A model generated the notes under the pieces. That model did no database searches and was not told the DNA's origin. It worked only from the letters and a program-made list of their open reading frames with translations. A stretch of DNA of 64,000 bases, taken from Sipunculus nudus. Lineage: Eukaryota > Annelida > Sipuncula > Golfingiida > Sipunculidae. This document shows, one piece after another, positions 1-64,000 of this stretch (positions are counted from its first letter, which is position 1; the number at the start of each line of letters is the position of its first letter). The stretch is from positions 96,396,624-96,460,623 of the forward strand of contig CM049308.1 in the NCBI GenBank assembly GCA_026874595.1, in the 5' to 3' direction. A program made the translations under genes and the position numbers.

Positions 1-2261
1 GATATATGTATACAGCGATATCCAATACTTCTACAGTTACGCGTTTAAAAAATGTCCTCGGTCTGTTCCTGGAGGCACTCACATCAGGTTTAAATCGCCA
101 GATTTACCAGTCCGTCGGCAAAAATGCGATACTCGCTCTGAAGTCCGTTACAGAGAAATCACCGTGGCCTTCCTCAGACACCGACAATCTACGGTTAAAG
201 GCATCATCTCACAGCTGTCTAGATTCTTGATGCACGCAGACCTGCCCCTGGAATGCAGATATCGTCAGGCTACACGAGATGGCGCACTGATCGGGCACTT
301 TCTCCGAATTTCTACTTAATCACGTTTATATATGCTTGCTGACGTCATAGGTCCTGACCGTCTTCTGGCCAATCACCATTTCCTATTATGACGACTGCCA
401 ATTATAAAATGAATCTTGATATGGACACGCCTCCAGAGATTAAACCCTGAGAAAACCAAACTAACCAGTTTTGAAGTCTAAAAGAAACAGTCGTTAATAT
501 ATAGACCGTCAAACAGAGAAGGCTCCCGAGGAATTAAACTGTACTGAAATTAACATCAAACGAGACACGTGCGCACTCTTACCAAATTTCTCACGCTAAT
601 ATCTAACCATGATACTCCATAAAATTATCAAAACAATCATCTGGTTGTAATCCCTACTTGAACATGCAATTCAATAACGGTCACGGTCCTCTGGTGACAG
701 TATACATGCTGACCTGAAGGTCTAGTTGGGGGCGATCAAAAGCATTTATTTTCTTGTATGTTCCAATGATGTTTCCTTTAATTATAGCCATGCTCCATGA
801 AGGTTCCATACATTCAGGTGATCTAATTTTGAGATGGTATCCATTCCTGGAGTGGACAGCAATGTCGTTGGTCAGAGGCTGGATTACTAATATCCACCCT
901 GGTGAAAAGATCATTAAATATATTAAAATGTCATAGAAATACGAAGACAAAGTTGAATGGAGGTCAATAACAAAACCAATATTAAAAGACGTTTATTAAA
1001 TATATACAATAAATATTCCTTTTAAGAGCTAGAGGTCTCATGTATGGGAGGGCCATATTAACTGGTGAATGGCGATGACTCGGCCCAGGCCTTGGCCTCG
1101 GATGGTCGTGACTCGGCTTTGGCCGGTGATGACTCGGCCTTGGAGTTTAATTGGTGACTTGACTACAATACTAATGTTCAGAGGTGTTCAGTATGTTAAA
1201 TAAGTATGCTGGAGAGGGGGGTTATGTTTAGTGAAACGACTCAAATTAATAAAAGTGCTGATAATACAAGTAGGCCTATTTAGGCCAGTAGAGGAAAATT
1301 CATTTTCAACAAAATAACGGGTCATATGTGATATACCATAATGCAGGAGCTAGTGCGTTCACGCTATCACAGCATTCAGGACAGGCCTAGGCCTATGTAT
1401 ACGTGCATATATTTCAATTTTCAAGGGGTCAAAGAGACCTTAATTTATTCCCCTTGAAGCCCCTTTAAGCATGCCTGGGGGTCGAGACATCAAAACCAAC
1501 ACATTAGGCCACACGGGAGTTACCTGCGAAATGTGTTGCTCTTTATGAAATGTGAAGTGACTAGTAGTCTAACTCGGTATATCAAGGTATCAGGATTCAT
1601 GAGACTGACATTTGAAGAGCATTTGTGAATGTCATGGTCATGAGTTCACTTAGCTTCTCATCCTTGGTTACGTTTGGGCTCCAGTCGTTCCGGCAGGGTA
1701 AAAAAATAAACCTTTTTTGGATAGGACTAGTAGTCCTAAGGATCATGTTAGTGGTTTGTTTGCCTGGGTCAGGTCACCTTCCACTCGGAACACCTCTGCC
1801 GACCGTTGCCGAACAGACTAGAAACTAACGGATTCGACCGAGGGGTTCCGAGTGGTCATCGTGAGTCTCTCCACCCTCGACAGTCTTGATTACCCGGGTT
1901 TCTGTACAACATGCTTTTACACAGACTATGATTTATCAATATTAGATGATTAAAATCTTAGTTCCAGCTGTTGTTTACATGTTCAGCCTGATTCGTATTC
2001 ATGTTTAATTTGTTGAAAGAGACGGCGAGAGAGCAAGGATTCTTTCATACAAAAAAAACCGCTGACATAACTCTGGGGAATCCCCGTGGGAAACCCAAAG
2101 GTATTTCGAAAACTATCTTACGAAACGTTTACACCATATGTCTCTAAATGACCGGAAAGTTCTAGAAAGCAGTGGACTGTTAGACAGAGCTGTGAGTCAG
2201 TGCAGTGAGCTTGTTTTGTCATCTTCAGGTATCCTTGGTAGTAACAGGTAAATTTTTATGA
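1..2261. other. Unassigned region, no gene recognised
   Basis: I find no domain or spliced gene that I can support. Short open frames exist (6-230 on +, 681-950 on -, 1625-1828 on +), but none resembles a family I know. A small repeat of GATGACTCGGCC-like words lies at about 1073-1140. A single heat-shock-like TTCTAGAA lies near 2159-2168. Around 2100-2235 the sequence looks GT-AG-compatible (TTCAG followed by GTATCC near 2229), so a 5' untranslated exon cannot be excluded, but nothing shows it. Confidence 0.5.
340..373. promoter_or_regulatory. Candidate CRE plus CCAAT pair
   Basis: A perfect palindromic CRE core TGACGTCA lies at 340-347, with CCAAT 22 bp further on (369-373). CREB/ATF proteins bind this palindrome and NF-Y binds CCAAT; the two often occur together in core promoters. 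No transcript start or coding exon could be tied to it, so the promoter role is inference. Confidence 0.25.
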
Positions 2262-2557
2262 TATTTTTTAGGAAGTGGCTAAACAACCGGCAGGGTGCCG
2301 GCAGTTTAGCCCACAGGCTAAACAGCCGGCAGGGTAAATTGACCGGGTCTGCCTAAAACGCGGAGAATCAGCGGAGAGATGGAGAATTCGCGGAGAATTT
2401 GCGGAGAGCTATTAAATGCAATGATACTTTTTAAATACGCATTAAAATCACTTAAAATTTCCAACTATATTATTCGTAACATATTTGTTCACTGTTAAAT
2501 GACCGAAATAATTAAAAATCTGTACATTCACGTAAAATTCAGCTCTCAGTTGTTGTT

Positions 2558-2752
2558 TTGACAAGCAAGTTCTTCTCCGACAAGATTTCATTTCTGCCAT
2601 ACCAGAGACAACGAATAGCATCAGGAGACTGTGGACTATTTGCAATTGCAAATGCACTTGATTTTTGTTTCATTCAAGAAATTAAACAAATTGAAAATTT
2701 TAAACGGATAATTGCAAAAACAATTAGTTTCTTGTTTCAGTCCAGACATTAA
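2558..2752 (+). pseudogene. ULP1-like (C48) cysteine-peptidase fragment inside the nested transposon
   Basis: The frame is open for 64 codons and holds a block reading SGDCGLFAIANALDF (residues 22-36), with Gln at 16 and 18. In ULP1/SENP-type SUMO peptidases a catalytic Cys follows Asp in a DCG motif, and an oxyanion-hole Gln lies about six residues before it. The match is to that C-terminal active-site block only; the catalytic His and Asp and the rest of the fold are not visible. ULP1-like domains are known as passengers or accessory genes of Mutator-like and other transposons, which fits the location. There is no credible start codon; the frame is best read as a decayed remnant. Confidence 0.5.
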
Positions 2753-3109
2753 GTTTTTACACCACTTCCTAAAACTATACTTTCTCCTACTAGTAGAATA
2801 ACAATGCCTAAATATAAGATATGACTGAGTATGATAAATTTTTTAAAAAATATATAATATAAGTGAAAAAAAGTGGTTTCATTTAATATGTGCATTTGTC
2901 TTTAAAATAACTAAAACAACTTGATTAATGAAATGGTTTTGTGAAGATTGTTCAAATAAGTTCTTGTACTTTTGCTGTACGTATGTGTACATTGTGCTAT
3001 ATTTTTCATTTCTTTTATTATTATTTTACTCTGTATTGTTATGGTCAGAAAGAAGTGTGGTGTATTTTGTACAGACTAATAAAAATATCTCTTTAACTGT
3101 GATCACAAT

Positions 3110-3111
<2 letters not shown>

Positions 3112-3156
<45 letters not shown>
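3112..3156. repeat. (TA)n microsatellite
   Basis: About 22 uninterrupted TA dinucleotides within the nested transposon. Confidence 0.95.
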
Positions 3157-3157
<1 letters not shown>

Positions 3158-4059
3158 TATTAAATATATACATTTAAATTTTCTTTAATATAATCCTACT
3201 GCCAAGTTGATTCATTAGCTTAAAGGTGCAATCTTTGTTTGTGTATAAAGTCGATGTCTGTGCATGTCGGGTAAATTTGGTCTAAGCCTATACGTACACT
3301 ATTAATGGGGATAGTGTTTTTTATATATCAATGAATGTAGGTAAACGTATGATTTATTTATTATATTATATATTTCGTGCACCACCTGTAAACACCTGCA
3401 TGGTCTTGTTATGGTTTGCACAATAAACTGTTGAAACATTAATATAAGAGTGTTGCGGTTTCGTCTCTAGATCTGTCAGTGTCAGCTGGTGACTCAGACG
3501 TTTGTTACATTTTGCGTAACACATTCACCCGGCGGTTAGTCTACATTGTTAAGCATAAAATGCTTAGTTATGTACACATGTTTTAAATATTTCGGTCATT
3601 TAACAGTGCGCAAATATGTTAAGAGTAATATAGTTGGATATTTAAGTGATTTTAGAGTGTATTTAAAAATAACTTGCATATAAAAACTCTCCGCAAATTC
3701 TCCACGAATTCTCCGCGAATTCTCCATCTATCCGCGGATTCTCCGCGTTTTAGATAGACCCAAATTGACCTTGACGGCAGTCTGGCACATAGGCTTAACA
3801 CTGGCAAATGAATGTGTTCTCTGTTTCAGTGTGATACTCCATAATTTCATTTTTATTATGATAATGAGCTGACAATATAGAGCTGACTTACCAAATTAGA
3901 TATTTTGCTGGTCTATATGTAAGAATTACCAGTTGATGTGGATATTTCTTGCATCACCTCACAACACAGTAGGCTCAACTACTTTAATTGGGAGAGGTGT
4001 AATATTGTTTGATTACCTTTGATCAAGTAATAAGCTAATCCTTGGATCATTCAGTGTAT

Positions 4060-4410
4060 TTGACATATCCTGAGTTGTTTGTTCTCATACACTAATTACT
4101 TGTTTACTCATAAGCATACTAGTGTATAAACAGTCGTTATGCTTCACACTTGATTAAATTTAATCAAACATATCCTTTGATATGACATCTCATGAGTTGT
4201 TTGTGCTTTCACACATTGTTTGTTTGTTTGTTTGCTCACATGCACACCAGTATATAAACAGCTGTTATACTTCACAGTTAAGCTAAGTTAATTTAATACC
4301 TTAAATCGAAGAATCTTCATGTATCATTTGATATGACACCTCATGAGTTGTTTGTGCTTTCACACACTACAGATTGTCTGCTCATAAGCAAATATAAGCA
4401 GCTGATATGC
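4060..4410. repeat. Internal tandem repeat of the outer transposon
   Basis: Three diverged units of roughly 110-145 bp share CATGAGTTGTTTGTGCTTTC, a CATAAGCA block and a GTATATAAACAGCTGTTAT-like block. The last block is TATA-box-like, but there is no other sign of transcription. Confidence 0.6.
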
Positions 4411-4950
4411 CAGTCAACTTCAGTTCAAATCCTACAGTAACAGTCAGTGTGTCCCAGCAAACACTTCACATTTCTTGTATATATATTTCTTTTATTGTGA
4501 TATGGAATAAGTATTTAGTATATATACAGTGGTCTTTGTTAACTATATTTGCAATTTATCCCCTCACACCCTGTAAATATCACAATTTTGATCATAAAAT
4601 CTATTTAAATCTACCCTGTAAATATCACAATGTGCACTTATAATACCTACTCAACATACTTATTAGCAAAATAAGCAAAATATCAAATTTTTAAAGTCAG
4701 CTCTTTATTGTCAGCTCATTATCAAAACAAAACAAAAATTGTAGAGAATCACACTGAAATAGAAAATTCATTCATTTGCCAGTGTTAAGCCTGTGCGATA
4801 GACTGCCGGCAAGGTCAATTTCCCCTGCCGGCTGTTTAGCCTGTGGGCTAAACAGCCGGCACTCTGCCGGTTGTTAAGCCACTTCCTATTTTTTAAAATA
4901 TTTATATGTATAATTCACAATTTTTAATATGTCATTGGACAAATTTCTTA

Positions 4951-5203
4951 TCCAGCATATGTGAGCCTACACGAACACGAATAAGACTCTAGAGAAGGAC
5001 AAGTACCTTCAATCTTGGATCTGGTATTTACTTATAGTGAAGATGTTATAGAAAATTTAACATTGGGTAATCCTCTGGGAAGCAATGACCATGTTAGTTT
5101 AGGGATTGAAATCAACTGCTACATACTTGCCAAGTCCAAACAGGAACAGATTAACAAGGAGCTGGCTAAAATAAGATGGGAAAATATTCTTGAAGGAAAG
5201 GAT
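4951..5203 (+). pseudogene. Retrotransposon endonuclease C-terminus (fragment)
   Basis: The frame reads EPTRTRIR, then after a frameshift PSILDLVFT, then PLGSNDHVSL (the NDH at 5084-5092). This is the typical end of the apurinic/apyrimidinic-type endonuclease of non-LTR elements, where S/NDH carries the catalytic His. The following KIRWENILEGKD is the usual linker start. The frame stops abruptly at 5203, where a hAT-like element begins, and continues in the same frame at the second half of the duplicated site (7401-7408). Confidence 0.8.
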
Positions 5204-7400
5204 CAAAGGTTGGGGCCAGGTACATGTGACGGTACCTAGGTACAAGTACAGGTACTTGCGAAATGGCCAGGTACAGATATAGGTACAGGGACAGCATTTT
5301 TTGGAAAGTACCTAGGGACAGGTACTTGCGAAATGGCCAGGTACAGGGACAGCATTTTTGGAAAGAACCTAGGGACAGGTACTTGCGAAATGGCCAGGTA
5401 CAGGTACATCATTTTTGGAAAGTACCTGGGGACAGGTACAGGTACTTGCGAAATAGCCAGGTACATGTACAGCATTTTTGGAAAGTACCTAGGGACAGGT
5501 ACTTGCGAAATGGCCAGGTACAGGTACAGCATTTTTGGAAAGTACCTGGGGACAGGTACAGGTACTTGCGAAATAGCCAGGTACATGTACAGCATTTTTG
5601 GAAAGTACCTAGGGACAGGTACTTGCGAAATGGCCAGGTACAGGTACAGCATTTTTGGAAAGTACCTGGGGACAGGTACAGGTACTTGCGAAATAGCCAG
5701 GTACATGTACAGCATTTTTGGAAAGTACCTAGGGACAGGTACAGGTACTTTAGAACGTACATATGAAAGAATACAAACTAATGACAACTGCATTAAATTC
5801 ATCTAGATATGCAATAATAAGTTGTAATAGAATGGCAGAATATATCGTTAAAAAGTATTACATTACCATTTCCCATGTCATCAGGAAAAATACAGGCCAA
5901 GCAAATGTAAAGGATTGCCTTTAGTAAATGTGATATATGAACGAAGCTGATAAAGTTTACAAAGTTATTAATACAGAAATATAAAACTTTCATAAAATGT
6001 CTATATTTCAAATTAATTTTTGAGCTTCGGATAATGGTAGATAAAGTCAAAATCACTGGGAGGGCCACACTTTAAATTAAAGAGGCTTAATGGCTTGACT
6101 GAAATGGAAACCCTTACAATAAATTTTATAGATTAACTTCATGACAATAATACATACAAAATTAGAAGAAACAATACACATGTTCTTGGCAGAAAGGCAC
6201 ACTCGTGATGTTTTGAGCACCTGCATGTAATGCATGAGCTGGGACTTTTTTCTGTTAAATGGGAAATTCTGCTTTTGTTTGGCTTATGTTGAGAGTTCAG
6301 TCAACTTCAGTGATATAATATGTATTTTCTTTGTTCCTACATTTCTCCTACACCAACGCTCTTTATACATACTAGACAACAGGTATCCACATGGGGCATA
6401 AAAGAAACACTGTCCATATCCTTTGCTCTGTACCCTTTATATTACGCTTCATAAGCAGCGGATAAGCTACGCTCAACTATTCGCTACACTACCCGCTGCA
6501 TTAAACCTCAGTAGGGGTCAGGTTTGGCCACCAGGCATTGCTGTCTCTGTGGAATTCCCCCTGCGTATTAGCCAATCAGATTTCTTCTACCAGTTCTGCA
6601 GATTTTTCTAAAAGCAGAGCCAATCAGATTTTAATTATCCAGCGCAAACTGAATGGGTGTTGCCATACCTGAAAAAAAACCTGCTATTTCTCACAGCATG
6701 TGAGTGGAAGGTCACCAGGCCAGGAGGTCACGCGCTGTGATCAGAATGTACCTTTTTATCTGATAAAGCCACAAAAATGAATGAACATCATGTGCATGTA
6801 GAGGCTGGAGTCCTCAAGTTCAAAGGCTGCAGGGTTGAAAGATTAGTAATTACCCCTGCCTGGTTTTGGTAACAGGGATGACAGCTCAGTACCTTACTTG
6901 ACCAAACCTGATGTCCTTATCCAGTATCTTACTTGTAATTCATATAACTGTAAATTGTGTACCTCCTACAAGTACCGGACCCCAACCCTGTTCAGTGTAC
7001 ATACTAGCCAACTTTATACTTTTTGTATCTCTGCTTTGGTGGTTGCTGTATACTTGTGCTGATAATATAAAGCTGCAATGAACTTCCTGTTTAGAGGATT
7101 GAGGTTGACCAGCTTGCTAGCCAGGTAGCTAGCTTCAAAGGCAGCAGGGGTGAATGCTTTATAATTACCTCTGCCTTAGATAGAGAAATGCCCTGACAGG
7201 GGTGAAAGCTTTATACATGCAATTGACCCAAACCTGGTGTTCATTTCAAGTAACAGTATAAAATTTGTACCTGGAGTACCTTATACCAGATCCTTTAGTT
7301 CCAGGTACAGGTACAAGGTACTTCCTACTCATGACAGCCAGGTACAGGTACTCTGAATTGTGTACCTAGGTACAGGTACAAGCACCTGGCCCAAACCTTG
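5204..7400. mobile_element. hAT-like non-autonomous DNA transposon
   Basis: The left end CAAAGGTTGGGGCC and the reverse complement of the right end CAAGGTTTGGGCC form inverted repeats that continue for about 40 bp through GGTAC-rich sequence. The flanking 8-bp duplication is GAAAGGAT (5196-5203) against GAACGGAT (7401-7408), seven of eight matching. An 8-bp duplication and a CA...GGTTGGGG terminus fit the hAT superfamily. I find no transposase. The interior carries a 120-bp minisatellite near the left end, and two related blocks around 6830-6860 and 7130-7175 that share AATTACC and CTGCC words. Confidence 0.7.
5225..5758. repeat. Minisatellite with 120-bp higher-order unit (two ~60-bp subunits)
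   Basis: Subunits contain GGTACTTGCGAAAT, CCAGGTACA, CATTTTTGGAAAGTACCT and GGGACAGGTAC. From 5401 the period is exactly 120 bp (5401, 5521, 5641), pairing an ATGGCC subunit with an ATAGCC subunit. Because 120 is a multiple of three, long open frames appear on both strands; they are a by-product of the repeat. Related GGTACAGGTAC words recur at 7310-7385, at the right end of the same transposon. Confidence 0.9.
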
Positions 7401-7408
7401 GAACGGAT

Positions 7409-7718
7409 GTCGACTCAATGTGGAAAATTTTTGCAGATATATTGAAGGAGCTGTCATACAAATATATTCCTCAGGTTAAAGCGAATCAAAAGTATCAAAC
7501 CAATATGGATAAGTCATGAAATATTAAGGGCAATAATGGCAAAAAAAAGAGCATGGAATAAATACGGATTATCAAAACCAAGAAAGAACTAGGCCTATAT
7601 GAATTACAAGATGGTTAGAAACAAAGTGACATGCTTAATAAAAGAGATACAGAAGGAATTAGAGAGATAAATAGCACTGGAGGTAATGGTCCAACCTAAA
7701 TCCTTCTGCAATTATTAG
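7409..7718 (+). pseudogene. Retrotransposon ORF2 linker between endonuclease and reverse transcriptase
   Basis: The first frame reads VDSMWKIFADILKELSYKYI. After stops and frameshifts, fragments like KKRAWNKYGLSKP, VRNKVTCLIKEIQKELER and QPKSFCNY follow. This order (W..F..IL..., RNK VT.LI..., NPKSFW.Y) is typical of the stretch between the endonuclease and reverse transcriptase of CR1/L2-like elements. It is cut at about 7718 by family X copy A. Confidence 0.7.
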
Positions 7719-8687
7719 CGAACCTGTGAGCTTATGCGATGGTGCGGCGTCGTGCGGCGTCTGTACGTTAACCATAGCTTTCTCAAAAACGGCAGAAGCT
7801 AGCATCACCAATTTTTTTGCCAATAATCGGTCATCTGAAAAACTCTATCGGATTTTGTTTATTTTTTTTCTAACTGCATCTTAGATTTTATAGGGAAAAA
7901 GCTAAAAAAGCTTTAAAAATCTTCTCCTCCGAAACTGTCCACCTAAATTGTCCAATATTTCATAGAAATGATCCCTGGAACAATCATTCTCAAGTTCGTT
8001 CGAATGGTTCCGGTTTGGAGGTTTTTGGCCGAGTAACTGGAGGTTGAACTTAGTCATCTGTCCAAAAAAGCACACTAAAATTAAAATCTCAGAAACGGCT
8101 AGAGCTATAATCACCAAATTTTATACCAATTTTTGTCACCTATGTCATATCTAAAATTGAGGTATTGGTGGCGCCAACTACATTTATATGTTTTTTACAA
8201 GCGAAAATGTAATTTTAAACTCTACTAGCTTATACACTGATTTATGATGAAACTGTTAAGCTGATTGGTTTAAACTTTACAAGAATTATTCTATGGTAGG
8301 GTTCTGCCAGTTTTATAAGAATAGACTGGGTAAATACAGCTTTAAAAAGCATTGTAGCCAATTGAAAAAGGCTTTCTGTGTTTGAAAACAGAATTGACAA
8401 CGGCAGCCAAGAGGTCAATTAGTACAAACAGGTGGGGTCCAGACAACACCATGGCAACTGACCTGGCTCTGGCAGGTGTCCAAAATTGGGCCAAAATTTT
8501 GCATGTGTATAGATCTCACATAGCTCTTCATCATAGGAAAACTGGTGGCGCCACCTGCAACCGCTTATGCACAGCGTCCATATGTTCATCTGCCTTGGGA
8601 TAAAATCACTCATATCTCAGTAGTGGTTTGACTTATCCACCTGAAATTTTGCAGGTTTATACATCCTGGACAATTTTCTCGATTTTT

Positions 8688-11118
8688 AGCTCGGCTGACA
8701 TTCAGTCATGCTGGGCTATAGCGATGGGTCTTTGTCCGTCGTCCTTCCGTCTGTCCCTCCGGCCGGCCGTCCGTCCGTTAGCAGGGCACAAATCATAACC
8801 GTATGGGCTAGGGCCATGAACCCTATGCAGTCTTAGAGGTTCTAAAAAGATCTCCTTGCAAACCTGAAATTAGGTCACTGCGACTTATATTCTCAAAGAT
8901 ATGGGGTGTGTTTGCACCCCCCAGAAATAATTCTTTTAGCTAAAATGTTCATCCCAAACCTTCCATCTTTCACATACAGCTCACCTACCAACAGGGGAAG
9001 GACCATAATTATTTTGAGGTCACAAGGTCAAAGGTCAAGGTCACAGAACCAACTTCTTTGAAAAGTCTGTGGATGCATTTTAAGCCAAACCTTTCATCCC
9101 AATTCTTTGATCTTTCACATATAGCTCACCTACTAAGTGGGAGAAGAATCCTATAGATATTGAGGTCACAAGGTCAAAGGTCAGGGTCATAGGATCCACT
9201 TCTTTGAAAAGGTTGTGGACACATTTCAAGCTAGACCTTTCATTCCAAACCTTTCAGCACTGATATCGCTTCTCTGCCAACAGGGGAAAAGACCTGTTGA
9301 TTTTTAGGTCAAAGGTAAAGTTCACAACACCCTCTTCTTGCGTGGAGTCATTTTCAGGCAAACTTTTCAATCTATACTTTCCATCTGTCATATATGGCTT
9401 ACCTACCAATAGGGGAAGAAGCCTATTGATATTGAGTTCAAAAGGTCAAAGGTCAATGTCACAATATTGTTCTAAATGCTTGTTAACATATTTCAAGTGA
9501 AACTGTTCAACCCAAACCTTCAGTCTTTCACATATGCCACATCTATGCATCACTCAATGTGATTCAAACTTCATATTTATGGGTCTTTTTGCATGAAGAA
9601 ATAACTAATTGATTTTGAGGTCAGCTGGTCAGGAGGTTAAAGGTTGCAGGTCTAAGTTATTCACTCATTGGTTGCCAAGTAATTACACCCGGTCAGATGT
9701 AATTGGTTAGTAGTTACCCATCATTTAGAAAGAATCCAGTTGATATGTGGGCAAAAGGCCAAGGTCATAGGTCAGGTCAACTTATTTTATAGACCATCTC
9801 TATTTTTCTTGTATATATAAGCTTGCACTCCAGCTGGTACATCTCACCGTGTGGCTGTAATTGTGAGTGACACTGGTGACATATGACTCCCTTTTGTATC
9901 AGGCTATTAAGTGATAAGGCTGAGTGATAAGTATCTCGTTACTGCATAACAAAACACTGTTGTTGGAATACTTCAGCCAGGAATTAACACTATGAGAGTA
10001 TAGTATTAAGGTTTAGCTCCTGATTTATTAGATGATGGGAACATTTTGCAGTTTATTTTATGGAATCATAGCAATAAACGTAGTTTCCTAGATATCTGAA
10101 TATTTTTATATAAATCACCACATATAAAAGCAAGTGTTTGTTCTCATAATATGTGGATGTGTACTTGATTAAGGATGGCTTTATTTTATTACAAGACTCT
10201 TAGTCATGCTTTCTGCATTTCTTTTCTTTCAGGTTTTGCAGTTTACCAACCCTGCTGACCCCATTGGAAAGCAGAGTGATAATAAAAAATATTGGACCTA
10301 CACTTTTACATTTGCATATCTATAAATCTGATATGAGCGCCTGAACATGCCTTTTGAATTGTTTTGGACATTCATTACTGTTACATCATTTGGAGAATTT
10401 GCCCCAAGTTTGGTCTCTTATTGGAGGATGTGTGATATCAAATGTCAGACTTTTCAGAAATCCATTTTGTCTGCCAGTTAGCCACCTTAGAAATCCTTTT
10501 TTTAATGCAGTTTCAGTAATTTTCCTTCAATTTTTGGTCCGATTTAGAGAATGGTTGTTATCTGATTTCAGACCTGTCAGAAGTCCAAAATGGCCACCAG
10601 GCAACCATCTTTAAATTCCTTTTGATCATATTATCTCAATAACTGTTAAAGTGAAGGCAGTCGGATGTATATTAATGTAATCTTGCAAAGGATCGGGTCA
10701 AATATTTCTTAATAAATATTATCATCATATATAAAAGTGCAGTACAGATGGCTTGTATTGAATAAAAATTCATACAGAAGCACCTGTTTCTCAATAATTC
10801 TTGCATGAATTTCCTTGATTTTTTGCTATATATTTTGATCTTATATTTGCCCTTTGTGGTGTTCCTTTTGAGACTGACAGGTATCAAGTAAGCTATGGGA
10901 ATAGTTCTGGATACCTTAACAATCATACATTTTCCTCAGACCATCAATTCACTGTGTTTTAACCAGACATAGGTGATATATATTTCTGTTGTCGTAGAAA
11001 ATTTCAACAAATTGGCAAATTGGTTCTTCAAAATTTGACTGGAAGTTGTGAATCTCAGCCCATGATGTCGCAGGTCATGCTTGGCAGCTGAGCGTCATGA
11101 CTCATGGGTCACTTGTTT
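8688..11118 (+). mobile_element. 'GCTCAGC' family repeat, copy nested in family X copy A
   Basis: It starts TTTAGCTCGGCTGACATTCA and ends with CAGCTGAGCGTCATGACTCA followed by TGGGTCACTTGTTT. GCTCAGCTG-type words thus lie at both ends in inverted order. It interrupts a family X module exactly between TTCTCGATTTT and ACAGGTG, a junction that is intact in other family X modules (46915-46940). Inside are a CCGTCC-rich stretch, four nuclear-receptor half-site modules and a long 3' part. The copy at 35741-38169 is collinear over its whole length. No transposase or reverse transcriptase is visible. Confidence 0.7.
9010..9460 (+). promoter_or_regulatory. Array of nuclear-receptor half-sites (AGGTCA direct repeats)
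   Basis: Each ~145-bp module carries AGGTCA direct repeats. The first, at 9017-9043, is AGGTCA (2 nt) AGGTCA (1 nt) AGGTCA (0 nt) AGGTCA. DR1 spacing is the classical site for RXR, HNF4 and COUP-TF type receptors. Three further modules follow near 9160-9180, 9300-9320 and 9430-9455, progressively degraded. That the sites are bound is inference. Confidence 0.5.
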
Positions 11119-11456
11119 TACAGGTGCTACCACCTACATTCACGTTTACGCTGCAGACATCCATGCTAATATGCAACACACCTCACTCTATTCCCCTTGC
11201 CACTTAATCCATGCCTCACTTCACCCGTCCCACTCTGATTTCTGCAGATACACATAGTCGCTTGTCGACTACCCATATTCTAGTTTTAAAATGTCCTAGT
11301 CTGAAACTTGCAGGTCCGAAACGTCCATTTAGCTGAAATCATGACTAAGGTAGATATGCAGGACTTAAAAGGATCAATATTAAATCTTAAAAATAAACCT
11401 CCATTCATACTCCCAAACTTTGCACAGGTTAACATTAGGCCTGTAGGCCTTGTATT

Positions 11457-11796
11457 AAATCAAAAACAAATAAGAAAACTATAGTTTAAGACCTGGTAGT
11501 GAATGACGAGGTGATCACGGAGGACAATCACAAGGCAAATTATTTTTTGCTAGTATCTTTACCAAAGATAATTTTAAATCAAACATTGATTGTAATGAGA
11601 AAGAATACTCTCTAAAGAAATTCACAGTTAATGAAAGCCATCTGAAATAGTTGAGGATCGATAAGGCTGTGGGACCTGATCAGATCCACTCGCGGATCTT
11701 GAAAGAATGTGCCACTGAAATACTGCGGCCACTCGCTATGGTATTTAACAAAAGCTGAAAAGAAGGTTCAGTTGCTACGGTAGTCCCTATATTCAA
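11457..11796 (+). pseudogene. Retrotransposon reverse transcriptase, N-terminal part
   Basis: The frames read IKSKTNKKTI, DLVVNDEVITEDNHKANYF, then GPDQIHSRILKECATEILRP (from about 11672), LAMVFNKS and VVPIF. These correspond to the family blocks before and within RT motifs 1-2: GPDGI.P..LK, IF..S, and the VIPIFKKG strand. The piece stops right after VVPIFK, where a minus-strand retrotransposon fragment is inserted. Several stops and frameshifts. Confidence 0.8.
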
Positions 11797-11876
11797 GATA
11801 AGATATGATTTATTGCTATATGTAATAAAATCATCACATACAATTAATAGTATTTGGCTTAAACAAACGCATACAA

Positions 11877-12915
11877 CACTCAAAAAACAGATTTGTTGAA
11901 TCAACCAAAAATTGGTTGAATGCAACCAATTTAATTGGTCAAAATATGTCCAAACAATTTATTGTTTAAAACAACCAATTTTGATCGTAATCAAACAACA
12001 GGTATTAGTCTAATCAACCTATATATTGGTCGGAGCAACCAACACAGCTGATCATTTAAACCAACAAAATTGGTCAGTTTTACCAAAATAATTTGGTTAT
12101 TTTCAACCAATGTACTTTGGTTGAGGTCAACCAAAACAAATTGGTTAAATCAGACAATAAATTGGTCACATGAACCTATTCAAATTGGTCAGATTGTTGG
12201 ACACATTTATGTGTGCACTGCCACTTTCAGTCCCCTTTTCAGTTGTTTTATTCTTCAGATTGATTGGGAGTCTTCTTGTAAGTCATTCTTCAGTTTCGGG
12301 TTGCCCTGGTGTGGGTTTCAAGGGGAAACACAAATTCCGCCCTGTCTTGGAATCGAATCTGTGACCGCTCGCACTCAAGTCAGACGTTTTGCCCCTCAGC
12401 CAGCGAAGCTTGCATCTCTTGAATCTGATTTGGAGCACTTTTGTGTCTGATGTTAAAACTGACCAATCGGTTTGGTCAGGGCTTGACCAATCATTTAGTA
12501 AAATAACCAATATGTTGATAAATCAACAAAGGTTTAACTCAACCAAGAAAACTGGTCAAACATATGCAACCAAACGGTCGACCAATAAAAATTGATCAAA
12601 ATAACCAATGAGTTTGGTTACAAGTTGGTTGAAATTACCAATATGTTGGTTAAATCAACCAATATCATCTCAACCAACCAAATTAGTCATATACGTAACC
12701 AATATTTTGGTTATCAATTGACCAATATATTGGTTAAACCTCCATACAGTATTTTTATTCTGTTAACCAATAAAAATTGGTCAAAACAACCAACTGGTTT
12801 CGTTAGTACTTTAACAATGCATTGGTTAAGATAAACTATTTCTTGGTTAAAACAACCAAAACAGGCTTAACCAATTAAATTGGTTATATATTTAACCAAT
12901 CTGTTTTTTTGAGTG
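11877..12915. mobile_element. Inverted-repeat transposon made of AACCAAT/ATTGGTT units
   Basis: The ends are CACTCAAAAAACAGAT (11877) and the inverted CTGTTTTTTTGAGTG (12901-12915). The interior holds several dozen copies of AACCAAT and its complement, so most of the element can fold on itself. The middle, 12200-12450, is unlike the rest and looks like a SINE. The duplication is unclear. It interrupts the minus-strand retrotransposon fragment. Confidence 0.7.
12200..12450 (-). mobile_element. Candidate tRNA-derived SINE
   Basis: On the minus strand an A-box-like TGGCTGAGGGG (12402 to 12392) is followed about 43 nt later by a B-box-like GATTCGATTCC (12359 to 12349). That is the spacing of an internal RNA polymerase III promoter in a tRNA head. 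A 150-bp unrelated body follows. It sits as an island in the AACCAAT element, which fits insertion. I could not fold a full tRNA, so a chance match remains possible. Confidence 0.4.
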
Positions 12916-12950
12916 AAGAAATAATAAATTGTGTATGAGAAAAAAGACGA

Positions 12951-13208
12951 CTAAAAATATTTGACAAGGTTATTGAGTTGCAAGTAATATATATTCAACT
13001 GCCGAACGGCTGACGTTCTAGTTGGAGTTCTTTTGGAGTTGCCTGATAGCGACCTATAGCGAACCCCCAATTTCATTTTTTTAAACAAATAGTTCGCCGG
13101 ATGACTGTGATCTTCTATAATATCGTTTGCTTTCTTATACACTCGTGTTTGAGATATGGAGTCAACAGTGGGTAAAGGAACCCAAATGATCCTCTCGGCT
13201 GTTCCCAT
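12951..13208 (-). pseudogene. Retrotransposon ORF2 extreme C-terminus (minus strand)
   Basis: The frame holds ANDIIEDHSHPANYLFKKMK, then GVRYRSLSGNSKRTPTRTSA and VRQLN. It resembles the C-terminal block of several invertebrate non-LTR ORF2 proteins, where HP...F..LPSGRRYR is followed by a basic stretch and AI..LN. The Gly-Val-Arg-Tyr-Arg keeps that pattern. No start codon of its own is expected. It is a fragment of a different element from the + strand one around it. Confidence 0.6.
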
Positions 13209-13274
13209 CCTCTTGAAAGACGGTTCCCTTCCTCGACAGTGATACTACCTCCCCATACAGTGTCTGACAACGCC

Positions 13275-14437
13275 GGAGGGGAGAAAAAGCAACCCGTCGA
13301 ATTATCGACCAGTAAGCCTTACTAGCTTAGTGGGATAACTTTTAGAACAGATCCTCAGCGATCAACTAAAGGTCTGTTTAAAATATAATGAACTAATAGC
13401 CAATGAGCATGGATAACTGGACAGATACACTGGATTCAGGTTCACCAATAAATTTAATAATACAGACTTTGGGAAAGCGTTTGATACAATATCGCATGGT
13501 GGCCTATTAAAACAACTATATGTTTATGGCAAAAAAGACCATGCCCTTAAATGGACCAATGACTTTTTTAATAGCAGGCACACAAATAGTAAGAGTTCAT
13601 GAAGCATTTAATTTCTACATTAGAAGAGGTTGTGAGCGGAGTATCACAAGAATCGGTAATCACCCTTGTGTTATTTGTGGTATACATCAATGACTTCATT
13701 AGAGAAATCAAGGACAGCAAAATAATGCTTTTATTGCGGATGATACTAAGATTTCAGATCTGTTGAAAATGCAGAACATGTAACAAGCTCCAGAAGGATA
13801 TAAACAGATAGGTAAACTGGTCTGAATGGTGGAAATTGGTATTTAATAAAGAAAAATATATGGTACTACATATTGGGAAAAGAAATAAGACACATGTATA
13901 ACATGAGCAATAATCGACAGGTAAAATAATTTGTTAAACTGAAACAGATAAGGACCTTGGTATATACATGGACCCAAAATTGTCTTTCCAGACACACTTA
14001 TGTGAAGCTGTGAAAAAAAAGCAAATAAACGCCTGGGTTTAATTAGGAGATCATGTAAGTACGTCATGTCAGATGATTTATTTCTGCATTTGTACTAAAC
14101 CGTGGTGAGAACTATTTTAAAATACGGTATTGTGGTATGTGCACCATATAGGTTATCAGATAAAAGTTAATGGAAGGTGTACAGAGAAGAGTTACGACAA
14201 TGATACCAAGTTTAAAATACTTTAGCTATGAATGCAGACTAAGAGCACTATATAGAATTACCAACCCTGGAATACAGAAGGATCAAAACAGATATACTTC
14301 AGCTCTGTCGTTTATATACTTGGATAGATTGATATTCAGGAACTTTTCAGTATGGTGGGGTTCAACAGAACTTGAGGACATGGTGCTAAACTCATGAAGA
14401 GCGGTTGCAAAACAGAACTTAGAAGACAGAATTTTTT
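13275..14437 (+). pseudogene. Retrotransposon reverse transcriptase, palm to thumb
   Basis: Blocks in order: SNPSNYRPVSLTS (about 13290-13330), ELIANEHG, DFGKAFDTISHGGLLKQL (from 13465), ALKWTNDFFNSR, YINDF, then FIADDTKIS (about 13731-13755) with the two catalytic Asp of the RT active site (usually FADD). The thumb begins with EGVQRRVTTMIPSLKYFSYE (from about 14170) and continues to TELRRQNFF. This is the canonical CR1/L2 order. There are many frameshifts and stops. The piece ends at TTTTTT, where the ATGCCCCC element begins. Confidence 0.85.
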
Positions 14438-14519
14438 ATGCCCCCACCACAAAGTGGCCGGGACATATAGTTTTACCCATGTCCGTCCTTCCGTCATTCC
14501 GTCATTCCGAAATTAAACA

Positions 14520-15250
14520 GTTGTACGGACTTTTTTTCGCAATGCCTGCAGATATTGGCCTGATTTTTGGTGTGTGGGCAGATAATGACCAGTTACAGAT
14601 CGAGTTTGCGTTTCGTCCCGGTTGACCTACTTTTGACCGTTTTACGGCTCCTAAACTTAGAAAATTTCATGAAAAATAGAAATTTTCATGACAAATACAC
14701 ATGTATGGACTTTTTTTCGCAATGCCTGCAGATATTGGCCTGATTTTTGGTGTGTCGGCAGATAATGACCAGTTACAGATCGAGTTCGCGTTTCGTCCCG
14801 GTAGACCTACTTTTGACCGTTTTACGGCCCCTAAACTAAGAAAATTTCATGAAAAATAGAAATTTTCATGACAAATACACATGTACGGACTTTTTTTTCG
14901 CAATGCCTGCAGATATTGGCCTGATTTTTGGTGTGTGGGCAGATAATGACCAGTTACAGATCGAGTTCGCGTTTCGTCCCGGTTGACCTACTTTTGACCG
15001 TTTTACGGCCCCTAAACTAAGAAAATTTCATGAAAAATAGAAATTTTCATGACAAATACACATGTACGGACTTTTTTCGCGATGCCTGCAGATATTGGCC
15101 TATTTTTTGGTGTGTGGGCAGATAATGACCAGTTACAGATCGAGTTCGCGTTTCGTCCCTGTTGACCTACTTTTGACCGTTTTACGGCTCCTAAACTTAG
15201 AAAAATTCGTGAAAAATAGAAATTTTTATGACAAATACACATGTACAGCC
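14520..15250. repeat. 180-bp tandem repeat, four copies
   Basis: The block GGACTTTTTTTCGCAATGCC recurs every 180 bp (about 14527, 14707, 14887, 15067) with very few differences. A more diverged continuation is found at 15928-16260 beyond an insertion. Each unit carries CAGTTACAGATCGAGTT and TTTCATGAAAAATAGAAATT. Confidence 0.9.
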
Positions 15251-15252
15251 GT

Positions 15253-15925
15253 TTTTAGCCCTCAGCTCATAGGCTCATGGGCTATTTTCGTCACCCAAGC
15301 TGTCCGTCTGTCCGTCTGTCTGTCCGGTGTCTGTCAATCCGTCCGTTTCGCGTCTGTTAACTTTTACCTTGTGTGCGGGATATCTCTAAAAGGATTCACC
15401 GTTGGAATTTTATTTCATCAGTGAAGATGTATATCGATAAAATCTCGGTCAAGTTCGAAGATGGGTGACCTTGACCCATTTTCTACATTTTAGAGCTGAT
15501 TATAGAAAAACACTCAGAAGTTTATATCTCAGGAACCATTGTGTGGATTTTCACAAAACTTACTATGATCATTGGGACTGATGGTCTGTATGTGCTGCAC
15601 AATTTTGGTGGCGCCACCTGCAATTTCTGATTTTTTAATGAAATTTTATCGGATTTTTTCAATTTTGGCCTTTTGTGCAGGATATCTCCAAAGGTATTCA
15701 ACACAGGAACTTCATTTCTTCAGTGCTATTGCATTATATTTACAAAATCTTGGTCAAGTTCAAAGATGGGTGATCTTGACCTACTTTTCAAGGTCACAGA
15801 GCTTAGTATAGAAAAAAAACTTAGGAGCTTATTTCTCAGGAAGCATTTGATGGATTGTTATGAAACATGGTATATACCTCTCCAATTTAAATTTATAAAT
15901 GATTATCAACTTTTGCTAATATTCT
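15253..15925 (+). mobile_element. Repeat inserted in the 180-bp array
   Basis: It begins AGCCGTTTTTAGCCCTCAGC, has a CCGTCTGTCCGTCTGT stretch and ends at ATATTCTAGTTT. Two ~290-bp modules each contain a 'GATATCTC...AAAGGTATTCA' part and a 'GATGGGTGACCTTGACC' part. The second carries GGTGGCGCCACC (15607-15618), linking it to family X and GCTCAGC modules. The 180-bp repeat resumes right after it with CGCAATGCAATGC. Coding was not seen. Confidence 0.55.
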
Positions 15926-16313
15926 AGTTTCGCAATGCAATGCTTACAGATACGGGCCTAATTTTTGGCCTGTGGGCGCATAATGACCACTTACAGATCG
16001 AGTTCACTTTTCGTCCCAGTTAACCTATTTTTCACCATATGACAGATCCTGAACATAGAAAATTTCATGAAAGACAGAAATTTTCATGAAAAATGCACAT
16101 ATATGGACTTTTTTTCACAATGCCTGCAGATACTGGCCTGATTTTTGGTGTGTTGCTTGATAATGACCCTTTACAGATCGAGTTTGGATTTTGCCCTTGT
16201 TGACCTACTTTTGACCATACAACACCTCCTGAACTTAAAAAATTTTACAAAATTTAACAAATGTTTCTAATTTGCCCCAGGCGGGGGCATTCGTGTCGTT
16301 CCGACACATCTAG

Positions 16314-16655
16314 TTTTCTACAAGAGTTTAGTAGATCAATGGAATAATCTACCTGAAGATCTCAGCAAATCACCTAAAGTCAATACATTTAAGTCAGGCT
16401 TAAAAAAACATTGGGAAAATCATCCATCAAAATAAGAACTCAGCTACCTTAAATAAAATCATCCATCAAAATAAGAACTCAGCTACCTTAAGTAGAAGAT
16501 TGTCAAGAATGTCAAGAGGTTCTACGAAGATTTTACTAGTTCAGTGAGGTGAACTATCAAGGAAAATAAATCGGTCCAAAAAGGACGACTTATAAAGAAG
16601 GCCGAAGACCCTATTAGAATACCCTAAGTATAAGTATAAATATAAATGAACATTG
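16314..16655 (+). pseudogene. Retrotransposon ORF2 C-terminus and 3' tail
   Basis: The frame resumes with YKSLVDQWNNLPEDLSKSPK and VNTFKSGLKKHWE, then stops. This is the usual last block (W..LP..V......FK..L..HW). A ~38-bp block is duplicated in tandem at about 16416-16492 just after the stop. The 3' untranslated part ends at about 16655 in a TAAGTATAAG-type tail, the real 3' end of the element. Confidence 0.8.
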
Positions 16656-17174
16656 TAATTTATTGACTGGATTATATTGGCTCGCACACTTACCGTATAT
16701 TGTTAAAAGACAGTACTTAACAGACTGGTATCACTATAGATATCTGCAGGCCTGGTCTTCGTTCAAGTGAGCGAAAAAAGGAGGCCATGTTCGATGACCT
16801 TTGCTTTATGCTATGTACAACTCCTGTAAAGTTAAATTTGTTATTTTTAAATTTTTTTTCGTGTTTAGATCCAGACTAAACTGTATTATATAATACTAGA
16901 GTTTAGTAATTAACAATTAAATAACATTTAGATAGCTGATGGCAATGTTTGACATTATAGTAAAACACCGTGACGCCGGCACGGACGGCTAACGCACGGT
17001 ATAAGGGTCATGAGACAGTATCAACACGCATGATTTGCGCGGCGGCATACAGTAACCACAGAGGAGTATCAGGAACTTTTTGTTATGTTATTATGTTTAT
17101 CTTAGAAACATGCCTGAGTTAAGCGTAGATTTAATAAAACTTTAATGCGGATTAGTGGAAATAATTCATTTTAC
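16656..17174. other. Unassigned spacer
   Basis: I see no gene, transposon end or tandem repeat. The stretch is partly CpG-rich (about 16965-17060) and directly precedes the 36-bp minisatellite. Confidence 0.5.
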
Positions 17175-20100
17175 CATGTCGTCTGATAGACCCCAGCCGA
17201 TGGAAGTCAATTTGTCGTCTGATAGACCTAGGCCGTGATAGTCAGCTTTCTGGTAGACCCAGGTCGATAGTTATAAGCTTGTCGTCTGATAGACCCAGGT
17301 CGATGGTAGTCAGCTTGTCGTCTGATAGACCTAGGCCGTGATAGTCAGCTTTCTGGTAGACCCAGGTCGATAGTTATAAGCTTGTCGTCTAATAGACCCA
17401 GGTCGATGGTAGTCAGCTTGTCGTCTGATAGACCTAGGCCGTGATAGTCAGCTTTCTGGTAGACCCAGGTCGATAGTTATAAGCTTGTCGTCTGATAGCC
17501 CCAGGTCGATGGTAGTCAGCTTGTCGTCTGATAGACCTAGGCCGTGATAGTCAGCTTTCTGGTAGACCCAGGTCGATAGTTATAAGCTTGTCGTCTGATA
17601 AACCCAGGTAGATGGTAGTCAGCTTGTCGTCTGATAGACCCAGGTCGATGGTAGTTAGCTTGTCGTCTGATAGCCCCAGGTCGATGGTAGTCAGCTTGTC
17701 GTCTGATAGACCTAGGCCGTGATAGTCAGCTTTCTGGTAGACCCAGGTCGATAGTTATAAGCTTGTCGTCTGATAGACCCAGGTCGATGGTAGTCAGCTT
17801 GTCGTCTGATAGACCTAGGCCGTGATAGTCAGCTTTCTGGTAGACCCAGGTCGATAGTTATAAGCTTGTCGTCTGATAGACCCAGGTCGATAATTGTCAA
17901 CATGTCGTCTGATAGACCCAGGTCGATGTTAGTCAGCTTGTCATCTGATAGACCCAGGTCGATGGTAGTTAGCTTGTCGTCTGATAGCCCCAGGTCGATG
18001 GTAGTCAGCTTGTCGTCAGATAGAACCAGGTCAATGGTAGTCAGCTTGTCGTCTGATAGACCTAGGCCGTGTTAGTCAGCTTGTCTGATAGACCTAGGTC
18101 GATGGTAGTTAGCTTGTCGTCTGATAGTCCCAGGTCGATGGTAGTCAGCTTGTTGTCTGTAACCCAGGTCAATGGTAGTCAGCTTGTCGTTTGATAGACC
18201 CAGGTCGATGGTAGTCAGCTTGTCATCTGATAGACCCAGGTCGATGGTAGTCAGCTTGTAATCTTATATAGTCCCAGGCTGATGGTAGTCAGCTTGTCGT
18301 CTGTTACCCAGGTCAATGGAAGTCAGCTTGTCGTCTGTAACCCAGGTCGATGGTAGTCAGCTTGTCGTCTGATATAGTCCAAGGTCAATGTTAGTCAGCT
18401 TGTCGTCTGATATACCCAGGTCGATGGTAGTCAGCTTGTCGTCTGTAACCCAGGTCAATGGTAGTCAGCTTGTCGTCTGTAACCCAGGTCAATGGTAGTC
18501 AGCCCGTCGTTTGATAGACCCAGGTCGATGGTGGTCAGCTTGTCATCTGATAGACCCAGGTCGATGGTAGTCAGCTTGTAATCTTATATAGTCCCAGGCT
18601 GATGGTAGTCAGCTTGTCGTCTGTTACCCAGGTCAATGGTAGTCAGCTTGTCGTCTGTAACCCAGGTCGATGGTAGTCAGCTTGTCGTCTGATATAGTCC
18701 AAGGTCGATGGTAGTCAGCTTGTCGTCTGATAGACCCAGGTCGATGGTAGTCAGCTTGTCATCTGATAGACCCAGGTCGATGGTAGTCAGCTTGTAATCT
18801 TATATAGTCCCAGGCTGATGGTAGTCAGCTTGTCATCTGTTACCCAGGTCGATGTTAGTCAGCTTGTCGTCTGATAGACCCAGGTCGATGGTAGTCAGCT
18901 TGTCATCTGATGTAGTCCAAGGTCGATGTTAGTCAGCTTGTCGTCTGATATACCCAGGTCGATGTTAGTCTGCTTGTCGTCTGTAACCCAGGTCGATGGT
19001 AGTCAGCTTGTCGTCTGATATAGTCCAAGGTCGATGTTAGTCAGCTTGTCGTCTGATAGACCCAGGTCGATGGTAGTCAGCTTGTCATCTGATAGACCCA
19101 GGTCGATGGTAGTCAGCTTGTAATCTTATATAGTCCCAGGCTGATGGTAGTCAGCTTGTCGTCTGTTACCCAGGTAAATGGTAGTCAGCTTGTCGTCTGT
19201 AACCTAGGTCGATGGTAGTCAGCTTGTCGTCTGATATAGTCCAAGGTCGATGTTAGTCAGCTTGTCGTCTGATATACCCAGGTCGATGTTAGTCTGCTTG
19301 TCGTCTGATAGACCCAGGTCGATGGTAGTCAGCTTGTCATCTGATATAGTCCAAGATCGATGTTAGTCAGCTTGTCGTCTGATATACCCAGGTCGATGTT
19401 AGTCTGCTTGTCGTCTGATAGACCCAGGTCGATGGTAGTCAGCTTGTCATCTGATAGACCCAGGTCGATGGTAGTCAGCTTGTAATCTTATATAGTCCCA
19501 GGCTAATGGTAGTCAGCTTGTCGTCTGTTACCCAGGTCAATGGTAGTCAGCTTGTCGTCTGTAACCCAGGTCGATGGTAGTCAGCTTGTCGTCTGATATA
19601 GTCCAAGGTCGATGTTAGTCAGCTTGTCGTCTGATATACCCAGGTCGATGGTAGTCAGCTTGTGGTCTGATAGACCCAGGTCAATGTTAGCCAGCTTGTA
19701 ATCTTATATAGTCCCAGGCTGATGGTTGTCAGCTTGTCGTCTGATATAGTCCCAGGCTGATGGTAGTCAGCTTGTCGTCTGATATAATCCCTGGCTGATG
19801 GTAGTCAGCTTGTCGTTTGATAGACCCGTGCAGGTCGATGGTAGTCAGCTTGTCGTCTGATATAATCCCTGGCTGATGGTAGTCAGCTTGTCGTTTGATA
19901 GACCCGTGCAGGTCGATGGTAGTCAGCTTGTCGTCTGATATAATCCCTGGCTGATGGTAGTCAGCTTGTCGTCTGATATAATCCCTGGCTGATGGTAGTC
20001 AGCTTGTCGTCTGATAGACCCAGGTCAATGGTAGTCAGCTTGTAATCTTATATAGTCCCAGGCTGATGGTAGTCAGCTTGTCGTCTGATATAGTCCCAGG

Positions 20101-22665
20101 CTGATGGTAGTCAGCTTGTCGTGTGATATAATCCCTGGCTGATGGTAGTCAGCTTGTCTTTGATAGACCCGTGCAGGTCGATGGTAGTCAGCTTGTCGTC
20201 TGATATAATCCCTGGCTGATGGTAGTCAGCTTGTCGTCTGATATAATCCCTGGCTGATGGTAGTCAGCTTGTCGTCTGATAGACCCAGGTCAATGGTAGT
20301 CAGCTTGTAATCTTATATAGTCCCAGGCTGATGGTAGTCAGCTTGTCGTCTGATATAGTCCCAGGCTGATGGTAGTCAGCTTGTCGTCTGATATAATCCC
20401 TGGCTGATGGTTGTCAGCTTGTCGTTTGATAGACCCGTGCAGGTCGATGGTAGTCAGCTTGTCGTCTGATATAATCCCTGGCTGATGGTAGTCAGCTTGT
20501 CATTTGATAGACCCGTGCAGGTCGATGGTAGTCAGCTTGTCGTCTGATATAATCCCTGGCTGATGGTAGTCAGCTTGTCGTTTGATAGACCCGTGCAGGT
20601 CGATGGTAGTCAGCTTGTCGACAGATATAGTCCAAGGTCGATGTTAGTCAGCTTGTCGTCTGATATACCCAGGTCGATGGTAGTCAGCTTGTCGTCTGAT
20701 AGACCCAGGTCAATGGTAGTCAGCTTGTCGTCTGTAACCCAGGTCGATGGTAGTCAGCTTGTCGTCTGATATAGTTCCAGGTCGATGTTAGTCTGCTTGT
20801 CGTCTGATAGACCCAGGTCGATGGTAGTCAGCTTGTAATCTTATATAGTCCCAGGCTGATGGTAGTCAGCTTGTCGTCTGATATAGTCCCAGGCTGATGG
20901 TAGTCAGCTTGTCGTCTGATATAATCCCTGGCTGATGGTAGTCAGCTTGTCGTTTGATAGACCCGTGCAGGTCGATGGTAGTCAGCTTGTCGTCTGATAG
21001 ACCCAGGTCGAGGGTAGTCAGCTTGTCGTCTGATATAGTCCCAGGTCGATGTTAGTCAGCTTGTCGTCTGATATACCCAGGTCGATGGTAGTCAGCTTGT
21101 CGTCTGATAGACCCATGTCGAAGGTAGTCAGCTTGTCGTCTGATAGACCCAGGTTGATGGTAGTCAGCTTGTCGTTATACAGTCCCAGGCTGATAGTAGT
21201 CAGCTTGTCGTTTGATATAGTCCCAGGCTGATGGTTGTCAGCTTGTCGTCTGTAACCCAGGTCAATGGTAGTCAGCTTGTCGTCTGATATAGTCCCAGGC
21301 TGATGGTAGTCAGCTTGTTGTCTGATAGACCCAGGTCGATGGTAGTCAGCTTGTAATCTTATATAGTCCCAGGCTGATGGTAGTCAGCTTGTCGTCTGTT
21401 ACCCAGGTCAATGGTAGTCAGCTTGTCGTCTGATAGTCCCAGGTTGATGGTAGTCAGCTTGTCGTCTGTAACCCAGGTCGATGGTAGTCAGCTTGTCGTC
21501 TGATATAGTTCCAGGTCGATGTTAGTCTGCTTGTCGTCTGATAGACCCAGGTCGATGGTAGTCAGCTTGTAATCTTATATAGTCCCAGGCTGATGGTAGT
21601 CAGCTTGTCGTCTGATATAGTCCCAGGCTGATGGTAGTCAGCTTGTCGTCTGATATAATCCCTGGCTGATGGTAGTCAGCTTGTCGTTTGATAGACCCGT
21701 GCAGGTCGATGGTAGTCAGCTTGTCGTCTGATAGACCCAGGTCGAGGGTAGTCAGCTTGTCGTCTGATATAGTCCCAGGTCGATGTTAGTCAGCTTGTCG
21801 TCTGATATACCCAGGTCGATGGTAGTCAGCTTGTCGTCAGATAGACCCATGTCGAAGGTAGTCAGCTTGTCGTCTGATAGACCCAGGTTGATGGTAGTCA
21901 GCTTGTCGTTATACAGTCCCAGGCTGATAGTAGCCAGCTTGTCGTTTGATATAGTCCCAGGCTGATGGTTGTCAGCTTGTCGTCTGTAACCCAGGTCAAT
22001 GGTAGTCAGCTTGTCGTCTGATATAGTCCCAGGCTGATGGTAGTCAGCTTGTCGTCTGATAGACCCAGGTCGATGGTAGTCAGCTTGTAATCTTGTATAG
22101 TCCCAGGCTGATGGTAGTCAGCTTGTCGTCTGTTACACAGGTCAATGGTAGTCAGCTTGTCGTCTGATAGTCCCAGGTCGATGGTAGTCAGCTTGTCGTC
22201 TGTAACCCAGGTCGATGGTAGTCAGCTTGTCGTCTGATATAGTTCCAGGTCGATGTTAGTCTGCTTGTCGTCTGATAGACCCAGGTCGATGGTAGTCAGC
22301 TTGTAATCTTATATAGTCCCAGGCTGATGGTAGTCATCTTGTCGTCTGATATAGTCCCAGGCTGATGGTAGTCAGCTTGTCGTCTGATATAATCCCTGGC
22401 TGATGGTAGTCAGCTTGTCGTCTGATAGACCCGTGCAGGTCGATGGTAGTCAGCTTGTCGTCTGATAGACCCAGGTCGAGGGTAGTCAGCTTGTCGTCTG
22501 ATAGACCCAGGCTGATAGTAGTCAGCTTGTCGTCTGATATAGTCCCAGGCTGATGGTAGTCAGCTTGTCGTCTGATAGACCCATGCAGGTCGGTGGTATA
22601 GTCAGCTTGTCTAATAGTCCCAGGTCGATGGTAGTCAAAATGTCTGATAGACCCAGGTCGATGGC
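17175..22665. repeat. 5.5-kb minisatellite, ~36-bp units of four length classes
   Basis: The common unit contains GTCAGCTTGTCGTCTGATAG, then ACCCAGGTCGATGGTA (36 bp). Variants differ in the middle. TCTGTAACCC gives 34 bp, TATAGTCCCAGGCTG gives 38 bp, and ACCCGTGCAGG gives 40 bp. A proximal zone (17225-17870) repeats a trimer with period about 101-105 bp that includes CTAGGCCGTGATAG. About 150 units in all. Because length classes differ by 2 bp, reading frames break constantly and no long open frame survives. No spacers lie between units. Confidence 0.95.
20768..22600. repeat. 734-bp higher-order repeat within the 36-bp array
   Basis: The rare marker GATATAGTTCCAGG followed by GTTAGTCTGC occurs at 20768, 21502 and 22236, exactly 734 bp apart each time. 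The order of unit types between markers is the same, with only a few base changes between the first two copies. The third copy degenerates after about 22480. Confidence 0.85.
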
Positions 22666-23720
22666 AGTCGATATTATATGTTCTGTATTACAAAGTGGAA
22701 GCATATAGTGTAAAAGTGATATGATCTGTTAGGAACCAATCATGCCTCATATTTGTATTAAGTGATTCCACAGGGATGTTAGCTTTAGTGGCCGATCAGC
22801 AGGTTTTCCGTCGTCCCTTACGAGTCCAGTGGTATAGCGCTGGAATACCCACGTCTTCATTTGTACAGTACCCGAAACGATTCCATATCAATGTCTAGAA
22901 AGCAAACATCAACAATCCAATACAGCTTGCTTTCCTTTTATCAGTCACAGGAACCTGTCGTAGAAGATCAAAGATAAAACAATAAAATTCCGAACTGGCT
23001 CAGATGTTACTCGGGGAGTGTAGCAAACATCACACTCTGTCGCCGAGTTTTGAATGATTTCTATTTTCGTTGGAGCGAGGATTTCCAAATTAGTGGTAAT
23101 CCGTAATTAAATCCCGCGACAATTCGCATTTGTTAATGCTACCATGCACAGACATTTAGCCGGCCAAGCCTATATATACATAGCTAGACACAGGCGTACC
23201 GTGTCAGAATGTAGAAGATAACCGCGGGATTACTTGACTCAAACGATATATATTTTAGATAACATTTGTGCAGAGTACGACAGGAACCGTTTCTTTCGTT
23301 AAAAATTGATTGTCAGTTTTCTTTCACAAGACAGGTGTTTGCAAATGTTTGCTCGAGTTACGTCGGCTTGCTTATGTCTATGTTAGGTGCACGTTTGAGA
23401 ACATTCTTAGCAATTATAGTTGCAAACAATAATAAAATCCACATTGTGTGCACATGTAAGACGTGTGGGTAACACCGCGTGGCATTCCATTGTTTGGTTC
23501 GCGCGACGGGTTTGTCAATACCTGCCAGTACTAGTACAACCAGTCTGGAGTGGAAAAAGTGACATGGAACCAGGAACGCTAGAAACCAATTTGGGAAATG
23601 TATTCATTGTGGAAATTTATTTTAATTTCAAAAGCTGAAATAAAATAGACTAATGTTATTTTCACATGAATGAAAACGTCACAAATTTGAGAATTTGCCT
23701 GGAGAGATTCTTCATCCTGT
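22666..23720. other. Unique spacer between the two large minisatellites
   Basis: No recognised gene. It contains inverted GTAATTAAATCCCGCG / CGCGGGATTAC words (about 23102-23117 and 23223-23233) and a TATA-like CCTATATATACATA (about 23168-23181). Two short + frames (23266-23472 and 23420-23638) have no recognisable product. Confidence 0.5.
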
Positions 23721-26700
23721 GTAGGAGCAGACCTATATAACATGCTCAGTATGTAGGAGCAGGCCTATATTACAGGCTCAGTATGTAGGAGCAGGCCTAT
23801 ATTGCAGGCTCAGTATGTAGGAGCAGACCTATATTACAGTCTCAGTATGTAGGAACAGACCTATATTACAGGCTCAGTATGTAGGAACAGACCTATACTA
23901 CAGGCTCAGTATGTAGGAGCAGGCCTATATTACAGTCTTAGTATGTAGGAACAGACCTATATTACAGGCTTAGTATGTAGGAGCAGACCTATACTACAGG
24001 CTTAGTATGTAGGAACAGACCTATATTACAGGCTCAGTATGTAGGAGCAGGCCTATATTACAGTCTCAGTATGTAGGAACAGACCTATATTACAGGCTCA
24101 GTATGTAGGAGCAGACCTATACTACAGGCTCAGTATGTAGGAACAGACCTATATTACAGGCTCAGTATGTAGGAGCAGGCCTATATTACAGTCTCATTAT
24201 GTAGGAACAGACCTATATTACAGGCTCAGTATGTAGGAGCAGACCTATACTACAGGCTCAGTATGTAGGAACAGACCTATATTACAGGCTCAGTATGTAG
24301 GAGCAGGCCTATATTACAGTCTCAGTATGTAGGAACAGACCTATATTACAGGCTCAGTATGTAGAAGCAGACCTATACTACAGGCTCAGTATGTAGGAAC
24401 AGACCTATATTACAGGCTCAGTATGTAGGAGCAGGCCTATATTACAGGCTCAGTATGTAGGAGCAGACCTATATTACAGGCTCAGTATGTAGGAGCAGAC
24501 CTATATAACATGCTCAGGATGTAGGTTCAGATCTATATTGCAGGCTCAGTATGTAGGAGCAGACCTATATTACAGGCTCAGTATGTAGGAGCAGACCTAT
24601 ATTACAGGCCCAGTATGTAGGAGCAGGCCTATATTACAGGCTCAGTATGTAGTAACAGACCTATATTACAGGCTCAGTATGTAGGAGCAGACCTATACTA
24701 CAGGCTCAGTATGTAGGAACAGACCTATATTACAGGCTCAGTATGTAGTAACAGACCTATATTACAGGCTCAGTATGTAGGAACAGACCTATATTACAGG
24801 CTCAGTATGTAGGAGCAGACCTATACTACAGTCTCAGTATGTAGGAACAGACCTATATTACAGTCTCAGTATGTAGGAACAGACCTATATTACAGGCTCA
24901 GTATGTAGGAACAGACCTATATTACAGGCTCAGTATGTAGGAGCAGACCTAAACTACAGGCTCAGTATGTAGGAGCAGACCTATATTACAGTCTCAGTAT
25001 GTAGGAACAGACCTATATTACAGGCTCAGTATGTAGGAGCAGACCTAAACTACAGGCTCAGTATGTAGGAGCAGACCTATATTACAGTCTCAGTATGTAG
25101 GAACAGACCTATATTACAGGCTCAGTATGTAGGAACAGACCTATATTACAGTCTCAGTATGTAGGAACAGACCTATATTACAGGCTCAGTATGTAGGAGC
25201 AGACCTAAACTACAGGCTCAGTATGTAGGAGCAGACCTAAACTACAGGCTCAGTATGTAGGAGCAGACCTATATTACAGTCTCAGTATGTAGGAACAGAC
25301 CTATATTACAGGCTCAGGATGTAGGTTCAGATCTATATTACAGGCTCAGTATGTAGGAACAGACCTATATTACAGGCTCAGTATGTAGGAGCAGGCCTAT
25401 ACTACAGGCTCAGTATGCAGGAGCAGACCTATATTACAGTCTCAGTATGTAGGAACAGACCTATATTACAGGCTCAGTATGTAGGAGCAGACCTATACTA
25501 CAGGCTCAGTATGTAGGAGCAGACCTATATTACAGGCTCAGTATGTAGGAGCAGACCTATACTACAGTCTCAGTATGTAGGAACAGACCTATATTACAGT
25601 CTCAGTATGTAGGAGCAGACCTATATTACAGGCTCAGTATGTAGGAGCAGACCTATACTACAGTCTCAGTATGTAGGAACAGACCTATATTACAGGCTCA
25701 GTATGTAGGAGCAGACCTATATTACAGGCTCAGTATGTAGGAGCAGGCCTATATTACAGTCTCAGTATGTAGGAACAGACCTATATTACAGGCTCAGTAT
25801 GTAGGAGCAGACCTATATTACAGTCTCAGTATGTAGGAACAGACTTATATTACAGGCTCAGTATGTAGGAGCAGACCTATACTACAGTCTCAGTATGTAG
25901 GAACAGACCTATATTACAGGCTCAGTATGTAGGAGCAGACCTATACTACAGGCTCAGTATGTAGGAGCAGACCTATATTACAGGCTCAGTATGTAGGAGC
26001 AGGCCTATATTACAGTCTCAGTATGTAGGAACAGACCTATATTACAGGCTCAGTATGTAGGAGCAGACCTATATTACAGTCTCAGTATGTAGGAACAGAC
26101 CTATATTACAGGCTCAGTATGTAGGAGCAGACCTATACTACAGTCTCAGTATGTAGGAACAGACCTATATTACAGGCTCAGTATGTAGGAGCAGACCTAT
26201 ACTACAGTCTCAGTATGTAGGAGCAGACCTATATTACAGGCTCAGTATGTAGGAGCAGGCCTATATTACAGTCTCAGTATGTAGGAACAGACCTATATTA
26301 CAGGCTCAGTATGTAGGAGCAGACCTATATTACAGTCTCAGTATGTAGGAACAGACCTATATTACAGGCTCAGTATGTAGGAGCAGACCTATACTACAGT
26401 CTCAGTATGTAGGAACAGACCTATATTACAGGCTCAGTATGTAGGAGCAGACCTATATTACAGTCTCAGTATGTAGGAACAGACCTATATTACAGGCTCA
26501 GTATGTAGGAGCAGACCTATACTACAGTCTCAGTATGTAGGAACAGACCTATATTACAGGCTCAGTATGTAGGAGCAGACCTATATTACAGGCTCAGTAT
26601 GTAGGAGCAGACCTATACTAGAGGCTCAGTATGTAGGAGCAGACCTATATTACAGGCTCAGTATGTAGGAGCAGACCTATACTACAGTCTCAGTATGTAG

Positions 26701-27976
26701 GAACAGACCTATATTACAGGCTCAGTATGTAGGAGCAGACCTATATTACAGGCTCAGTATGTAGGAGCAGACCTATACTACAGTCTCAGTATGTAGGAAC
26801 AGACCTATATTACAGGCTCAGTATGTAGGAGCAGACCTATACTACAGGCTCAGTATGTAGGAACAGACCTATATTACAGGCTCAGTATGTAGGAGCAGAC
26901 CTATACTACAGTCTCAGTATGTAGGAACAGACCTATATTACAGGCTCAGTATGTAGGAGCAGACCTATACTACAGGCTCAGTATGTAGGAACAGACCTAT
27001 ATTACAGGCTCAGTATGTAGGAACAGACCTATATTACAGGCTCAGTATGTAGGAGCAGGCCTATATTACAGTCTAAGTATGTAGGAACAGACCTATATTA
27101 CAGGCTCAGTGTGTAGGAGCAGACCTATACTACAGGCTCAGTATGTAGGAACAGACCTATACTACAGGCTCAGTATGTAGGAGCAGACCTATATTACAGT
27201 CTCAGTATGTAGGAACAGACCTATATTACAGGCTCAGTATGTAGGAGCAGACCTATACTAGAGGCTCAGTATGTAGGAACAGACCTATATTACAGGCTCA
27301 GTATGTAGGAGCAGGCCTATATTACAGTCTCAGTATGTAGGAACAGACCTATATTACAGGCTCAGTATGTAGGAGCAGACCTATACTACAGGCTCAGTAT
27401 GTAGGAACAGACCTATATTACAGGCTCAGTATGTAGGAGCAGGCCTATATTACAGTCTCAGTATGTAGGAACAGACCTATATTACAGGCTCAGTATGTAG
27501 GAGCAGGCCTATATTACAGTCTCAGTATGTAGGAACAGACCTATATTATTGGCTCAGTATGTAGGAGCAGACCTATACTACAGGCTCAGTATGTAGGAAC
27601 AGACCTATATTACAGGCTCAGTATTTAGGAGCAGACCTATACTACAGGCTCAGTACGTAGGAACAGACCTAGATTACAGGCTCAGTATGTAGGAACAGAC
27701 CTATATTACAGGCTCAGTATGTAGGAACAGACCTATATTACAGGCTCAGTATGTAGGAGCAGACCTATAATACAGGCTCAGTATGTAGGAACAGACCTAT
27801 ATTACAGGCTCAGTATGTAGGAACTGACCTATACTACAGGCTCAGTATGTAGGAGCAGACCTATATTACAGGCTGAGATTGTAGAAACAGATCGACCTAT
27901 ATTACAGGCTCAGTATGTAGGAACAGATTGACCTATATTACAGGCTCAGTATGTAGGAACTATATAATTACAGGCT
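23721..27976. repeat. 4.3-kb minisatellite of 32-bp units
   Basis: The unit is GTAGGAGCAGACCTATATTA plus CAGGCTCAGTAT, repeated about 133 times with exact 32-bp spacing. Common variants are GGAACAG/GGAGCAG, CTATATT/CTATACT and CAGGCTC/CAGTCTC. They alternate as 64-bp dimers and, at about 23900-24430, as a 128-bp four-unit pattern. Near the right end two units carry a 4-bp insertion (AGATCGACC, AGATTGACC). The last unit degenerates into ACTATATAATTACAGGCTCA. No open frame persists. Confidence 0.95.
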
Positions 27977-29825
27977 CATTTGCGACATATTAAAATGGTT
28001 CAGATATTCAATGGGTTCACAGGTATTATATTTAGCTGATAATTTTAAGTCAAATCTGTCTATGTGAAAACAGTCCTGATAAAATGAACATTTTTTCTCA
28101 TAAATTGGAATTTTCCATTTAAGAGCTTAATATTAAATATGGACACATCATCCCTACATGTAAGTTTATTTTTAGAGATGTACAAGACAACTGTTTGAAA
28201 ACAAATAAATGAAGGAAGCGTCCATTAAAATCATTAAAAGGTCTGTGTTCTTGCAAAACTGAAAATCGATCAAACTATTTCATCCATCAAAACATGAGTT
28301 CTAGCATAACTGAGAGACGATCATTCTTTCTCTCCATAAAAATGTGAAAAAAAATCCTTCCATTAAAATTTTAAAACATCCTTTCAGTTGTCTTCTTCTG
28401 AACATAATAATTCTCATTTGACGTAAAACGTTAATTCATTTGTTAATAAATGGTTTGTACTTCTTACATTAGGCCTATTACGGAAGAATCTGTCAATGTG
28501 CTTGCTTTGTGTCTTGCTCTATATAATGTTATAGTATATATAATATTCATATTATAGTATATCTATCATGCACCGAACTCCACGATGAATATCACTGAAA
28601 CCATGAAGTTTGAATTTTATATGCATATTACATCTCCGTGCTAAACAGTTAAGGCCTAAACAGGAACCCACAAAATGAATTATTTGATGTATAAATACAT
28701 TTAAATTTGCAGGTTACATTTACAAACACATGACGTAAAGCCTTTAAAAGGTTACTCAGATGAAGTGTATATTGTTATTCTTTAAAAACTATTGATTCAT
28801 TCTGGTATTTCCGTTTGTCATCAGGCTGATGGCCTCGTGTCTTACGCTTGGAATTCCCGGTAGAATTCCCTTGACATTTCCGGTATCTCCGGGTTTTCCA
28901 CCAGTCAGCAACAGTTTACACTATTAGTTTTCATTATTGCCGATAGGGGTTGCTCAATGCAAGTCCTGCGACAGTCCCCGAGTTGACGGGTGGATACGTC
29001 ACGAACAGGCATATATCAGCTTTATGCAGGTAATACTTTTTTATTTGCGACGCTCATATTGGTTACAAGTATGCATTCACAAAGCACTCTGTTATTTATA
29101 AATATTGCTCAGCTCAACTCGCGCTCTTGCTAAATAGTGGCGTGGTACCAGTGCAGTGTTGTGTCGATAGCTGGCAGAGATCTCGGGCTCTTGCATTCTC
29201 GGTCCATGCGAACTCGGTCCATGACTGACTCGGACCCCGATCTCGGGCCGTAGGTGCTGCGATCTAGTTTCCGAGCCATCAGATTACGACTGAAAAAAAG
29301 AGCAGATGTCATGTTGGTAAATTCTTATCCAGCTAGGTTTGTTAAGACACTCGCGTGTATTATTATACAGTAAAATCTGTAACAATGTCATTGTGTATAT
29401 TCCTTCGGTACGACTGTAGAATAGGTGCTTGAATCTATACTGCCTGGGTTTGGGGTTCACACCCAAAATGTCGAAAGTGCATATTGCGAAAACTAGTGAC
29501 TAAAAGGTTTACATATCAGTTTATCACCACTGATTTTAACTTTTTCCCCATTAGATATATCAACTTCTTAAGCATGGAAAATATTCCTTTCATACATATC
29601 AATTTCCGGTAGGCACCTATTCTATAATCACTCTATTCCTTGTGACAGCTGAACTGAATTGTGTTAATGTATATATGGCTGCTTAACTGAACAATGGGAT
29701 ATGTGACAACTGAATAGAATATTATATTTGATGGCATTCTTGAAATTTGTTTTATGTGACAGCTGACCTGAGCATAATGTTACATGTATCTGTAGAGGCT
29801 AACCTGATCTTAAATGTCTTTACAG
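27977..29825 (+). other. Upstream region of the bZIP gene
   Basis: No coding exon is certain here. Two candidate splice structures are visible. The first is a 49-nt segment at 27974-28022 with TTACAG before it and CACAG|GTATTA after it. The second is a donor TATGCAG|GTAATA at 29030, which could end a 5' untranslated exon. Three TGACGTA-type sites lie between (28419, 28731, 28995). The coding exon begins at 29826 after TTTACAG. Confidence 0.35.
28419..29001. promoter_or_regulatory. Three CRE-like sites upstream of the bZIP gene
   Basis: TGACGTAA occurs at 28419-28426 and 28731-28738, and its core in reverse, TACGTCA, at 28995-29001. Three matches to a 7-bp core in under 600 bp is several times more than expected by chance. 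ATF/CREB-family bZIP dimers bind TGACGTMA. The gene downstream encodes an ATF3-like bZIP, and mammalian ATF3 is known to regulate its own promoter, so autoregulation is a reasonable guess. Confidence 0.35.
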
Positions 29826-29829
29826 CATC

Positions 29830-29958
29830 ATGTCAAGACTAATGGCTGATTTGGAGCGCAAAAATCCTTCAGCTGCTAAGAAGAGGCGTGAGCAAAACCG
29901 AGAAGCAGCAGCACGATGTCGTAACAAGAAAAAAGAGCATGAGACTGACCTGAGAAAG
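29830..29958 (+). CDS. bZIP transcription factor, basic-region exon (ATF3/JDP2/Fos-like)
   Basis: The exon runs from the acceptor TTTACAG (29825) to the donor GAGAAAG|GTATAT (29958/29959) and encodes 43 residues from ATG 29830. The basic region is residues 17-36, with the bZIP signature N23-x7-R31 and the block AAARCRNKKKE (26-36), including the Cys conserved in Fos, Jun and ATF3. Leu41 is the first zipper leucine. The basic region grips DNA (TGACGTCA or TGACTCA sites) in the nucleus once the zipper dimerises. The junction is phase 0 and joins the 32626 exon: heptads then fall at 41, 48, 55, 62, 69 and 76 without a gap. ATG 29830 has A at -3; an upstream coding exon cannot be excluded, and a second ATG follows at residue 5. 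The encoded total would be 307 residues, somewhat longer than ATF3 and JDP2. Confidence 0.85.
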
Positions 29959-30101
29959 GTATATGATGTTAGCTGCCTTGAGAAAGATATATGTAGATAG
30001 TTGAAGTGCCCAGAGAAAGGTATGTGAAGTTAGATGCCCTTAGAGAGGTTTGTGTAGTTGGATGCCCTTAGAGAGGTATGTGTAGTTGGATGCCCTTAGA
30101 G
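29959..30101 (+). repeat. Minisatellite built from the bZIP donor site (proximal part)
   Basis: Right after the true donor, units of about 30-36 bp repeat the exon end and splice site, GAGAAAG|GTATATG becoming GAGAAAGATATATG, GAGAAAGGTATGTG, GAGAGGTTTGTG and GAGAGGTATGTG. Units are joined by AGTTGGATGCCCTTA. The decoy at 30020 (AAAG|GTATGT) is a better match to the donor consensus than the true one (AAAG|GTATAT). The array is interrupted by a hAT-like element at 30102 and resumes at 31463. Confidence 0.8.
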
Positions 30102-31462
30102 CAGGGTTGGGGTAATTGTAATGTGTAATTGTAATTACCTATAATTAATTGACAGTTGTCTGTCTGCCTGTCAGGTTTTCGTTTCTGTGCGATAACTTTC
30201 CTAAATATTATCCAATTTCATCCAAATTTGAGTCAGTGATTGCTCTCATGCATTCCTTGTTTTGGGATTGGTTTTGGAGTGTCTGGCTTCTGTCTGTCTG
30301 TCTGTCACTTTGTCTGTCAATCTGTCAGGTTTTCGTTTCTGTAGGATAACTTTCCTAAATATTATCTGATTTCATTCAAATTTTGGTCAGACATTGCTCT
30401 CAGGCAAACCTTGGTTGGGATTAGTTTTGGAGTGTCTGGCTTCTGTCTGTCTGTCTGTCTGTCACGTTGTCTGTCCATCCGTCAGGTTTTCGATTCTGTA
30501 GGATAACTTTCCTAAATATTATCTGATTTCATTCAAATTTTGGTCAGACATTGCTCTCAGGCAAACCTTGGTTGGGATTAGTTTTGGAGTGTCTGGCTTT
30601 TGTGTGTCTGTCTGTCACTTTGTCTGTCCTGCTGTCAGGTTTTTGTTTCCCTGCTATAACATTCCTAAATGTTATCTGATGTCATTCAAATTTTGGCCAG
30701 TGATTGCTTTCATGCTTTCCTTGGTTTGGATTTGTTTTGAGGTGTCTAGCTAATGTCTGTCTGTCTGTCACTTTGTCTCTCTGTCGGTTTGTCAGGTTTT
30801 CATTTCTGTAGGATAACTTTCCTAAACATTATCTGATTTCATTCAAAATTCAGTAGGATTACTGTATAGGATGAAGGTAGTCGATAAAAGGTTTTTCCAT
30901 CATCAGAGGTTTGAACCAACAATTATTTACACATGGGCTCTAATTGGCACATGCCAGGGTTATCAAGAAGCAAGAAATTTTGTCTGATAAAGGAAAATAT
31001 GTGATAAAAGAATATTAGATGAAATTTTTTGCCCTTTTTTTACTTCAAGATAATATGTTTAAAATATAATTTACCCATATGTGCTTTCACTTAAGATGTT
31101 TCTATTTCGTGTCAAAAAATAATTCAGCAAATGTTTCAATACACACAATGTCCATATATGATGATGACAGCCAGTTTTGCCTTTCCATAAGAGAAAATTG
31201 TAGATGATATGTGCAGTTTTTCCTTTTATAAGTTTAATCCATTGGCTTTTCTACCATGAATGATACTTTACCTGAACCATGTCTCTGTATATTATAATTT
31301 TTATAAAGTAATTGAAAGTAATTAAATACTTTTCAAATGTAATTGTAATTTAATCATTACTTTGTAAAAATAAAGTAAGTTGTAACTGTAATTGTGAATG
31401 GGGCTTTTGGAAGTAATTGTAATTGTAATGATTACTTTCCAATGTAATTGGCCCCTACCCTG
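30102..31462. mobile_element. hAT-like non-autonomous transposon in the bZIP intron
   Basis: The ends CAGGGTTGGGG and (inverted) CAGGGTAGGGG are typical hAT termini. The 8-bp duplication is CCTTAGAG (30094-30101) against CCTTTGAG (31463-31470), and both halves are part of the donor-derived minisatellite. The element therefore landed in an existing array. TAATTGTAATTAC-type subterminal words occur at both sides. The interior is mainly a 156-bp tandem repeat; no transposase. Confidence 0.8.
30165..30860. repeat. ~156-bp tandem repeat inside the hAT-like element
   Basis: About 4.5 units start at GTCAGGTTTTCGTTTCTG, contain ATAACTTTCCTAAATATTAT and TTCATTCAAATTTTGG, and end in (GTCT)n. Markers recur at about 30174, 30329, 30486, 30641 and 30796. 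Confidence 0.85.
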
Positions 31463-31710
31463 CCTTTGAGAGGTGTGTGTATTTGGATGCCCTTACTGAG
31501 AGAGGTATGTATAGTTAGAGTGCCTGGAAAAGAGATGTACAGTTAGAGTGCCCAGAGAAAGATATGTGAAGTAAGATGCCCTAAGAGAGGTGTGTGTAGT
31601 GAGAGTGCCTAGAGAAAGGGATGTGTAATTACAGTGTCTCTAGAAAGATGTGTAATTAGAATGTCCTGAGAAAGGTATGTGCAGTTAGAGTGCCCTGAGG
31701 TATTTAAGCA
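31463..31710 (+). repeat. Minisatellite built from the bZIP donor site (distal part)
   Basis: At least seven further units carry GAGAAAG- or GAGAGG-type exon ends joined to GTATGT, GTGTGT or GATGTG, linked by AGTTAGAGTGCCC. The last good decoy donor is at 31675 (GAGAAAG|GTATGT). The unit phrases match the proximal part on the other side of the hAT-like insertion. Confidence 0.8.
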
Positions 31711-32199
31711 GGGACTTCATGCACAGGATGTTTTATTGTTGGGCTGATGTAGGAGTGTATAATAGCAGGCAGTTGGGAACATTCTCTCTGACACATTTTC
31801 TTTATGGTTCAAGTTGTCTTTAATATAATTTGTTGACAGTTGAATAAATTTAAAATCAGTACCAAAGGTTTTCATGTTAAGTCTACATTATTTGATCAGA
31901 ACATTACAATTTTCAATTGCATATAATCTGCCATTTAATTCATCATAATTCATTGTGTGGCCATGTTATACAAGAGAAAGCCACCTAGTACTATTAGTAG
32001 TTTACCAGCTAATCATAAATAGATACTACAGGCTTACAGCCAGTATTCTAAATAAGACACACCAAAATGTATATTTGAGTGTTGTAGGATTGTTTTTGCT
32101 AGTGTTGTAAATGTACTGTTCACCCTTCCACTTGTAAATACTTAACCTAGATCATATTGTGATAAGCAAACCTTGAGAATTGTGTGATTGAGTTTGTAC
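31711..32199 (+). other. bZIP intron, unique part
   Basis: AT-rich intron sequence between the donor-derived and acceptor-derived arrays. I see no exon, transposon end or tandem repeat. Confidence 0.5.
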
Positions 32200-32625
32200 C
32201 TCTGGTGTCCCTGGTCTGGATCTTGTTCTTATTCTACATAACTTTTTTTTCAAAAGAACCACCAGCTGTAGGACTCTTGTTCTTATTCTACATTCCTTTT
32301 TTCAAAGAAAACACCAGCTGTAGGACTCGTGTACTTATCATACCTTACTTTTTTCCTGAAGAATCACCAGCTGTGGGAATCCTGTATTTATCATACCTTA
32401 CTTTTTTCCAGAAGAGCCACCAGCTGTAGGACTCCTGTATTTATCATACCTTACTTTTTTCCAGAAGAGCCACCAGCTGTAGGACTCCTGTACTTATCAT
32501 ACATTACTTTTTTTCCTGAAGAATCACCAGCTGTAGGAATCCTGTTCTTATCATACCTTACTTTTTCCAGAAGAACCACTAGCTGTAGGACTCGTGTGCT
32601 TACTTTTTAAACTTTTTTTTTTCAG
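32200..32625 (+). repeat. Minisatellite built from the bZIP acceptor site (decoy 3' splice sites)
   Basis: Seven units of about 54 bp precede the true acceptor. Each carries a pyrimidine tract, an AG-like boundary, and a copy of the first exon bases, AAGAACCACCAGCTG. Boundaries are at about 32254, 32305, 32360, 32412, 32465, 32519 and 32571; the true one is 32626. CCAG|AAG is intact at 32412, 32465 and 32571, while two copies have CCTG|AAG and cannot serve. In the exon CAG follows CAGCTG's CTG; in nearly all decoy units TAG follows, so use of a decoy gives a stop five to six codons later. Confidence 0.85.
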
Positions 32626-33420
32626 AAGAACCACCAGCTGCAGACAGAGATCACAGAGAGGAAGAACAGAATCCGACACATTTCCAGACAAAAGAAAGAT
32701 TTGTTAGACCTCCTGACCTATCATTTTGAAACATGTCCCTTCACCACCAGAGATCAAATCGCTGCTTTGAGAGGGTTCAAAGAGGGTGGAAACAAGGAGA
32801 ATGAAGTTGTGGTGTCTGCTCTTGTAACAGCCCCCACTGAGGAAGGAGTCTGTTGTCCTGTGAGAGCTGAGGACAGTCCAAGTGAACAGTGCACACTTGT
32901 CAATCAAATGTTACACATGAAATCAAATAAAAAAGAATGGGTCAACTTTAATACTGAGGCAGAATCTGAAGAAGCAACTGCAAATCTCAACAATGAACTC
33001 CAGTACAGAGATCAACAGGGTTGTGTTGATAGAGGAGTGACAGAAAACATTGTCCTAAGCAAAGAACCTGAAGGCTGTGCCCCACAGTCTCCCCCAGAAA
33101 CAGGCGCCGAGTCCGACGGCAGTAAACCCAGGAGATACCGATTACTGTATATACCCGACAAGAACGAACTGGTTGTGATTGACCAGTGTTTACTTGATGG
33201 TTCACCAGGTGTTCTAGGCAGCACAGCAAGAGAAACAGAAGTCAAAAGTACCAGTGCATCAGTGACACCCAGCAACAGTCAGCCAGTGGCGCCCCCTGTA
33301 GCATTGCACACTACTATGGTTGCTCCCCAAGATGCATCTTCTGGGCAGAGGCAGGATCCAATGCTGACAACGATGGATTTTGGAATTGACATTATGAGAA
33401 ATATGGCTGGCAGTGCATAA
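32626..33420 (+). CDS. bZIP transcription factor, zipper and C-terminal exon
   Basis: The acceptor is a T-rich tract ending TTTCAG at 32625. The exon encodes 264 residues and stops at TAA 33418-33420. The first 33 residues complete the zipper: Leu48, Arg55, Ile62, Leu69 and His76 in the numbering from ATG 29830. His76 then Cys80 (LTYHFETC) corresponds to the LNLHRPTC type end of the ATF3 and Fos zippers, which supports that subfamily. Arg at the third heptad position is unusual and may restrict homodimers. The remaining ~225 residues are acidic, Ser/Thr- and Pro-rich with no known domain: a likely transactivation or regulatory region, including KPRRYRLLYIPDKNELVVID (about 183-202), which is the most ordered-looking part. 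Codon use is balanced, and the frame is long and clean next to repeats. Orthology to ATF3, JDP2 or Fos is not resolved. Confidence 0.9.
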   Translation, partial: KNHQLQTEITERKNRIRHISRQKKDLLDLLTYHFETCPFTTRDQIAALRGFKEGGNKENEVVVSALVTAPTEEGVCCPVRAEDSPSEQCTLVNQMLHMKSNKKEWVNFNTEAESEEATANLNNELQYRDQQGCVDRGVTENIVLSKEPEGCAPQSPPETGAESDGSKPRRYRLLYIPDKNELVVIDQCLLDGSPGVLGSTARETEVKSTSASVTPSNSQPVAPPVALHTTMVAPQDASSGQRQDPMLTTMDFGIDIMRNMAGSA

Positions 33421-33930
33421 GTACCATCATGTAAATAAGCCGTGCCTTGTGTTTGTCTAACATCAGTCACCTCACTTGTATTATACCATTGCATTTATAT
33501 CTATTTATATTTACACAGATGTTGTTAAGGACATCATTAACAAAGATGGTCTTAAATGAGCTGGAAATCAGCAGAGAGGACCAACACATCCGGAAATGCT
33601 GTCAAGAATAAGTTAAAGCTAACATGGTATAGGTACACTAGTACACATTAACTGATCTTCATATACATGAGTCTGACTGAGACGAGCATGTTCTACAACA
33701 CATACATATTCACATCACCATCATAAACATAGTCATAATTTTTCCATAAAACTCTGTGTAATATCCAGAATTTACTGTGTTTTTTTTAAAAATAAATAGG
33801 AATAAATTTGAGATTTTCTTGTTTCTTTCCATGTAACGTCAGCTGAATTCACTCATGCTCACTCTCTAAAAGCCGTATGAACTATATGTATATATACATG
33901 TATATTTAGTACAATGACGAGGTATTTTAT
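33421..33930 (+). other. bZIP 3' untranslated region and polyadenylation signals
   Basis: Two AATAAA hexamers lie at 33791-33796 and 33801-33806, about 375 bp after the stop, followed by a T-rich stretch. They are the best candidates for the 3' end. The rest is AT-rich non-coding sequence up to the start of a family X repeat at 33932. Confidence 0.6.
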
Positions 33931-35740
33931 TGGCGAACCTGTGAGCTTATGCGATGGTATGGCGTCGTCCGGCGTCTGTCGTCTGCACATTAACCCATAC
34001 TATCTTGAAAACGGCAAGGGTTAGCATCACAAAATTTTAAGCAAAAAATTAGTCATCTAAAAAATACTATAGAATATTATTTTTTGGCTAATTGCATTTT
34101 CTTAGATTTTTTAGGGGAAAAGCAAAAAAAACTTAAGAAATCTTCTTCTCCAAACTTCAGCCAAATTGTCCAATATTTCACAAAAATTATTTTTGGAACA
34201 ATCTCTCTCAAGTTTGTTCAAATGGTTTAAGTTCAGTGATTTTAGGCCGAGTTACAGGAAGTTGAACTTAGTCATCTGTCCAAAAAAAAGCATACTAAAA
34301 TTACAATCTTAGAAAAGGCTGGAGCTATCATCAAATTTTTTGCCAATGTTGGTCACATGAGTCATATCTGAAATTGAGATATTATTGGCGCCACCTGCAT
34401 CAGCTTTTATTGTACAGGGGTCATCAGTGCCCGTATCATACTGACAGTTACAAAAAACTTCTTCTCTGAAACCATGTGGCCAAATTGTTTAATATCGCAC
34501 AGAAATGTTCTAGGGTAGTGCATTCTGAAGTTTGTTCAATTGGTCTCAGTTCAGTGACTTGCTGCTGAGTTATGGGAAGCTGAATTTAGTCATATTCCAT
34601 AACAGCCTATTTTAGCTCAGTGGCTACAAAGATCTCAAAAACCACTGGGCCAGATTCTTAAATCTCACACATTAATTATCCATAGATGTTGATTATTCAA
34701 GTTTGTTCAAATGGTTTTGGTTCAGTGATTTTTGGCCGAGTTAGCCAATTTGCTATATTTTCCCATATGGGTTATAAACCTGCAAAACGTTTTTTGACAG
34801 GCGCCACTGAGGCCAATTCGTTTAATATTTTACAAGAATATTCCCCTGAATAAATCTTATAATAATTGCCTTTTTGGTTCCAAAGAATGAATTTTGGCTG
34901 AATTATAAAGATTGAATTGAGTCATTTTACCATATATGTTAGCTGTGTGAAGCAGGTACATCTAGCCTGGCACCAGTCTCAGCATCTGTTACATCATGCC
35001 TCTAGACATTTAGATTTCAGGTTATCTATGGTTATTATTGACAAGAATGTTTTTAAAAGCTTTTAAAAAATGTAGATTTATGATTTTAGATATTCCTCAT
35101 GCCAGGCAATGTTTACAATCACAGGTATACAGCTCTCTGTGGGTATATAAAGATGGCTGTACATGGATTATTAGCTCAGCTTACTGTAAGTCAACTGAGG
35201 TATAAGAATGGCGCTTTGTCTGTCGTCCGTCCGGCCGTCCGTTAGCAGGGCACAAATCGTAACTACTGGTCCTAGAAATTTCTTAGTGAAAATCCAAGGA
35301 GGTCAATTAACAATCTCCTTGGAAACCTGAAATTAGGTCACTGTGACCTATATCCTCTGAGCTATGGGGCTTGAAAGTACCCCCAGAATAATAAAAAATA
35401 TAATACAAAACCTCCAATGTCTTGATAATTAATGTATGGATTGTCATGAATCTTGCCTTGAATATTGACCATTACTAGTTTTGTCAGTTCCCGAAAAGTG
35501 GTGGCGCCACCTGTATTTTTTGTTATTTTAACAAATATTTTTCAATTTTTTTACTATAAAATGACAACAATCATGTCAGTTTCTCAGCTGTAATTACATC
35601 TAGTGTCCCAAAACCTTGCGTGTTTATTGATCACAAGTGGATTCCATACAGTTATCACCCTGTCTGTCTGTCTGTTTGTCTCTCCGTCTGTCCATCTGTC
35701 CATCCACACAAATTTGTTTCCAGATGATTACTCAAGGTTA

Positions 35741-38169
35741 TATTAGCTCAGCTGACTTTCAGTCATGCTGGGCTATAGCGATGGGTCTTTGTCCGTCGTC
35801 CTTCCGTCTGTCCGTCCGGCCGGCTGTCCGGCCGGCCGTCCGTTAGCAGGGCTCAAATCGTAACCGTAGGGGCTAGGGCCATGAACCCTATGCAGTCTTA
35901 GAGGTTATTAAAAGATCTCCTTGCAAACCTGAAATTAGGTCACTGCGACCTATATTCTCGAAGTTATGGGGTGTGTTTGCACCCCCCAGAAATAACTCTT
36001 TGAGACAAAATTTTCATCCCAAACCTTCCATCTTTCACATACAGCTCACCCACCAACAGGGGAAGAACCATAATTTTTTTAGGTCAAAGGTCAAGGTCAC
36101 AGGAGCCTCTTCTTTGAAAAGCCTGTGGATGCATTTTAAGCCGACCCTTTCATCTCAATTCTTTGATTTTTCACATATAGCTCACCTGCTAAGTTGGAGA
36201 AGAATCCTATAGATTTTGAGGTCACAAGGTCAAAGGTCAGGGTCACAGGACCCACTTCTTTGAAAAGGTTGTGGACACATTTCAAGCTAGACTTTTCATT
36301 CCAAACCTTCCAGCACTGATATCGCTTCTCTGCCAACAGGGGAAAAGACCTGTTGATTTTGAGGTCAAAGGTCAAGTTCACAGCACCCACTTCTTGCGTG
36401 GAGTCATTTTCAGGCCAACATTTCAATCTGTACCTTCAATCTGTCATATATGGCTTACCTACCAATAAGGGAAGAAGCCTATTGATGTTGAGGTCAAAAA
36501 GTCAAAGGTCAAGGTCACAATATTTAATTGTTCTAAATGCTTGTGAGCATATTTAAAGTGTAACTGTTCAACCCAAACCTTCAGTCTTTCACATATGCCA
36601 CATCTATGCATCACTCAGTTTGACTCAAACTTCATATTTATGGGTCTTTTTGCTTGAATAAATAACTTATTGATTTTGGGGTCAGCAGGTTAAAGGTTGC
36701 AGGTCAAAGTTATTCACCCATTGGTTGCCAAGTAATTACACCAGATTTAAGTGGTTAGTAGTTACCCATCATTTAGAAAGAATCCATTTGATATATGGGC
36801 AAAAGGCCAAGGTCATAGGTCAGGGATGTTCACAATTACTTATTTTATAGACCATCTCTATTTTTCTTGTATATATAACCATCCCACTCCAGCTGGTACA
36901 TCTCCCTGTGTGGCTGTAATTGTGAGTGACACTGGTGACATATGACTCCCTTTTGTATCAGCCTATTAAGTGATAAGGCTCAGTGATAAGTACCTCGTTA
37001 CTTCATAACAAAAACACTGTTGTCAGAATGCTTCAGCCAGGCATTAAGACTATGAGAGTATAGTATTAAGGTTTAGCTACTGATTTATAAGATGATGGGA
37101 ACATTTTGCAGTTTATTTTATTGAATCCTAGCAATAAACTTAGTTTCCTAGATATCTGAATATTTTAATATATATCACAACATATAAAAGCAAGTGTTTG
37201 TTCTCATAATATGTGGATGTGTACCTTGATTTAGGATGGCATTTTGTTTTATTTCAAGACTCTTAGTCATGCTTTCTGCATTTCTTTTCTTTCAGGTTTG
37301 GCAGTTTACCTACCCTGCTGACCCCATTGAAAAGCAGAGTGATAATAAAAAATATTGGACTTACACTTTTTACAATTGCATATCTATAAATCTGATATGA
37401 GGGCCTGGACATGCCTTTTGAATTATTTTGGGCATTCATTACTGGATAATTTGCCCAAGTTTGGTCTCTTATTGGAGAATGTGGGATATCAAATGTCATA
37501 CTTGTCAGAAATCCATAATGTCTGCCAGTTAGCCACCTTAGAAATTCTTTCTTCAGTGCAGTTTCAGTAATTTTTCTTTAATGTTTGGTCCGATTTAGAG
37601 AATGTTTGTTGTCTGATTTCAGACTTGTCAGAAGTCCAATATGGCCACCAGGCAACCATCTTTTAATTCCTTTTGATCATATTATCTCAAGAACAGTTAA
37701 AGTGAATGCAGTTGGATGTATATTTATGTAATCTTGAAAAGGATTGGGTCAAATATTTCTGAATAAATATTACCATCATTTATAAAAGTGCAGTACAGTT
37801 GGCTTGTATTGAATAAATATTCATACAGAAGCACCTGTTTCTCAATAATTCTTGCATGTATTTCCTTGATTTTTGCTATATATTTTGATCTTATATTTTA
37901 CCTTTGTGGTGTTCCTTTGAGACTGACAGGTTTCAAGCAAGCTGTTGGAATAGTTCCTGATAGCTTAACAATCATGCATTTTCCTCAGACTATCAATTCA
38001 CTGTGTTTTAACCAGACATAGGTGATATATATGTCTGTTGTCATATAAAATTTTCAACAAATTGGCAAATTGGTTCTTCAAAATTTGACTGGAAGTTGTG
38101 AATCTCAGTCCATGATGTCACAGGTCATGCTTGGCAGCTGAGCGTCATGACCCATGGGTCACTTGTTGA
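35741..38169 (+). mobile_element. 'GCTCAGC' family repeat inserted into its own family
   Basis: It starts TTAGCTCAGCTGACTTTCAG and ends CAGCTGAGCGTCATGACCCA then TGGGTCACTTGTT. It is collinear and highly similar with the copy at 8688-11118, including the half-site modules, the TATATAA region near 36870 and the long 3' part with CAAATTGGCAAATTGGTTCT. The interrupted outer module reads on smoothly across the insertion. Confidence 0.75.
36070..36520 (+). promoter_or_regulatory. Nuclear-receptor half-site array (second copy)
   Basis: Four modules carry AGGTCA direct repeats, for example at 36082-36102, 36219-36245, 36362-36376 and 36490-36512. They correspond one to one to those at 9010-9460. 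DR1 and DR0 spacings dominate. Confidence 0.5.
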
Positions 38170-38229
38170 CACATGGATTTCAAACTTGACTTACCTATGG
38201 CCCACTACTAAAGAAAGATACTAAATGAT

Positions 38230-39725
38230 TTTGGGGTCACGAGGTCAAAGGTCAAGGTCACAGGACACTTATTTAAAAAGATTATGGCTGCATTTTAAGC
38301 CAAGCTTTTCATCCCAAACTTTCCATTTTGCGCATTTAGCTGTCTTACCACTATGGAGAGAGCATAAATGCCTTTCGGGTCACATGGTCGAAGGTCAAGG
38401 TCACAGGGGCCATCTGTTCACAAATTAGTTTCTAGATGATAACTCCAGTTTAGTTTGACTTTTTGGTTTCAGACTTAACTTATATATGACTCACCACTAA
38501 AGTAAGAACCGTGTCGATTTTGGGCTCCAAAGGTCAAGGTCACAGGACTCATTTCTTGAAAAAGAAATTTTAAGCCAAACTTTTCATCCCAAACCTTCCA
38601 TCTTCAAGATATTGCTTACCTGCCAATAGGGGAAGATTCTGTTCAGTTTTTGGGTCATGAGGTCAAAGGTCAAGGTCGCAGTACCCACTTATTTAGAAAG
38701 ATTGTGGATGCATTTTAAGCCAAACTTTTCATCCCAAACTTTCCATTTTGCGCATTTAGCTGTCTTACCACTATGGGGAGAGCATAAATGCCTTTGGGGT
38801 CACATGGTCAAAGGTCAAGGTCACAGTCACAGGGGCCCATCTGTTCACATTTTTGTTTCTGGATCATAACTCCAGTTTGAATTGACATATTGGTTTCAGT
38901 TTTGACTTCTATATGACCCACCAATAATGTAAGAACCCTTTTGATTATGGGGTCATAAGGCCAAAGGTCAAGGTCACAGGACCAACTTCTTAAAAGAATG
39001 CATATGCATTTGAAGCCAAACTTTTCATCCCAAACCTTCCATCTTCAGGATATTGCTAACCTGCCAATAGGGGAAGATTCTGTTCAGTTTTGGGGTCATG
39101 AGGTGAAAGTTAAAGGTCACAGTACCCACTTATTTAGAAAGATTTTGGATGCATTTTTGGCCAAACTTTTCATCCCAAACCTTCCATCTTACACATATAG
39201 CTGAGCGGCCAATAGGGGAAGAACCTGATTGATTTGGGGGTCACAAGGTCAAAAGTCATGGTCACAGGGCCCATCTGTTAACATATTTGTTTCTGGATGA
39301 TAACTTCATTTTGAATTGACATATTGGTTTCAATTTTGATTTATATATGACCCACCAATAATCCACCAACACCTTCCAGATGTTGCTCACCTGCCAATAG
39401 TGGAAGTAACTTATGGATTTTGGGGTCACAAGGTGAAAGGTCAAGGTCATGGGGCCATCAATCCACATATTAGTTTCCAGATGATAACACCAGTTTGGTT
39501 TGAAATAATGTTTCAAACTTGACATATATGGCCCACCACTTAAGTAAGAACTGTTGATTCTGGGGTCATGAGATTAAAGGTCAAGATCACAGGACCCACT
39601 ACTTTTGAAAGATTGTGGATGCATTTTAAGCCAAACTTTTCATCTCAATCCTTCCATCATCAACATGTGGTGCACCTGCCAATAGGGGAAGTTTCCTTTT
39701 GATTTTGGGGTCAAAGGTTAAGGTC
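38230..39725 (+). promoter_or_regulatory. Nuclear-receptor half-site array (third, longest)
   Basis: About ten ~145-bp modules, each with GAGGTCAAAGGTCAAGGTCA or a near variant (38250, 38395, 38535, 38660, 38810, 38960, 39105, 39245, 39435, 39575), are separated by TTTTAAGCCAAACTTTTCAT and CTGCCAATAGGGGAAG blocks. The third AGGTCA copy is the best conserved part of the modules. Confidence 0.5.
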
Positions 39726-42474
39726 ACACGGCCCATCCATTCACCGATTAATTTACGGATGATAACTCCAGTTTGGGTAGACAGGTTGGCTTCAAACTGA
39801 TCACAGGACCAATATTTTGGAAAACCTCCTAAACATATATCCTTATAGACAAATGCAGCTGAGCGTCGAGACCCACGGGTCCCTATTAAATAATTGGTAT
39901 CCATACTCAATTCAAGATTTTGCCATCAGTGAGATGTATCTGTATTATAATTTTGCATTCAATATGCATCTGTTGTAATTTTTAGTGAACCTGTGAGCTA
40001 ATGCGATGGTGTGGTGGCGTCTGTCGTCTGTACGTTAACCAATACTATCTCGAAAACGAGCTAGCATCATAAAATTTAATGCAAAAAAATAGCCATCTGA
40101 AAAACTTTGCATTTTCTTAGATTTTATAGAGAAAAAGCTAAAAAAAATTTAAAAATCTTCTCCGACGAAACGGTCAAGCCAAATTGTTCAATATTTTACA
40201 GAAATAGTCTTTTATACCATCTCTCTCAAATTTGTTCGAATGGTTCAAGTTTGGTGAATTTTGGCCGAGTTACAGGAAGTTGAACTTAGTCATCTGTCAA
40301 AAAAAGCATACTAAAATGAAAATCTAAGATACGGCCGGAGCTATCATCACCAAATTTTATGCCAGTGTTGGTCACATGAGTCATATATGAAATGCAGGTA
40401 TTGGTGGCGCCACGTGCATTGACCTTTTTTGTACGGGGGTCATTGGTCATCTGTACATTAACCCATAATTTCTCAGGAATAGCAGCAGCTACCATCCCCA
40501 GATTTAATGCAATAATCTGTCACATATCAAATTTTGTGGGATTCAGCTTATTTTTTTTGCTATCTGTATTTACTTAGATTTTATAGGGAAAAAGCTGAAA
40601 AACCTTTAAAAGTCTTCTTCTTGTAAACGGTCCAACCAATTTTTTCAATACTTTACAGAAATGATCCCAGCGGCAAGCCCTCTCAAGTTTGTTCAAATGG
40701 TTTGCATTTGATTAATTTTAGCAGAGTTACACGAATTTGAACTTGGTCATTTGGCCAAGTAAGCATACTGACATAGTAATCTCAGAAATGACAGAAGCTA
40801 CCATTACCAAGTATTGTGCAAATGTTGGTCACATGACTCATATTTGAAGTTGCAGATTTCGTGGTGCCACCTACAGTGACCTGTTTTTTTGGGCAAAAAC
40901 CTCATAATTTTAGCCTCTTTCAGCTTAAAATGTTTATCATTAAACTGTCAAGTTGAATCGTTCAGTTTTTCAAAAAATATCCTAGGACATGGTTCTTTCA
41001 ATCATATCAGAATAGATTGAGTTTGTTTGTTTTTTTTTGTTGAGTCGTGAAAAGCTTAAATTGGTCTTATGGCCATTATTATGTCTGTTTCAAACTGAGG
41101 ACTGCAATAGTGTTCTTCTACAAAATTATTGTTTCAATTATAACTTCTGTAACATTGCACAAAAATTATTCTTAGGTTGCCTTTGTTTAAGTTTACTTGA
41201 ATGATTTTAGGTAGAATTATTGGACCTTTAATAATGAAAGGACTGCATCTTTTATTATTCTATATATTTCGATAAAAAGTTTATGAATATGTCTTTTTGA
41301 AAAAAAAAAGCATTTTAGCCAAAGTCTTTCAGTATGTTTAAACAGATTTACCAACAGGCCATGACTGTGTCTGTATCTTTAAATAGGTTGAGAAACTGCC
41401 AACTGTTTCAGGTTTGGCAACAGATCAAGAGTTCATTCAGTGCAGCCAGATATAGGTCAAGAGTTCAATCAGTGCAGCCAAGCACAAGGCATGTGATCAC
41501 CTCATGGGTGACATGTGATCACCTCATGGGCACCATGTGATCACCTCATAGGTAGCATGTGATCACCTCATGAGTATCATGTGATCACCTCATGTGTGTC
41601 ATGCCCCTCAGGGCTGCATGTGGAGCCAATCTGTGAGCTTGTGCAATGGTGTGGCTACTATTTCAGATTTGGCAACAGGCCAAAGGTTAGTCTGGATCTA
41701 TTTATAGCTTTGGCAGACTGCCCACTGCATCAGATTATGCAACAGGTCAAGAGTTCACTCAGTGCAGCCAGGTACAGGTTAAAAGTTCACTCAGTCTAGC
41801 CAGGTGCAGGTCATGAGTTCACTCAGGGCTAGCAATTTGTCACAGTTCACTCGGGGCAACTGTTTTTTTCACCTAAGCCTGGTCAGGCCCCATGCATCAG
41901 ACTCAAGGTAAGTTTGATGTATTGGCCTGATATTTTGACCTGTCTTTATGTCTTTGATGGCTTTCTCGTTCACAAGACAGGTGTCGCCACCTACAATATC
42001 CTTTGCACAGTGTATGTGCCTGCTTATTTCTACAGAGGAATTTGATATATCAGCCTGAAATTGGGCATATTTATACATATCGAATAGCTTTGTCGTATAC
42101 AAGACTGGTGGTGCCACCTACAATAATTTTTGCACAGTGTGTGTCCCAGCTTATTTCTCAGTAGGCGTTTGGTATATCAGTCTGAAATTTGGCATATGTA
42201 TTTATCTCTGATAGCTTCGTTTTATACAAGACTGGTGGTGCCAGCTACAATCATTTTTGTGTTGTGTGCACCCATGCCAGAATTTCAGCAGTGATGTTTG
42301 TGTAATTGTTTCTTATTCAAAATGTTTAGTACTTGCATTGTTCATATACATGAAAAGTAATGGTCCGGCATTGAAGCATTATACCTTGTGTATTGACCAA
42401 TGCACAGGTTCGCATAAGGCCTGTAGGCCTTGTTTTTGATCACGTATATGGTACAGGTCAATCTGAGCAGATAC

Positions 42475-42880
42475 CTGAGTAGGCTTTAAATGCAAATCCA
42501 AAAACTGTTGCTTTTCTGAATGCAAATGCAAATTTGAATGCAAATGCTTTAGGATATTTTCAAATGCAAATGCTTCATAATTCATTACATTTAAATTGCA
42601 AGTGTATGAAAATATTTTCAAATGCAAATACATAATTTTAAGGGCATTTAAAAATTGTAAGGGTATTTAAAAGCAAATGTTTTAGTCAAAGTCAAAGTAT
42701 ACTGGGTTTCTGTATGAACGTTTATTGTGCTATTTATATGATTTTGTACATGAAATACATTTGACAAAATTAAATGATCCACTCTTTTGAAAACTTAGTA
42801 AAGAACGTAATTCAAATACAAAAGCAAATGCAAAGTATTTTATTCCTAATGCAAATGTAAATGCATTTGCATTTTGACCC
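42475..42880. repeat. Cluster of ATGCAAAT octamers (small repeat or MITE)
   Basis: The POU-factor octamer ATGCAAAT occurs exactly at 42490, 42520, 42526, 42538, 42564, 42622 and 42849, and inverted at 42865. Near variants lie between. The two sides are weakly inverted, so the block may be a palindromic MITE. It lies just beyond the 3' end of family X copy B. Confidence 0.55.
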
Positions 42881-43434
42881 ATTTCAGCCAGATATAGTCT
42901 GTTTTTAGTCTATGTAAGTGTTCTCACCCGGAATTTCTGTCCACGGCGTAACAGCATGTATAAAAGTATGTGAAAGGGGAGCTGGAGCTAATTCAGCATG
43001 CCAAAGAACAAAGTGCTACTTAAGACAACAAAATTTGGTAGTTATAAATTCCTTTTTTTTAATTAAGCACATGATTAATCAATTATTCGTTATGGGATAG
43101 ATTAAAATGAAATAAAATAAAGAGGGGTCGTTTCACATACAATGGACAAAATAAAAAAAAAAAAATACTACATACAGTTTACCAGTTTGTGTTGTCCCCC
43201 CCCCCCCCTGCGTAAAAAGTGTGTACGTGTGTGTAAGTGTGTGTGGGTGTGTGTGGGGGGGGGGGGGGGGGTGCCTCCTCGTCCCCCACCTTTCGACGCC
43301 CATGATGAAATGCATATGTTGTCTACTATTTGTGGTAGACTGTCCTCAAAACGGGTAGAACAGGTCAGGTCAACAACACGGACTGTGATCAATCTAACAT
43401 GAAATTTAATGGTTTTATCCAGTCAAGTGTTTTT
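42881..43434. other. Spacer with simple repeats
   Basis: No gene. Holds A13 at about 43151-43163, C14 at 43196-43209, a (GT)n-rich stretch 43218-43253 and G18 at 43254-43271. The open frames across it are low complexity. Confidence 0.8.
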
Positions 43435-45289
43435 TAGCGAACCTGTAAGCTTATGCGATGGTGCGAAGTCGTCCGTCGTGCGTCGTGTGTCGTCTGTACG
43501 TTAACCATAGCTATCTCGAAAACGGCAGGAGCTAGCATCACCAATTTTTTTGCAAATAATCAGTCATCCAAAAAAATATATCGGATTTTGTTTATTTTTT
43601 TCTAACTGCATTTTCTTAGATTTTATAGGGAAAAAGCTAAAAAAAGCTTTAAAAATCTTCTTCTCCGAAACTGTCCAGCCAAATTGTCTAATATTTTACA
43701 GAAATGATCCCTGGAACAATCTTTCTCAAGTTTGTTCGAATGGTTCCAGTTCGGAGATTTTTGGCTGAGTTACAGGAGGTTGAACTTTGTTAACTGTGCA
43801 AAAAAGCATATTAAAATTTATATCTCAAAAACCGCTGGAGCTATTATCACCAAATTTTATGCCAATGTTGGTCACATAGGTCATATCTGAAATTGAGGTA
43901 TTGGTGGCGCCACCTGCATCGGCCTTTTTTGTACAGGGTCATCACTGCCTGTATCACACTGAGGGCTACAAAAAACTTCCTCTCTGAAACCAAATGGCCA
44001 AAATTTTTAATATCGCACTATCCTAGGGTAGTGCTTTCTGATGTTTGTTCAAATGGTCTCTTTTCAGTGACTTTTGGCTTAGTTATGGGAAGCTGAATTT
44101 AGTCATGTGCCATAACAGCCCATTTTAGCTCAGTGGCTACAAAGATCTTCTTCTCAAAAACCACTGGGCCAAATTCTTAAATCTCACACATTAATTATTC
44201 TCAGATGTTGATTATTCAAGTTTGTTCAAATGGTTTTGGTTCAGTGCTTTTTGGCTGATTTACGGGAAGCTGAACTTAGCCAATTTGCTGTATCTTCCTA
44301 TATGAGTTATAAACCTGCGAAATGTTTTTCGACTGATGCCACTGAAGCCAGTTTGTTAAATATTTTACAAGAATAATCCCTACAATAATTCTTATAATAA
44401 TTGTCATTAATGGTTCCACATGAATGATTTTTGGCTGAATTATGGAGACTGAATTGAGTCATTTTACCATATATGTCAGCTGTGTAATGCTGTTACATCA
44501 AGCCTGGCACCAGTTTATCAGCATCTATTACATCATGCCACTAGACATTTAGATTTCAGGTTATCTTTGGTTAATATTGACAAGAAAGTTTTTTTAAAAG
44601 CTTTTAAAAGATTTAGATTTATGATATGAGTTATCATACATGGATTATAAATTTTTGGTATCCCTACTCAACTTAATTCAAGAATTTGCCATCAGTGAGA
44701 TATATCTGTATTTTAATTTTGCATTCAGTATGCATCCGTAATAATTTTACATATATTCCTGATTTCTTTTTTTTTGTAAAAAGTCAGCTGAAAAGCATTT
44801 TGTATTGCGAAAATAAATTTCAAAGTTATTTCAAGTAGGGACCACTTTTGTGTACAGATGGCAGCACTTGGTTTACCATTGGCAGATTGCCAGTGCCTTG
44901 ATGTTGGCCATTAGCCAAGATGATGTCAGCTCTATAAATAGTTTTGGCACAGTGCCAGGATTGGAAGAAGTGCAGCCAGGTATAGGTCTAGAGTTCAATC
45001 AGTGTAGTAGCTGCATTCTATTTATAGCTTTGGCAGACTGCTCACAGCATCATATTTGGCACCAAAGTTCAGCCTGAATCTATTTATAGCTTTGGCAGAC
45101 TGCCAGCTGTGTCAGATTATGCAACAGGTCAAGAGATCATTCAGTGCAGCCAGGTACAGGTCAAAAGTTAACTCAGTCTAGCCAGGTGCAGGTCAAGAGT
45201 TCACTCAGTGCAGTAGCTTGAGGCAGCAATTTATCACAGGTCACTCGGGGGCAACTGCCTTACTCACCTAAGCCTTGTCAGCCCAGTGC

Positions 45290-47215
45290 ATCAAACTCTG
45301 GGGAAGTTTGATGTATTGGACTGATATTTTGACCTGTCTGTGCGTCTTTGATGGTATTCTCATTTACAAGACAGGTGGTGCCACCTACATTGACTTTTGC
45401 AGTGTATGCGCCTTCTAATTTCTACAGAGGAATTTGATACATCAGCCTAAAATTTGGCATGTTTATACATATCGGGTAGCATTATAGTGTACAAGACTGG
45501 TGGCGCCACCTACAATAATTTTTGCACAGTGTATGTCCCTGCTTTTTTCACAGGAGGGGTTTGACATATCAGTCTGACATTGGGCATATGTATATATCTC
45601 TTCGTTGTATATAAGACTGGTGGTGCCAGCTACAATCATTGTATCCGCCAAAACAGAGTTTTGCAGATACTATGTTTTCAGTCGAACGCCGACGCTTCCG
45701 CCATGGCCCCATAGGTTTCCGGAGAACTCCTCCATAACCACTGGGCAGAATTTTTTAAAATTCGGAATTATGATCGGTCACATGTGAACTGCGGCGCCCT
45801 CATTTTTGGTTGACCTCTGACCTTTCTTCTCTGCCCAGCGTCCATTTGTGTGTCTGTTTCCACGCATAAACCCACATATCTCGGGAACCGTTAGGCTAAA
45901 GATTTTGCACAAATGTAGCCCTTGGAAAGCTTTATAACATACACTAAAAATGGTGGCGCAACCTGCAACGATTTTTGCACAGCGTCCATCTGTTCATCTG
46001 CCGTGGGATAAAAACACTCATATCTCTGCATTGGTTGGACTTATCCACCTGAAATTTTGCATGTGTATACATCCTGGACATATTTCTTGATTTTATGATA
46101 GGTGGCGCCACCTACATTTACGTTTAAGCTGCAGACATCCAAGCTCCTATCTCGGGAACCATTTGTCCAGTTGGGCCAAAATTTTGCATGTGTATAGATC
46201 TCCCATAGCTCTTTATCATACGCAAAACTGGTGGTGCCACCTTCAACCATTTTTGCACAGTGTCCATCTGTTCATCTGCCTTGGGATAAAATCACTCATA
46301 TCTCGGCAGTGGTTTGACATATCTGCCTAAAATTTTGCAGGTTTATACATCTTGGACAGCTTTCTCGATTTTATGACAGGTGGCACCACCTACATTCACG
46401 TTTACTCTGCAGACATCCAAGCTCATATCTCGGGAACCGTTTGACCGATTGGGCCAAAATTTTGCATTTGTATAGATCTCACATAGCTCTTCATCATAGG
46501 CAAAACTGGTGGCACCACCTGCAACCATGTATGCACAGCGTCCATCTGTTCATCTGCCTTGGGATAAAATCACTCATATCTCAGCAGTGGTTTGACTTTT
46601 CCACCTGAAATTTTGCAGGTTTATACATCCTGGACAGCTCTCTTGATTTTATGACAGGTGGCGCCACCTACATTCAGGTTTACTCTGCAGACATCCAAGC
46701 TCATATCTCGGGAACCGTTTGACCGATTGGGCCAAAAGTTTGCATGTGTATAGATCTCACATAGCTCTTCATCATAGGCAAAACTGGTAGCGATACCTGC
46801 AACTACTTATGCACAGTGTCCATCTGTTCATCTGTCTTTGGATAAAATTACTCATATCTCAGAAGTGGTTTGACTTATCCACCTGAAATTTTGCAGGTTT
46901 ATACATCCTGGACAAGTTTCTCGATTTATGACAGGTGGCGCCACCTACATTTACGTTTACTCTGCAGACATCCAAGCTCATATCTCGGGAACCGTTTGAC
47001 CGATTGGGCCAAAATTTTGCTTGTGTATAGATCTCACATAGCTCTTCATCATAGACAAAACTGGTGGCGACACCTGCAACCACTTATGCACAGCGTCCAT
47101 CTGTTCATCTGCCTTGGGATAAACTCACTCATATCTCAGCAGTGGTTTGACTTATTCACCTGAAATTTTGCAGGTTTATACATCCTGAACAATTTTCTCG
47201 ATTTTATAAGAGCCG
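45290..47215 (+). repeat. Array of ~140-190-bp modules with central GGTGGCGCCACC palindromes
   Basis: Modules share CTCATATCTCGGGAACCGTT, GGGCCAAAATTTTGCATGTG, TATAGATCTCACATAGCTCT, then AAAACTGGTGGCGCCACCTG and GCACAGCGTCCATCTGTTCA. The exact palindrome occurs at 45499, 46101, 46657 and 46934, with one-base variants in most other modules. Similar modules lie at 8400-8687, 11118-11180, 41870-42290 and 50140-51130. Confidence 0.75.
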
Positions 47216-47776
47216 TCGGTCCATGCCCAGCAGCACCAATCTCGCTTTGTATAAACCAGCACGCCTATTCCGACCACGCCAATCCCGACCACGCCCAGGA
47301 ACTGGGCGCCCATCCCGACCGCGCTCATTACGACTGACACCGTGACACAGACCTAAACAAAATTCTAGGATCTGCATAATAGTTCAGGGGTAAGAGTACA
47401 GGGGGAAGTGTTTGCAGTAATTAGTGTCAATAAATGATCAAGTGCCGGTAATAAAGATAGGCACAGTCCCGGCTGACTGACCAGCGCCCTCCGCAGCCCT
47501 GTCAATCAACGATGTGCCGTGCGCCGCCAGTAAATAGTTAACCGGCAAATAAGCAATTGAATACTCTGTTGGTTCTCGCCGAGCTGACCGTGGTCTTGTA
47601 TACACCCCACGTGAGGTTGACATCTGAATTCAAAAAGCTTATTTTTCCAATTGTGTTTTCGTGACAAGATAGATATAACAAACAACTATAAGGGCACGGT
47701 TATTCACAAAAAAAATGTCAATTTTATTATTTTTGACGATTATTAGACCTTAGGAACATATTAGGTTCATTGATTT
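47216..47776. other. Unassigned CpG-rich insert within family X copy C
   Basis: A family X module stops at CTCGATTTTAT (47207) and unrelated sequence follows. It has several CCCGACCACGCC-type words (47268-47325) and a CACGTG (about 47608). No gene, transposon end or duplication was identified. Confidence 0.4.
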
Positions 47777-47777
47777 T

Positions 47778-49632
47778 TAGCTCAGCGGACTGAAAGTCAA
47801 CTGAGCTATAGCGATCACTCATTGTCCGTTGTCCGTCTGTCTGTCCCGGGTTTATGCCGTAATGTCGAATACCGGAATGCCGACTACCACCTTGCCGATT
47901 CCTTTTTGCCGAAACACCGGTTTGCCGACAATGTCAATTAAATTGTAATATGAAGGTGGTCTCGGGATATGATGTTTGAAATACATGCTTATGACTAAAA
48001 TTCAGTATGTTGTATGTTGAATATGTCAAAATAGTCGTATCTCAAGTTGGAATTTGAAGGTGCAAAGCAGGACTCGGCAATAGCCTGGCGGGCCCATGCG
48101 TTATGGCCGACTGACTTCACCCACGCCCGGCTGTCAGCAAGTCGGCTGAAGATTAGTTTCTTATGGTCAAGCAAATTCAATTAAAAACTATTATCAGTGT
48201 TGAAAATGTATGCTGTATTCCTCTGTGGATGCAAAAGCATTTGACTGTATATATATAATGGTAACACTTGATCGACGCATCGTCACACGGCAAATATAAA
48301 ATAGCTAATGCTTCTTTGTTTCATGACACTTGTATGCATGAGCGTTTTTATGCGTAATGCACCAATTAATCGTCAATAAAAAAATTATAAGGATGCATAA
48401 ATAGGAATTTTTGTCCTCTCCATATTAAAAACATCAGGATAATGTATAAAAGTTCTAAGTTTAATTTTCAGATAAACTATTTTCGATACAACTTACGATA
48501 CAACTATTTTCTCATATTCTACGTACAACATAATGAATTTTAGTCATTAGTATGTATTTCAAGCATCATACGCCGAAACCAACTTCATATTACAGTTTAA
48601 TTGACACAGTCGGCAAACCGGCGTTTCGGCAAAAAGGAATCGGAAAGGTGGTAGTCGGCATTTCGGTTTTCGGCAATCAGTAATGACACCGTCTGTCTGT
48701 CTGTCAGTTCGTTCGTTAACAGGGCACAAATCGTAAGCACTGGACCTAGAATCTTCTCACTTCACATCCAGAGAAGTCCATGAAAAATCTCCTTGGAAAT
48801 CTGAAATTAGGTCTCTGTTACCCATACCCTCCGAGCTATGGGGCTCAGAAGTAACCCCAGAATAATTAATAATTTGATACAAAAGCTCTAGTATCTGAAC
48901 AACTAATGCATTGATCAACATGATTCTTTGCATGCATATTCGTCATTGACTGTTTCATCAGTTCCTGCAGACTGGTGGCTCCACTTGGATTCTTTTTTTT
49001 AATTTTTACGCATTTTTTCTCTATCTATGAGACCTTCAAAGATGCAGTCGTCTGTTAACAGGGTACAAATCGTAACCTTTCTACCTTGAATCTTCTAGAT
49101 TACCATGCAGGGAGATCCTTGAAAAATCTCCTTGGAATTCTGAAATTAGGTGTCTGTTACCCATATCGTTTGAGCTATATAGGGCTTCTAAGTACCCCTC
49201 AGTATAATTAAAAATTTGATACAAGACCTCCAGTTTCTGAACAACTAATGCATTCATCACCATGGATCTTTGCATGCACATTCATTATGGAGTGTGTCAT
49301 CAGTTCCTACAGACTGGTGGCGTCACCTTGATTTTTTTTCTTCAATTTTTTAAGGCATTTTCTTTAATTTTTTTAGACCATCATGGATGCGGTCGTCCAT
49401 TAACAGGGCAAAAATCTTAATCTTTGCACCTAGAATCTTCTGACTTGACATCCAGGGAGGTCCATGAAAAATCTCCTTGGAATCCTGAAATTAGGTCTCT
49501 GTTATCCATATCCTCCGATCTCTGCTTCAGTTGAATGGGGAAACCACCTAAAAATTTGGCATTCAGATGTTAAAATTCCTTTTGTGAATGTCTTCCTAGT
49601 CAGCTGAGCGTTATGACCCCAGGGCCACTTGT
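47778..49632 (+). mobile_element. 'GCTCAGC' family repeat in family X copy C
   Basis: It starts TTTTTAGCTCAGCGGACTGA and ends CAGCTGAGCGTTATGACCCC then AGGGCCACTTGTT near 49632. Internal modules with GGAGGTCCATGAAAAATCTC and CTTGGAATCCTGAAATTAGG repeat about every 330 bp (48780, 49110, 49470). Its CCGTCTGTCTGT stretch is interrupted by a fold-back element at 47849. Confidence 0.65.
47849..48691. mobile_element. Fold-back element with ~200-bp inverted repeats
   Basis: The left arm starts near CGGGTTTATGCCGTAATGTC. The right arm, reversed, starts GTGTCATTACTGATTGCCGA. Both share ATGCCGACTACCACC, GATTCCTTTTTGCCGAAAC, CCGGTTTGCCGAC and GTCAATTAAA, then about 130 bp with fewer differences. The arms enclose roughly 400 bp without coding capacity. 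It lies inside the CTGTCTGTC tract of a GCTCAGC element, so the duplication cannot be read cleanly. Confidence 0.8.
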
Positions 49633-50253
49633 TAATAGAGTCATAGAAAGCTGCATCGACTAACATTTTCGGGAAAAAAAGCTAGCAAACCATCGAAAAT
49701 CTCCGAAATCATTCAGCCAAATTGTTCAATATTTCAATATTGTTCAAATTTTTGTTCATGTTTGTTCAAATGGTTCGGGTTTGATAAATTTTAGCCGTGT
49801 TACAGGAATTTGAACTTAGTCATTTGGCCAAGTAAGCATACTGACATAACAGTCTCAGAGACGGCAGGAGCTAGCATCAATAAGTTTTGTGCAAATGCTA
49901 GTCACCTGACTCATATTTGAAATAAAGTCTCGCCACCTGCATCGACATGTTTTTTACTGCCAAAAAAACTCGTAAGTTTAGCAACTTTCAGCTACTACTG
50001 TAAAAAGGTTTTATGAGGAAACTTTCAAGCAAAATTGTTTAATATTTCCAAAATTTGGACCAGGTTTCGTACTTCCGCAAAAAGTCGTGATTTTTATATT
50101 GGATAAAAAATACTTAAATAGGTATGATTAATATTTTAAAAAAATTATGTCCCTGTTTATTTCTCAGGAGAGATTTGGCATATCAGCCTGATATTGTGCA
50201 TAACCATACATCTCGAATATATTTGTTGTATACAAGACTTGTGGCGCCACCTA

Positions 50254-50283
50254 TTTTTTTTTTTTTTGGGGGGGGGGGGGGGG
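50254..50283. repeat. T14-G16 homopolymer junction
   Basis: T14 (50254-50267) is followed directly by G16 (50268-50283), replacing the usual CAATAATTTTTGCACAGTGT part of a family X module. It could form a G-quadruplex or reflect assembly error. Confidence 0.85.
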
Positions 50284-51825
50284 TCATGCATCTGTGCACA
50301 GAGCTCAAGAGCGGTATGAAATATCTGCCTTAAGTTTCGCATGTCCATAAATCTTCGATAGCTTTTTCATACATAAGACTGCTGGCGCCACCTACTAAAA
50401 TAATTTTTTGTGTTGTGTACATCCATGTCAGTATTTCAGGAGTGACATTTGTGTAATTGGTGATTGTACTTGGGTTCAAAATGTTTTGTACTTGCTTTGT
50501 ACATGTACAAATCAAGTACTTTTCAAATAATGGTGAAGCAATTATTCTGGCTTTGTTTTGTTTTACTGTTATTATTCTAAATATTTTTAAACTAATGAAT
50601 ATGTCAGCTTGAAAAGGCTTTGAAGCCAAAATCTCTCAGTTTCTATGAAGAGTTTTGGTATAATACTAGCTCTTATCAGATTCGGCAACAAGCCAAGATT
50701 ATGTCAGCATCTATAATAGGCTTTTGCAGACTGCCAACAATTGCAGATTCGACAGCAGGCCAAGAGTGGAGTCACTAGAGTAGCCACACCACCCCGGTTA
50801 GCAAAGCTTGACTCGGGGGCAAGTCCCTTGGTCAGCTGAGCTAGGTTAGCAGGATGCATAAATAGCTTTGCACAATGCCAGGGAATAGTGATGTATTTAC
50901 CTGAATGTTTGCATGTCTGTATATCTTGGATAGCTTTCTGGTACACAAGGGTGGGGCGCCACCTACAACCATTTTGCGCAGTGTACGTTCAAAAGTGATT
51001 TGACATGTCAGCCTCTCGCATGTTCATAAATCTCATATAGTTTTGTTATATAAAAGACTGTTGGTGCCACCTACAATTGTGTTTGCATTGTGTGCATCTG
51101 TGGTTAGGTGTATTGGCCTGAAATTTTGCATGCCCATACTTCTTCAATGGTTTAACTGAAAGACTGATACACAATCATTTTTGCGTAGTGTAGGCCCATT
51201 CCAGTATTGCAGGATATGATTTGCGTAATTGGTACTTATAGGCCTACAAAATTTTAGTACTTGCTTTGTTAATTTACTTGTCACACAGGAGGCCTACATG
51301 AAAAATATTCAAGAAGTTTTCTGACAAAGGGTCAAGCACTTTATCATGGAAGGAATATATATCATGTAAATCCCATTGCACAGGTTCCCATCAGGCCTGT
51401 AGGCCTTGTTTCAGATTTTATTTGTTCATATGTATGCGTGAGAGGACGAATCCTATTTAAGCATTGGTTATGAACTGGAGAGATAACTTGACCTTGAATA
51501 GTTCCGTTTTTCGCGAACAAAACACAAAACATTTAATATCTAACGAAGGCCACAGGGATCGGTCTGAAAATAAAGTCGACCGAAGATGATGGACAGCTTT
51601 ATATTGTATGAGGGAACGGTACTGCCACCTTATTATTGCACTTTAATAACCCCATCACTGCAACATCACATAACTTTTAGAAATAAAATAAACAGAGTTT
51701 TAACTTATTAACAGATGGCTTCCATCTTATGCATACGCAAAGATATGGGTCACAGGATAAAGCTTATTTAAATGGGGTCTAGACTTTAACTATGAGAGTG
51801 GTGTTGGAAATCACAACTAGCAACG

Positions 51826-52262
51826 CTCAGCTGAATCTGTCTTTAAGGATAATTTTATGATTTTTTTTTAAATGGGAGTCCTGTGATCAAGTTTGAAGCC
51901 AGTCTGTCCACCCAAACTTGAGTTATTATCCATAAACTAATTTGTTAATGGATGAGCCCTGTGGCCTTGACCTTTGACCTCGTGACCAAAAAATAAAAAA
52001 ATATCTTCCTCTTTTAGCAGGTGAGCCACATGTGGAAGATGGATAGTTAGGGGTGAAGTTTGGCTTAAAATGCATCCACAATTTGATAGTGGCCAGTGAC
52101 CTGGACCTTTGACCTCATGACCACAAAATCAGTAGAATTTTTGCTTCGGTGGTGGGCCATATAAAAGTCAGGTTTGAAACAAATATATGTCAAACCAAAC
52201 TGGAGTTATCACCGTAAACGAATTTGACGGACATACGGAAGGACGGACAGACTGTAAGGTAC
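51826..52262 (-). mobile_element. 'GCTCAGC' family fragment on the minus strand
   Basis: It begins AACGCTCAGCTGAATC, the complement of the family's 3' end, and has TGACCTTTGACCTCGTGACC and TGGACCTTTGACCTCATGAC, which are half-site modules in reverse. It fades at GGACGGACAGACTG, the complement of its CCGTCC start region. About 440 bp, internally deleted. Confidence 0.65.
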
Positions 52263-52850
52263 TAAGGGCCAGTGTATTTAACTGCAATTCTCACTCTCTG
52301 TATTTCATCATGATTATATTATATGTAAGGTGCAGGTGTTTAAGTTAATTTGGACTTTGTGTATTCAAGTGTCAGAGCTGAGTTGCCGGGTATTAATATA
52401 ATGAATGTTATTGCTTAGCCTTGATTACATGGCACCTCTATTCAGTCTAATCGCACTTACATTCAGCTGCTGTGCACACCTTTCTTTAATTGCATCTGTT
52501 GTGACATGTCAGGGAAATCTCATTGTGTATGAATCTTGCTTGAAGACATGCTGTGGGTGTAGAGTCAGTTGGAAACTGGGGGCCAAGCTCTGAGCATGGG
52601 CTTGGCATTCCCTCTCTTATATAGTTAAATTAAAGAATATTTTACATCAACTCAGAGACTTGTAAGTTTGTCACCAATGCATCCTGGACCAGCTTATGAT
52701 CTCTGCAAGACGAGGGACAGGTTGATTACTAAAGGGCACCCGCTTATTCAAGCAAGGCCTTAATAAACACAAGGTTTCAGGGCAAAAGATGAAACCACAG
52801 TTGAGAATCTGATAGTATCAATTTAATTTGGCAGTCTCAAAATAAAGGGG
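52263..52850. other. Unassigned spacer
   Basis: No recognised gene; short open frames only. No clear repeat ends. Confidence 0.45.
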
Positions 52851-53560
52851 AAAATGCATTAAATATAGAAAAAATACAGGTGGCGCCACCAATCGTCTGG
52901 AACTGAAGAAACAAGTCATAATCAATAAACATACCAGGTTTCGGGACACTAGATGGAAGCACAGCTGAGTTATGACATGATTGCTGTCATTTGACGGTCT
53001 CAAAAAATGGCAAATTCACCAACGAGTTCGAAAAGCAGTGACCTCGACCGCCATCTTCAATGTCGTATCAACCGAAATAATGAAGTGTTGCATATTTTTC
53101 TTCTCAAATGTTGTACACCTATTGTTCCAACAAAATTCTTTGATGTGTATGAAACTGGTAACCATGACCTTGACCTCAAGGTCAAATCTGTGGAAATATA
53201 GTTTTTATGTGACCTCCCCCCCCCCCCCCCCCCATAATGTTTGAATATTTCATACATATTTTTCCTTCATTTGATACACTTTTAGTTTCAACCAACCTAG
53301 GACGAGTCAGAAAACTAATGACCTTGATCTTAACTTTCAAGGTCAAATTTGCGTAAATATAGGATCATTTAGAACCCCATAACTCTTGACGTACTGCATA
53401 TGTTCCTGTCAAATATGATACACAATTTGATATTTTTCTCCAGTGAAGTTGTCCGGCAAATTTGAAAAGGTGTGACCTTGATCTCTATCTTAAAGATCTG
53501 CGGAAATGCAGAATTTGGTAACCTTATTAGTTTGAAGTACTGTCTATTTGACCATTCTTG
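52851..53560 (-). repeat. Diverged modular repeat, minus strand, with palindrome and AGGTCA palindromes
   Basis: GGTGGCGCCACC lies at 52879-52890. TGACCTTGACCTCAAGGTCA (53166-53185) contains an inverted AGGTCA-type pair, and a weaker TGACCTTGATCTT / CAAGGTCAAAT pair is at 53320-53347. Three modules of ~150-170 bp resemble those at 15253-15925 read backwards. C18 lies at 53216-53233. No coding sequence. Confidence 0.5.
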
Positions 53561-55503
53561 GTTAATATTTTCACTAAAATTAACTCAAGAATAATTCTTC
53601 TTATTGCCCTCGGTGGTTCCGCTTGATTATTTCTTGGCTGAATTAAAGGACGCTGAACTTGGTCATTTTACCTTATTTGTTAGCTATGTGCAGCTGTAAC
53701 ATCTGATATTGCAGGAATATATCTACATTATTACACCATTCTAAGAAATATTTGGATTTTCAGGAATACCTGGTTAATAGTTACCACATTTTCTAGAACA
53801 AAAAGTTCTTATAATGATAGAACTGTAAGACATGAATAGTAAATGATTTTGGGGTCGGTGCCGGATTAAGGCAAATGGAGGCCCTGATATACTAACCCAG
53901 TTGGGCCCCCTCTGATCATGAAAAAATGTGACTCTGGTCCTGCACTGGTCTTATGTTTAAACATTTTTTTTCGCTAAAAACTTATGAAATAAATAAATGA
54001 AAATTTTTAATTTTGTTAATATGAAGCAAAGGCCCCAATAGAATGTGAGACCATTTGCTGTGGCCCGCTCAGTTCATTTGTTTTTGTGGCTCTTCGAGGG
54101 AACGTGAGGCTGACTGTCCAGGCAGTAAAAAATAATTGGTGACCATACCTAAGTTATGTATATGTAGAGGTACGTTTATTTCATGAAAAAGACGTGTCTG
54201 TATTAGGATTTTACATTCATTTGGCAATACCTCTTATTCATAATTTGTTGATAAAAATGTGAATAAAATACCAAATTAAAAGACGCGTAAAAATTAGTGT
54301 AAAGCACTGTACTTTTCCGTAGACCAGACATTAATATTCCACGATTTTCACTTTTTCAGGCTTTCGGTAGGGTTTAGGATATTCCATATACTCTCAATAG
54401 ATACCCCCTCCCCCAAAACTATAAGTGGACTCACCCATTCACAGCCAGTGGGTCAGAGAGGGGATCGTATCACTTGATTAGCTAGCGGGCCTCGGGTGCA
54501 ACCAACCCTCCATATTTTTTGTAAAGCGTACACCCCTTGCATGCCCTCCATATCTTTAGTAACGCCTACACCCTATGCATTGACTGGCAGTATACTGTTT
54601 TGGCATAATACTAATAAGCATTCTAAATTCGGGCAGACCTTTCAGCCATTTAGTGATGTTAAATTAAATTCCTATGTTGTTTTACATTTTCTGTGGTAAA
54701 AATCTTACATGGGTACGTTCGATTTCCGCGGGTCTCGTCATACAGTGAACCATACAGAGTATATCCTTTATTGTATTTATTATTTAATGCTTGTGAAATC
54801 TCTACAGTTTAAGGAGTCCGGGAACATCGAACGAGCGGAAGTTCTTGTTCATCATTGGCAGATCATATAAAGGTCTCATATTTTCCAAATATCAATTTGT
54901 GATATACGACAAACATAAACGTCTCTGTTTATTTTATCAATATGATATCCAACCTTTGCCTTGCGCCGCAGCAGTCAGTGATGATGTTTATAAGACGCCA
55001 GTGAGGATAAATATATGTAGTTTAAACGAATGTTCACCAAGGTTATATTTTCGCGATGATTTCCCTTTCGCAAATAACGCGAATTTGACAACGTCGCAAT
55101 ATCCTTAGTAAAACAATTACCTCTTCGCGGTCGCGGATAACATAACAAGGCCCACTCAAACCCAAAGCTATGTAGGATGCGGCAATCCCAGAAGCTTGAG
55201 TTCAGATATACACTATTAATATCAGAAAGTGAGGATGAATTGAATATACTTATGTATTTTAAGTTTAAAAAACTATGAGGAACTATGAGGAATTTGCACA
55301 TGCGATTTCAAATGAGGTTTTAGCCTTTGTTTCGGAGGGTTTAAATGAAGGTTGAACGAGCTTTGTTTAAAGGTGTCCCCTATTCGGCCATTCCATGGTC
55401 TATTAATGTGTTTGGGTTATTGTATGATGATACTATGAATTTATTTATTCAGTTACATTATTTACGATACATGTATACAATATATACCGCATATCACAGT
55501 ACA

Positions 55504-55508
<5 letters not shown>
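53561..55508. other. Unassigned region
   Basis: No gene I can support. The start (to about 53820) resembles the end of a family X-like module (compare 44380-44640). A degenerate repeat with GTGCCGGATTAAGGCAAATG starts near 53857. CpG-bearing TTCGCG words cluster at 55047-55135. Two opposed open frames (54845-55108 on +, 54975-55301 on -) are not recognised. Confidence 0.45.

Positions 55509-55544
<36 letters not shown>
55509..55544. repeat. (AT)n microsatellite
   Basis: Eighteen AT dinucleotides, next to AT-rich sequence at the 3' side of a minus-strand retrotransposon fragment. Confidence 0.95.
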
Positions 55545-55548
<4 letters not shown>

Positions 55549-55639
55549 GTACATGAGGAATTCGAAAATATTACAAAATAAGTAAAATAACTAAATAAAT
55601 AAAAATATATATCACAATACATATCAAACAATATCTAAA

Positions 55640-56790
55640 TAAAATATATAAATCACATTACATCAATTGAGCACCATGCAACATTGTACCTGTAAACAAA
55701 ATGAAAATGGAGCACTAAAAAGTCTTCCCAATAAAAGACTTATTTCCATTGTTGACTTCACTAAGATCACAAATTACAAGACGGCGGCTGCACCTGGTTT
55801 CTTCACAACAGCTAAGAACCATCACGTCAACCCAAAAGTCAGCAATAACCTTCCTAAAATTATTTAAATAGTGTATACACAATTTTCTTTTGAAAACGTT
55901 TCTACTATTTTCTGTTTTGATGGCCAGTGGTAGATCATTCCACAGTTTAACACTCCAGTTTTTAAAAGTCTTACAGCCTTGTGTTTTAACATCTAGAACA
56001 TTAAATGATAAATTAGACTTTAGAGTTCTGTAATTATGACTAACAGGAACTATATCACACAAATAAGAAGGTGCTTCATTATGATGAATATTGAACATGA
56101 GGTTTAGAGTTAGATAGTCTACTCTATGCGAGACATCAAGCCATTTTATCTTTTTAAATTCTGAAACTCTTAAATGCTGTCTAGGAGTATAATTAAAGAA
56201 TTATCGAATAATCTTGTTTTGAGCTGTGTAACCTATTCTTAAGTTTCTTAAAGAGTCCTCTGTACCAAGAATTACAGGCATAATCAAAGTTTGAATGTAG
56301 CAAGGCTGAGCATAACATTGTCTTTTCTTTGATGCCCAGGTACATAAGGCTATACCTTTCCTATAAAGAAATTTAGCATTAACTTTACTAAATATTGATG
56401 TACCCATAGTAAAACCTGACATGTTTTGGTCCAAATTGACCCCTTAATACTTTACAGTTTCCTTGGGTTTAGCCATATACTAAGAGATTCTAATTCTACT
56501 GACAACACATTTTCGATTTTCATTGGATCCGGTCCGCTAACCACTAGTGCAGAATCATCAGCATAAAGGAAAAGTTCACTGCACATTTGGTAGCTTATAT
56601 CATATCATATAGAAAAAAGAAGAGAGCCTAAAAGTGATCCCTGAGGAACCTCACAAGTAACTTTGACTAAAAAAGACTTTGCTGCATTATTACCTAAATC
56701 AACAAATTGTTTTCTGTTTGAGAGATACGATTTAAACCAAGAAACAGATTGTTCATTAAGACTAATTGCATTCAACTTTGTACAAAACAG
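55640..56790 (-). pseudogene. Non-LTR retrotransposon reverse transcriptase, minus strand, 5'-truncated
   Basis: Reading from 56790 downwards: SWFKSYLSNRKQFVDLGNNA, then VPQGSLLGSLLF, YADDSALVVSG (the catalytic YADD box, about 56570-56540), NMSGFTMGTSIF, LYRKGIALCT, LRNLRIGYTAQNKIIR, and finally IHHNEAPSYLCDIVPVSHNY, NVLDVKTQGCKTFKNWSVKL and WNDLPLAIKTENSRNVFKRK. These are RT motifs B to thumb and the C-terminal WN.LP..IK block in the expected order. Frameshifts break it into several frames. The 3' untranslated part is AT-rich and runs towards 55545. The 5' end is cut at 56790 next to a G-tract. Its thumb and C-terminus differ from those of the + strand element at 4935-16655, so it is another family. 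Confidence 0.85.
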
Positions 56791-56816
56791 GAGATAGCTA
56801 AATGGACCAAGGACAT

Positions 56817-56834
56817 GGGGGGGGGGGGGGGGGG
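56817..56834. repeat. G18 tract
   Basis: A run of 18 G at the truncated 5' side of the minus-strand retrotransposon. Confidence 0.9.
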
Positions 56835-57472
56835 AAGTAAATGTATTTATTGATATTTGGCAGTTAAAATTGCACCTTACAACACAAGTAGGCCTAATGG
56901 TTAAGATAAGATAACTTGAGGTAAGTTTTATTTAAAGTCGGTTTTCTATGGTCAACAAATACAACATAAGCTCACAGAGCTTTTGTCACCGACTACATAC
57001 ATAAGACATGTTATGATAACTAATACATTTGGTATGGTTTTTACACATTTCACTGTAGTATCAGTTCATCATTCATGTGCATAGAATGGTGATACTGATT
57101 TTAAAATAACAGTACAATCATAAAATGATCAAAAGATTGCGATCCAGTTAAAATAGTATACTGGAATAATAAAACCACTGGGGTGTGATAAAGATTAAAA
57201 ATGATTAAGACAATACTTTATACAGAATCTTTTTAAATGTATTGAGTTCTGATCAGGTCATGAGTTCTTCAGGCAGAGAGTTTCACTCTTTCACACCTTG
57301 CAATGATGTTAAAGGGTCATGATACCCCATATTTCTGCGTTTTTATGCTGTAGTAGAAGTTTGTTTTCACTATTTCTTAAATTATAATGTCTATTTGTTT
57401 TGCATAGTCATTCATTTAGATACACGGGGACTTAAAGATATCTTCAATACAATGTTAACAGGCCCGTAGGCT
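56835..57472. other. Unassigned spacer
   Basis: AT-rich sequence with no gene, tandem repeat or transposon end that I recognise. Confidence 0.5.
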
Positions 57473-57519
57473 GGGGGGGGGGGGGGGGGGGGGGACGAAC
57501 CCCCCCCCCCCCCCCCCCC
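57473..57519. repeat. G22-ACGAA-C20 perfect hairpin
   Basis: G22 (57473-57494), a five-base loop ACGAA, then C20 (57500-57519): a potential 20-bp G:C stem. Such a structure is hard to clone and sequence. Confidence 0.9.
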
Positions 57520-59635
57520 GCTGAGCATCTGAGTTCCACCTGACGAATACTAATATGCTATAATCTAGAAAAATTATACAGAACTTTATGTTTAACCATT
57601 TTTGTCCGGTTCCATGCATATCCTCACAGGGAGAGACCATATTTCTGTATAAATATTGTTTATAGCGCCGATAAGCGTCCTCTTTATTTAGCTCTGTCAG
57701 GGATGTAGATTGCAAGTACAGTTCAAAACGTTTAATTTCACCTGAAACAAGCTTTAAATAACCTGTTCACTGCTTGCTTCTGATTATGGTCAAGAACTGG
57801 ATGTTTGTTGCCGTGTGAGAGGGGATAAAGAGAAAATTGTTGATTGCCCCCTCTCATGCAAAGAGGGCAGTAGCACCCTCTTAATTGTTTCCGGGCCAAA
57901 GGTCTATAAGAACACTCTGTCAATAGAGCACAGGAGACATACGTGTCAAGAGTCCAAACCAAGCTTGATTCCATAAGAATAATAAATAAAGGGGAAAAAA
58001 CAAACAAAACATTAAAAATATCATATAGAGATTTATAAATGAGCTTATAGAACTTTTTGATTTGTTGGTGTTGCAGATTAAATGAGGGCCTTGCATATTA
58101 CTTCGTTACTTCAGAAGATATATATGGCTATGACCCACTGTCTGTAGTCGTCCTATCAGCAGTTTGTCTGCACGTTAGATAAGCATGATTTTACATCGTT
58201 ACCTATGGATTTGAAATTTTACATACAGTATGATGTATCAAGTTCTATACCAAGCCGGAAACTAGGTCACTGTGCTTTGTTCCTATGGAAAATTAAACTA
58301 AACCAGTTTGCATTCAAAATCTATTATAACAATTCAAGACTGCCTTATATAAAAAAAGCTTGTATTGTTCTAATTAAGGCACAGAGCTTTTCATTAAATG
58401 TCCGATGTATATGAGGAAAATCATGCCAGTATTGAGTAATTAAAAAAATAAGGGCTGGATCATGTGTTTAGTCGAGAATATTTTTACTCAATGAATATGT
58501 TAACCGCTTAAGCTGGAGCTCAGTTCATCCAGAAAATAACTACAATTAATTTAGATTGAAGTATACACCGGAGATAAGGTCGGAAATTCAATGAATTTTC
58601 GAAGTAATCAACAAATGTAAAATCACTACCATGAATTTTACCTATACTTTGACTATCGCATATTGTTTTCTTGTAATCACTGCTGATTTAATTTTCAAAT
58701 ACCATGACTACATGGATTTATAAGCTATTTGTTCTGAAATTCTAATGCAGTTACCCAAAACAATTAGTCAGGTATGGGAGTTTTCAGGGGGGTAAGACTA
58801 TATTATTTATGAGTAATATAAATCAGGGAACAGGCCACCTCCACAGGATGGCGATTTGGTAAAGATATTTGGCGAAGTGTGCACGTGTGCCCCTTGCCTG
58901 TAGGGACTGATGAATGACATAATTTTCATTTAATATGGCTAATATTAACATGGATTTCATTGACCAAGTCTCTATAAGTTACTTTGATCGTTTATTTTGT
59001 CAGTTTTTAGGCTATATACATTCTAAATTGTTCAGTCTACACATCTACACATTTTGTTTTTATTCGGACCTCGCAGAAATGCCCCGGATCTTAATTGATC
59101 CCCTAAAGTTCCAGCTCCGGCCCAGTTCTGTCCTATATACTGCTTCGTTTGTCAAAGAATTTGAATATAATTCTAGCAGCCTTGCCTGCTAGTCCTTTTT
59201 TTTTAATTTTTGCAAATTTCAAGTATAGCTAGAAACCCCAAACATCGCCCGGTTCATTTCTTTCCAAGAATGTTAATTTACACGTTATCTGCATTGAATG
59301 ATATCAATTCAAGCAACCTCATTTAACTTTCAGTTAACGTGATAGTAACTCGAGTGGACAGCTACCGGAGAATATCAGATGATGGAGGTGTGAGTTTGTC
59401 AATGAATATGGTTGTTTTCTTCTTTTCAAATCTGAAATGAAGTGGATGCCAATGCACTTTTTTGTTTAGTGTACACATATATACAGCCTCTTTATGACCA
59501 TGCATACTTGTTCTGTAGTAGCAGCTTGCGAAACGCTTTGGATGGGACGTTCTGAGTACACACGGCGAGAAAAAGGACAATTCGCTGATAATAGGTTATT
59601 TGGATTGTTTTTATTTCGTTAAAAGAAAACATCGG
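57520..59635. other. Unassigned region
   Basis: No gene recognised. Open frames at 57738-58007 (-), 58205-58414 (+), 58935-59192 (+) and 59362-59580 (-) have no features of a known family and no clear splice context. Confidence 0.45.
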
Positions 59636-59674
59636 GTATATATATGTACATATATATATATATATATATATATA
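59636..59674. repeat. (TA)n microsatellite
   Basis: Imperfect TA repeat broken by GTACA. Confidence 0.9.
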
Positions 59675-59864
59675 AAGTTTCCACCATCAGTGAAAACGAA
59701 CCCTCCCACTCAGCAGTCAGCCTACGGGCCTGGTTAAGGTTGCACAAATATAACTTCTTTTTCAGTACAATGATCTTCCGCAGTCTCGTCTGGTAGTCAA
59801 GTGCGTCAACAGGCTGGAAATTTTGAGTTTGCCGCATTGAACGGTTTGGCGATTTCGTGTAAGT

Positions 59865-59874
59865 GTCACGTGAC
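59865..59874. promoter_or_regulatory. GTCACGTGAC palindromic E-box
   Basis: This 10-bp palindrome is identical to the CLEAR-box consensus bound by MITF/TFE-type bHLH-ZIP factors. It lies about 115 bp upstream of a TATA-box-like sequence and in the expected direction for the KLHL exon 2.6 kb further on. Functional binding is inference. Confidence 0.35.
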
Positions 59875-59979
59875 TAAGCACCATGGACGGTGTCGGTAAC
59901 TGTGTCACTGGCTACAAGAGTTGGCTATGAAATCAAAAGCAGGTATCAGTAAATTTCCCCGGCCGACTAAGTAGAGGTG

Positions 59980-59990
59980 TATATATAAAA
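59980..59990 (+). promoter_or_regulatory. Candidate TATA box, possible KLHL promoter
   Basis: GTATATATAAAA is a strong TATA-box match. About 30 bp downstream is GTTGTACTAACAGACAGAG|GTATGT, offering an initiation zone and a donor site near 60027. The first acceptor with a coding exon on this strand is at 62476. A link between the two is plausible, unproven. Confidence 0.35.
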
Positions 59991-60026
59991 CCATTCTTTC
60001 CTTTGGTGTTGTACTAACAGACAGAG

Positions 60027-61739
60027 GTATGTGAGAGATCCTCGAAGGGTGACGTAGATTCGTCCTTTGTGATGTTGTACTGTAGTCTGTGGACTATCAA
60101 GTCACTGCCACTCGCCGTGGATACAGTGGCGAGGCCGGGACAGAGGGGGAGGTGTCAGTGGGCAGCTATAATCTGTCGGCAGAGTGTTATATAATATAGC
60201 TAACTGTTGTATTTGAGTTTGTTTGCCAGGAGAGTATCACAGATGTCCTTGGGGTACTTTGAAATATGTTAATCAGAACTTTAAGTTTAACTTAGTTTAA
60301 GTTAATCCCTGGTGCCTGTCAAGCATCATCTATACTATTTACCTCCAAAATGAATCCTCTAATAAAGTAACTTTATTTTGCATGAATTCTTACATCTGGT
60401 GATGAGGTTCAAAGAAAAAGTAATTCTCCATGACAAAACTGTGAGTTTGCCTGATTATCAGTTAAATTAATTTAAATGATGATAAATTTGTATAATCTTA
60501 ACAAGGTGTCTAGAGCTCCGTACCCAGACACATTGCCCCAGAGCTAAAGGTCCTGACTATTAATCACGTAGTTAAGTGATGAGCTATAAAGTATAAGTTC
60601 ATACATACATCAGCATTATGAGTAATACCCTGTGAAAATTATGGATAACTTTAAAGTTATAGGCCTGTATGCAATTAGAAATGTATTAATAAAGCCCATT
60701 ATATTAATCATTTTTCATCCTAACATGTTGAACTAGGAGTAGGACTAATTATATTTTCATTAAAATCATATATGGACTAGACTTCATCTCAGACCTATAA
60801 ACAATGAACATATATTTATAAAGGTATTTTGTTTTAATATTAATTTGTGAGTACATGGGTCTGTGTATTCTCCCAGAAAGTCCTACATAAAGTGCTTTTA
60901 TTAAATAAAATAAAATTCATATTTATTACTAAATGCCAGAACAATAGCAATGTTCTGGTAGGTCCGTCAGTTGGTGCTGGAGAAATAGCTCCAATAGATG
61001 TGTCCGGCAGTGTCAGTGCGCATGGCTCATAGGAAGTGTCTGAACTTTAGCCTGTATGATCAGTATCTGGGTCTTATCTTTATCAGCCTTATCTTTATTT
61101 TCTACTATTCCTCTGAACCAAAATATTTAGGTAAAAATAAAATTGTAAAGCAATAGCCAATACAAATGAAACAAGAAAATCACATTTTACTCCCATTTTC
61201 CACTCAATGTCCATTAATTTGCTACTCCTTTTTGACAGTGACACGATATTGTGGCTCCGCAATGCACAAGGCCCCATGTGCTGTGTTTATGTTGACACCT
61301 GTGATTGCCAGGGCAGTATTTTGGCAGGTACAGATTTATTTTAAAGGGAAAAAGCCATTTTTCATGTTAATTCAACATGCTTTATAGGTGATTGGGCCCC
61401 TTTAACATATTTTAACTACAAAGCAGTATATTTAATAATCTTAAATTTTGTATTGTAAATGCATGTACATTTATCGGTTACAGTATATAAGCATTTTCTT
61501 TCTTTTCTCTATTTCTTTCTCTTCCTTCTTTCTTTCACTCTTTCTTTCTCTCTCATGCTGTCTCTCTTTCTGTCTCATAAGCTGCAGTAAATCAGTAATC
61601 ACCACATACCACATGCCTCGCTTTAAAAATCAGTGTGAAACACAATCATAGACTTTATTGGAAATTTATTTAGAAATTGTTGATTGTTTGATTTTTAGGT
61701 ATCTGTATATCATCAAACTTGGAAGCGGGAGGGGAATGT
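60027..61739 (+). other. Probable first intron of the KLHL gene or intergenic DNA
   Basis: No coding exon recognised. A pyrimidine-rich tract of CTTT and TTTC words occupies 61491-61575. Confidence 0.4.
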
Positions 61740-62148
61740 AAATTATTGTATGAAGAAGGCCCAAGTGCGGCTGTACTTTTTAATGAGTCTTTACGGGTTA
61801 GGTAGGTGCTGCTGAAATAATATAGAGCAGTTATAGAGAGTGTCTTGACACGTTCTGTCACTGTGTGGGGAGGAAGCATCAGTGCTGAGGAATGGAATTT
61901 ACTGGATTTACCAAGTTATTCAAAAAGGACTTTAACCAGCATATACTTATCAGCAATCCGGTAACTAAACTCATCCCTTGCGGAAAAACATATCTTTAGA
62001 TGACTATCTTTTGTATACAATTTTATGAATTTATTTTCTTCTTTCAATGTATTCTTTAACAGCAAACTAATCAAGACATATACTATTGTATGTAATATTT
62101 TTATTATGTAATAATATGTATATATAGCAAATCTTATCTTATCATGTC
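61740..62148 (+). pseudogene. Non-LTR retrotransposon 3' fragment (RT thumb to tail)
   Basis: The frame reads KKAQVRLYFLMSLYGLGRCC and, after a shift, AVIESVLTRSVTVWGGSIS. This is the KKAQ.RL.FLR.L....I....Y..VIESVLT.SITVW.G block of L2-like elements common in animals. The 3' part ends in ATCTTATCTTATC at 62148, a typical tail. Only about 400 bp remain, in the region before the KLHL exon. Confidence 0.75.
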
Positions 62149-62527
62149 AATCAGTTTATCATGTAAATAACATAGATACCCCATCCATTAAAATGGTATG
62201 CTCCCCTTAGAAGTTACTCTATCAGATGTGTGGGTTTCTCTGTCATTTTCCTCTGCTATCCAACCTGTAAAACGGACGCGTAATTGTTTTTCACAGTATT
62301 TACAAAAAGGTGGACAGATATTTTGTTTACATAATATCATTTTGTTTTTCAGTAACAACTTCATTTATAAAACTGACAATAAATTGGAAATTCAATGACA
62401 AACAAGGGAATTATTTAAAAGCTATTTCTTTTGTGCAAAGCAGGCATGCACTATGACTGTATTTTGTTTATTTCAGATCATTTAATTTTGTTTTCGATTT
62501 ACTTGGTGGTCCATCATTGAGGTGTAA

Positions 62528-62708
62528 ATGTACCAGGTAAACGGAACAAAGCGTGTGCGAACCAGCTCCAACATGTCCGACACAGAGGATGGACCATCCA
62601 AGTTAATCCATGTGGATGAAAACACGGACCATGGCATGAAAGTGCTGCGGGGGCTGAACCAGCTCATGCGTGATAAAGTGCTCTGTGATGTCACGTTAAT
62701 CGCTGAAG
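62528..62708 (+). CDS. KLHL-type BTB protein, first coding exon (partial gene)
   Basis: The exon runs from the acceptor TTTCAG (62476) to the donor GCTGAAG|GTAGGG (62708/62709). ATG 62528 follows an in-frame TAA directly; ATG 62573 (residue 16) has the better context (A at -3) and may be the true start. Residues 37-60, including MKVLRGLNQLMRDKVLCDVT, match the start of the BTB domain of KLHL proteins: helix 1, then the strand LCDVTLIAEG. In that family the text continues REF.AHR.VLAA.S.YF; this does not follow in the genomic sequence, so the next exon should supply it (phase 1, splitting a Gly codon). KLHL proteins are substrate adaptors of cullin-3 ubiquitin ligases; the BTB domain binds CUL3 and dimerises. 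BACK and Kelch parts are not in the window. An isolated, non-functional copy is also possible. Confidence 0.7.
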
Positions 62709-63440
62709 GTAGGGAACTTCATCAGGTGTTTGTTCATAATAAGGTGATCTGTGATGTCACATTAATTGCTGGAGGTAAGGAACTTCATCAGAAGTTTGTT
62801 CATAATAAGGTGATCTGTGATGTCACATTAATTGCTGGAGGTAGGGAACTTCATCAGAAGTTTGTTCATAATAAGGTGATCTGTGATGTCACATTAATTG
62901 CTGGAGGTAGGGAACTTCATCAGAGGTTTGTTCATAATAAGGTGATCTGTGATGTCACATTAATTGCTGGAGGTAGGGAACTTCATCAGAAGTTTGTTCA
63001 TAATAAGATGATCTGTGATGTCACATTAATTGCTGGAGGTAGGGAACTTCATCAGAAGTTTGTTCATAATAAGGTGATCTGTGATGTCACATTAATTGCT
63101 GGAGGTAGGGAACTTCATCAGAAGTTTGTTCATAATAAGGTGATCTGTGATGTCACATTAATTGCTGGAGGTAGGGAACTTCATCAGAAGTTTGTTCATA
63201 AAAAGGTGATCTTTGATGTCACATTAATTGCTGGAGGTAGGGAACTTCATCAGAAGTTTGTTCATAATAAGGTGCTCTCTGATATCACATTAATTGCTGG
63301 AGGTAGGAAACTATATAAGAAATTCTTTTGTGCACTGATGTCTCATTAATTGTCAGAGGTAGGCAACTTGATTAGTTGTATGTGCTAAAGTTATTTGGGA
63401 TGTCAATGTCATATTAATTACTGAAGGTTGGCAGCTATCA
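62709..63440 (+). repeat. 66-bp minisatellite built from the KLHL donor site, in frame
   Basis: The last 34 exon bases plus 32 intron bases are repeated with an exact 66-bp period (unit starts 62675, 62741, 62807, 62873, 62939, 63005, 63071, 63137, 63203, 63269). Decayed copies follow to about 63440. Each unit has TGTGATGTCACATTAATTGC, then TGGAG|GTAGGG, so nine decoy donors follow the true one (62775, 62841 and so on to 63303). The decoy at 62775 reads GAG|GTAAGG, nearer to consensus than the true donor. Because 66 is 22 codons, an open frame continues to 63349 and would add KVICDVTLIAGG repeats if a decoy were used. Confidence 0.9.
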
Positions 63441-63928
63441 AATTGATGGGAAGAAATAGTCTGCTGTGAGTATGATAGCCCTTTGCTTGAAAGCATGTAG
63501 AATCATGAAAATAATACACACCCTATATGTAGGTGTTGAAACGGTTTATATTTTGCCAGAGTTCAGTTCTTTATAGAGACCGAAAAAAGCTCTCCTTCTC
63601 TCCTGTTGTCATTATGGGTTCATGAGCAACATAACTTGTAAAATTTTGAAAGACTATTTGGTCAACTGAAACTGAAAGAAAGAAAAAAAAAATTTTGCAA
63701 TGTAGACAATTGTTAAATGGCAGTAGCATTTTCATGAATTCTTCAAGTGCCAATATACCAAACCTTTCTATTTGTTAAATCTCATAAAATTACCCTTTTA
63801 GGCAACCTCAGCTGAGTGTTGTGACCTGTAAGTCTCTATTTTTTTTGTGTCAGGTGAACATTCATTGTTTGTTTGTTCTCTTACTTTTTTTGTGTCAGGT
63901 GTAGCATTTAGTGTTTGTTCTCTTGTGT
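63441..63928 (+). other. Unassigned; includes an isolated GCTCAGC-type 3' end
   Basis: No exon with the expected AHR.VLAA block was found. CCTCAGCTGAGTGTTGTGAC at about 63805-63825 resembles the 3' end of the GCTCAGC family without its body. A short tandem, TTTTTTTGTGTCAGGTG, recurs at 63841 and 63885. Confidence 0.5.
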
Positions 63929-63929
63929 T

Positions 63930-64000
63930 TTTAGCTGAGCTGACTATGAGTCATCTGAGCTATAGTCGTGGTCCATTGTCCTCCGTCCGTCCGTCTGTCC
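63930..64000 (+). mobile_element. 'GCTCAGC' family repeat, 5' end, cut by window edge
   Basis: TTTTTAGCTGAGCTGACTAT, then GAGCTATAGTCGTGGTCCAT and CCGTCCGTCCGTCTGTCC, match the 5' end of the copies at 8688, 35171, 35741 and 47778. Confidence 0.65.

Follow-up and report, generated by a model that had tools for sequence, protein, structure and literature searches.

Mirage-type minisatellites at exon-intron junctions of a mollusc-like genome

Genes and arrays of the window

The window, i.e. the complete analysed stretch of 64,000 nucleotides, comprises a bZIP gene and the first exon of a KLHL gene, both with exon-intron borders inside tandem arrays (Table 1). The two bZIP exons join in phase 0 and the product aligns to FOS without a gap at the junction. 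For KLHL, the acceptor of exon 2 was placed at L004:5031, corresponding to window coordinate 67031 beyond the window end. Joined in phase 1, the two exons give a BTB domain that is gapless at the junction compared to solved BTB chains. By these homologies, the bZIP and KLHL junctions appear credible. If one unit of the KLHL array is kept, the BTB match is complete as well and its Pfam score even rises (104.1 versus 98.6 bits), and Pfam BTB scores do not discriminate between a coding repeat and the plain join. Another KLHL donor, CAG/GTGTTT after 62725, was preferred at first, with PDB and Pfam BTB matches running through 'GREL' past 62708. It was rejected because exon 2 and the donor at 62708 give the gapless BTB domain.

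Table 1. Positions of exons, arrays and insert in the window (a slash marks the exon-intron junction).
Feature	Position	Strand	Evidence
bZIP exon, ATG to donor (basic region and start of zipper)	29830..29958	+	translation, join, FOS match, Pfam bZIP_2
bZIP donor array, first block, 28-bp units	29949..30109	+	TRF, junction overlap, copy alignment
Insert splitting the bZIP donor array, 1361 bp	30102..31462	.	terminal and flank comparison
bZIP donor array, second block past the insert	31463..31699	+	TRF 31496-31699; copies 31463 to 31665
bZIP acceptor array, 53-bp units	32240..32640	+	TRF 32244-32640; copy alignment; control score
bZIP second exon (remaining zipper and stop codon)	32626..33420	+	translation, join, FOS match
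KLHL exon 1, ATG to donor GAAG/GTAGGG (phase 1)	62528..62708	+	translation, join with exon 2
KLHL donor array, 66-bp units	62673..63442	+	TRF 62673-63312; copy alignment; frame check

The first-block units at the bZIP donor comprise about 10 exon bases (CCTGAGAAAG), the GT and the start of the intron, and the authentic donor forms the first unit of the array. According to the overlap test, 10 exon bases of the junction after 29958 lie within the TRF array. Altogether, 11 extra copies were determined at an identity of at least 60%. In the first block, the copy alignment places them at 29977, 30010, 30038 and 30066, while the last copy of the second block retains CCTGAGAAAG/GTATGTG. With a score of 18 in the 30-nt exon-only test, the donor equals the control maximum of 18 and lies near the control level; with an exon share of about 10 bases, this case is based on TRF and the copy alignment. 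The control maxima of this test (18 and 23) originate from an earlier run on 74 junctions, window included.

The insert between the two blocks shows the ends CAGGGTTGGGG and CAGGGTAGGGG (reverse complement), and its flanks CCTTAGAG (30094-30101) and CCTTTGAG (31463-31470) are alike in 7 of 8 positions. It reads like a hAT-type DNA transposon. The terminal pair was absent from the repeat search listing at a minimum length of 14.

At the bZIP acceptor, the units comprise the pyrimidine tract, the (C)AG and the first exon bases AAGAACCACCAGCTG, the authentic acceptor being the last unit of its array. The overlap test placed 15 exon bases after 32625 inside the TRF array. Seven extra copies of at least 60% identity were determined, three of them with AG, and the score of 31 compares to a control maximum of 23 in the 30-nt exon-end test. 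The KLHL units contain 36 exon bases, the GT and the start of the intron, and an identical number of exon bases before the donor after 62708 lies in the TRF array. Again, 11 extra copies of at least 60% identity were observed; the score was 40 compared to a control maximum of 18. The middle copies of this array are nearly identical and the end copies diverged, with decayed copies at 63283, 63339 and 63407.

The preliminary description had reported such arrays at all three well-placed junctions, covering donors and acceptors and two unrelated genes. The bZIP donor, the bZIP acceptor and the KLHL donor each indeed fall within the terminal unit of a junction-spanning array (TRF, overlap, copies), so that both splice-site types and both genes stand. 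The word 'all' holds for these three and becomes three of five if the KLHL acceptor and the consensus-only acceptor at 29826 are counted. No spanning copies were found at the KLHL acceptor (L004:5031), where the exon start showed no intron copy (score 20, 110 of 200 shuffles); just upstream of it, a 42-45-bp repeat occurs on either side of a long stretch, with a 41-base match of score 67. Likewise, no spanning copies were found at 29826, where the scores of three probes were reached by 152, 78 and 4 of 200 shuffles. The third, exon-only probe is marginal; its match covers 11 bases of remote sequence, and it was scored as negative.

Arrays at further junctions

Two myosin and two kinesin loci provided four further cases, which bear out the generality expected in the preliminary description. 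The seven array-spanned junctions thus comprise four donors (bZIP, KLHL, L031 and L038) and three acceptors (bZIP, L027 and L040). In L040, the TRF array ends at 308 and is tied to the junction at 393 by unit content; by this content it is a fourth junction-crossing array, which stands outside the array count of 3 of 8 given below.

In all cases, the units carry exon bases, the splice site and intron sequence, and the array extends into the intron. An intact exon adjoins the arrays, as reflected by the gapless bZIP and KLHL matches and, at the myosin and kinesin loci, by exons that are open and conserved. In the overlap tests, the units contain variable numbers of exon bases (10, 15, 36, 26, 39 and 34), and the identity of the copies to the authentic site ranges from 0.61 to 1.00. 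A homogenised middle with diverged ends is clear for KLHL only. No match better than E 0.05 was found elsewhere in the analysed sequence for the units of the seven arrays, which for the window units means outside the window, L001, L002 and L004.

Comparison of junctions, introns and exons

The survey sample comprised 26 exon-dense myosin and kinesin stretches with 166 hand-placed junctions. The stretches were picked from the match lists by exon density before the arrays were inspected, and 17 of the 19 listed kinesin stretches were included; L032 was also chosen for odd matches, and none of its 10 junctions was positive. Profile matches and consensus guided the manual placement of splice sites. 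Among the uncertain placements are a GC donor (L029), the first acceptor in L032 and the last donor in L039. Unplaced exon ends, such as the first L038 acceptor and the last donors in L024, L040 and L043, do not enter the count. The myosin matches at C2:44849337-44852248 resembled an exon array but are read as one exon present in four alternative versions.

Exon-end copies were found at 4 of 166 junctions (2.4%) with a positivity cut-off at score 28, which was chosen after preliminary inspection of the data. Intronic points showed copies in 489 of 20000 cases (2.4%), or 304 of 19733 (1.5%) if the mirage arrays are excluded, while exon-interior probes showed none (0/414). The copies are not due to chance: of 2928 comparisons between 30-nt exon ends and introns of other loci, a fraction of 0.0003 reached score 28. 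The exon-end test would miss a mirage with few exon bases, such as that at the bZIP donor; TRF overlap in 23 stretches yielded no further one of this kind, and none of the TRF arrays of L024, L033, L034, L039 and L049 crosses a known junction.

Counted by arrays, 3 of 8 cross a junction compared to 0.8 expected (P 0.034-0.041). In the window, 27% of the points lie in repeats, or 14.5% outside its two giant arrays, and three positive junctions out of five correspond to P 0.13 or 0.024, respectively. At the rate of the exon-rich sample, P is 0.00013. The high density of junction arrays in the window goes along with its richness in repeats. Since arrays cover 12.9% of 160 kb of background stretches versus 2.3% of nine myosin stretches, the sample, with its far scarcer arrays, may not represent the genome. 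Based on the array count and the window value at the sample rate, a weak junction bias is possible.

Origin of the arrays

Altogether, the junction arrays are best explained, with a probability of about 0.7, as mirages, i.e. minisatellites born in place by chance duplications that straddle a junction, with junctions behaving like intron. The starting point would be a tandem duplication whose unit happens to span the exon-intron boundary, which would then expand by unequal exchange or slippage. The exon-adjoining copy runs on into conserved coding sequence, which identifies the exon as the source. The rate of tandem duplication would be high throughout the genome, and duplications inside exons would be removed by selection. 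Junction-spanning duplications would be tolerated because the exon-adjoining copy provides a functional splice site and splicing discards the surplus copies together with the intron. Junctions would then resemble intron and neither exon nor hot spots. The equal rates at junctions and intronic points, the lack of copies in exon interiors and the commonness of arrays in the background stretches agree with this reading. The varying exon share is expected if the breakpoints are not anchored to the junction. The observation is general, yet probably not junction-specific.

The preliminary description had gone further and suggested a general process by which exon-intron boundaries become tandem arrays; specificity of this kind is not supported. 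Such a junction-directed process, based on R-loops or on transcription- or splicing-coupled breaks, would make duplications preferentially at boundaries. The occurrence at donors and acceptors of six genes, the array count and the window value at the sample rate are in line with it. However, the junction rate equals the rate of intronic points, and the wide variation in exon share argues against a fixed anchor. That junction-directed duplication seeds arrays above the intron background is unlikely, as is the companion proposal of BTB proteins that differ in length through the in-frame KLHL array. In the sample, borders carry copies at roughly the frequency of intron sequence, so that there is no need to invoke a mechanism aimed at junctions.

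It is very improbable that selection keeps the arrays as useful spare splice sites or length variation, e.g. for splicing regulation. The core dinucleotide is retained in 35 of 47 extra copies, and in all nine in-register KLHL copies the GT is present and the frame is open; the first of the extra copies reads GTAAGG. Most other copies, however, would lead to a stop or frame shift if used, with stops 39 bases in for the bZIP donor, at 9 or 15 bases in six of the seven bZIP acceptor copies and at 3 for L031. Moreover, none of the unit lengths 28, 53, 82, 61/35, 86 and 61 is divisible by three, and both retention and loss of the core look neutral.

Equally improbable is a coding KLHL array, forming a 22-residue repeat within the exon. 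Although a single open frame runs from 62528 to 63346 in 66-bp units, and the match with one unit kept is complete, the plain join is gapless against solved BTB chains and the decayed copies past 63346 contain stops. An assembly artefact, with arrays invented or copy numbers wrong, is the least probable, since the divergence of the copies and the insert-split bZIP array are signs of age and like arrays occur on six loci of different contigs, even if one amphioxus mirage was mis-assembled in a draft according to the available text of PMC3087553.

Relation to known systems and meaning

All printed cases of mirages that were found are from amphioxus, while the present ones come from an unrelated, mollusc-like genome. 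Canestro et al. 2002 is cited in connection with the amphioxus mirages. The parallel drawn in the preliminary description is in print under this name (PMC3087553, PMC3902484): the available parts of these sources describe mirages in Adh3 and the globins BflGb6 and BflGb9 (PMC3087553) and in PGBD5 (PMC3902484). The homogenised middle of the KLHL array matches the homogenisation pattern described there for amphioxus (available text of PMC3087553). The independence of the present case is supported by the host, a 1.43-Gb genome with mollusc-like myosin, compared to a cephalochordate. As far as the sources extend, amphioxus units measure 10-72 and 150-160 bp, whereas the present ones measure 28-86 bp. 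Work on amphioxus has addressed splicing, somatic instability and allele lengths, while the present arrays are known from the sequence of one assembly.

Intron gain by tandem duplication likewise involves a duplication across an intron-exon boundary, but there a single duplication gives a new intron, in contrast to the many copies here. The ordinary intronic minisatellites of the genome show similar units and copy numbers and an equal per-site rate in the sample, and differ from the present units, which include exon bases and the splice site.

With about 1 in 40 junctions of the unselected sample affected, at the rate of introns and in an unrelated genome, mirages would seem to be a by-product of frequent tandem duplication and of the tolerance of splicing. 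The arrays represent a standing supply of duplicated splice sites, which have been proposed as raw material for intron gain (available text of PMC3087553). The question of intron gain therefore becomes countable in such genomes.

Junction arrays in the bZIP and KLHL genes

The three boundaries proposed in the preliminary description, the bZIP donor (after 29958), the bZIP acceptor (exon start 32626) and the KLHL donor (after 62708), all lie in tandem arrays detected by TRF, and since the bZIP and KLHL joins match FOS/FosB and BTB gap-free at the junction, they are well supported by homology as real splice junctions. The join between the two bZIP exons is in phase 0 and falls at K|K in the translation; the joined product aligned without gaps over the junction to FOS and FosB chains. 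The second KLHL exon was located beyond the window at L004:5031 (window coordinate 67031). Together with the proposed donor, it matched Pfam BTB over profile positions 1-107, and the alignment to a ZBTB17/BCL6 chain was likewise gap-free at the junction. An alternative KLHL donor 17 bases downstream was dropped, as exon 2 joins 62708 gap-free in the BTB alignment.

Arrays and insert at splice junctions, with the giant arrays upstream of the bZIP gene (L027-L040, stretches at myosin or kinesin loci)
Feature	Position	Unit or length	Remarks
bZIP donor array, first part	29949-30109	28 bp	TRF
bZIP donor array, second part	31496-31699	28 bp	TRF
Insert dividing bZIP donor array	30102-31462	1361 bp	inverted ends matching at 10/11 bases; flanks 7/8 alike
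bZIP acceptor array	32244-32640	53 bp	TRF
KLHL donor array	62673-63312	66 bp	TRF
Giant array	17177-22669	36 bp	~151 copies; TRF
Second giant array	23720-27958	64 bp	~66 copies; TRF
L027 acceptor		82 bp	
L031 donor		61 bp and 35 bp	35-bp copies identical
L038 donor		86 bp	
L040 acceptor		61 bp	

Copy alignment yielded extra copies that combine the end of the exon, the splice core and intron sequence: 11 at the bZIP donor, 7 at the bZIP acceptor and 11 at the KLHL donor. In all three arrays the authentic site is the exon-adjacent copy, from which the array extends into the intron; in the KLHL array the middle copies are near-uniform and the far end is decayed. Because the insert splits the bZIP donor array, the array is the older of the two.

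The core dinucleotide was retained in 35 of the 47 extra copies passing 60% identity; at least one of the 47, L031:1584, probably matches by chance. If spliced at, the extra copies would mostly give a stop or frame shift: among the bZIP donor copies listed, 7/8 reach a stop after 39 bases, 6/7 bZIP acceptor copies do so after 9 or 15 bases, and at L031 the stop comes after 3. The KLHL donor is the exception, with nine copies of its 66-base unit in open frame and GT in 9/9; a version retaining one unit kept the Pfam BTB match (104.1 vs 98.6 bits).

The claim of arrays at all well-placed boundaries held for the three named junctions but not for the KLHL acceptor and the consensus acceptor at 29826, where spanning copies were looked for and none found (3/5 junctions). 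Random window points fell inside repeats in 27% of cases, or 14.5% without the two giant arrays, giving P values of 0.13 and 0.024 for 3/5; at the background and sample rates P was 0.018 and 0.00013. All these values are generous because the window was chosen for its pattern.

The KLHL intron also carries copies of a 42-45-bp repeat (TTTTGTGTCAGGTG...) at L004:1833-1932 (window 63833-63932) and L004:4970-5011, the last stopping about 20 bases upstream of the acceptor; the long stretch that they flank reads like an inserted element. A 278-bp tandem unit (AAAACTGGTGGCGCCACCTGCAACC...) is common to arrays at window 45946-47207 and L004:3138-3905. Downstream of KLHL, L005-L007 (C3:96468624-96498623) contain long tandem arrays with open frames up to 536 codons, and arrays cover 50% of L004-L007.

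Junction arrays at other loci

From at least 75 myosin exon matches (65/198 candidates scored) and at least 126 kinesin exon matches (122/225 scored), 26 stretches with a total of 89,625 bases were chosen, and 166 junctions (84 acceptors, 82 donors) were placed by hand. Strong copies of the own exon end in the adjoining intron (30 nt, score cut-off 28) were found at 4/166 junctions (2.4%), the L027 and L040 acceptors and the L031 and L038 donors, extending the pattern to further genes as had been proposed. When exon ends were compared with introns of other loci, 2928 comparisons reached this score at a fraction of 0.0003.

Whether a process targets boundaries is answered differently by two tests. 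The score was reached by 489/20000 intronic points (2.4%), or 304/19733 (1.5%) with the four mirage arrays (those whose unit spans the junction) excluded, compared to which the junctions gave P values of 0.58 and 0.25; exon interiors were positive in 0/414 probes. Boundaries thus behave like intron. On the other hand, of the 8 TRF arrays in the first 23 stretches, 3 reached across a junction and took in 8-60 exon bases, where 0.8 would be expected (P 0.034-0.041); L040 would be a fourth if unit content is counted. The two tests are not in full agreement, and the sample is small.

The array at L049:1793-2222 is built of 17-bp TCTACAGACC-type units and has an acceptor-like TACAG in every unit; it lies directly upstream of a kinesin exon but does not derive from it. 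In L032 (C2:44848200-44852700), a single muscle-myosin exon (Myosin_head profile ~109-153) occurs in four consecutive versions, read as mutually exclusive alternative exons. Among the best 60 of 150 matches, a muscle-myosin fragment from L032 scored 153 bits against 3i5f, 146.9 against 2ec6, 145.4 against 1dfk, 1dfl, 1b7t, 1kk7 and 1qvi, and 137.2 against 2os8, while the next chains, named Myosin-7, reached at most 134.8. The first eight chains are from squid and scallop, which makes this myosin mollusc-like.

Genome setting and known parallels

The assembly comprises 1,426,538,692 bases in 153 contigs; amphioxus genomes comprise about 0.5 Gb. The window (C3:96396624-96460623) belongs to a contig of 97,945,123 bases, whose end is about 1.5 Mb away. 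A 161-codon open frame at window 55718-56200 (-) resembles, judged by eye, the terminal part of a reverse transcriptase from a retrotransposon.

No mollusc case of mirages was recognised in literature titles and abstracts, which is weak evidence of absence because most subscription papers lie outside this coverage; one scallop paper proved to be unrelated. The amphioxus intron-boundary minisatellites mentioned in the preliminary description are in print, under the term mirages, in PMC3087553 and PMC3902484. For potato, PMC4974935 describes a new intron arising from tandem duplication over an intron-exon boundary.
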